This document shows positions 1-32,740 of a stretch of DNA of 32,740 nucleotides, piece after piece. The DNA is from Cnuella takakiae (GTDB taxonomy: Bacteria; Bacteroidota; Bacteroidia; Chitinophagales; Chitinophagaceae): positions 975,977 to 1,008,716 of the forward strand of contig NZ_MTFE01000010.1 of assembly GCF_001953305.1 (NCBI RefSeq), read 5' to 3'. The position numbers were made by a program, and so were the translations under genes. The notes under the pieces are model-generated. The model was given only the letters and a program-made list of their open reading frames with translations, did no database searches and was not told the DNA's origin. Numbering within the stretch: position 1 is the first letter of the stretch; each line of letters begins with the position of its first letter.

Positions 1-97
1 TTTTCAGTAAAGTATTTATAGCCGAATCATGTTGGCTTACAACCGCTTTATCCTGCTATCCTGTGCTGTCTGTAGTAAGAATTTTGAACAAGGACAA

Positions 98-127
98 CTA
101 AAAACCAAAAACTAAAAACCGAAAACT
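98..127. repeat. A/C-rich word repeat, single arm
   Basis: Degenerate tandem copies of a word like AAAAACCAAAAACT lie just downstream of the minus-strand gene at 138-1103. The same word appears inverted at 1107-1136 upstream of that gene and again at 1188-1225, so the gene is flanked by inverted copies. The rest of positions 1-137 shows nothing recognisable. Confidence 0.6.
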
Positions 128-137
128 TCAAACTGTT

Positions 138-1103
138 TTACTCATGCTCCCTCAACATCCTGCCGCCCCGCTTCCATGCAGCGTTTAGCTGCTCCCATTC
201 CTGCTGGTCTTCAGTGGTCCAGGGGGTAGTGGCCATATCCTTTAGCGAGGGCTGGCCGGCGTCTACCCAGGCGCTGAACCAAAAAGAGGCAACGGCAAAG
301 ATGGCCTGCCGCATGCGGCGCTCCACCATGCCGTTGAGGCGCCTGTCGTAGGCGCGGGTAAACTGTGCGGAGTACTGCCGCACCACTACACCATTGCGGG
401 GTTCAAAAGCATATTTGGCATCCGGTGCAAATTGCGCGGTTAGTTCTTTTTCGATGTGTAAAACTGTGTCTACAGCAGCAGTGCTTTCCAGCACGCGTTT
501 CCAGATAAAATCCTGCTTGTTGGGGATATAGGCGGCTTTGCCAATCAGGAAATCCCAGTTGGTGGCGGCCAATAGTTCGGGTACGCGGCTTTCCCAGAAA
601 CCATGAATACCCTGCTGGCCCGTCAGCTGGCCGTTGTAGTTGGCAGTGGCGTGCAAAGGCACATGGGCATCGGCAATATAGTGCCCAATTTCGGCAGCAA
701 GCTTCAGGATGCGGGCGCTGTTCTTTTCCCTGAAAGCGGTAGTTAGGCGGGATTGCATCACGCCGATCCACCAGGGCACGATGCCATGGGCCTGCAGGCT
801 GTCTTCGGTGTAGCGGGCAACGGCTTCGTTCCAGTTGCGGGGAAGCGAATCAAAAGGGTAGGTGCCGTAGTGATCGAGGTCGATATAGTGCCGGGGTGCT
901 TCCGCTGCAACGGCGTAACGGCGTTTGTCGGGGTCAACAGCGTGCTCGCTGAGAAAGGACAGTTGCGTTTTGTACCATACCAGCATTTCGGGCGGCAACA
1001 GGAAGGCTGCGTAGTAATTGATCTGGCGATGCCCATAAAAACCCCAGCAGTGGGCGGCTAGCTGTATCAGCAGCAGTGCGGTGGTGAGCAGTGGCCGGAG
1101 CAT
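138..1103 (-). CDS. Secreted zinc-dependent phospholipase C / S1-P1 nuclease-type protein
   Basis: Predicted exported zinc hydrolase of the phospholipase C/S1-P1 superfamily, 321 residues. The chosen start gives a hydrophobic signal peptide (about residues 1-19) ending just before Trp20. In this superfamily the mature N-terminal Trp is itself a zinc ligand, which supports both start and cleavage site. Other ligand-type residues follow: His25 in GFYGHR, the APRHYIDLDHYG segment, the HYIADAHVPLH motif and HGFWES. An upstream in-frame Met exists, but the extra residues would be encoded by the A/C-rich repeat at 1107-1138, so it was not used. Substrate (phospholipid or nucleic acid) cannot be decided from sequence. 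DUF502 lies upstream on the same strand, separated by an inverted repeat. Family assignment is fairly sure, function is not. Confidence 0.8.
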   Translation of the reverse strand: MLRPLLTTALLLIQLAAHCWGFYGHRQINYYAAFLLPPEMLVWYKTQLSFLSEHAVDPDKRRYAVAAEAPRHYIDLDHYGTYPFDSLPRNWNEAVARYTEDSLQAHGIVPWWIGVMQSRLTTAFREKNSARILKLAAEIGHYIADAHVPLHATANYNGQLTGQQGIHGFWESRVPELLAATNWDFLIGKAAYIPNKQDFIWKRVLESTAAVDTVLHIEKELTAQFAPDAKYAFEPRNGVVVRQYSAQFTRAYDRRLNGMVERRMRQAIFAVASFWFSAWVDAGQPSLKDMATTPWTTEDQQEWEQLNAAWKRGGRMLREHE

Positions 1104-1106
1104 AGA

Positions 1107-1225
1107 GGTTTTTTGTTTTAGTTTTTGGTTTTTGGTTGGGGTGCAGGTGGCAGGTGCATTCATTTTCCCTAATCAATGATGCTGTTGAACCAAAAACTAA
1201 AAACAAAAAACCACAAACAAAAAAC
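1107..1225. repeat. Intergenic inverted repeat, A/C word
   Basis: The left arm (1107-1130) and right arm (1188-1212) are reverse complements over about 24 nt with a single one-base indel. Arms consist of AAAAACCAAAAACT-like words, and the word continues to 1225. The spacer is about 57 nt. It sits between two co-directional minus-strand genes, DUF502 and the phospholipase-like gene. Confidence 0.75.
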
Positions 1226-1870
1226 TCAATAAATATCCTTTCTCGCCCGCTTCGATTCCTCCACATTGGTAACCCCGCCACTGATGGCAAACTTCATGGT
1301 TTCGGAAGCGGTGATGCGGTTGATGGGTTTGATGCGGTGCGGCGGCAGGATGTACACGTTGCCGGCAATGGAGTAGGACATGGGCACATAAACCGCCACA
1401 TAGCCATCGAGGCCCAGTTCGTGGGCATCAGCGCGGGTGATAAAACCCACCCGCCAAACATCGGTATCGTCCACGCTGGCCAGCACGGGGCGGTTGAACT
1501 TTTTCTTTTCGCCGGCAAAAGCTTCAAAGAAATCCTTGACGGTGGAGTAGATCAGCCGCACACCCGGTGTTCTTTCCAGGAAAGAATCAAAGAGCCCGAA
1601 CAGCTTAAGCCGCAGGAAATAAGTAGACAAAAACCCGATCAGGCAAACGGTAACAATCACCACCAGGAAGCCCAGCCCGTAATTGCGCACATATACCTGG
1701 CCGTCGGCGCCTCTTGCGGTAAACAGGGGCACCAGGCTATCGATAGAGGAAACGATCCAGTAGATGGTATAGGCGGTAATGGTTACGGGTGCCAGCACCA
1801 GCAGGCCCTGCAAAAAATACTGAAACAGGCGGCTCCAGCGAAATCCTCCTGTTTGGTTGTTGCCATTCAT
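1226..1870 (-). CDS. DUF502 family membrane protein
   Basis: A 214-residue protein matching the DUF502 family in layout. It has two membrane segments (about residues 20-42 and 65-90), then a soluble half with the family-typical stretches RTPGVRLIYSTVKDF and YVPMSYSIAGNVYILPP. The family's role is unknown; it is widespread in bacteria and presumed to sit in the inner membrane. The start is supported by a TAnnTTTG promoter element only 4 nt before the ATG, implying a very short or absent leader. Length is ordinary for the family. Identification is confident; no specific function is claimed. Confidence 0.88.
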   Translation of the reverse strand: MNGNNQTGGFRWSRLFQYFLQGLLVLAPVTITAYTIYWIVSSIDSLVPLFTARGADGQVYVRNYGLGFLVVIVTVCLIGFLSTYFLRLKLFGLFDSFLERTPGVRLIYSTVKDFFEAFAGEKKKFNRPVLASVDDTDVWRVGFITRADAHELGLDGYVAVYVPMSYSIAGNVYILPPHRIKPINRITASETMKFAISGGVTNVEESKRARKDIY

Positions 1871-1874
1871 GTTG

Positions 1875-1882
1875 CAAAAGTA
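1875..1882 (-). promoter_or_regulatory. TAnnTTTG -7 element for DUF502 gene
   Basis: TACTTTTG on the minus strand, followed by CAAC and the ATG. This matches the Bacteroidota housekeeping -7 consensus. No convincing -33 TTG was found at 17-23 nt upstream. Confidence 0.5.
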
Positions 1883-2125
1883 GCAGATGGGGGCAGATGC
1901 GGCCGGCGGTTTTTACAAAACTGCGGTTCACGGTCTTGCTCAGGTGTAATTGCTGGCGTAGGCTGGCATTTAGGCTTGGGGTTGCGATACAAACCCGGTG
2001 TGCCTTCGGTACTGCTTTTTTTACACTATAAATCTAAAAACCTGATCGGGTTAAAACCCTGCTGAAACGAGCTCTGCCGGGTCCGTTCAACCCCTTTTTC
2101 CGACCTCCTAACCCAAAATTAATGT

Positions 2126-2155
2126 TGGAAACTCCAGCAACGTTAAAAGTTTCCA
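2126..2155 (+). promoter_or_regulatory. Candidate TetR operator (inverted repeat)
   Basis: TGGAAACT (2126-2133) and AGTTTCCA (2148-2155) form a perfect 8-bp inverted repeat with a 14-nt spacer. It abuts the -7 element at 2156-2163 and lies 17 nt before the regulator's ATG. Position and symmetry suit autoregulation by the TetR protein; binding itself is inferred. Confidence 0.45.
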
Positions 2156-2163
2156 TAGTTTTG
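2156..2163 (+). promoter_or_regulatory. TAnnTTTG -7 element for efflux operon
   Basis: TAGTTTTG, 9 nt before the ATG at 2173. It would lie inside the coding region if the earlier in-frame ATG at 2122 were used, which is one reason for preferring 2173. Confidence 0.5.
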
Positions 2164-2172
2164 GAACCGCTT

Positions 2173-2796
2173 ATGGAGGCAAAAGAACGCATACTGCAAA
2201 AGGCGCACGAACTGTTTCACCGGTACGGTATCCGCTCCGTTTCGATGGACGAGATCGCCTCGCAGATGGGCATGAGCAAAAAAACGCTTTACCAGCATTT
2301 TGCTGATAAAGACGCCCTGGTGGGTGAAGTGTTTGCAGCCCTGCTGCAGCACAAGCGGCAGGATTGCATGGACCTGCAGCAGGCCTCCGAAAACGCTGTG
2401 CACGAGGAGTTTATTGGTTTCGACAACATGAGCGAAATGCTCAGCAGCATGCACCCTTCGCTGCTGTACGACCTGGAGAAGTACCATCCCGAAGTTTTTA
2501 CCAAGTTCCGTTCCTTCATCGGTGATTTTGTGTACCGGCTGGTGCGCACCAACCTGGAACGGGGTATTGCCGAAGGCCTGTACCGACCCGAAATTGATGT
2601 GGACGTGCTGGCCCGCTTCCGGGTAGCCACCATTACCATTTCCTCCAACCCCGATTCGTTTCCCAACAGAAAACCCAACCTGGCCTACGTTGAAGAGCAG
2701 CTGCTCGACCTTTTCCTGCACGGGGTGGCCACAGCCAAAGGGCAGGAGTTGATCCGGAAATACAAAGACCAACGCTTAAAAACAGAAATAAAATGA
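2173..2796 (+). CDS. TetR/AcrR family transcriptional regulator
   Basis: Likely repressor of the downstream efflux genes, 207 residues from the chosen start. The first 50 residues form a typical TetR N-terminus: helix ERILQKAHELFHRYG, then the helix-turn-helix MDEIASQMGMSKKTLYQHFADKDALV. The rest is a divergent helical ligand-binding domain, so the inducer cannot be predicted. An ATG at 2122 would add 17 residues lacking any domain and would bury a promoter-like element and an inverted repeat, so 2173 is preferred. Its stop overlaps the start of the TolC-like gene (ATGA at 2793-2796), so regulator and channel are translationally coupled. Regulation of its own operon is inferred. Confidence 0.9.
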   Translation: MEAKERILQKAHELFHRYGIRSVSMDEIASQMGMSKKTLYQHFADKDALVGEVFAALLQHKRQDCMDLQQASENAVHEEFIGFDNMSEMLSSMHPSLLYDLEKYHPEVFTKFRSFIGDFVYRLVRTNLERGIAEGLYRPEIDVDVLARFRVATITISSNPDSFPNRKPNLAYVEEQLLDLFLHGVATAKGQELIRKYKDQRLKTEIK

Positions 2797-4184
2797 TCAC
2801 ACCCAAAATACTATTGGGCGCTTTGGCTATACTGCTGGCCGCATCGGCAGGTGCGCAAAAACGGTACGAGCTCACCGTTCGGGAGGCCGTGGAACTCGCC
2901 TATAAGAACGTGGCCGAAGTGAAAAACGCCCAGATCGACTACCGCTTGCAGGACGCCAAGAACAAGGAAATAACCGGCCAGGCCCTGCCCCAGCTTTCCG
3001 GTACCGTGTCGGGCAATTATTATACTTCTCTGCCTCAGTTCCTGTTTCCGGATGCTACTTCCACCGCCGTATATTCCATCCTGAAAGACGAAGGCGTTTC
3101 CGGCTCCGGTGGGCCCATCACCAAGGTGCCCGAACCTACGCTGCGGCAGGTAAGCTTTCAACAGCCTTCCAACCTGCAGTTTTCGGCCCAACTTACCCAG
3201 TTGTTGTTTCAGCCCGATGTATTTGTTGGCCTGCAGGCCCGCAAAACAGCACTGGACTACAATACCGCTTTGATTGAGCAGGTAAAGGAAAGGGTGAAAG
3301 ACTCGGCGTACAACCGTTATTATGCCATCCTGGTGGCACAGAAGCAGTTGTTTTACCTGAACGAAGGCGTGGCAAGGCTGGAGAAATTGTACCGCGATGA
3401 CAGCATCATGTACAAAAATGGTTTTGCCGAGCGCCTCGACCTGGAAAGGGTACAGGTGCAACTCAATAACCTGCGCACCACGCGCAATATTGTACAAAGC
3501 GGTGTCGACCTTTCCTATGCTGCGCTCAAGTTTGCGCTGGGTCTTTCGCAACGCGATACCGTGGTGCTGAAAGAAGAACTGAACGAATCAAGCATCAAGG
3601 ACGGGCTGCTGGAAGATGCCTTCAAATACGAGGACCGGCCCGAGATTCGCACCCTCGGCATTACCCGCCGCCTGCAGGAGCTGGACCTCAAACGCAACCG
3701 CCTGGGTTATTATCCTACCGTTTCCGCACTGGGCAATTTTACCCGTGGCGGCCAGGGGCGCAATGTTTTCCTGAACAATGGCAGCGTATGGATCAACTCC
3801 TCCTTTGTGGGGTTAAACATCAACGTACCCATATTCGACGGCTTCCAGCGCAAGTATAAAATTCAGCAGTCGCGCCTCAATATCGAAAAGCTGGATAATA
3901 CCATAACCAACGTAAAACAGGCCATCGACTTCGACCAGGTGGTATCCAAAACAAGCCTGGTGAATGCCCTCGAAAACCTGGACATACAGGTACGCAACCG
4001 GGCACTTGCCGAAAAGGTGTACAATACCACCAAGCTCAAATTTGAACAGGGACTTGGCTCTTCCTTCGAAGTGCTGCAGTCCGACAGCGACCTGCAAACT
4101 GCGCAATCCAATTATTTCAATGCCTTATACCAGGCTACGGTGGCAAGGGTAAGCTACCTGCGGTCACTGGGTAAATTAGAATAA
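2793..4184 (+). CDS. TolC family outer-membrane efflux protein
   Basis: Outer-membrane channel of the tripartite pump, 463 residues. The signal peptide (MITPKILLGALAILLAASAG) is followed by the YELTVREAVELAYKNVAEVKNA start typical of OEP/TolC proteins. Two repeated halves rich in long heptad helices follow; near the C-terminus EKVYNTTKLKFEQGLGSSFE and DLQTAQSNYFNALYQATVAR match the second OEP repeat. Length is normal for the family. It overlaps the TetR gene by 4 nt and is followed by the adaptor and RND pump genes, so it probably serves this pump. It belongs to the regulator-TolC-adaptor-pump order common in Bacteroidota. Confidence 0.93.
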   Translation: MITPKILLGALAILLAASAGAQKRYELTVREAVELAYKNVAEVKNAQIDYRLQDAKNKEITGQALPQLSGTVSGNYYTSLPQFLFPDATSTAVYSILKDEGVSGSGGPITKVPEPTLRQVSFQQPSNLQFSAQLTQLLFQPDVFVGLQARKTALDYNTALIEQVKERVKDSAYNRYYAILVAQKQLFYLNEGVARLEKLYRDDSIMYKNGFAERLDLERVQVQLNNLRTTRNIVQSGVDLSYAALKFALGLSQRDTVVLKEELNESSIKDGLLEDAFKYEDRPEIRTLGITRRLQELDLKRNRLGYYPTVSALGNFTRGGQGRNVFLNNGSVWINSSFVGLNINVPIFDGFQRKYKIQQSRLNIEKLDNTITNVKQAIDFDQVVSKTSLVNALENLDIQVRNRALAEKVYNTTKLKFEQGLGSSFEVLQSDSDLQTAQSNYFNALYQATVARVSYLRSLGKLE

Positions 4185-4186
4185 CT

Positions 4187-4270
4187 GGGAATTGGGTATT
4201 AGGTAATAGGTATTGTTTTATCAATCACCAATCACCAATACCCAATACCCAATCACCACTCACCATTCAC
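4187..4270. repeat. Intergenic inverted repeat inside efflux operon (CCAATACC word)
   Basis: The left arm (4187-4215) is built from ATTGGGTATTAGGTAAT-like words, the right arm (4221-4270) from complementary CCAATCACC/CCAATACC words, with almost no spacer. It occupies most of the gap between the TolC and adaptor genes. Positions 4221-4239 are identical to 11431-11449 (TCAATCACCAATCACCAAT). Confidence 0.75.
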
Positions 4271-4291
4271 TAGTTTTCAACCATCAACTAT

Positions 4292-5452
4292 ATGCAAAAG
4301 AATACATCGATTTTTCTGCTGCTCCTGCTCCTCGTGGCAGCGTCCTGCGGTAGCAGCCGCAAGGATGAAGCCGGCAGCCTGAATGATAAAAAGGCGCAGC
4401 TGGAACAATTGCGTAAAGAACAAAAAGAACTCGCTGCCAGGATCACCACCCTGGAGCAGGAAGTGGCTGTAGCCGATCCAAATGCGGCACGTGGTGTGGC
4501 TAAACTGGTGAACGTGGCGCCGGTAGCTTCCGAAGATTTTACCCATTATGTAGACCTGCAGGGTAAGGTAGATGCCACCAATATTTCGTATGTGGCGCCG
4601 CCCAATGGTCAGGGTGGTATAGTAACGGCGCTGCTGGTAAAACAGGGCGACAATGTGCGCAGGGGACAGGTGCTGGCGCGTCTTGATGATGCACTTATCC
4701 GCCAGCAGATAGAACCCCTGCGGGTACAGCTGCAAACCGCTGAAGATACCTACAAGCGCACCAAGAACCTCTGGGACCAGGGCATTGGTACCTACCAGCA
4801 GGTGCTGACCGCGCAAACACAGGTGGAAACCCTGCGCAAGCAAATCGGCATCATCCAGCAGCAGGCAGGTTTGATGACTATTACCGCACCACAGGGTGGC
4901 GTGGCCGACCAGGTGAATGTGCGTGTAGGTGAAATGTTTGTGGGCAATACCGCTATGGGACCGCAGATCCGCATTGTAAATACCGGCCGTCTCAAGATCA
5001 TTGCCGAAGTGCCCGAAAACTACCTGGGTAAAGTAAGCAAGGGCAGCAAGCTGCAGGTGTCCCTGCCCGATGTGAACAAGACTTTTGAAACTACCGTAAA
5101 CGTAGTGGGTCAAACCATTGACCCTGCTCGCCGCACCTTTTACATCGAAGCACCCGTACCTACCGAAGCAGGTATGAAACCCAACCAGGTGGCATCGGTA
5201 CGCATACAGGACTATGCCCGCACAGGTGCCATCACCATCCCGGTGAACACTTTACAAAATGACGACAAGGGCAAGTTTGTGATGGTAGCCACCAAGGAAG
5301 GCGACAAGACCGTTGCCCGCAAAAAATACGTGGAAGTAGGCGAACTGTACCGCGAAAAGCTGGAAGTAAAAAGCGGCCTCACCGGCGGTGAGCAGCTGAT
5401 CATCCAGGGCTTTCAGGGATTGTACGACGGGCAGCAGGTAACTACGGGGTAA
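4292..5452 (+). CDS. RND efflux periplasmic adaptor (membrane fusion protein), lipoprotein
   Basis: Adaptor linking the RND pump to the outer-membrane channel, 386 residues. It begins with a lipoprotein signal (lipobox VAASC, Cys near residue 19), so it is probably anchored in the inner-membrane outer leaflet. A short N-terminal coiled coil (about 31-55) is followed by a biotinyl-lipoyl-like half motif (GGIVTALLVKQGDNVRRGQV), a helical hairpin (about 140-185), the second lipoyl half (GLMTITAPQGGVADQVNVR), and beta-barrel and membrane-proximal domains. It is flanked on both sides by intergenic inverted repeats, yet its order between TolC and RND genes argues for one operon. HlyD/AcrA-type family assignment is secure; substrate is unknown. 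Confidence 0.93.
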   Translation: MQKNTSIFLLLLLLVAASCGSSRKDEAGSLNDKKAQLEQLRKEQKELAARITTLEQEVAVADPNAARGVAKLVNVAPVASEDFTHYVDLQGKVDATNISYVAPPNGQGGIVTALLVKQGDNVRRGQVLARLDDALIRQQIEPLRVQLQTAEDTYKRTKNLWDQGIGTYQQVLTAQTQVETLRKQIGIIQQQAGLMTITAPQGGVADQVNVRVGEMFVGNTAMGPQIRIVNTGRLKIIAEVPENYLGKVSKGSKLQVSLPDVNKTFETTVNVVGQTIDPARRTFYIEAPVPTEAGMKPNQVASVRIQDYARTGAITIPVNTLQNDDKGKFVMVATKEGDKTVARKKYVEVGELYREKLEVKSGLTGGEQLIIQGFQGLYDGQQVTTG

Positions 5453-5453
5453 A

Positions 5454-5562
5454 ACAGCTGTCGGCTATTAGCTGTTAGCTGTTGGCCATTGCTGTTCTGT
5501 TATAAAAATATTCTTCGTGCAAAGAGCGATAAGCTAATAGCCAACAGCTAAAAGCCAAAAGC
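5454..5562. repeat. Intergenic inverted repeat inside efflux operon (AGCTATTAGCTGTTGGC word)
   Basis: Left arm 5454-5488 and right arm 5527-5562 are imperfect reverse complements built of GCTATTAGCTGTTGGC-like units, with a spacer of about 38 nt. It lies between the adaptor and RND pump genes. Confidence 0.75.
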
Positions 5563-5586
5563 CTTGCTCAACTCCAAACCGCCAAC

Positions 5587-8500
5587 ATGAGCGTACTAGA
5601 AAATCCCAACGGACCGTTCAAACACTTCAGACCCACCACCTGGAGTATCCTGAACAAAACGACCATCTACCTGCTGATGCTCTTTGTGAGTTTGGCCGGT
5701 GTGTTCCAGTTTGTGACCCTGCCCAAAGAGCAGTTCCCCGATATCGTTATTCCCAATATTTACATCCAGACCATTTACGCAGGTAATACCCCAAGGGATA
5801 TCGAAAACCTGGTAACGCAGCCCATCGAAAAACAACTCAAGGGCATCACGGGGGTAAAGATCAACAAGGTTACTTCTACCTCGCAGCAGGACTTCTCCAT
5901 CATCATCGTGGAGTTTGACACCGACGTGGATACCGATGAAGCTTTGCAGAAAGTAAAAGACGCTGTGGACAAGTCGAAGCAGGACCTGCCTACCGACCTT
6001 ACGCAGGAACCGGTGGTGATGGAAGTGAGCCTCTCGGAGCAGCCCATCATGTATGCCAACCTCAGTGGCGACTACGATCCCGTGCGCCTGAAGGAATACG
6101 CCGATGAAATGCAGGACCGCCTGGAAGAGCTGCCACAGATCAACCGCGTGGATGTGGTGGGTGCGCCTGAGCGTGAGTTCCAGGTAAACGTAGACAACCT
6201 GCGGATGCAGGCTGCGGGCATCACCTTCGATGATATTGCAGGCGCCATCAGCCGCGAGAACCTCGACATCTCGGGCGGACAGTTGGAAGTAGGCAATATG
6301 CGCCGCAACCTGCAACTGAAAGGCCAGTTGAAAACGGCACCTGAAATTGCCAACATCGTAGTGCGCAACAATGTGGGTGCACCCGTGTACCTGCGCGATG
6401 TGGCCGATGTGCGCGACACCATCAAGGAACGCGAAAGCTATGCACGCCTCAATGGCAAAAACGTTATTACCCTCAACGTGGTAAAGCGTTCGGGTGAAAA
6501 CCTGATTGAAACTGCGGAAGGGGTGAACAAGGTTGTAAAAGACCTGAAGGCCACTGTATTTCCACCCGACCTTGAAGTGGTGATCACAGGCGACCAAAGC
6601 ATCAATGCCCGCAACTCGTTCAACGAACTGGTAAACACCATCGTCATCGGTTTTATCCTGGTGTTGGTGATCCTGATGTTCTTCATGGGTGTGGTCAATG
6701 CCTTCTTCGTGGCCCTGAGTGTGCCCCTGAGTATTTTCGTTGCCTTCATCTTTATTCCCGGCGCCGAACTCATTGCGGGTTCTGCTGTTACACTCAACTT
6801 CATCGTGTTGTTTGCCCTGCTCTTCGGGCTGGGTATCATCGTGGATGATGCCATCGTGGTGATCGAAAACACGCACCGCATTTTCATGGAAGGTCGTGGC
6901 CGCATCAATAGCGAGAAGAGCGCGATGATGGCTGCAGGTGAAGTGTTCATCCCGGTACTGGCCGGTACGCTTACCACGCTGGCGCCTTTCCTGCCCTTGT
7001 TGTTCTGGCCGGGCATCATCGGTAAGTTCATGATCTACCTGCCTACCATGCTGATCTTCACGCTGGCGGCATCGCTCATCGTGGCCTTTATCATGAACCC
7101 CGTATTTGCCGTGGACTTTATGAACCACGAAGACGGGAAGGCAGAACCCAAGTCGGCCATTTTCCGCAAAAGGGGTTTGTGGTTTGCCGTGGCCATCGGT
7201 ATCCTGTTCGATATCATGGGGCTTACTTTTTTTGGCAACCTCATTCTCTTCATTGTGCTGCTGGTGATCTTTAACCGCTACATTCTTGATGATGTAATTC
7301 ATGGTTTCCAGAACCGCGTATTACCCAATATCATGACGCGCTACGAAGGATTGTTGCGCTGGGCACTTAAAGGCTGGCGCCCTGTGTGGCTGCTGCTGGC
7401 AACCTTTGGATTGTTTGTATTTAGTGTAATTGTATTTGGCATAGCCACTTCCACGCAATGGGTTAAAGTGGTGTTCTTCCCCAAGGCTGATCCGAACTTT
7501 ATTTACACCTATATCAAGATGCCCGTAGGCACCGATGTGGAGTATACCGACTCCGTAACCCGTGTGCTGGAAAACCGCGTGTACAAGGTGCTGGGTATGG
7601 AGAACGGCAAGAAGAACCCGATGGTAGAAAGCGTGATCTCCAACGTTGCCGTTGGTGCCGCCGACCCCGCCAGCGGCGACCGTACTACCCGTTCGGAACT
7701 GGGCCGCATACAGGTGTCTTTTGTGGAGTTTGAAAAACGCCACGGCAAAAGCTCGGCGCCTTATCTCGATGAAATTCGCGCCGTGATGAAAGGCGTGCCC
7801 GGTGCCGAGATATCGGTGGCACAGGAAAGCGGCGGTCCGCCCACCGATCCGCCCGTCAACATCGAAGTGGCATCCGAAAACATCGACGACCTGGTAAAGA
7901 CGGCGGTAAGCCTGAAGAACTACCTGGATTCCATCAATGTGCCGGGAGTGGAAGAACTGAAGATGGATGTGGATCTTACCAACCCCGAGATAACGCTGGC
8001 GGTTGACCGAAACCGTGCCCTGATTGAAGGTGTGAGCAGTGCGCAGATTGGTATGCAAATACGTACGGCGCTTTTTGGCCGTGAGGTTTCGAAGATCAAG
8101 GATGGTGAAGACGAATACAAGATCCAACTGCGCAACCAGGAGCTGCAGCGCAATTCGCTCACTGACCTGTTGAACATGAACATCACCTTTCGCGATATGG
8201 CCACCGGTCAGGTAAAGCGTATTCCTATTTCCAGCGTGGTAAAAGTGGATTATACCAGCACCCAGGGTAGTGTAAAGCGCAAAGACTACAAGCGGGTAAT
8301 TTCGCTGCGCTCCAATGTGCTCGAATCACAAGGTTATACAGCACAAGCGGTAAATACGCAGATCAAAGATTACCTCGACCGATTCCAGAACAAGCCGGCC
8401 AATGTAACCATCGGCCAGGCGGGTGAAAGCGAGCAGCAGGCTGAGACAGTGGCCTTCCTTGGACAGGCACTGGTGGTTGCGCTGATGATCATTTTGCTGG

Positions 8501-9177
8501 TGTTGGTGTTGCAGTTCAACTCTATTTCCAAACCTGTAATTATTCTTACCGAAATCCTGTTCTCTATCATTGGGGTGTTGCTGGGTTTCTCCATCACTGG
8601 TTTCGATGTGTCGGGTGTATTCACCGGTTTGGGTATCGTGGGTTTGGCAGGTATCGTGGTGAAAAACGGTATCCTCGTAATTGAGTTTGCCGAAGAACTG
8701 CGCCAGCGGGGTATGCGTACCCGTGAGGCCATTATACAGGCGGGTAAAACGCGGATCATCCCCGTAATGCTGACGGCACTTGCGGCCATCTTTGGTTTGA
8801 TTCCGCTGGCGGTAGGTCTGAACCTCAATTTTGTTACCCTGTTCTCGGAGTTCAACCCGCACCTGTTCTTTGGTGGCGATAGTGCCCGCTTCTGGGCGCC
8901 GCTGGCATGGACGCTGATCTTTGGTTTGATCTTCGCGTTCTTCATGACCCTGTTCATTCTGCCGGGCATGTACCTCATCGCCGAGCGTTTGCGCCGCCCC
9001 ATGCGCCGCATTTATGGTGGCAAATGGATATCCTTCCTGGGTATCCCACCGCTCACTTTGCTCTTTATTCCTTTGATGATCGCCACCATGATCATCCACC
9101 GCTTTGATGTGGCGCGCCGCCGCCGCAAACTGCAGGGAGAAAGGGTTGATGAAAAATTCGTGGGCAGCTGGTTTTAA
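5587..9177 (+). CDS. RND family efflux permease (AcrB/HAE-type)
   Basis: Proton-driven inner-membrane pump of the tripartite system, 1196 residues. TM1 is near residues 25-45, with a first periplasmic domain (porter and docking) after it. The TM4 motif GIIVDDAIVVIEN carries Asp420/Asp421, and the TM10 counterpart GIVVKNGILVIEF carries Lys1026; both belong to the proton relay. Typical AcrB relatives are about 1030-1050 residues. The extra length lies in the central cytoplasmic loop, which holds an added hydrophobic region (about 535-575), and at the C-terminus, which has one more hydrophobic stretch (about 1152-1172) before an Arg-rich tail. Exported compounds cannot be predicted. It is last in the operon and followed by a terminator. 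Confidence 0.95.
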   Translation: MSVLENPNGPFKHFRPTTWSILNKTTIYLLMLFVSLAGVFQFVTLPKEQFPDIVIPNIYIQTIYAGNTPRDIENLVTQPIEKQLKGITGVKINKVTSTSQQDFSIIIVEFDTDVDTDEALQKVKDAVDKSKQDLPTDLTQEPVVMEVSLSEQPIMYANLSGDYDPVRLKEYADEMQDRLEELPQINRVDVVGAPEREFQVNVDNLRMQAAGITFDDIAGAISRENLDISGGQLEVGNMRRNLQLKGQLKTAPEIANIVVRNNVGAPVYLRDVADVRDTIKERESYARLNGKNVITLNVVKRSGENLIETAEGVNKVVKDLKATVFPPDLEVVITGDQSINARNSFNELVNTIVIGFILVLVILMFFMGVVNAFFVALSVPLSIFVAFIFIPGAELIAGSAVTLNFIVLFALLFGLGIIVDDAIVVIENTHRIFMEGRGRINSEKSAMMAAGEVFIPVLAGTLTTLAPFLPLLFWPGIIGKFMIYLPTMLIFTLAASLIVAFIMNPVFAVDFMNHEDGKAEPKSAIFRKRGLWFAVAIGILFDIMGLTFFGNLILFIVLLVIFNRYILDDVIHGFQNRVLPNIMTRYEGLLRWALKGWRPVWLLLATFGLFVFSVIVFGIATSTQWVKVVFFPKADPNFIYTYIKMPVGTDVEYTDSVTRVLENRVYKVLGMENGKKNPMVESVISNVAVGAADPASGDRTTRSELGRIQVSFVEFEKRHGKSSAPYLDEIRAVMKGVPGAEISVAQESGGPPTDPPVNIEVASENIDDLVKTAVSLKNYLDSINVPGVEELKMDVDLTNPEITLAVDRNRALIEGVSSAQIGMQIRTALFGREVSKIKDGEDEYKIQLRNQELQRNSLTDLLNMNITFRDMATGQVKRIPISSVVKVDYTSTQGSVKRKDYKRVISLRSNVLESQGYTAQAVNTQIKDYLDRFQNKPANVTIGQAGESEQQAETVAFLGQALVVALMIILLVLVLQFNSISKPVIILTEILFSIIGVLLGFSITGFDVSGVFTGLGIVGLAGIVVKNGILVIEFAEELRQRGMRTREAIIQAGKTRIIPVMLTALAAIFGLIPLAVGLNLNFVTLFSEFNPHLFFGGDSARFWAPLAWTLIFGLIFAFFMTLFILPGMYLIAERLRRPMRRIYGGKWISFLGIPPLTLLFIPLMIATMIIHRFDVARRRRKLQGERVDEKFVGSWF

Positions 9178-9276
9178 CAAAAATTGCAAGTTGCCGGTTC
9201 CCGGTTGCCAAGAGTAGTTTCGGCAGAACTGCCCATGTAAATTGAAATAAGGCTTTTTAGTTTGGTGATTATAGTT

Positions 9277-9301
9277 GGTCCCGCAGCAATGCGGGACCTT
9301 T
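9277..9301 (+). terminator. Rho-independent terminator after RND operon
   Basis: Perfect 8-bp stem GGTCCCGC / GCGGGACC (9277-9284 with 9291-9298), a 6-nt loop, then TTTCTTGT. It lies 100 nt after the RND stop. Confidence 0.8.
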
Positions 9302-9395
9302 CTTGTAAAGGCAAACTATGAGAGCATGTGGTTATTGGGACTATGGCCTCACATGATAAAAAAAGGGAAAGATTGCGAACCTGGCCATTGTGTTG

Positions 9396-9410
9396 AACAT
9401 ACTGTATGTT
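9396..9410. promoter_or_regulatory. 15-nt perfect palindrome, possible operator
   Basis: AACATAC-T-GTATGTT, followed at once by TTATATAA (9412-9419). The shape is that of a homodimer binding site, but no target gene is adjacent and chance cannot be excluded. Confidence 0.25.
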
Positions 9411-9526
9411 TTTATATAAGACCCCTTAATCATTTTGCATCATGCTTCCGCTTCACCTGTCAACTAATTTCTACTTCCGTTGTCTGCTCCGCAATCAATG
9501 GTCCATCATCGATGCGCAATGGTCTA

Positions 9527-9554
9527 TTGTCCTCCCCGCAAACCCCTATATTTG
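9527..9554 (+). promoter_or_regulatory. Promoter candidate for NYN gene (TTG-N17-TATATTTG)
   Basis: TTG at 9527-9529 and TATATTTG at 9547-9554, with 17-nt spacing, fit the Bacteroidota TTG/TAnnTTTG pattern. It would give a leader of about 125-130 nt. A second, weaker TATATTTT lies at 9678-9685, only 6 nt before the ATG at 9692. Confidence 0.45.
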
Positions 9555-9691
9555 TTTTCCGGATTGCGATTTTGATGGCATTGCCCTACACCAAACCTAC
9601 CTAAAGTCCATCCCCTGCAACCCTGTACCCTTGCCAGACAAAGTCATTTTGCATTATAAACCCTGAATAATAACAGGTATATTTTTTATTT

Positions 9692-10621
9692 ATGACCAAC
9701 GGTTTTGACAACCTGATCCGGATTGGCGTTTTTTACGACGGCAATTATTTCTCCGGTGTCAGCAATTACTACAATTATCAGCATTCCCTGCGCCGCCGCA
9801 TTTCTATTCGCGGCCTGCATAGTTTTATCAAACAACAGGTAGCCGAATCGCTGGGTACGCCTGCTTCCCTGTCACATATTGTAGATGCGCATTACTTCCG
9901 TGGCCGCCTGCCGGCACAGGAAGCCGCGCAAAAAGGCAAACTGCTGTATTACGAGCGTTTGTTCGATGATATCCTGATGAGTGAAGGTGTTACTACGCAC
10001 TACCTGCCACTGAAAGAAACTTTTTACAAAAAGGTAGAAAAGGGCCTCGATGTATGGCTGGCGCTTGAAGCCTTTGAAATGGCCGTGTATAAAAAGTTCA
10101 GCGTGGTAGTACTGCTAGCCGGCGATGGCGATTATGTGCCGCTGGTGCGCAAACTCAATACCCTGGGTGTACGGGTGATGGTGCTGGGCTGGGACTACGA
10201 ATACACCGATGACGAAAACAACCGCTATCAACACCGCGTAAGCCGCGAGTTGCTTACCGAGGCCACCTACCCGGTACGCATGACCGAACTGATCAACGAC
10301 CGCAGAAACGACGAGGATTTTCTAAGCCAGTTATTCCTGCAAAAGTCACGTGCCGAAACACAGGAGCGTACCTACCACACCGATGCGGAAGAAGTGGAGG
10401 AGGAAGAAGTGTATGAAGACGAAGAACTGCACAGCAGCTATGTGTTTTCTTTGAAAGATGGTTTTGGTTTTATCAAGCATCCGCCCAACAACCTGTTTTT
10501 CCATTACACCAACCTGCAGGACTGCAACTTTGAAGACCTCCGTCCCGGCGACCCTGTGCGTTTTGTCATTGGCGAGAAAGAAGACGGTCAGGAGTATGCG
10601 GTAAGAGTGTATAGAAATTAA
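9692..10621 (+). CDS. NYN domain protein with C-terminal cold-shock domain
   Basis: Predicted RNA-acting protein, 309 residues. Residues about 8-190 form a NYN (PIN-like, LabA/DUF88) nuclease fold with acidic residues at the expected places: Asp16 in IGVFYDGNYF, Asp120 in KGLDVWLALEAF, and Asp145/Asp147 in LLAGDGDYVPLV. A Glu-rich linker (231-245) leads to a compact cold-shock-like domain (about 247-309) with KDGFGFIKHP and NLFFHYTNL resembling RNP1 and RNP2. NYN domains cut structured RNA with metal ions, and the cold-shock domain would bind single-stranded RNA. The RNA target is unknown. The gene stands alone between its own promoter candidate and a strong terminator. Confidence 0.85.
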   Translation: MTNGFDNLIRIGVFYDGNYFSGVSNYYNYQHSLRRRISIRGLHSFIKQQVAESLGTPASLSHIVDAHYFRGRLPAQEAAQKGKLLYYERLFDDILMSEGVTTHYLPLKETFYKKVEKGLDVWLALEAFEMAVYKKFSVVVLLAGDGDYVPLVRKLNTLGVRVMVLGWDYEYTDDENNRYQHRVSRELLTEATYPVRMTELINDRRNDEDFLSQLFLQKSRAETQERTYHTDAEEVEEEEVYEDEELHSSYVFSLKDGFGFIKHPPNNLFFHYTNLQDCNFEDLRPGDPVRFVIGEKEDGQEYAVRVYRN

Positions 10622-10890
10622 TGTGCTGATGTGCTAATTAGCAAATGTGCTAATGGTGCGCAGCAGATTCAAAATAAAAAGTCAGTAGTGGGAAGTGATG
10701 TTTTCCACTACTGACTTTTTTTATGTAGCAAAACATCGTACCTGCACAAGGTGGATAACTTTGCGTGTGTTTTTTATTTACTGTTAAGTGCCGCCTGGTA
10801 CACACGAAAGCTACATCACTAAGTTTTGCTCCAAGCCACACTTACAACTGCACTTGCCCAACTTAGCACATTGGCTCATTAGCACATTAT
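10622..10890. repeat. Intergenic inverted repeat (GTGCTAATG word), long spacer
   Basis: Left arm 10622-10658 has GTGCTGATGTGCTAATTAGC-like words; right arm 10861-10890 has complementary CTTAGCACATTGGCTCATTA words. The roughly 200-nt spacer includes the terminator at 10676-10722. The right arm overlaps the stop codon of the small gene at 10887. Confidence 0.6.
10676..10722 (+). terminator. Rho-independent terminator after NYN gene
   Basis: A long stem pairs AAAAAGTCAGTAGTGG (10676-10691) with CCACTACTGACTTTTT (10705-10720), followed by a T tract. The A/T ends make it usable from both strands, so it may also end the convergent minus-strand transcript. Confidence 0.85.
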
Positions 10891-11021
10891 CTCGGTCCTT
10901 GTTGGTTACCCGCAGTAGGGTCGCCCAGGCCTGGTCCTTTCTTCTCTTTTTTGGCTGCAAAGCCCATGAACAATCCCAGCGCTACCAGGAAAGCAATGAT
11001 CAGTATTACAAACAACATCAT
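10887..11021 (-). CDS. Small single-pass membrane protein
   Basis: A 44-residue protein: one strongly hydrophobic helix (about residues 2-21, MLFVILIIAFLVALGLFMG) followed by a basic and then Gly/Pro/Gln-rich tail (AAKKEKKGPGLGDPT). I do not recognise a named family. Two adjacent ATG codons (11021 and 11018) are candidates; the earlier is given. A longer frame to 11072 adds non-hydrophobic residues and is less likely. It is the last gene of a minus-strand group, and its stop codon falls inside the repeat arm at 10861-10890. Coding potential rests on the clear membrane segment only. Confidence 0.5.
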   Translation of the reverse strand: MMLFVILIIAFLVALGLFMGFAAKKEKKGPGLGDPTAGNQQGPR

Positions 11022-11082
11022 AACCGTAGGTTTTGTATTTGATGCTGCAATACCATGCCAAAAGAAATGCATGAACTTGCTT

Positions 11083-11331
11083 TCAAATCTTTCCTTTATA
11101 GTCCCAGTGGTCCTTTACAACGCGGCCATTTTCATCTTTTAATAACCTGCGTGCATAGCGGTCGCCCTTGATGATGCCCTGCTCATCGGCCGTGCCGATA
11201 AAGAGCAAAATAGGGTTGCCTTCTTCATCTGTTTTCATGGCCAAGTCGTACCCGCGAAAGCGGCGTTGTACCATTGAGGAAGGATCGTATTTCTTGTTAA
11301 GTTGCTTCAGTAGGGAATATCCAATCTTCAT
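11083..11331 (-). CDS. Conserved hypothetical protein, 82 residues
   Basis: Small soluble protein without a function I can name. It starts MKIGYSLLKQLNKKYDPSSM and contains RRFRGYDLAMKTDEEGNPIL, LLFIGTADEQG and GDRYARRLLKDENGRVVKDH, reading as a compact beta-rich, basic protein. The Met at 11331 is chosen because the residues before it would be encoded by the GTGAATGG repeat at 11362-11400. My recollection is that near relatives occur across Chitinophagaceae, but this is from memory. It sits 62 nt upstream of the small membrane protein and downstream of cdsA on the same strand. Confidence 0.65.
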   Translation of the reverse strand: MKIGYSLLKQLNKKYDPSSMVQRRFRGYDLAMKTDEEGNPILLFIGTADEQGIIKGDRYARRLLKDENGRVVKDHWDYKGKI

Positions 11332-11361
11332 GCAAATGTCCCGGCGAAAGGAGTGCCAAAG

Positions 11362-11475
11362 AAGTGAATGGTGAATAGTGAATGGGGATTGGGTATTACC
11401 GTCCAACAACTAAAATTTTGTCAGTAAGAATCAATCACCAATCACCAATCACTACTTACCATTCACCATTCACAT
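11362..11475. repeat. Intergenic inverted repeat (CCAATCACC / GTGAATGG words)
   Basis: Left arm 11362-11400 (GTGAATGGTGAATAGTGAAT then ATTGGGTATTA) and right arm 11431-11475 (CAATCACC units then CATTCACCATTCAC) are reverse complementary. The right arm reaches the cdsA stop codon. It shares 19 identical nt with the repeat at 4221-4239. Confidence 0.75.
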
Positions 11476-12306
11476 CACTCCCCACACATACACTGCACAG
11501 GCAGTTGCTGAAAATAGCAGGGAGTCAAACCGGTCGAGAAAGCCGCCGTGACCGGGCATCATGGTGCCGCTGTCTTTAACACCGGCCATGCGTTTGAGCT
11601 TGCTTTCAAACAGGTCGCCATAGGTGCCGCTGATGGCGCCGATGGCTGAGAGTGCAGCTGCGTGGTGCAGGGGCAACCAGCCGGTGAAATGTGCAACCAG
11701 GGTAATGGTTATTACCGCCAGGATCACACCGCCGATGGTGCCTTCCCAGGTTTTTTTGGGCGATATGGGAGAGAAGGGCGTTTTACCAATAAAGGAGCCT
11801 ACGATATAGGCCATGGTGTCGTTGATCCAGTTATTTACAATGATCAACAGGGGCAGGTACAGCGACCACCAGAAATCGGGGTAGCTGTCTTGGGTGCGCA
11901 TGTTTACCAGCAAGGCAAGACTCAAGGAGAGATACAACAGGCCTGCAAGCATACCCAGCTTATAATCTTTAGGCAGCCTCTTGGTAATCAGCAGGTAGGT
12001 GCTGACAACAATGCTGGTGCTTAACATACCCTTGCCAAAGTCCATGAGGGTAGATTGCCGGGTAAAAAGCAGCAATAGCCCCAGCCCGCCCAGCATCAGC
12101 ATGGCAAAAAGGCTTGCCGATGTTTTTTTGTCGGCATGGGTGATGGCTAACACCAGCTTTTGGTATTCGAACCAGCAGCCTACATGTACCACGGCAAAAA
12201 GCAGGATAAAACTCAGCTCGCTCCACAACAGGCCAACGGCCATGATCACCACAAATACGATAGCCGATAGGGCCCGGGTACGAAATACTTCCTTATTAAA
12301 AGCCAT
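11470..12306 (-). CDS. cdsA: Phosphatidate cytidylyltransferase
   Basis: Makes CDP-diacylglycerol from phosphatidic acid and CTP, the branch point of phospholipid synthesis, in the inner membrane. The 278 residues contain about eight hydrophobic segments. The C-terminal signature is intact: SPKKTWEG (182-189), GDLFESKLKR (230-239), then Asp245 and PGHGGFLDRFDS (251-262), which supply the metal- and CTP-binding residues. Its start overlaps the stop of the CPBP protease gene by one base (TGATG), so the two are co-translated. In related genomes cdsA often follows ftsH; here it lies about 18 kb away. Confidence 0.95.
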   Translation of the reverse strand: MAFNKEVFRTRALSAIVFVVIMAVGLLWSELSFILLFAVVHVGCWFEYQKLVLAITHADKKTSASLFAMLMLGGLGLLLLFTRQSTLMDFGKGMLSTSIVVSTYLLITKRLPKDYKLGMLAGLLYLSLSLALLVNMRTQDSYPDFWWSLYLPLLIIVNNWINDTMAYIVGSFIGKTPFSPISPKKTWEGTIGGVILAVITITLVAHFTGWLPLHHAAALSAIGAISGTYGDLFESKLKRMAGVKDSGTMMPGHGGFLDRFDSLLFSATACAVYVWGVM

Positions 12307-13268
12307 CAGTAGTTTAGGTTGGTTGGCGTTTGCATGCTATCCAGCTCTTCGCCGGCGTATACCGCCGCATAGCTGATGGTGCTGCTTTTTTTCATCCACC
12401 AGATGGCGGCCGTTACCAGCACGGCACTGGCCAGTGCCAGCCAGGGAAGTTGCTGCTGGTTGATAAAACCACTAGCCTCCGTGTATTGCGGGTGAAAATG
12501 CAAGACAACGATGATCACACCATCGTAGAGGAAATGCGCCAGTATGGCCGTCCACAGGGAGCCGCTGTACCAGTACACGGCGCCCAGCAAGACACCCAGG
12601 AAGAGGCGGGGCAGAAAGCCATAAAACTGGAAGTGGAAAAATGAAAAGGCAAAAGCCGCCAGCAGGATGCCCAGCCAGGCATTGCGGGTGCTTTTGATCA
12701 GCAGGCGCTGTACAATGCCGCGGAAAAAGAGTTCTTCACCGATGCCGGCAAAAGCAGCGATGAAAATAAGATTGATCACCAGGTCGAACATGGTATGCCG
12801 GCCCAGCACAAACTGGAGGGTGCGTGTCGCTTCGGCTTCCATCTTTTCAATCAGCAGGCGGGTTTCCACGCCAAAAGGAAAATTGCGGTTGAGCAGTCCC
12901 AGGTATTCTACCAGCGGTATGGCCAGCATCATGGCGGCAATACCCACAATCCAATAACCCGGTTTCACAGGGTTTTTCAGTCCTATATAGGCAGTGGGAT
13001 TCGGATCGGAGAAGTAGGCAAACAGCAGGGAAGGGATTAAAAATAATCCCAGGAACTGCAGCAGCATCATGCCCCGTACCATTACCAGGGTGTTGTTATT
13101 ATCGTAGTTCCACTGGGCGGTATCGCTCATCTGCATGATGGAGATGCCGGTAACCTGCGACAGCAGGCTGCCACCCAGCAGGAAAATCACCATCAGGATA
13201 CCGAAAGCCATGCCCACAAAAAGCAACAGCTGAACCCATACGGGCTTTGTTTTAAGATAGGTTTGCAT
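12306..13268 (-). CDS. CPBP family intramembrane metalloprotease
   Basis: Polytopic membrane protein of 320 residues with the CPBP/Abi (Rce1-like) core. The motif GIGEELFFRG carries Glu178, Glu179 and Arg183, FSFFHFQFYG carries His212, and a further H/D-bearing segment is AILAHFLYDG. These are the expected catalytic glutamates and histidines. The natural substrate is unknown; members cleave prenylated or small peptides. The C-terminal 30 residues after the last helix are hydrophilic. It is first in a two-gene unit with cdsA (TGATG overlap) and is divergent from dusB, with a palindrome between them. Confidence 0.88.
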   Translation of the reverse strand: MQTYLKTKPVWVQLLLFVGMAFGILMVIFLLGGSLLSQVTGISIMQMSDTAQWNYDNNNTLVMVRGMMLLQFLGLFLIPSLLFAYFSDPNPTAYIGLKNPVKPGYWIVGIAAMMLAIPLVEYLGLLNRNFPFGVETRLLIEKMEAEATRTLQFVLGRHTMFDLVINLIFIAAFAGIGEELFFRGIVQRLLIKSTRNAWLGILLAAFAFSFFHFQFYGFLPRLFLGVLLGAVYWYSGSLWTAILAHFLYDGVIIVVLHFHPQYTEASGFINQQQLPWLALASAVLVTAAIWWMKKSSTISYAAVYAGEELDSMQTPTNLNY

Positions 13269-13288
13269 AGGTGCGCTTTTTCTTGCCT

Positions 13289-13296
13289 TAATTTTG
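13289..13296 (+). promoter_or_regulatory. TAnnTTTG -7 element for dusB
   Basis: TAATTTTG, 97 nt before the dusB TTG start. The predicted leader would include the palindrome at 13311-13341. Confidence 0.4.
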
Positions 13297-13310
13297 CAGC
13301 GTTATTTCCC

Positions 13311-13341
13311 AACCTTGAAGGTTTTCAAAACCTTCAAGGTT
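13311..13341. repeat. 31-nt perfect palindrome (GGTTTT-N-AAAACC core)
   Basis: Fifteen-base arms AACCTTGAAGGTTTT and AAAACCTTCAAGGTT are perfectly complementary around a single C. A second palindrome with the same core is at 29225-29257. It lies in the divergent gap between the CPBP protease and dusB. Confidence 0.8.
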
Positions 13342-13393
13342 TATTTAAAAACAGAAGGCTGCAAGATAAGCCCTCCAAAATAAACCGACCCGC

Positions 13394-14431
13394 TTGGTAC
13401 AGATAGCCAATATAGAACTTCCAGACTTCCCGCTTTTGCTGGCACCCATGGAAGACGTGAGCGACCCGCCTTTCCGTGCCGTGTGCAAGGCCAATGGCGC
13501 CGACCTGATGTATACCGAGTTCATTTCTTCGGAAGGACTGATCCGTGATGCCATCAAGAGCCGCCAGAAGCTCGACATCTTTGAAGCCGAGCGGCCCGTG
13601 GGCATCCAGATCTTCGGCGGCGACGAGGAGGCTATGGCGCTGAGTGCCAAGATTGTGGATACGGTAAACCCCGACCTGCTCGATATCAATTTTGGCTGCC
13701 CGGTAAAAAAGGTGGTGAGCAAGGGCGCCGGCGCCGGTGTGCTCCGCGACATTGACCTGATGGTGCGGCTGACAAAAGCCGTGGTCAACAGCACTTCACT
13801 GCCGGTAACCGTTAAAACCCGTTTGGGCTGGGACCACGACAGCATCAACATCATGGAAGTGGCCGAGCGCCTGCAGGATGTGGGCATCAAGGCCCTGTCT
13901 ATTCATGGCCGTACCCGTGCCCAGTTGTATAAAGGCCATTCCGACTGGAGCTATATCGCCGAAGTAAAGAATAACCCGCGCATCCAGATCCCCATCTTTG
14001 GTAATGGTGATATCGACTCACCGGAGAAAGCCCTGGAGTACAAGAACCGCTATGGAGTGGATGGGATCATGATTGGCCGTGCCGCCATCGGCTATCCCTG
14101 GATCTTCAACGAGATCAAGCATTTTGTGCGCACCGGCGAGCACCTGCCGCCGCCTTCCATTCAGCAACGTGTGGAAGTGATCCGCCAGCACCTGCACCAG
14201 TCGGTGGCCTGGAAAGGACTGAAGGCAGGCATCAACGAAATGCGCCGCCATTATACCAATTACCTCCGTGGTTTGCCGAATATCCGCGACTACCGCACCA
14301 GGTTGGTAACCCTGCCTTCGGTAGCAGAAATTGATGCCGTGCTGGATGAGGTCATTTTGGCTTACGATGGTTACAAGTTTGAGCCCCGTAAAATAAACAT
14401 GGATTCGATGGCTTATAGCTGTGATAGCTAG
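13394..14431 (+). CDS. dusB: tRNA-dihydrouridine synthase DusB
   Basis: FMN- and NADPH-dependent enzyme reducing uridine to dihydrouridine in the tRNA D-loop, 345 residues. The TIM-barrel N-terminus LLLAPMEDVSDPPFR, the catalytic Cys102 in INFGCPVKKVVSKGAG, the phosphate-binding IHGRTRAQLYKGHSDW and GIMIGRAAIGYPWIF are all present, followed by the C-terminal helical domain. The start is TTG: the next in-frame ATG (13448) would remove the first barrel strand, and MVQIANIELPDFPLLLAPME matches the usual DusB N-terminus. It is divergent from the CPBP gene and tail-to-tail with the SMR transporter. Confidence 0.94.
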   Translation: MVQIANIELPDFPLLLAPMEDVSDPPFRAVCKANGADLMYTEFISSEGLIRDAIKSRQKLDIFEAERPVGIQIFGGDEEAMALSAKIVDTVNPDLLDINFGCPVKKVVSKGAGAGVLRDIDLMVRLTKAVVNSTSLPVTVKTRLGWDHDSINIMEVAERLQDVGIKALSIHGRTRAQLYKGHSDWSYIAEVKNNPRIQIPIFGNGDIDSPEKALEYKNRYGVDGIMIGRAAIGYPWIFNEIKHFVRTGEHLPPPSIQQRVEVIRQHLHQSVAWKGLKAGINEMRRHYTNYLRGLPNIRDYRTRLVTLPSVAEIDAVLDEVILAYDGYKFEPRKINMDSMAYSCDS

Positions 14432-14449
14432 CCCCTGCCGGTGGTTTCA

Positions 14450-14779
14450 TCAATGCGGCGATACTACCTTCAACCCGATGATGGAGGCTATAAGCGTAAA
14501 AATGAAAAACAGCCGCCAGAAGTCAGCGGGCTCTTTAAAAAGAATGATACCAATCAGTGCGGTGCCTACTGCACCCACGCCGGTCCAAACGCCGTAGGCT
14601 GTACCCAGGGGCAGGGTTTGGGTGGCTTTGTTGAGCAATACCATGCTGAGGGTAAGCGACAGGAAAAAACCTGCATACCACAAGTTGGCAGTGGTGCCCT
14701 TGCTTTGCTTGGCCATGCCCAGGCAGGTAGTAAAGCCCACTTCAAAAAGACCTGCAATAATGAGGATCAGCCAGTTCAT
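14450..14779 (-). CDS. SMR family transporter (SugE/Gdx-like)
   Basis: Small multidrug-resistance transporter of 109 residues with four membrane helices. The essential TM1 glutamate is in AGLFEVGF (Glu13), and the TM3 motif PLGTAYGVWTGVGAVG is typical of the SugE/Gdx branch. SMR proteins work as dual-topology dimers exchanging cations for protons; SugE/Gdx members export guanidinium, while Qac members export quaternary ammonium drugs. Branch assignment from a few motifs is tentative. No guanidine riboswitch motif is visible in the 70 nt upstream. It lies downstream of the glutathione peroxidase gene on the same strand with a 71-nt gap, and converges on dusB. Confidence 0.88.
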   Translation of the reverse strand: MNWLILIIAGLFEVGFTTCLGMAKQSKGTTANLWYAGFFLSLTLSMVLLNKATQTLPLGTAYGVWTGVGAVGTALIGIILFKEPADFWRLFFIFTLIASIIGLKVVSPH

Positions 14780-14850
14780 GGAGGTAAGTTTTTTCAGTCA
14801 GCCCGCAATATTACAGCCAAGTTGATTGCCACAACCAGCGAACACAATTC

Positions 14851-15561
14851 TTATTGCTGTATAGCTGCCACCACTTCTTTGTCCAATGGTGAAACTGAAG
14901 GCCCAAAATAATGGGTGAGCACGCCTTCCTCGTTGATCAGGTATTTGGCAAAGTTCCACTGGGGCGCCTGGTTGTTCCAGCCATTCTGGCCCGGGTTGGT
15001 GAGCCATTGAAACACCGGGTGCTGGCCGGCGCCGGGCACCACCTGGCTTTTTTTAGCCAACGGAAACTGTACGCCGTAATTGATTTTACAAAATTGTTCG
15101 ATATCGGCATCGCTGCCTTTTTCCTGCTCCTTGAAGTCGTTGGCCGGAAAGCCGATGATTTCAAGGCGGTCTTTATGGGCCTGCCACAGCTCCTGCAGTT
15201 CTTCGTACTGCCCTGTATACCCGCATTCCGATGCGGTGTTCACCAGCAATATCTTGCGGCCACGCAACTGCTCCAGCGGCAGGGGCTGGCCATTGTTGCG
15301 GGCAATGGTTAACTGGTAAACAGAAGCGGGCGCTTTTTTCCCGTCCTTGTTTTTCCTGATGGTGGCATTGGTGCCTGCCAGCTTGGTGATGCGCATCAGT
15401 ACGGGATAGGCAAGCTTCAGCAGTTGCTGTTTGAATGTTTGTTGGCTCATGATTACAGGTTGAATAAAAAACAGGGCGCCAAGGGCCAGCAGCAGTAAAA
15501 CCGGCAGCCAGCCTTTGCCCCGCATCCGTTTTTGTTTAACAGCTAACAATTTTCTGTCCAT
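14851..15561 (-). CDS. Glutathione peroxidase family protein, membrane-anchored
   Basis: Thiol peroxidase of the glutathione peroxidase family, 236 residues against the usual 160-190. The catalytic Cys113 is in VNTASECGYTGQYEELQ, the Gln lies in FPANDFKEQEKG, and the Trp/Asn pair is in QWNFAKYLI, so the active-site tetrad is complete. The extra N-terminus has a basic stretch and a membrane helix (about 18-38, WLPVLLLLALGALFFIQPVI), then about 45 residues before the domain. This predicts a periplasm-facing, inner-membrane-tethered enzyme that may reduce lipid hydroperoxides with thioredoxin-like donors. The tether is seen in sequence; topology and donor are inferred. Confidence 0.88.
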   Translation of the reverse strand: MDRKLLAVKQKRMRGKGWLPVLLLLALGALFFIQPVIMSQQTFKQQLLKLAYPVLMRITKLAGTNATIRKNKDGKKAPASVYQLTIARNNGQPLPLEQLRGRKILLVNTASECGYTGQYEELQELWQAHKDRLEIIGFPANDFKEQEKGSDADIEQFCKINYGVQFPLAKKSQVVPGAGQHPVFQWLTNPGQNGWNNQAPQWNFAKYLINEEGVLTHYFGPSVSPLDKEVVAAIQQ

Positions 15562-15720
15562 CCCGGTTGGCTTTTAGCACAGGTAATCAGGTAAAGCTAA
15601 ACTTAAGAGGCCAGGCGGGTAAACCAGAGCGCTACAAAGGGGTACCAAAACAGGGTATTTGTATGTATTATTGTTGGGCCATAACAATCAAATCAATTCA
15701 CCCAAAAAATCTCAAACCAA

Positions 15721-16230
15721 ATGAAATCACACTCTTTAAAACTCCTGTTTTTCTTTGTTGCGGTATTTGCCAGCTTTATGGGCCAGGCCCAGCAGCCTGT
15801 TGCCAGCCCCGCCCAAAAAGTAAGCGGCAAGGCAGGCGCCGCCGATATCACCATCAACTATGGCAGCCCGGCGGTAAAGGGCCGCACCATCTGGGGCGAC
15901 CTGGTGCCTTACGATAAAGTATGGCGTGCCGGTGCCAACGAGGCCACTACCATTGAAACCTCCAAGGACATCACCGTGGAAGGCAAGACCCTGCCTGCCG
16001 GTAAGTATGCTTTCTTCACCATTCCGGGTAAGGACAAGTGGACGGTAATCTTCAATAAGGAAGCCAAGCAGTGGGGCGCTTACAGCTACAAGGAAGCACA
16101 GGATGCCCTGCGGGTACAGGTTACACCGCGCAAGGCAGCTTCTTTCAACGAGCGCCTGGCATACGTGGTAAATAAGGACGGCTTTGCAATGCGCTGGGCC
16201 GACCTGGAAGTGCCGGTAACGGTGAAATAA
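15721..16230 (+). CDS. Secreted DUF2911 domain protein
   Basis: Exported protein of 169 residues: signal peptide (about 1-23, ending GQAQ) followed by one DUF2911 domain. Family-typical stretches are VSGKAGAADITINYGSPAVK, GRTIWGDLVPYDKVWRAGAN, TLPAGKYAFFTIPG and WTVIFNK. The domain is common in Bacteroidota secreted proteins and its function is unknown. The ATG at 15721 begins the signal peptide directly, so the start is firm. Divergent from glutathione peroxidase with 159 nt between, and followed by a strong terminator. Confidence 0.9.
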   Translation: MKSHSLKLLFFFVAVFASFMGQAQQPVASPAQKVSGKAGAADITINYGSPAVKGRTIWGDLVPYDKVWRAGANEATTIETSKDITVEGKTLPAGKYAFFTIPGKDKWTVIFNKEAKQWGAYSYKEAQDALRVQVTPRKAASFNERLAYVVNKDGFAMRWADLEVPVTVK

Positions 16231-16248
16231 GGATACTTTGTTTTTTGC

Positions 16249-16278
16249 AAAGGCTGCTCCCCCGGGGCGGCCTTTTTT
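16249..16278 (+). terminator. Rho-independent terminator after DUF2911 gene
   Basis: AAAGGC pairs with GCCTTT around an inner G/C-rich stem with a CCC loop (two G-T pairs), followed by six T. It ends 27 nt before the aldehyde dehydrogenase ATG. Confidence 0.85.
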
Positions 16279-16304
16279 ATTGTGCTATTTCCCTACATTC
16301 AAAC

Positions 16305-17675
16305 ATGAACGATTCGCTTTTGCACGCCTTGCGGCAAAACTTCCAGCAGGGCAACTCGCGGTCTTATGCATGGCGGCGGCAGCAACTGCTGAACCTGAAG
16401 GCCGCTTTGTACCGGCACGAGGAAGCCATCTATGCAGCCCTTTCCGCCGACCTGAAGAAAAGCAAGGAAGAAGCCTGGATCACCGAGATAGGGTTTGTAC
16501 TGTCCGAAATAAGTTATGTGCTCAGGCACCTGAAAAGTTGGATGCAGCCCCAGAATGTGGGTACCAACCTGCTCAATTTTCCATCTAAAAGCTACCTGTT
16601 GTCGGAGCCCTTGGGTGTGGTGCTCATTATAGGGCCCTGGAACTACCCGCTGCAGCTGGTGCTGGCACCGCTGGTGGGTGCATTGGCTGCAGGCAATTGC
16701 GCCGTGGTAAAACCCAGCGAGCTGGCGCCTGCCACATCGGCCGTGTTGCGGCAGATAACCGCTTCGGCTTTTAAGGAAAATGAAGTGCTGTTGGTGGAGG
16801 GCGAAGGCGCTGCTGTTATTCCGCGCATGATGGAAGCCTTCCGATTTGATCATGTGTTTTATACCGGCAGCACCCAGGTGGGCACCATCATTTACCAACT
16901 GGCTGCCAAACAGCTGGTGCCGGTAACCCTGGAGCTGGGTGGAAAAAGCCCTACCGTTATTGAGCCCGATGCCAACCTGGAAGTAGCCGCCCGCCGGATA
17001 GCGGTAACTAAGTTCAGCAATGCGGGGCAGATGTGCGTGGCGCCCGATTACCTGTTGGTACACCAGTCGGTACGCGAACCATTTGTGCAGCACCTCAAAA
17101 AAGCCATTGATGATTTTTATGTTTCAGAAGCCGTACGCGACTATCACTATGGCAAGGTGGTAAACCAGCGGCAGTTTGACCGCCTGCTGCAATACCTGCA
17201 GGAGGGTACCGTGTTGTACGGGGGCAGCTACGATGCGCCAACCTTGCACCTTTCGCCCACCTTGCTGGCAGATGTGCGGCCGGAGGCCAAGGTGATGCAG
17301 GAAGAGATTTTCGGGCCGCTGCTGCCTGTTTTAACCTGGAGCAAGGAGCAGGAAGCCCTCGATATCATTGCCCGCAACAACAACCCGCTGGCATTTTATG
17401 TATTTACCGAAAACGATAAAAAGGCCAACTGGTGGATGGAACAGGTGCCCGCCGGCGGCGGCTGTATCAACAATGTAAGCTTTCATCTTACCAACCACAA
17501 CCTGCCTTTTGGTGGCCGTGGCAACAGTGGCATGGGTGCCTATCATGGCAAATACTCTTTCGATACGTTCAGCCACAAAAAAGGCGTCCTGAAGACGCCT
17601 ACCTGGTTTGACCCGGCTTTCAAGTATCCGCCATTTAAGGGGAAACTGAATATTTTGAAACGGTTTATGCGATGA
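16305..17675 (+). CDS. Aldehyde dehydrogenase (class 3-like)
   Basis: NAD(P)-dependent oxidation of aldehydes to acids, 456 residues, the short length typical of class 3/fatty aldehyde dehydrogenases. Active-site residues are Asn113 in GPWNYPLQL, Glu210 in LELGGKSP and Cys244 in NAGQMCVAPDYLL. The coenzyme loop FYTGSTQVG and the C-terminal motif NLPFGGRGNSGMGAYHGKYS are intact. The start at 16305 is chosen because the earlier in-frame ATG (16245) lies before the terminator hairpin and would encode it. Candidate substrates are long-chain or lipid-peroxidation aldehydes, which is inferred from the class. Confidence 0.93.
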   Translation: MNDSLLHALRQNFQQGNSRSYAWRRQQLLNLKAALYRHEEAIYAALSADLKKSKEEAWITEIGFVLSEISYVLRHLKSWMQPQNVGTNLLNFPSKSYLLSEPLGVVLIIGPWNYPLQLVLAPLVGALAAGNCAVVKPSELAPATSAVLRQITASAFKENEVLLVEGEGAAVIPRMMEAFRFDHVFYTGSTQVGTIIYQLAAKQLVPVTLELGGKSPTVIEPDANLEVAARRIAVTKFSNAGQMCVAPDYLLVHQSVREPFVQHLKKAIDDFYVSEAVRDYHYGKVVNQRQFDRLLQYLQEGTVLYGGSYDAPTLHLSPTLLADVRPEAKVMQEEIFGPLLPVLTWSKEQEALDIIARNNNPLAFYVFTENDKKANWWMEQVPAGGGCINNVSFHLTNHNLPFGGRGNSGMGAYHGKYSFDTFSHKKGVLKTPTWFDPAFKYPPFKGKLNILKRFMR

Positions 17676-17679
17676 GGCG

Positions 17680-17750
17680 GATATTTTGATATTGGGATAT
17701 TTTGGCGGGCAATTGCCCTACTGATATCCCAATACCGCAATACCCTTATA
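17680..17750. repeat. Intergenic inverted repeat (GATATTGGGATAT word)
   Basis: GATATTGGGATAT (17688-17700) pairs with GATATCCCAATA (17723-17734), with flanking partial copies on both sides. Located between convergent aldehyde dehydrogenase and lipoprotein genes. Confidence 0.65.
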
Positions 17751-17755
17751 CCTTT

Positions 17756-18052
17756 TTAATTCTGCCCTTCACTGGCCGGTGTGCGCTCCTTGATACCGGT
17801 ACCCAGTCCGCCGGTAGAATCCGCAGGGCGGTTGCTGTTGGTTTTATTGTCTTCACTGGTCACCATGTCTGGGCTGGTCTTGGTGCCCTGGTCATTCAGG
17901 TCGCGGGCGGTATCGCCATAGGGAGCCGAGCTACGGGGCACGGCGCCGGTGGTATTGGTCGTATCGGTAGTGGCATCGCCGTCATTCGCAGCATTATTGC
18001 AACTCGTCAGGCTGGCATACACCAGGGAAGCTATCAGCATCGTTTTTTTCAT
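17756..18052 (-). CDS. Small low-complexity lipoprotein
   Basis: A 98-residue predicted lipoprotein: the signal peptide MKKTMLIASLVYASLTSC has a lipobox (LTSC), followed by an acidic, Asn/Thr/Asp/Gly-rich tail without domain or Cys. I do not recognise a family. It resembles, in composition and size, the lipoprotein at 18792-18998, and the two flank a GNAT gene on the same strand. Such short Thr/Asp-rich lipoproteins are common in Bacteroidota and are mostly uncharacterised. The start follows directly from the signal peptide. Confidence 0.75.
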   Translation of the reverse strand: MKKTMLIASLVYASLTSCNNAANDGDATTDTTNTTGAVPRSSAPYGDTARDLNDQGTKTSPDMVTSEDNKTNSNRPADSTGGLGTGIKERTPASEGQN

Positions 18053-18178
18053 TTTCCTAGTTTTAAATCCCTTATCGCGATTTAACAGGCAAATGCTTTG
18101 CCAGACAGCCTTTCGTTGGCTGCCGTTTTTCTCATTTGGGCGTAAATGAGTAGCCTTATTTAAGGTAATTACTTAGGT

Positions 18179-18213
18179 AAAAAAACGGGCTTGCCACCGT
18201 GCAGCAAACCCGT
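18179..18213 (-). terminator. Rho-independent terminator after GNAT gene
   Basis: On the minus strand, ACGGGTTTGC pairs with GCAAGCCCGT (one mismatch-type G-T pair), followed by a run of seven T (18185-18179). It lies 33 nt past the GNAT stop. Confidence 0.8.
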
Positions 18214-18245
18214 CCAAAGTTTTAGGTACAGCAAAATACTGCTGT

Positions 18246-18761
18246 TTACAAAGGGCGTTGCATTACCCAATCGGTTTGCACATCATCGCCCAGAATGAAT
18301 TCTACTTCACCGCATTTTTCAAAGCCCCAGCGATGGTAAAAATCAATTGCCCGCTGGTTGTGTTCCCACACGCAAAGCCATGCGCAGTCTTTGCCTTTTT
18401 GTTTGCCCATTTCGAGGCTGGTTTGCATCAGCAGCTGGCCCACGCCCTTACCAATCATGTTTTTGCAGGCATAGAGCCGGGCAATTTCCAGTGCTTTTGC
18501 ACCGGCCATTTGGGGCGGGTTGCGGCCATCGCGCAGCTTTACATAACCTGCCAGCTGATCGCCGGCATAAGCCAGCAAAAACGTATTGGGCGTCTGGCCC
18601 ACCTCCAGCATCAGCCGGCCGCGGGTAAACTGCTCATTGAGAAACTTATCCATATCGGCCTTGCTGTTTTGCGCAGCAAAAGTGTCGAAAAAGGTCTGGC
18701 GGCTAAGGTCGGCAATAAGTACTGCATCCTGGGTAGTGGCTTCGCGAATGCTCAGGTTCAT
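18246..18761 (-). CDS. GNAT family N-acetyltransferase
   Basis: Acetyl-CoA-dependent N-acetyltransferase of 171 residues. The fold is readable: IREATTQDAVLIADLSRQTF (beta1-alpha1), AYAGDQLAGYVKL (beta2-beta3), LEIARLYACKNMIGKGVGQL with the acetyl-CoA pyrophosphate loop near GKGVGQ (about 104-109), and AWLCVWEHNQRAIDFYHRWGFEKCGE at the C-terminal half. The ExxRLYV-like segment and Gly loop resemble PaiA-type polyamine or amino-acid acetyltransferases, but the substrate cannot be set. It lies between two small lipoprotein genes on the same strand and ends at its own terminator. Confidence 0.9.
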   Translation of the reverse strand: MNLSIREATTQDAVLIADLSRQTFFDTFAAQNSKADMDKFLNEQFTRGRLMLEVGQTPNTFLLAYAGDQLAGYVKLRDGRNPPQMAGAKALEIARLYACKNMIGKGVGQLLMQTSLEMGKQKGKDCAWLCVWEHNQRAIDFYHRWGFEKCGEVEFILGDDVQTDWVMQRPL

Positions 18762-18791
18762 GCGGGCAATTTACAGCAGCCGGGTTAAACA

Positions 18792-18998
18792 TTATTGCGC
18801 CGAATCGGAATGGTAGTTGGTATTGGGCTCGGCACCGGTGGCGGCCGTGTCGGGGATATTGCCGTTTACATTTTCCACCCCACGGTATTGGGTAACCGAA
18901 GTATCGTTGGTGGCGCTATCGGTATTGCTGCTGTTGTTGCTATTGCCACAGCTTGTTGCCAGTGCGGCTATCAGGAGGAGGCTGCAAATTTTGTACAT
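18792..18998 (-). CDS. Small low-complexity lipoprotein (second copy type)
   Basis: A 68-residue predicted lipoprotein: MYKICSLLLIAALATSC signal with lipobox ATSC, then an Asn/Ser/Thr/Asp-rich tail including SNTDSATNDTSVTQYRG and ending in HSDSAQ. No domain is recognised. An earlier in-frame Met at 19025 would put nine residues before the signal peptide, so 18998 is used. It is 30 nt upstream of the GNAT gene, probably co-transcribed. Its similarity to the lipoprotein at 17756 is in layout and composition, not clear alignment. Confidence 0.7.
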   Translation of the reverse strand: MYKICSLLLIAALATSCGNSNNSSNTDSATNDTSVTQYRGVENVNGNIPDTAATGAEPNTNYHSDSAQ

Positions 18999-19047
18999 GG
19001 TTGATGTTTGGAAGGGTAGGGGCAATTATTTTGCCACAGAAGGGTGG

Positions 19048-19156
19048 GGATTGTTGATTCGTGATTATTGATTATTGGAAAGTGGCGGGAAGGTGAGTGA
19101 TGAGTAATGAGTGATGAGATGGGATATAGAAATGAATAATCAGTAATCAATAATCC
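19048..19156. repeat. Intergenic inverted repeat (GATTATTGATTATTGG word)
   Basis: Left arm 19048-19078 has GATTATTGATTATTGG-like words; right arm 19131-19156 has complementary AATCAGTAATCAATAATCC. The spacer contains its own tandem run of GAGTGATGAGTAATGA (19094-19118). It sits in the divergent gap between a lipoprotein gene and tadA. Confidence 0.7.
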
Positions 19157-19169
19157 TTTCCGGCCAACT

Positions 19170-19177
19170 TATCTTCG
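19170..19177 (+). promoter_or_regulatory. -7-like element before tadA
   Basis: TATCTTCG, one base off TAnnTTTG, ending 4 nt before the tadA ATG. Same spacing as at the DUF502 gene. Confidence 0.3.
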
Positions 19178-19181
19178 GCAT

Positions 19182-19625
19182 ATGAACGAAACGGACGAGC
19201 AGTTTATGCGGCAGGCTCTGCGACAGGCGCAGCAGGCTTTTGAAGAAGACGAGGTGCCCGTGGGTGCCGTGGTGGTGATGAACGGCCGCATTATTGCACG
19301 CGGTTACAACCAGGTGGAAAGGCTCAACGACCCAACGGCCCATGCCGAGATCATTGCCCTTACATCGGCATTCAACCAGCTGGGCAGCAAATACCTGCCC
19401 GAAGCAACCCTGTATGTAACTGTGGAACCCTGTGTGATGTGCAGCGGTGCCCTGTACTGGAGCAAGATTGGCAGAGTGGTTTGGGGTGCATCCGACCCTA
19501 AAAACGGGTTCAGCAGGGTGCAGCCTGCGATATCACCTTTTCATCCTAAAACCGAATTGGTGCATGGTGTGCTGGAAAATGAATGTGCCGGCCTGATCCG
19601 GGAATTTTTCCGGGCAAAACGGTGA
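19182..19625 (+). CDS. tadA: tRNA adenosine(34) deaminase / nucleoside deaminase
   Basis: Zinc deaminase of the cytidine/deoxycytidylate deaminase family, 147 residues, most likely converting A34 to inosine in tRNA-Arg(ACG). The zinc site is complete: His54-Ala-Glu56 in PTAHAEIIAL and Cys84/Cys87 in VEPCVMCSGAL. VPVGAVVVMNG and the C-terminal GVLENECAGLIREFFRAKR fit TadA length and layout. A guanine deaminase or other small-substrate relative remains possible but less likely. The start is fixed by the short N-terminal helix and by the -7-like element directly upstream. Confidence 0.88.
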   Translation: MNETDEQFMRQALRQAQQAFEEDEVPVGAVVVMNGRIIARGYNQVERLNDPTAHAEIIALTSAFNQLGSKYLPEATLYVTVEPCVMCSGALYWSKIGRVVWGASDPKNGFSRVQPAISPFHPKTELVHGVLENECAGLIREFFRAKR

Positions 19626-19717
19626 GGGTGTAAATGGTAGCCGTCAATATGTGCCGGTACCGCCCATTGATCACCGAATTTTTACGTTGGCCTTACATTC
19701 CGGCAACCCCAGGCTTG

Positions 19718-19725
19718 TACATTTG
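19718..19725 (+). promoter_or_regulatory. TAnnTTTG -7 element for superoxide dismutase
   Basis: TACATTTG, 59 nt upstream of the ATG at 19785. A TTG at 19687-19689 is somewhat too far (28 nt) to be the usual -33 element. Confidence 0.4.
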
Positions 19726-19784
19726 TTGCTCCTACGGAAACGACAGACCAGATTTCCCATTGTTCATTCTTAAATACTATAGTT

Positions 19785-20390
19785 ATGGCATTTACACTTC
19801 CGCAACTTCCTTATGCACATGAGGCCCTGGAACCCCATATTGATGCACAAACCATGCAGATTCACCATGGCAAGCACCACCAGGCCTATGTTGACAACCT
19901 GAATAAAGCCATCGCCGGCACCGAGCACGAAAACAAAAGCATCGAAGAGCTGGTAGCCAGCGCAGGCAGCATTTCGCCCGCCGTGCGCAACAACGGTGGC
20001 GGTCACTGGAACCACACTTTCTTCTGGAACATCCTGGCGCCCAATGCCGGCGGACAACCCACCGGCGCCCTGGCCGAAGCCATCAACAGCACCTTTGGTT
20101 CCTTTGATGCGTTTAAAGAAAAGTTCAATGCCGCAGGTACCACCCGCTTTGGTTCGGGCTGGGCATGGCTGATTGTAAAAGACGGCAAGCTGGAAGTAAC
20201 CAGCACTCCCAACCAGGACAATCCCCTGATGGATGTAGCCGAAGTAAAAGGCACCCCCATCCTGGGTGTGGACGTGTGGGAACACGCCTACTACCTGAAG
20301 TACCAGAACCGCCGCCCCGAATACCTCGGCGCTTTCTGGAACGTGGTAAACTGGAATAAAGTGAATGAATTGTACGAGCAGGCGAAGTAA
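19785..20390 (+). CDS. sodA: Superoxide dismutase, Mn/Fe family (Mn-type features)
   Basis: Cytosolic superoxide dismutase of 201 residues; no signal peptide. Metal ligands are His27 (QIHHGKHH), His77 (HWNHTFFW), Asp163 and His167 ([10 protein letters not shown]). The outer-sphere Gln is at 144 in PNQDNPLMD and the position before the second ligand reads GGGHWNH. Both are characteristic of Mn-type rather than Fe-type enzymes, although cambialistic use cannot be excluded. GSGWAWLIV and the C-terminal [11 protein letters not shown] are intact. Followed by a composite repeat containing a hairpin that may serve as its terminator. Confidence 0.95.
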
Positions 20391-20402
20391 AACCTCGCCT
20401 CA

Positions 20403-20564
20403 CCCCCTGTCCCCCTAAAGGGGGAACTTAGGTCAAGTAACCTGAAATGTACAGCGCCCCTCTGCTTTGGAGGGGCGCTGTTGTATATAGCAACGTCAAC
20501 CTAAAGTTTATTCCAAAATGGTCAAGCACTCCGTCCTAAGTTCCCCCTTAAGGGGGACAGGGGG
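20403..20564. repeat. Composite inverted-repeat element with central hairpin
   Basis: Arms 20403-20432 and 20535-20564 are 30-nt inverted repeats with one mismatch; each arm is itself palindromic (TCCCCCTAAAGGGGGA type). The centre holds a 12-bp-stem hairpin at 20451-20481. No protein is encoded. The element fills the gap between convergent sodA and yidD and looks like a small MITE- or REP-type unit. Confidence 0.75.
20451..20481. terminator. Hairpin, possible bidirectional terminator of sodA and yidD
   Basis: ACAGCGCCCCTC pairs perfectly with GAGGGGCGCTGT around TGCTTTG. No strong T tract follows on either strand (TTGTATAT on plus), so terminator activity is tentative. Confidence 0.5.
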
Positions 20565-20574
20565 TATGAGCAGG

Positions 20575-20805
20575 TTAGGGCACCGGGTCATACCCGCTTC
20601 CACCCCAGGGATGGCAGCGGCCGATGCGCTTGATGGTCAGCCAGAAGCCTTTGAAAAGGCCGTACTTTTTAAAAGCCTCCAGCCCGTACTGCGAGCAGGT
20701 GGGGGTGTAGCGGCACGAGGGTCCCAGCAAGGGCGAAATAGCCAGCTGGTAAAAGCGGATCAGCCAGATAAAGGGCAGGGCCAGTATTTTAAACAGGGAT
20801 CTCAT
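20575..20805 (-). CDS. yidD: Membrane protein insertion efficiency factor YidD
   Basis: Small inner-membrane-associated protein of 76 residues thought to assist YidC-dependent insertion. The family core is complete: [34 protein letters not shown] and [19 protein letters not shown], with the conserved Cys residues. The start [12 protein letters not shown] at 20805 gives the standard N-terminal helix; the longer frame to 20901 would overlap rnpA much further. It overlaps the 3' end of rnpA by 17 nt, the usual rpmH-rnpA-yidD order. Confidence 0.93.
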
Positions 20806-21190
20806 TAATGCGGCGTTGGAGCTGTTGCAGGCATTTGGCCATGGCGGCGTGCACCTGTTCAAAGGTAAGCAGCTCTTTGCCGGTATACAGGAAAAAAACA
20901 TGCCCGGCAGTGTGGCGCTCCTCCATCAGTTGTAAAAGGGGCGCTTTCTGCAGGCGGTAGGCTTCGCGGAGCAGGCGCTTGATGCGGTTGCGGTCTACTG
21001 CCTTTTTAAAACTGCGTTTGGGGGCCGACACGCCGGCAAGCATACCCGCAGGTTGGGCTTCCGAAACAGGAAACAAGCGGCAATTCATTTTCACCGGGAA
21101 AGCATGATAGCCCTTGCCCTCGCTGAAGAGGGCATCTATCTGCTTGCGGCTTTTGAGCCGCTCCCGCTTGCTGAAGCTGAATTGAGACAA
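20789..21190 (-). CDS. rnpA: Ribonuclease P protein component
   Basis: Protein subunit that helps RNase P RNA bind and cleave the 5' leader of pre-tRNA, 133 residues and strongly basic. The N-terminal [19 protein letters not shown] and the family signature around [18 protein letters not shown] (about 68-85) are clear. The start is TTG at 21190: the next in-frame Met is residue 35, which would delete conserved sequence. The gene overlaps yidD by 17 nt and lies 275 nt downstream of rpmH, an unusually large gap for this pair, filled by an inverted repeat. Confidence 0.93.
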
Positions 21191-21381
21191 GAGATTCCGG
21201 ATTTGGGATTTTAGATTTCGGAGGTTTACAAAAGCACTGGTTTTCTTACGATAGGTAATTGCTTTGCATAAGCGTAGTGATTTCGGGTGCTTATTTCAGT
21301 TGTTTGAATATGCAATCTATAGTGCACGCAATTCGGTAGCAAACTATTGATATCCGAAATCCCACGTCCGAAATCATCCAC
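21191..21381. repeat. Intergenic inverted repeat between rpmH and rnpA (GATTTCGG word)
   Basis: Left arm 21191-21225 (GGATTTGGGATTTTAGATTT then CGG) and right arm 21349-21381 (ATCCGAAATCCCACGTCCGA then AATC) are imperfect reverse complements, separated by about 123 nt. Confidence 0.65.
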
Positions 21382-21465
21382 TTCCTGGTTACCTACAAAA
21401 AGCAAATAGCCCCGGCGGCCGGAGCTATTCAATAAGGTCTGAAACGGGACGGACCCGCTACTGGA

Positions 21466-21621
21466 CTATTTCAGCTTGCGCTCGTCGGAAACAGTCAGCT
21501 TTTTACGGCCTTTGGCACGACGACTAGCCAGCACTTTACGACCGTTAGCGGTCTCCATGCGTTTGCGGAAACCGTGAACGGTTTTGCGGCGGCGGCGATG
21601 CGGTTGGAATGTACGTTTCAT
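21466..21621 (-). CDS. rpmH: 50S ribosomal protein L34
   Basis: Very basic 51-residue ribosomal protein bL34 of the large subunit. It begins [20 protein letters not shown] and continues [20 protein letters not shown], the near-invariant L34 sequence, with a slightly extended lysine-rich C-terminus ([11 protein letters not shown]). The reading frame was worked out directly from the minus strand: start codon 21619-21621, stop 21466-21468. It leads the rpmH-rnpA-yidD group. No dnaA or origin-like sequence is adjacent here. Confidence 0.97.
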
Positions 21622-21939
21622 TATTAATAAGTTTTTTCACTTTAAGAATTGCCCGTGGAGAAGACGGGTTGGGTTCCATTTACTACAGGTCACCACACCC
21701 GCAGCTTGTGAAAGGACGGCAAAAGTAAGGAGGATTTTTGAATTGGCGGGGCCGGAACGGATTTTTTAATTTTAATATGCCTGCTTTCTCCTGTACCTGC
21801 TTGGTTTTTCGGGCAGAACGAAAAGATTGGTAGGGTAATACACAAAAAACAGGCTGCCCAAACCTGCTCTGCCCATTTAACACTGTTGGTTAACCAAGGA
21901 CAGGTCAGACCTTTGTTTGGGTAAACTAAATTTAAATGT
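21622..21939. other. Gene-free 318-bp interval upstream of rpmH
   Basis: Holds the rpmH leader and promoter element (21720-21727), a perfect 12-nt palindrome TTGGTTAACCAA (21886-21897), and the 3' flank of the M48 gene. No convincing terminator hairpin with T tract or small gene is seen. Confidence 0.5.
21720..21727 (-). promoter_or_regulatory. TAnnTTTG -7 element for rpmH
   Basis: TACTTTTG on the minus strand, 98 nt before the rpmH ATG. It would give a leader of about 90 nt. Confidence 0.4.
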
Positions 21940-22974
21940 TCATTCGGCAGTTTTCAGTTGTAGGAACAAACTATGCAACTGCTCGTCCTTGTTTCCTTCA
22001 GTACAGGTTCCCGAACGTTGGATGCTACCGATGCGTTTGCTTAAATCGGGGTGGCTGCTGAGCCATTCCGAAGGCTGCATGGCACCGCTTTCTTTTTGCA
22101 AAAAACGAAACAGCTGTACAAAGCCGCGACAACTGATGCCGCGTTGCCGCAACAGTTGCAAGCCCTCCATATCGGCCTCGGTTTCCAGCCTGCGGCTGTA
22201 GGATAGGTTCTTTAGCTCATTGACATTGTTGAGCAGCACGGCACTAACGGCGCCGGCATCGCCCACCAGCAGGGAAAGAAAAATGGTGCCGCCAAACTGC
22301 CGGAACACACTGCGCAGGGTGTGGCGGTTGCGCACATGTACAAACTCGTGGGCCAGCAGGGCTGCAAACTCATCGTAGCTGTCCAGGCCGCGGAGCAGCT
22401 TTTGGTATACTATGATATGACCGCCGGGCAGGGCAAAAGCATTGACCACATCTCCCTTTACCACGGTAATGCGTACCGGGTGTTCCGAGTCAAATTGCAG
22501 TGCCTGGAAAAAACGGTTGGCAGCCGCTGTAGCGGGTTTGTCGATGTCCGATGGCTGCACCATGGAGCGGTATACCTGCTCGCCCAGCTGTTTTTCGTAG
22601 CTATAAGGAAAGCGGGACGCCAGCAGTCCCGATACCCATGGCACCACCAGGAAATACACCAGGCTGAACAGCACCAGCACAATGGCCAGCAGTTTGGCCA
22701 GTGGCCCAAAGCGGCTGGCCCGGAACCGGTTGGCGGGATTGCGCAGGGCTTCGTGCAGCTGGCTGGTAAGCACAGCGTCTAAAACCTCGAGGGTTTGCGG
22801 CGGGTAGTCGTTGTAGCCAAAAAAGCTGGCGCGTTCCGAAGGCCGGATGCTGGCATACTGCCACAATACCGTACCGGCACCATCGGCACGGTGCAGCTCA
22901 ATAAAAAGGCCTTTACCTTCCAGCCGGATGGTGGCGGGATAGGAAAGGCCATTGCAGGTATAAGTAGCGTTCAT
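21940..22974 (-). CDS. M48 family zinc metallopeptidase
   Basis: Membrane-bound Ste24/HtpX-type protease of 344 residues. A soluble N-terminal domain (about 1-85) precedes a membrane segment (about 92-117, FGPLAKLLAIVLVLFSLVYF onward). The catalytic motif HEFVH gives His209, Glu210 and His213; the third ligand is Glu264 in SRRLETEAD, and SSHPDLSKRI is the family's C-terminal signature. It probably degrades or processes envelope proteins. The start at 22974 is preferred because the extra residues of a longer frame would be encoded by the word repeat at 22983-23009. Downstream of serS on the same strand. Confidence 0.9.
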   Translation of the reverse strand: MNATYTCNGLSYPATIRLEGKGLFIELHRADGAGTVLWQYASIRPSERASFFGYNDYPPQTLEVLDAVLTSQLHEALRNPANRFRASRFGPLAKLLAIVLVLFSLVYFLVVPWVSGLLASRFPYSYEKQLGEQVYRSMVQPSDIDKPATAAANRFFQALQFDSEHPVRITVVKGDVVNAFALPGGHIIVYQKLLRGLDSYDEFAALLAHEFVHVRNRHTLRSVFRQFGGTIFLSLLVGDAGAVSAVLLNNVNELKNLSYSRRLETEADMEGLQLLRQRGISCRGFVQLFRFLQKESGAMQPSEWLSSHPDLSKRIGSIQRSGTCTEGNKDEQLHSLFLQLKTAE

Positions 22975-22982
22975 GGTGGAAG

Positions 22983-23062
22983 TTTCTGGTTTTTTGTTTT
23001 TGGTTTGGGTGCATGCCATGCAACGATAGACTAAAAACTAAAAACGAGAAACCAAAAACGGG
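22983..23062. repeat. Intergenic inverted repeat (AAAAACCAAAAACT word)
   Basis: Left arm 22983-23009 (GGTTTTTTGTTTTTGGTTTG) and right arm 23028-23062 (ACTAAAAACTAAAAACGAG, AAACCAAAAACG). The word is the same as at 98-127 and 1107-1225, some 22 kb away. Confidence 0.75.
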
Positions 23063-24331
23063 TTAAATCATTTCTCCACCAAAATAAGGCTGCAGTGCTG
23101 GTGGCAGCAGGATGCCGTTTTCGGTCTGGTTGTTTTCCAACAGGCAGGCCAGGATGCGGGGCAGGGCCAGCGAGGAGCCATTCAGCGAATGCAGCAGCCC
23201 TGTTTTGCCTTCGCTGTTTTTGTAACGGATTTTCATCCGGTTGGTTTGGAAAGCCTCGAAGTTGGACACGGAACTTACTTCCAGCCAGCGTTCCTGGGCG
23301 GCGCTGTATACTTCAAAATCGTAGGTGATGGCCGAAGCAAAGCCCATATCGCCACCGCAAAGGCGCAGGATGCGGTAAGGCAGTCCCAGCGATTGCACCA
23401 GTGCTTCCACGTGGGCTACCATATCATCCAGCACATCGTAGCTCTGCTCGGGAGCTACCAGCTGAACGATCTCCACCTTATCGAACTGGTGGAGGCGGTT
23501 AAGACCGCGCACATCCTTGCCATAGGAACCGGCTTCACGGCGGAAGCAGGGGGTATAGGCGGTCATACGGATGGGCAGGTCGGCTTCCTTCAGGATGGTG
23601 TCGCGGTAAATATTCGTTACCGGCACTTCGGCCGTGGGAATGAGGTAGAGGTTGTCGGCGGTGGCGTGGTACATCTGTCCTTCCTTATCGGGCAGCTGGC
23701 CAGTGCCATAGGCCGATGCTTCGTTTACCATCAGCGGGGGCATAAACTCGGTATAGCCAGCCTTGGTATTATAATCCAAAAAGTACTGGATGAGGGCACG
23801 CTGCAGGCGGGCGCCTTTGTTCTTGTATACGGGAAAACCGGAGCCGGTGAGCTTGTTGCCCAGTTCAAAATCAATCAGGTCGTACTTTTTGGCCAGGTCC
23901 CAGTGGGGCACGGCGCCTGCGGGCAGTTGGGGAATAGAGCCCCCGGTGCGCACTTCCACATTTTCAGCGGGGGTGCGGCCTTCGGGTACCTGCTCGGAAG
24001 GCAGGTTGGGCAGTTTGATGAGGAGGTCGTGGAGGCTTTTCTCGGCTTCATCCAGCTGTTGCTGAATAGGCTGGAGTTCGCCCTTCAGGGTTTCCACTTC
24101 TTTTTTGCGGGCTTCGGCCTCTTCTTTCTGGCCCTTGCCCATCAGTGCGCCAATTTCTTTGGATGCTGCATTGATCTTGGCCTTGGTTTCATCAAAGCGG
24201 AAGGTGAGCTGCTTGCGCTCATCGTCTTTGGCAATAATGGCATCCACGATCTCCGGCTCGATGAAATGCTTCTTTGCTAACCGCTTCTTTACTTCTTCCG
24301 TATTCTGTTTGATAAAGGCAACTTGCAGCAT
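23063..24331 (-). CDS. serS: Serine--tRNA ligase
   Basis: Class II aminoacyl-tRNA synthetase charging tRNA-Ser, 422 residues. The N-terminal domain is the two-helix coiled-coil tRNA-binding arm (about 25-105). The catalytic core shows the serine-binding TAEVPVTN, motif 2 FRREAGSYGKDVRGLNRLHQ and motif 3 with NGSSLALPRILACLLEN. The start MLQVAFIKQNTEEVKKRLAK at 24331 is the standard SerRS N-terminus; an upstream Met (24352) would extend over the -7 promoter element. Length is normal. Divergent from the hypothetical gene at 24538. Confidence 0.97.
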   Translation of the reverse strand: MLQVAFIKQNTEEVKKRLAKKHFIEPEIVDAIIAKDDERKQLTFRFDETKAKINAASKEIGALMGKGQKEEAEARKKEVETLKGELQPIQQQLDEAEKSLHDLLIKLPNLPSEQVPEGRTPAENVEVRTGGSIPQLPAGAVPHWDLAKKYDLIDFELGNKLTGSGFPVYKNKGARLQRALIQYFLDYNTKAGYTEFMPPLMVNEASAYGTGQLPDKEGQMYHATADNLYLIPTAEVPVTNIYRDTILKEADLPIRMTAYTPCFRREAGSYGKDVRGLNRLHQFDKVEIVQLVAPEQSYDVLDDMVAHVEALVQSLGLPYRILRLCGGDMGFASAITYDFEVYSAAQERWLEVSSVSNFEAFQTNRMKIRYKNSEGKTGLLHSLNGSSLALPRILACLLENNQTENGILLPPALQPYFGGEMI

Positions 24332-24349
24332 GCACAAAAAATTTGGCCT

Positions 24350-24357
24350 CAAAGGTA
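24350..24357 (-). promoter_or_regulatory. TAnnTTTG -7 element for serS
   Basis: TACCTTTG on the minus strand, ending 18 nt before the serS ATG, predicting a leader of roughly 10-14 nt. Confidence 0.5.
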
Positions 24358-24524
24358 ACCGCAGATTTGTATGCTTTTTTAAGGATTAGTATGATAGGTG
24401 TCTGCAAGCGTAAACAACTAAGCTTTCTGCGTTTGTTTCTATTACTTTCAAGCACCTGGTATGTGGATGCGGATTGGCATGCAGTTCATACAAATCATTC
24501 CTGATCATACAAATTTGCGGTTCC

Positions 24525-24532
24525 TACCTTTG
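24525..24532 (+). promoter_or_regulatory. TAnnTTTG -7 element for 114-residue hypothetical
   Basis: TACCTTTG followed by CGGCT and the ATG at 24538. With transcription normally starting a few bases after this element, the mRNA would be leaderless or nearly so. Confidence 0.5.
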
Positions 24533-24537
24533 CGGCT

Positions 24538-24882
24538 ATGAATTTCAACGACGACCTGCAGGTGCGGTGGTTTGCCCTGGAGCAAAAAATGATGGAGCGG
24601 TTTGGCAAAAAGCCGGATGTGGAAAGCATCCTGTTCCTGATCGGCATACAGGAACTGGGCGATGTAAAAGCGAAGTTTAGCAAGGAACAAAAGCAGGACC
24701 TGATGCATATTGCCATTTGTACCGTACTCAGCCCCAGTGGTTATTACGAGCTGGAAAAGGTAGATGAAGACGGCTGGCCGCATTTCAAACAACTTAAACC
24801 CATGCCCGAACTGGTTCCTTTTGAGCAGGAGAATTTTCTGAAGGATCATATCCTGTTGTATTTCCAGGAGCAGGGTTTTTAA
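24538..24882 (+). CDS. Conserved hypothetical protein, 114 residues
   Basis: Soluble, mostly helical protein with no domain I can name and no signal peptide. Distinct stretches are MNFNDDLQVRWFALEQKMME, RFGKKPDVESILFLIGIQEL, KEQKQDLMHIAICTVLSPSG and YYELEKVDEDGWPHFKQL. The even spread of aromatic and charged residues looks like a real, conserved protein; I believe relatives occur widely in Bacteroidota, from memory only. The next gene may begin at its stop codon (TAAATG at 24880) or 51 nt later. Promoter directly upstream. Function unknown. Confidence 0.75.
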   Translation: MNFNDDLQVRWFALEQKMMERFGKKPDVESILFLIGIQELGDVKAKFSKEQKQDLMHIAICTVLSPSGYYELEKVDEDGWPHFKQLKPMPELVPFEQENFLKDHILLYFQEQGF

Positions 24883-24933
24883 ATGAAATTTGTTGCACAC
24901 GCCATTTATGTTGCCACTGTACCTGTAACTACC

Positions 24934-25626
24934 ATGAAACAACTGCTATTCTTACTGCTCCTGATTTCCCACCTCGCCCCTGCCCAGCAGGATAATAAGC
25001 TGCGTAAAAAGGATCGCCGCCGCGATGTGGAGCTTGTTACCACGTCAGGTGCTATCCGTTTGCGGCTCTATGATGCCACACCGCAGCACCGCGACAATTT
25101 CCTGCAGCTTGTAAAAAGCCGTTTTTATGACAGCATCCTGTTTCACCGCGTTATTCAGGGTTTCATGGTACAGAGCGGCGATCCCAACAGCCGGCGGGCT
25201 GCTGCCGGGCAAAGACTGGGAACCGGAGGTCCGGGATATACCCTTCCTGCCGAGATAAAGCCGGAACTGTTTCACCAAAAAGGGGCACTGGCAGCGGCCC
25301 GCAACGGCGATGATGTAAACCCCGAACGGCGCAGCAGCGCCAGCCAATTTTATATTGTACAGGGAAAAACTTGGACCGACAGCCAGATGGATTCGCTGGA
25401 AAGGGTGCGGGTAAAAAGAAAGATCACCCAGGAGCAAAGAGCGGTTTACCGGACTACCGGCGGCACGCCCCAACTGGATAACCAGTATACCATTTTTGGC
25501 TATGTTGTTAAAGGCCAGGATGTAATTGACCGTATTGCGGCCACACCCGTCAACCGCCAGCTGGGCGACCGGCCCGCACAGGATGTGCGGATCGTACAGG
25601 CGAGATTGGTGAGGAGAAGACAGTAA
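24934..25626 (+). CDS. Exported cyclophilin-type peptidyl-prolyl isomerase
   Basis: Catalyses cis-trans isomerisation of proline peptide bonds during folding of exported proteins; 230 residues. The start MKQLLFLLLLISHLAPAQQ gives a clean signal peptide. An earlier ATG at 24883, directly after the previous stop, would put 17 residues before it and is less likely. Cyclophilin motifs are FHRVIQGFMVQSGD (catalytic Arg, Phe and Gln), GYTLPAEI, GALAAARNGDDVNPERRSSA and SQFYIVQG. A helical insertion (TDSQMDSLERVRVKRKITQE) sits after the core, common in Bacteroidota periplasmic cyclophilins. The C-terminus is basic. Downstream of a hypothetical gene, probably co-transcribed. Confidence 0.92.
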   Translation: MKQLLFLLLLISHLAPAQQDNKLRKKDRRRDVELVTTSGAIRLRLYDATPQHRDNFLQLVKSRFYDSILFHRVIQGFMVQSGDPNSRRAAAGQRLGTGGPGYTLPAEIKPELFHQKGALAAARNGDDVNPERRSSASQFYIVQGKTWTDSQMDSLERVRVKRKITQEQRAVYRTTGGTPQLDNQYTIFGYVVKGQDVIDRIAATPVNRQLGDRPAQDVRIVQARLVRRRQ

Positions 25627-25761
25627 AGAGGTTAGTCCATTTCCTATTTGGTTGAACAGTATGTAGGTAACCAGCCTTTTTAGTTAACTATTCGTTTCAA
25701 AATGGTTTAACCGGCCTGAAATAGTTACTGTATTTTTCAAACATCCTATTGCTCAGGCTGC

Positions 25762-25832
25762 CATGTACCCTTCTTTATTGTCTTTCCCGTCTTTACTGAC
25801 TTTTCTGTCTTTTCCGTCTTTCCCAACTTCCA
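25762..25832. repeat. Single-arm word repeat (GTCTTTCCC)
   Basis: Degenerate tandem GTCTTTCCCGTCTTTACTGA-like units between the cyclophilin and gcvH. No complementary arm is found nearby, unlike most other repeats in the window. Confidence 0.55.
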
Positions 25833-25859
25833 ACTATATTGCGGCCCTAAATCAATGCT

Positions 25860-26237
25860 ATGAACTTTCCGGATAACCTGCGTTACACCAAAGAGCACGA
25901 ATGGGTACGTATTGAAGGCGATGAAGCCGTTGTAGGTATTACCAGCTTTGCACAGGGCGAACTGGGTGATATTGTTTACGTGGAAATCGAAACCGTTGGC
26001 CAGGACCTGGAAAGCGGTGCCGTGTTTGGTACTGTTGAAGCGGTAAAAACCGTTAGCGACCTTTTCCTGCCTGTGAGCGGAGTCATTACGGAAGTAAACC
26101 CCCAACTGAACAGCAGCCCCGAGCTGGTAAACAGCGATCCCTACGGTGAAGGCTGGATGGTGCGGATGAAGGTGAAAGACCTCGCCGATGTGGAAGGCCT
26201 TATGACCGCCGAAGCTTACCAAAGTCTTGTTGCTTAA
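25860..26237 (+). CDS. gcvH: Glycine cleavage system H protein
   Basis: Lipoyl carrier protein of the glycine cleavage system, shuttling the methylamine group between the P, T and L proteins; 125 residues, standard length. The lipoylated lysine is Lys63 in GAVFGTVEAVKTVSDLFLPV, with the surrounding ESGAVFGTVEAVK motif intact. The N-terminus (MNFPDNLRYTKEHEWVRIEG) and the C-terminal helix segment (EGWMVRMKVKD) are typical. It has its own terminator. The other gcv genes are not in this window, as is common in this phylum. Confidence 0.96.
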   Translation: MNFPDNLRYTKEHEWVRIEGDEAVVGITSFAQGELGDIVYVEIETVGQDLESGAVFGTVEAVKTVSDLFLPVSGVITEVNPQLNSSPELVNSDPYGEGWMVRMKVKDLADVEGLMTAEAYQSLVA

Positions 26238-26245
26238 TAAAATTC

Positions 26246-26269
26246 AAGCCTTCTCCGGAAGGCTTTTTT
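26246..26269 (+). terminator. Rho-independent terminator after gcvH
   Basis: AAGCCTTC pairs with GAAGGCTT around TCCG, followed by a T run. The next gene's ATG is only 6 nt further, so that gene needs read-through or a promoter inside gcvH. Confidence 0.85.
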
Positions 26270-26275
26270 AATGCT

Positions 26276-26638
26276 ATGCGTTTGCTGAATCGTTATGCGC
26301 TGCCCTTTGCACTGGGGTGGCTGGTGTTTATCTCTTTCCTGTTTTGTCTGCCTGGTAGTGCCATTCCCAAGATCAACTGGCTTTCAGGTATCCATTTCGA
26401 TAAATGGGTGCATATCGGTCTTTTTGCCGTCCTGCTGTTTTTGTGGGGGAATGCCCTTGGCGTTTTTACCCGCCGCAAGCCCTTGCTGCTGTTGCTGACA
26501 GCCATAGCCTATGGCTTGCTGGTGGAAGTGGTACAGGACCAACTGATCGTGAACCGCGATTTTGATTTGTGGGACGCCGCCGCCGATACGGCAGGAGCGA
26601 TGTTAGGATTGTGGGCCTTGGCCCGTATAAAAAAATAA
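26276..26638 (+). CDS. VanZ-like membrane protein
   Basis: A 120-residue integral membrane protein with four hydrophobic segments (about 8-27, 41-60, 66-88, 96-115). Family-typical features are HFDKWVHIGLFAVLLFLWGN and the C-terminal DLWDAAADTAGAMLGLW with its conserved acidic residues. VanZ-like proteins are named after a teicoplanin-resistance gene, but most chromosomal members have no known function, and resistance should not be inferred. It starts immediately after the gcvH terminator. A hairpin (26639-26658) lies directly at its stop codon. Confidence 0.85.
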   Translation: MRLLNRYALPFALGWLVFISFLFCLPGSAIPKINWLSGIHFDKWVHIGLFAVLLFLWGNALGVFTRRKPLLLLLTAIAYGLLVEVVQDQLIVNRDFDLWDAAADTAGAMLGLWALARIKK

Positions 26639-26658
26639 ACCCCTGTGGAAACAGGGGT
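26639..26658 (-). terminator. Hairpin at VanZ stop, oriented as minus-strand terminator
   Basis: ACCCCTGT pairs with ACAGGGGT around GGAA. On the minus strand the stem is followed by TTTATTTTTTT, which overlaps the last VanZ codons. It could end transcripts coming from prfA or from the interval before it; on the plus strand it lacks a T tract. Confidence 0.5.
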
Positions 26659-26748
26659 CGCAACCAAAACTAACTGCTTATGAGAAAATTGACTGCTCTT
26701 AGAAGAACAACTTCATAAAAGCAAATATGTTGCCAAAGGGTTAATCTG

Positions 26749-26884
26749 ATTTTCTTAAAATGTTCTTAAGGCATTGCTGCCCTTTGCAAGAACTGCTTCT
26801 AAAAGAGAAAAAATGATGCCAGTTTTTGCAAAACACCCAATTTTTCTTTGCTGCTTCCCAAGATGAGAAGCTTTTAAGAAAAAT
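26749..26884 (+). ncRNA. Candidate structured small RNA
   Basis: In the gene-free stretch before prfA, ATTTTCTTAAAA (26749-26760) can pair with TTTTAAGAAAAAT (26872-26884) as a closing stem with one bulged base. Inside, TTTGCAAGAACTG (26783-26795) pairs with CAGTTTTTGCAAA (26820-26832) over 13 bp including one G-U pair. That wobble pairs only in the plus-strand RNA. Closing stem, internal loop and apical stem recall 6S-like RNAs, but identity, ends and expression are unproven. A very short frame (26680-26718, 12 codons) lies just upstream. Confidence 0.3.
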
Positions 26885-26928
26885 GCAACTCATCAATTGA
26901 AAAAAAAGTCAGTAAGAAAGACCAATAA

Positions 26929-27993
26929 TTATGCCTGTTTGGTCATTTTCTCCGCATTTTCAGCAAATTGCAGCGCATCAATAAGCTCCTGGATACCGCC
27001 GTTCAACACTTCCTGCAGGTTGTATAAAGTAAGGCCAATGCGGTGATCGGTAACCCGGCCCTGCGGGAAATTGTAGGTGCGGATTTTTGCCGACCGGTCG
27101 CCGGAGCTCACCAGGCTCTTGCGGTGTCGGGAAATTTCTTCCTCTTGTTTGCGCACCTGTTCCTCATACAATTTGGTACGCATCATATTCATGGCCTTTT
27201 CGCGGTTGCCCAGCTGGGTACGTTCAGTTTGACAAATCACCACCGTTCCGGTAGGGATGTGGGTCAGCATCACCTTGGTCTCCACTTTGTTTACGTTCTG
27301 TCCACCGGCGCCACCGCTTCGGGAGGTTTCCATCTTGACATCGCTCTCTTTCAGTTCAAAATCCACCTCTTCGGCCTCAGGCATCACCGCAACCGTTGCT
27401 GCGCTGGTATGTACCCTGCCGCTGGCTTCCGTATCGGGCACGCGTTGTACGCGGTGTACGCCGCTCTCAAATTTGAGGGTGCCATATACGTCGTCGCCAA
27501 TCACTTCCAGCTGTGCTTCCTTGAAACCGCCTACCGCGCCTTCATTTTCCGAAAGCAGGGCCACTTTCCAGCCACGCTGCTCGCAATAACGTTGGTACAT
27601 ACGCAGCAGGTCGCCTGCAAAAAGGCTGGCTTCATCGCCGCCGGTACCGGCACGGATCTCCAGGATGGCATTTTTATCGTCCTGCGGATCTTTGGGAATC
27701 AGCATCTGGCGGATAGACGCCTCCATTTTTTCCTGTTTTTCTTCCGAGTCGGGCAGTTCCATCTTGGCCAGTTCGCGCATCTCCTCGTCATTGCCGTTGA
27801 GTGCCTCTCTGTAAAAGGCCACATCATCCAGCACCTTGCGGTAGTCGTTGTAGGCGTTCACGATCTTTTCCAGTCCGCGGTACTCCTTACTCAGCCCACC
27901 GAACTTTTTATTGTCGGCAATAATTTCGGGGTTGGTAAGCGCGATACCTATTTCATCAAAGCGGGCTTTTATGGCGTCAAGTCTGTCGAGCAT
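26929..27993 (-). CDS. prfA: Peptide chain release factor 1
   Basis: Recognises UAA and UAG stop codons and triggers peptide release; 354 residues, normal for RF1. The stop-codon reading P-x-T motif is Pro186-Asp-Thr188 in [17 protein letters not shown], which distinguishes it from RF2 (SPF). The catalytic GGQ is at 230-232 in [15 protein letters not shown]. The helical N-terminal domain and the C-terminal [20 protein letters not shown] are intact. The -7 element TAATTTTG lies 16 nt before the ATG. Divergent from the amidohydrolase gene. Confidence 0.97.
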
Positions 27994-28009
27994 GGTAAAA
28001 ATTAGGCGG

Positions 28010-28017
28010 CAAAATTA
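28010..28017 (-). promoter_or_regulatory. TAnnTTTG -7 element for prfA
   Basis: TAATTTTG on the minus strand, 16 nt before the prfA ATG, giving a leader of about 10 nt. It faces the divergent -7-like element at 28050-28057. Confidence 0.45.
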
Positions 28018-28049
28018 AGCGCCAGCGGCCAATGCAAACGTTAAGGGCC

Positions 28050-28057
28050 TATTTTAG
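28050..28057 (+). promoter_or_regulatory. -7-like element for amidohydrolase gene
   Basis: TATTTTAG, one base off TAnnTTTG, ending 4 nt before the ATG at 28062. It supports that start over the earlier in-frame ATG at 28032. Confidence 0.35.
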
Positions 28058-28061
28058 CCAC

Positions 28062-29243
28062 ATGGCAGTAAAAATGTACCGGGCAAGCCGGATGTTTGAC
28101 GGGCAGCAGTTTTTGCCGGAGGGCACAACCGTGGTGGTGAAAAATGGAACAATACTGGACCTCTTGGCGCCCGAAAATGCACCTGAGGAGTTCGAAATGC
28201 TGTCGGGTATCCTCATGCCGGGTATGGTAAACGCCCACTGCCACCTGGAGTTGAGTCATTTTAAAAATCAAATCAACGAAGGTGGTGGATTGGTACATTT
28301 TCTATTGCAGGTGGTGGCCAAACGAAAGGAAGGCTGGCCGCTTGAAATCATTACTGAAAGGGCAAAACAGGCCGTTGCCGAAATGCGGGCTGCCGGCATT
28401 GTGGCTGTAGGTGATATCTGCAATACCACCGATGTTATTGGTATCAAAAAGGAAAGCGGGTTGCAATGGCGCAACTTTGTGGAGGTGCTCAACTTTTCCG
28501 ATGCCACCCTGGAACCGCGCTGGGCGCACAACCGGGCTGTGTTGGAAGGACACCTGGCAGCCGGGCTTGCTGCATCCATCCTTACGCCGCATGCGCCCTA
28601 TAGCGTTAGCCCGGCCACTTTTACCGCACTCAACGAGGCATCCGAAGGAGCAATTATTTCGGTGCACAACCAGGAAACGCCGGCAGAAAATGAGCTTTTT
28701 GAATCGGGTGGTGGCGATTTTTTGCAATTATACCAGCTTACGCAAACACAGCCCCTGGGTGGTACAGGAAAGAGCAGCCTGCAAAGCTGGCTGCCCTATT
28801 TTACCAAGGGCCAAACCATTGTACTGGTACACAACACTTTTACCAAATTGGAAGATATTCAATTTGCGCAGGCACATGCCCGGCAATACGGGCTGAAGCT
28901 GGTATGGTGTCTTTGCCCGGGTGCCAATAAGTATATTGAAGATGCTGTACCGCCGTTGCCTTTATTGCTTGAAGAAGGCTGCACTGTGGTACTGGGTACC
29001 GATAGTTACAGCAGCAACTGGCAACTGAGTATTGCATCCGAAATAAAGTTGCTGGCTGAAGCTTACCCTCAATTGCCACTGGAAAGCTTGTTACAGGCAG
29101 CAACTGTTAATGGTGCACGAGCCTTGGGGTGGACCCAACTGGGCAGGCTGGAAAAGGGAGCAGCACCCGGCCTTGCATTGTTGGGGTTGGATACAGCGGG
29201 AAAGCTAACGGGCCAGGCTAGAGCACACCTCACAGGTTTTTAA
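28062..29243 (+). CDS. Amidohydrolase-family deaminase
   Basis: Metal-dependent hydrolase of the amidohydrolase superfamily, TRZ/ATZ/MtaD-type deaminase branch, 393 residues. A small beta-sandwich (about 1-50) leads into the barrel. Metal site: His59-x-His61 in MVNAHCHLELSH, a His in LTPHAPYSVSP, the HNQETPAENELF segment (His plus the Glu expected in deaminases), and the Asp in VVLGTDSYSSNW. Possible substrates include adenosine or S-adenosylhomocysteine analogues, aminodeoxyfutalosine or aminopyrimidines; sequence alone does not decide. Its last codons and stop lie within the palindrome at 29225-29257. Convergent with birA. Confidence 0.85.
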   Translation: MAVKMYRASRMFDGQQFLPEGTTVVVKNGTILDLLAPENAPEEFEMLSGILMPGMVNAHCHLELSHFKNQINEGGGLVHFLLQVVAKRKEGWPLEIITERAKQAVAEMRAAGIVAVGDICNTTDVIGIKKESGLQWRNFVEVLNFSDATLEPRWAHNRAVLEGHLAAGLAASILTPHAPYSVSPATFTALNEASEGAIISVHNQETPAENELFESGGGDFLQLYQLTQTQPLGGTGKSSLQSWLPYFTKGQTIVLVHNTFTKLEDIQFAQAHARQYGLKLVWCLCPGANKYIEDAVPPLPLLLEEGCTVVLGTDSYSSNWQLSIASEIKLLAEAYPQLPLESLLQAATVNGARALGWTQLGRLEKGAAPGLALLGLDTAGKLTGQARAHLTGF

Positions 29244-29257
29244 AACCTGTGAGGTGT
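29225..29257. repeat. 33-nt perfect palindrome over the amidohydrolase stop codon
   Basis: Sixteen-base arms ACACCTCACAGGTTTT and AAAACCTGTGAGGTGT around a single T. It shares the GGTTTT-N-AAAACC core with 13311-13341. The left arm encodes the protein's last residues (HLTGF) and the stop codon TAA begins at the centre. It could act as a shared terminator for the convergent birA gene. Confidence 0.85.
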
Positions 29258-29280
29258 ATTCCAAAAACCTGTTAGTATGG

Positions 29281-30021
29281 TTAAATCAACCATTCCACTT
29301 CGCCCATTCCAAACCTTTCTTCCACACCGGTTTGCACCAGCAGTTCGCCGCTGGGCGCTACGCCTTTTATAATTCCGGAAAAATGGCGGCTGCCTTGTTT
29401 AAAAGCTACTTGCTGGTTCAAAGCAAAAAAGGCTTTGTTGTAATCTGCTAAAATGGAGTTTGGGTTGGATTGCAACTGGTCGAAAGCTGTTTGCAAATAA
29501 CCAAGCAGTTCCCGCGCTAATGTTACTGGTTCAAAAGTTCTACCGGTAATTTGCTTCAGGGAAACAGGGCGGCGGTTCAGTTCGGGAAAGCTGGTTTCAT
29601 TGATGTTGATACCCATTCCAATTACGGCCCATTGCCATTGGTGGCCCTGTACAATGTTCTCGATTAAAATGCCACCTGCCTTTCTGTCACGCCAATACAG
29701 GTCGTTGGGCCATTTAATGCTGGTTTCATCGCCAGCATAATGGTTAAAGAAACGATAAACCCCAAGGGCTACGGTCATGCTGAGGAGGAACTGCTGAGAA
29801 GGAGCCAGGGCAAAAGGTTCTACCACAAGGCTGAGGATGATGTCCTTGCCGGTGCCGGAAACCCATTGCTTCTGGCGCTGGCCTTTACCTGCCGTTTGCT
29901 GGTGTGCAAACACGCATAAGCCATGGTGTGCCATACGGGCATGTACCATTCCCATGGCATAGTTGTTGGTACTTTCAACCTGCCTAAGTTCGATAAAGGA
30001 AGCGCCGATGGGTTTTGCCAT
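29281..30021 (-). CDS. birA: Biotin--[acetyl-CoA-carboxylase] ligase
   Basis: Activates biotin with ATP and attaches it to the carboxylase carrier protein; 246 residues. The ATP/biotin loop is TAGKGQRQKQWVSGTGKDI (about 43-61), and KWPNDLYWRDRKAGGILIE (103-121) carries the conserved Lys residues. GMGINI and the C-terminal SH3-like part (SGIIKGVAPSGELLVQTG) are present. There is no N-terminal helix-turn-helix, so it is a ligase without repressor function. The start MAKPIGASFIELRQVESTNN at 30021 is chosen over an upstream Met at 30069, whose extra residues would cross the promoter region. Confidence 0.95.
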   Translation of the reverse strand: MAKPIGASFIELRQVESTNNYAMGMVHARMAHHGLCVFAHQQTAGKGQRQKQWVSGTGKDIILSLVVEPFALAPSQQFLLSMTVALGVYRFFNHYAGDETSIKWPNDLYWRDRKAGGILIENIVQGHQWQWAVIGMGININETSFPELNRRPVSLKQITGRTFEPVTLARELLGYLQTAFDQLQSNPNSILADYNKAFFALNQQVAFKQGSRHFSGIIKGVAPSGELLVQTGVEERFGMGEVEWLI

Positions 30022-30036
30022 AGGGTACAATTCGCC

Positions 30037-30044
30037 TAAATTTG
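30037..30044 (+). promoter_or_regulatory. TAnnTTTG -7 element for rsfS-ftsH
   Basis: TAAATTTG on the plus strand in the divergent birA/rsfS gap, 62 nt before the rsfS TTG start. Confidence 0.35.
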
Positions 30045-30106
30045 GCCAAAGTAACGAACGCAAATCCAAATTGCCCGCTTGCCTGAACTGTGTGTGAACC
30101 CCTTTA

Positions 30107-30538
30107 TTGAAAATTAAACGTGAAGATTATTTGGAACCACTAGATGTTTTATCGGGCCGCAAGCGCAGCAGCGTTTCCAGGCTCACCCGCAACTCTAAGA
30201 TCATCAAGACCATCCTCAAAGCCATCAGTGATAAAAAGGGCGAAAACGTGGTTTCGCTCGATCTGCGCAAGATCAACGAAGCCGTATCCGACTTTTTCAT
30301 CATTTGCGAAGCGGGCAGCCAGCCACAGGTGCGTGCCATTGCCGACCATATTGAAGAGGAAGTAAGGCAGAAGTGCAGCGACAGCCCCTACCATCAGGAG
30401 GGCCGCCAGCAACTGCAATGGGTATTGCTCGACTATGTTGATGTGGTAGTGCATATCATGACCCCCGAAACCCGCAAGTTTTACAAGCTGGAAGAGATGT
30501 GGAGCGATGCAGCGGCAGCAGAGCACAACGAAGAATAA
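30107..30538 (+). CDS. rsfS: Ribosomal silencing factor RsfS
   Basis: Binds ribosomal protein uL14 and blocks subunit joining when translation must be reduced; 143 residues. The domain begins near TRNSKIIKTILKAISDKKGE and contains VVSLDLRKINEAVSDFFIIC, HQEGRQQLQWVLLDYVDVVV and HIMTPETRKFYKLEEMW, all typical. The start must be non-ATG: there is an in-frame stop at 30095-30097 and no Met until after residue 110. TTG at 30107 is used; a second TTG at 30131 (MEPLDVL) is possible. The roughly 25 residues before the core are longer than usual. Upstream of ftsH by 75 nt on the same strand. Confidence 0.92.
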   Translation: MKIKREDYLEPLDVLSGRKRSSVSRLTRNSKIIKTILKAISDKKGENVVSLDLRKINEAVSDFFIICEAGSQPQVRAIADHIEEEVRQKCSDSPYHQEGRQQLQWVLLDYVDVVVHIMTPETRKFYKLEEMWSDAAAAEHNEE

Positions 30539-30613
30539 GCTGGTTTGTTAACAACCGGTCAGCTACGTTTTGCAAGCCTTTTATTTAGTAGCTTTTATCC
30601 ATAAGAAAGGAAC

Positions 30614-32683
30614 ATGTCACAAGAACCATATAAGGACAATAGCAAGCCTCGCCTGCCCAAATTCTCGAACAGGCCCGATGATGGCGAAAATTCGCCGCGC
30701 AAAGGGCCCCGTTTCAGCATTTACTGGGTTTACGCCATCATTTTTGCCATCCTGATCGCCTTCCAGGTGTTTGGGCCTTTTACGCCTACCACCAAGCAGA
30801 TCGATCAGAACCAGTTTGAGCAAATGTTGCGCGAAGGCAGCGTGAACGAGTACGTTATTGTCAACAACCGCAACATTGTACGGGTTACCCTCACCAAAGA
30901 AGGGCTGGCCCGATATGGCAACGAGGTAGGTGCCGCCAACAACGCCACCGAAGCCAACGGCCCGCATTTTTATTTCCGCATTGTTTCGGGCGATTCGTTC
31001 AAGGACGATATGCGGAAGTTTTACTCTGATAACCCCACCGTGAAAAACGTGGGTACGGTAGATACCGAACGCGACTGGTTTAGCCCCATCATTACTACCC
31101 TGTTGCCCATACTCATTTTCATCGCCATCTGGATACTCCTGATGCGTAAGATGGGTGGTGGTGCCGGCGGCGGCGGTGGCCCCGGTGGTATTTTCAACAT
31201 TGGTAAATCGAAAGCTACCTTGTTTGACAAGGGTACCCGCGTAAACATCACCTTTTCAGATGTTGCCGGTCTTGATGAAGCCAAAGTGGAAGTAATGGAG
31301 ATCGTTGATTTCCTGCGCAATCCCAAGAAGTACACTGCATTGGGTGGTAAGATTCCCAAAGGCGCACTGCTGGTAGGCCCTCCGGGTACGGGTAAAACCC
31401 TGCTGGCGAAAGCCATGGCAGGTGAAGCCCAGGTACCTTTCTTCTCTATGTCGGGTTCTGACTTCGTAGAGCTCTTTGTAGGGGTGGGTGCCAGCCGGGT
31501 ACGCGACCTGTTCAAGCAGGCACGTGAGAAATCGCCCTGTATCATCTTTATCGATGAAATCGACGCCATCGGTCGTGCCCGGGGCAAGAACATGATGATG
31601 AGCAACGACGAACGCGAAAGCACCCTCAACCAGTTGCTGGTAGAGATGGATGGCTTTAGCGGCGAAAGCGGCATCATTGTGCTGGCTGCTACCAACCGTC
31701 CCGATGTGCTGGATACGGCCCTGCTCCGTCCCGGCCGTTTCGACCGCCAGATCACCATCGACAAGCCCGACCTGAAAGGCCGCGAGGAGATCTTTAAAGT
31801 GCATCTTAAAGGCATCAAGGTTTCTGAGAGCCTCAACATCCACAAAATCGCTGAGCAGACCCCTGGTTTTGCCGGTGCCGATATTGCCAACGTCTGTAAC
31901 GAAGCTGCCCTGATTGCCGCCCGCAAAAACAAAGCGGGTGTAGACATGGCCGACTTCCAGGATGCCGTTGACCGCGTTATTGGTGGTTTGGAGAAAAAGA
32001 ACAAGATCATTTCTCCCGACGAAAAAAAGATCATTGCCTACCATGAAGCTGGCCACGCCATCTGCGGCTGGTACCTCGAGCATGCTTACCCGCTGCTGAA
32101 GGTGACCATCGTTCCGCGTGGTACCGCAGCCCTCGGTTATGCGCAGTACACGCCCAAAGAGCAGTACCTGTACAATACCGACCAGTTGCTCGACCAGATT
32201 TGTATGACCCTGGGTGGTCGTGCCTCCGAAGAAATTTTCTTTGGTAAAATTTCTACCGGTGCGCAAAACGACTTGCAGCAGATCACCCGGATTGGTTATG
32301 CCATGGTAACGGTATATGGTATGAGCGATAAAGTGGGTAATATTTCCTTCTACGATCCGCAGCAGGACCAGAGCTTTACCAAGCCCTATTCCGAAGAAAC
32401 TTCCAAATTGATTGACGAGGAAGTGCGCAAGCTGATCGACGCCGCATACGAACGCACCAAGGACTTGTTGCGTGGTAAAAAGGCCGAAGTGGAATTGCTG
32501 GCAGAAGCCCTGTTGGATAAAGAAGTGCTCTTCCAGAGTGATGTGGAAGCACTGATTGGCGAACGCCCCTACGAAGAGAAAAAAGCCCTTGGTGTAGATG
32601 ACGAAAAACACCATGACGGTGGTATATCGGAAGGTGTTCCTCCATTTGATCCCAATGTAGTGAACCAGCAACCTTCTGCATAA
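30614..32683 (+). CDS. ftsH: ATP-dependent zinc metalloprotease FtsH
   Basis: Hexameric inner-membrane AAA+ protease for quality control of membrane and regulatory proteins; 689 residues. Two membrane segments (about 35-55 and 158-180) flank a periplasmic domain. A Gly-rich stretch ([13 protein letters not shown]) leads to the AAA module: Walker A GPPGTGKT with Lys261, Walker [12 protein letters not shown] and the SRH near [19 protein letters not shown]. The zinc site is His477-Glu-Ala-Gly-His481 with Asp553 as third ligand. The C-terminal tail is acidic and divergent. A weak AAAGGA lies before the ATG. Its stop overlaps the next start (TAATG). Confidence 0.98.
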
Positions 32684-32740
32684 TGAGTGATACTTCCAGA
32701 AAGAATATACTGGATAAAATAAAGGCGGGGGGGGGGTAAA
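32683..32740 (+). CDS. Start of a partial gene, probably LUD-domain (LutC/YkgG-like) protein
   Basis: The ATG overlaps the ftsH stop by one base (TAATG) and encodes [15 protein letters not shown] before the window ends. Starts of this kind (S-R-x-N-I-L-x-K-I-x-A) are typical of LUD-domain proteins, which often follow ftsH in Bacteroidota; both points are from memory. The frame is then GGG three times and TAA, within a run of ten G at 32727-32736. The homopolymer and stop at the sequence end look like a sequencing or assembly-edge artefact, so the stop is not trusted and the gene is treated as cut off. Confidence 0.4.

Follow-up and report, generated by a model that had tools for sequence, protein, structure and literature searches.

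Introduction

Short tandemly repeated repetitive (STRR) elements of cyanobacteria are heptameric, intergenic and built from several words per genome. REP/RAYT elements are dispersed intergenic palindromes in many copies, which have a palindrome of 20-40 bp in common and of which copies lie beside a Y1 transposase gene; unlike these, the heptad repeats of Cnuella takakiae described here have no common core palindrome.

Heptameric intergenic repeats (GGGAATC and GGGGA(C/T)T) are also known from Xanthomonas and Nostoc (Rehm et al. 2015, PMC4692102), and the portion of that paper used here gives 70-75 inverted pairs per Xanthomonas genome and an under-representation of divergent gaps, two traits that recur in Cnuella. 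Like the Cnuella arrays, these repeats have a period of 7, are intergenic, consist of degenerate units and are G-rich on the coding strand shortly past stop codons and on the non-coding strand shortly ahead of start codons. They differ in that the same portion of the paper describes one quadruplex-forming word per genome, whereas 78 words were found in Cnuella and 4 of its 270 arrays contained a G3 quadruplex motif (67 contained a G2 motif). Assigned strictly, by the named word and G3-4 quadruplex tracts, the Cnuella arrays fall outside the GGGAATC/GGGGAYT class; they belong to the broad class of intergenic heptameric repeats by their intergenic concentration and their inward G-rich polarity. 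An earlier note on this DNA, which knew of no named family, was therefore half right: repeats with the same polarity, including inverted pairs in Xanthomonas, had been published.

The TAACTGA repeats of Beggiatoaceae, Cyanobacteria and five Bacteroidetes (MacGregor 2015, PMC4679880) are likewise intergenic heptamer arrays near gene ends. According to the sections of that paper drawn on here, close cyanobacterial strains differ in them by insertions and deletions in steps of 7 nt, and some of the genomes carry other heptamers alongside. They are unlike the Cnuella arrays in having one main word, in being direct repeats (one indirect repeat is given for the main genome) and in lying mostly just upstream of starts. 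Defined strictly by its word, the TAACTGA class does not include the Cnuella arrays: the TAACTGA necklace was absent among the 30 commonest words listed and from another listing of 80 words. Quasipalindromes, as presented in the excerpts consulted of two papers (PMC8604942, PMC8794818), are also imperfect inverted repeats with mutually similar arms; units of 7 nt are not what they are built of, and in Cnuella a count by element (44:44) lacks the enrichment of T-A pairs that has been proposed for them (PMC8794818).

A literature search that covered few subscription journals found no description of many-word inverted heptad arrays in Chitinophagaceae. What is new is the presence of many vocabularies under one geometry, of arms that share words, and of different words gained at a single operon junction.

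Inverted repeats in the window

The window is the whole 32,740-nt stretch of C. takakiae DNA that was analyzed. Its repeats are collected in Table 1, with gene coordinates taken from the calls of a purpose-made codon-usage gene caller. Rfam, at the gathering-score threshold, gave no match in the whole window.

Table 1. Repeat elements of the 32,740-nt window and their surroundings
Feature	Positions	Strand	Arms	Basis	Context
Single period-7 array	96..127	-		tandem repeat, gene call	G-rich on - strand; 11 nt beyond stop of - strand gene 138-1103
Heptad inverted repeat	1107..1225	.	1107-1137, 1188-1225	tandem repeats, gene calls	fills the co-directional gap between 1226-1870 (DUF502) and 138-1103, both -
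Heptad inverted repeat	4186..4270	.	4186-4215, 4222-4270	tandem repeats, gene calls	directly past stop of outer-membrane efflux gene 2793-4184
Heptad inverted repeat	5456..5563	.	5456-5496, 5519-5563	tandem repeats, gene calls	gap separating adaptor gene 4292-5452 from AcrB-like gene 5587-9177
Period-8 inverted repeat	10619..10889	.	10619-10653, 10850-10889	tandem repeats, sequence reading	contains a distinct terminator-like hairpin, 10676-10720
Heptad inverted repeat	11361..11476	.	11361-11397, 11432-11476	tandem repeats, gene calls	right arm runs into stop of - strand gene 11470-12306
Inverted repeat, period about 8	17679..17745	.	17679-17704, 17724-17745	tandem repeats, gene calls	past stop of aldehyde dehydrogenase gene 16305-17675
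Heptad inverted repeat	19049..19155	.	19049-19077, 19131-19155	tandem repeats, sequence, gene calls	divergent gap; additional heptad array 19094-19118
Heptad inverted repeat	21193..21381	.	21193-21222, about 21353-21381	tandem repeats	between rpmH (21466-21621, -) and rnpA (20789-21190, -); rpmH terminator hairpin outside the repeat
Heptad inverted repeat	22982..23059	.	22982-23006, 23030-23059	tandem repeats, sequence, gene calls	gap from seryl-tRNA synthetase gene 23063-24331 to peptidase M48 gene 21940-22974, each on - strand

The reverse-complement arms that the earlier note had placed in nine gaps were found in all nine, close to the positions it gave. The words of 6-16 nt that it had read in them gave way to a constant step of 7 at seven loci (1107, 4187, 5454, 11362, 19048, 21191 and 22983); the period is 8 at 10622-10890 and nearer 8 at 17680-17750. 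Two words had been said to recur. For AAAAACCAAAAACT recurrence was borne out, with 12 matches against 0.67 expected, but exact copies lie only at 100 (+) and 1120 (-), and 10 of the 12 matches carry 1-2 mismatches. The sequence TCAATCACCAATCACCAAT does occur exactly at 4221 and 11431, against 0 matches expected.

Genome-wide census of arrays

Elsewhere in the genome, 94 other stretches (1.88 Mb) were searched, with 1159 gaps of 30-1000 nt amounting to 244,356 bp. One of these stretches overlaps the final 8.7 kb of the window, and none includes the nine loci. The control was one shuffle per gap. Start-distance and consensus-word pair counts were made on 57 stretches, all other own-genome counts on 94; loci L050-L052, picked near known word matches, and L191, L203 and L210, off the even grid, were omitted.

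The gaps held 270 lag-7 arrays, compared with none after shuffling; a lack of excess over shuffled sequence, the first outcome that the earlier note had named as refuting its reading, was thus not what was seen. Arrays were present in 184/1159 gaps, about one in six, and a heptad inverted repeat was detectable in 91 of these 184. Coding sequence contained 24 lag-7 arrays in 1,523,586 bp. At other lags, counts in real and shuffled gaps were 194 and 2 at lag 14, 85 and 4 at lag 8, 42 and 1 at lag 9, 8 and 2 at lag 6, 7 and 1 at lag 10, and 5 and 5 at lag 5.

Words and arm similarity

The arrays of the 184 gaps gave 78 consensus words with no core common to all. One genome uses many different words, and the two arms of one gap usually have the same one. 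In the 57 stretches, inward-facing arrays of one gap had consensus words 0-1 letter apart in 27/51 cases, compared with 7% of cross-gap pairs. Among 59 elements, 35 had an arm that matched its partner more closely than any foreign arm with the same word did, 17 did worse and 7 tied; the arms are thus alike beyond their shared vocabulary, as expected of template switching. Arm identity was 0.867 in register and 0.67 when shifted by one unit, the former value being inflated because the register was picked by score.

Between gaps, words were shared about ten times more often than in a composition-matched model. Together with the genome-wide spread of period-7 arrays, this upholds the suggestion of a dispersed, slippage-type family. 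A vocabulary common to the wider family was rejected: a word of the own genome occurred in 18/68 arrays of relatives, compared with 15% for random words, and with one-letter tolerance any excess vanished (88% and 91%).

Orthologous gaps in relatives

At three orthologous operon gaps, most relatives had no element and a few had arrays of other words. The nearest relative shares about 75% DNA identity across the pump gene. All orthologous pump gaps were scored, and arrays were inspected in those of at least 80 nt (39/78 and 2/71); the gap orthologous to 4186..4270 is 11-69 nt long in 69/71. The array of G003 scored 8, below the usual cut of 9, and in G003, Niastella and Agriterribacter no inverted repeat exceeded the cut, the arms being judged by eye. 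The set from other genera comprises 13 loci and is biased upward because two of them, L226 and L242, were picked around a word match. Since arrays occur in 22/244 same-genus gaps, their reappearance at a single junction is compatible with random gain; conserved position is not claimed as a sign of function. Random absence from relatives with no shared words, named in the earlier note as counting against its reading, is closer to what was seen, most examined gaps being empty and a few holding other words.

Polarity

The dominant polarity is G-rich reading inward from either gap end. Over the 94 stretches, the coding strand was G-rich in arrays nearest a stop (102:39, 11 equal) and C-rich in those nearest a start (102:12, 4 equal), and pairs within one gap were inward rather than outward by 65:3. 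Counted per element, G-C polarity was 57:13 in co-directional, 8:1 in convergent and 10:1 in divergent gaps (75:15 in total). The arrays of relatives behaved similarly (stop 43:11, start 24:2). Avoidance of start codons is insufficient as the sole cause, since convergent gaps keep the polarity, as do the 12 elements that lie over 40 nt away from each of their two neighbouring genes (10:1, one tie). Opposite polarity was observed in the GGGGGACAGGGGG class (0:8) and in short hairpins (62:110).

Discussion

Several explanations of the repeats were weighed. That they are unusual intrinsic terminators has next to no probability. Their position past stop codons, convergent gaps included, would suit this role, but TTTT followed the 3' arm in 2/73 co-directional heptad repeats compared with 22/97 short-loop hairpins, which agrees with the earlier view that the repeats are not simply terminators. 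Moreover, the convergent preference of short hairpins (85/200 versus 92/752 co-directional) is absent in heptad repeats (9/200 versus 71/752), and the 10622 locus and the rpmH-rnpA gap have a distinct terminator-like hairpin. It is also unlikely, though less so, that the repeats act in RNA, as the earlier note had suggested, the two arms pairing within the transcript so that the message upstream is stabilised or the next gene of the operon attenuated. Heptad inverted repeats begin at a median of 8 nt past the stop (57 stretches, classes by hand-set patterns) and are commoner in co-directional gaps than in convergent (p = 0.03) or divergent ones (11/207, p = 0.07); against this, heptad arrays of any kind are equally common in convergent and co-directional gaps (32/200 versus 130/752, p = 0.75), divergent gaps show the same polarity, and most examined orthologous gaps are empty. 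Where the stems are mismatched, the sense strand gives 48 G·U versus 76 A·C (p = 0.015), the wrong direction for hairpin selection, which is thus unsupported; the short-loop hairpin control leans as expected (31 G·U versus 17 A·C, p = 0.06).

A putative DNA- or RNA-binding protein reading T-R-G every 7 nt is a quite improbable explanation. The phase-aligned words share T-R-G-N4 with an information of 2.44, versus 1.77-1.82 in column-permuted arrays, R alternating between A and G; but the alignment itself accounts in part for the invariant G. Two of three sets from relatives exceeded all 100 permutations and one failed, R varied more than the other positions in just one of the three, and a phase search on the relatives' arrays alone gave a different optimum, so that a universal T-R-G grammar was replicated only in part. 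That entire units were copied by a mobile element, be it of the MITE or of the REP/RAYT kind, is very improbable. Words do recur at many loci, irregular 24-mers are common to 26 gap pairs versus 9.7 with shuffled units (maximum 12), and true REP-like families adjoin two Y1 transposase genes of the same genome. However, the loops are unrelated save for 3 cross-gap pairs among 51, so that no conserved MITE body lies between the arms; the 78 words provide no common core, and inspection by eye showed other palindromes, and no heptads, on the flanks of both Y1 genes. Unrelated loops, rare U-tracts and the lack of G·U preference thus make the heptad repeats look unlike terminators, MITEs and selected RNA hairpins.

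We give an even chance to an origin at the DNA level, in which heptad arrays grow by 7-nt slippage, acquire a second arm by fold-back template switching and are mostly tolerated past stop codons. A 7-nt word array would arise in a gap, mostly directly past a stop codon, where the arrays are indeed observed, and would grow in 7-nt steps, as the period of 7 and its multiples suggest. Fold-back (intrastrand) template switching in replication may have produced the second arm by copying the first into its reverse complement, or may keep the two similar; shared words and word order between arms are observed, and the copying event is what we infer from them. Template switching homogenises the arms of inverted repeats (PMC8604942), and for intrastrand switching an enrichment of 5' G/3' C pairs, and also of T-A, has been argued (PMC8794818), as far as the parts of these papers used here extend. 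Copying off the 5' arm would turn G·T wobbles into G-C, so that the 5' arm would gain G whichever strand it lies on, in keeping with the polarity of co-directional, convergent and divergent gaps alike. Pair counts lean towards the predicted excess of T-A over A-T (696:544), and elements do not.

Words would occasionally transfer between loci, as the shared irregular stretches suggest, and the tenfold word sharing is more than purely local slippage predicts. The arrays are gained and lost, with different words at orthologous gaps, and would mostly be tolerated. Also counted against slippage with template switching are the inverted repeats in only about half of the array-bearing gaps and the opposite polarity of the GGGGGACAGGGGG class and of short hairpins.

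As arrays lie in about one of six sampled gaps, they shape a large share of its noncoding sequence. With dozens of vocabularies, this one genome makes the constants (7 nt, inward G polarity, mirrored arms) separable from the word, as genomes with a single word could not, and weakens explanations tied to a particular word, for instance quadruplexes. The old question of why heptamers are favoured among bacterial repeats becomes testable by mutation accumulation. More speculatively, and with considerable doubt, bacterial replication might have a sequence-independent attractor in period-7 inverted arrays: whichever heptamer is seeded near a stop codon would multiply in steps of 7 nt and gain its mirror arm by template switching. 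If this is true, Xanthomonas, cyanobacteria, Beggiatoaceae and Chitinophagaceae would, distant as they are, reach one architecture and polarity with different words, and 7 would be a constant that the replication machinery sets physically.

Inverted repeats of the window and their abundance

In all nine gaps listed by the earlier note (9/9), the complementary arms that it claimed were present when re-derived from the window sequence. The words, described there as 6-16 nt long, proved more regular, with a period of 7 nt in seven loci and of about 8 nt in two (10622 and 17680). Two complementary arms of tandem 7-nt words are called here a heptad inverted repeat, and a period-7 array a lag-7 array. 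Many arms abut gene boundaries, as placed by our own gene calls. By Pfam, the neighbouring genes comprise a series of TetR, outer-membrane efflux, adaptor and AcrB-like genes, rnpA and rpmH, seryl-tRNA synthetase, Fe/Mn SOD, and NYN plus cold-shock protein; no Rfam family matched within the window.

Positions of arms, arrays and other repeat features
Feature	Location	Position	Remark
Arm	window	start 4186	after stop at 4184
Arm	window	start 5456	after stop at 5452
Arm	window	start 10619	overlaps stop at 10621
Arm	window	start 17679	after stop at 17675
Arm	window	11432-11476	overlaps stop at 11470
Period-8 class	window	10619-10889	
CACCCCCTGTCCCCCTAAAGGGGGAACTTAGG class	window	20391-20576	long inverted repeat between convergent genes
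Y1 transposase gene	L113, own genome C1 near 584775	~1350-2190	
Y1 transposase gene	L114, own genome C1 near 2176478	~1280-2120	
Adaptor-pump heptad array	G009 (L006)		inverted repeat above cut
Adaptor-pump heptad array	Terrimonas ginsenosidimutans (L175)		inverted repeat above cut
Adaptor-pump heptad array	Niastella caeni (L157)		no inverted repeat above cut
Adaptor-pump heptad array	Agriterribacter humi (L117)		one arm; no inverted repeat above cut
Adaptor-pump heptad array	G003 (L007)		weaker; no inverted repeat above cut

In the 5.70-Mb genome of C. takakiae, where the window occupies G000:C1:975977-1008716, CAATCACCAATCAC gave 64 overlapping matches versus 0 for its reversed control. Of 117 family genomes, 6 contain it: this one and five more with a single copy each. 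Exact self-match runs of at least 9 (57 stretches, 719 gaps) numbered 86 at lag 7 (8.6 after shuffling), 85 at lag 14 (7.0), 33 at lag 21 (7.0) and 16 at lag 28 (3.6); they were mildly raised at lags 8 (15 vs 7.8), 16 (20 vs 6.4) and 24 (18 vs 6.4), and close to shuffled at most others. The arrays exceed chance: 94 stretches (1159 gaps) held 270 lag-7 arrays versus 0 in shuffled gaps, together with 85 lag-8 (4 shuffled) and 42 lag-9 arrays (1 shuffled). At this density, 1.1 lag-7 arrays per kb of gap, the whole genome would by proportion contain about 800.

Among relatives, lag-7 arrays were detected in 20 same-genus loci (32 vs 0 shuffled; 0.68 per kb of gap), in 13 loci from other genera, two of them picked around a word match (20 vs 0; 0.82 per kb), and in 69 adaptor-gene loci, mostly Chitinophagaceae or unplaced Bacteroidetes (36 vs 1, or 4 in a second shuffle; 0.39 per kb). 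Seven loci of other families, offering only 9.8 kb of gaps, gave 0 versus 0.

Polarity and words

In the 94 stretches, the coding strand was G-rich in the arrays nearest a stop (102:39, 11 equal) and C-rich in those nearest a start (102:12, 4 equal). When one gap held two arrays, 65 pairs read G-rich inward versus 3 outward, the remainder being parallel or undecided. The same polarity was observed in relatives (43:11 near stops, 24:2 near starts). A heptad inverted repeat was present in 91 of 184 array-bearing gaps (93 repeats in total), so about half of these gaps lack a detectable partner arm; median arm length was 26, arm complementarity 0.88 and loop 31 nt. Co-directional repeats (57 stretches) started a median 8 nt past the stop and ended 48 nt before the start.

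From the 184 gaps, 78 consensus heptamers were obtained, and 327 gap pairs shared a word, versus a mean of 34 (maximum 62) in a composition-matched model. Arms of one gap resemble each other more closely than words across gaps do, word distance being 0-1 in 27/51 versus 7% between gaps. Arm identity was 0.867 in register, a value inflated by register choice, versus 0.67 when shifted by one unit; in 35 of 59 cases the partner arm matched better than any foreign arm built of the same word, with 7 ties and 17 worse. Irregular 24-mers were common to 26 gap pairs versus 9.7 with shuffled units (maximum 12). Phase-aligned, the words of this genome follow a common pattern, T-R-G-N4, replicated just in part among relatives. 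Its R switches between A and G from unit to unit at a rate of 0.345 (0.04-0.20 at other positions), and arm-to-arm identity is lowest there (0.75) and highest at the G (0.96), whose invariance is partly trivial.

Other repeat classes

In a period-8 class (for example in stretches L063, L041 and L064), the core GCTAAT is constant and the two letters preceding the G vary; its elements, like the heptads, read G-rich inward (20:1). Many gaps of this genome hold inverted repeats of period 8/9 of two kinds, CACGCAAAGGCGC and CACGGATGGAACGGAT (e.g. L044, L082, L066). The CACCCCCTGTCCCCCTAAAGGGGGAACTTAGG class recurs in other gaps of the genome, and similar C-rich hairpins were seen in relatives' adaptor-pump gaps; it is C-rich outside, the opposite of the heptads. 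Just two Y1 transposase genes were detected in the genome, and both have palindromes of two kinds, CCCACGGTTTCAACCGTGGG and GCCGCCGGTGCAACCGGCGG, on their flanks; these are apparently REP/RAYT systems distinct from the heptads.

Terminator and RNA-stem readings

Short-loop hairpins behave as terminators would: they occupy 85/200 convergent versus 92/752 co-directional gaps, carry TTTT in 22/97, and their mismatches include 31 G.U versus 17 A.C (p = 0.06). Heptad repeats, found in 9/200 convergent versus 71/752 co-directional gaps and with TTTT in 2/73, were rejected as terminators, in line with the earlier view that they are not simply such. Nor did they carry an RNA-stem signature, with 48 G.U versus 76 A.C mismatches (p = 0.015, the opposite way). 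On the sense strand of co-directional heptad stems, the surplus of A.C over G.U is the reverse of that expected from selection for RNA pairing. In the rpmH-rnpA gap a terminator-like hairpin lies 3' of rpmH, with the heptad repeat farther out; by eye, such a hairpin also follows rpmH in 20/20 relatives read.

Gain and loss at orthologous gaps

In C. takakiae the efflux-adaptor gap is 107 nt long and mostly filled by the element. Of 71 distinct orthologous gaps, 69 measured 11-69 nt and two were longer, at 116 and 185 nt, the latter (L131) with a single-sided heptad array. Among 78 adaptor-pump gaps, 39 were shorter than 80 nt, several longer ones contained C-rich hairpins of a class other than heptads, and a few held heptad arrays with words foreign to C. 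takakiae. At rpmH-rnpA, a heptad inverted repeat with different words occurred in 1 of 20 relatives (G010, L257), and another (G016, L254) has perhaps a worn arm, judged by eye. Because arrays already occur in 22 of 244 same-genus gaps, this recurrence is consistent with arrays arising independently at background frequency; by itself it is no demonstration of function.

Proposed mechanism and known relatives

We favour, as a proposal, a mechanism in which slippage would produce period 7 and its multiples, and fold-back template switching would mirror the word order despite unrelated loops. Monttinen and Loytynoja argue that intrastrand switching corrects pairs toward the 5' base, enriching 5' G/3' C and 5' U/3' A (PMC8794818). 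In heptad elements the 5' G/3' C enrichment is strong (75:15 elements; co-directional 57:13, convergent 8:1, divergent 10:1), and for 5' T/3' A the pair counts tilt that way (696:544), with no excess by element (44:44). Other long-loop repeats of the genome have a G-C excess too (96:41); the polarity is opposite in the GGGGGACAGGGGG class (0:8) and in short hairpins (62:110).

Rehm et al. describe period 7, the polarity seen in the heptad arrays and, for each Xanthomonas genome, 70-75 pairs in inverted orientation (PMC4692102), and MacGregor describes TAACTGA arrays in genomes including five Bacteroidetes (PMC4679880). What is new here is that one genome holds many word vocabularies, that arms share the words of their own gap, and that an orthologous junction gains an array with different words.
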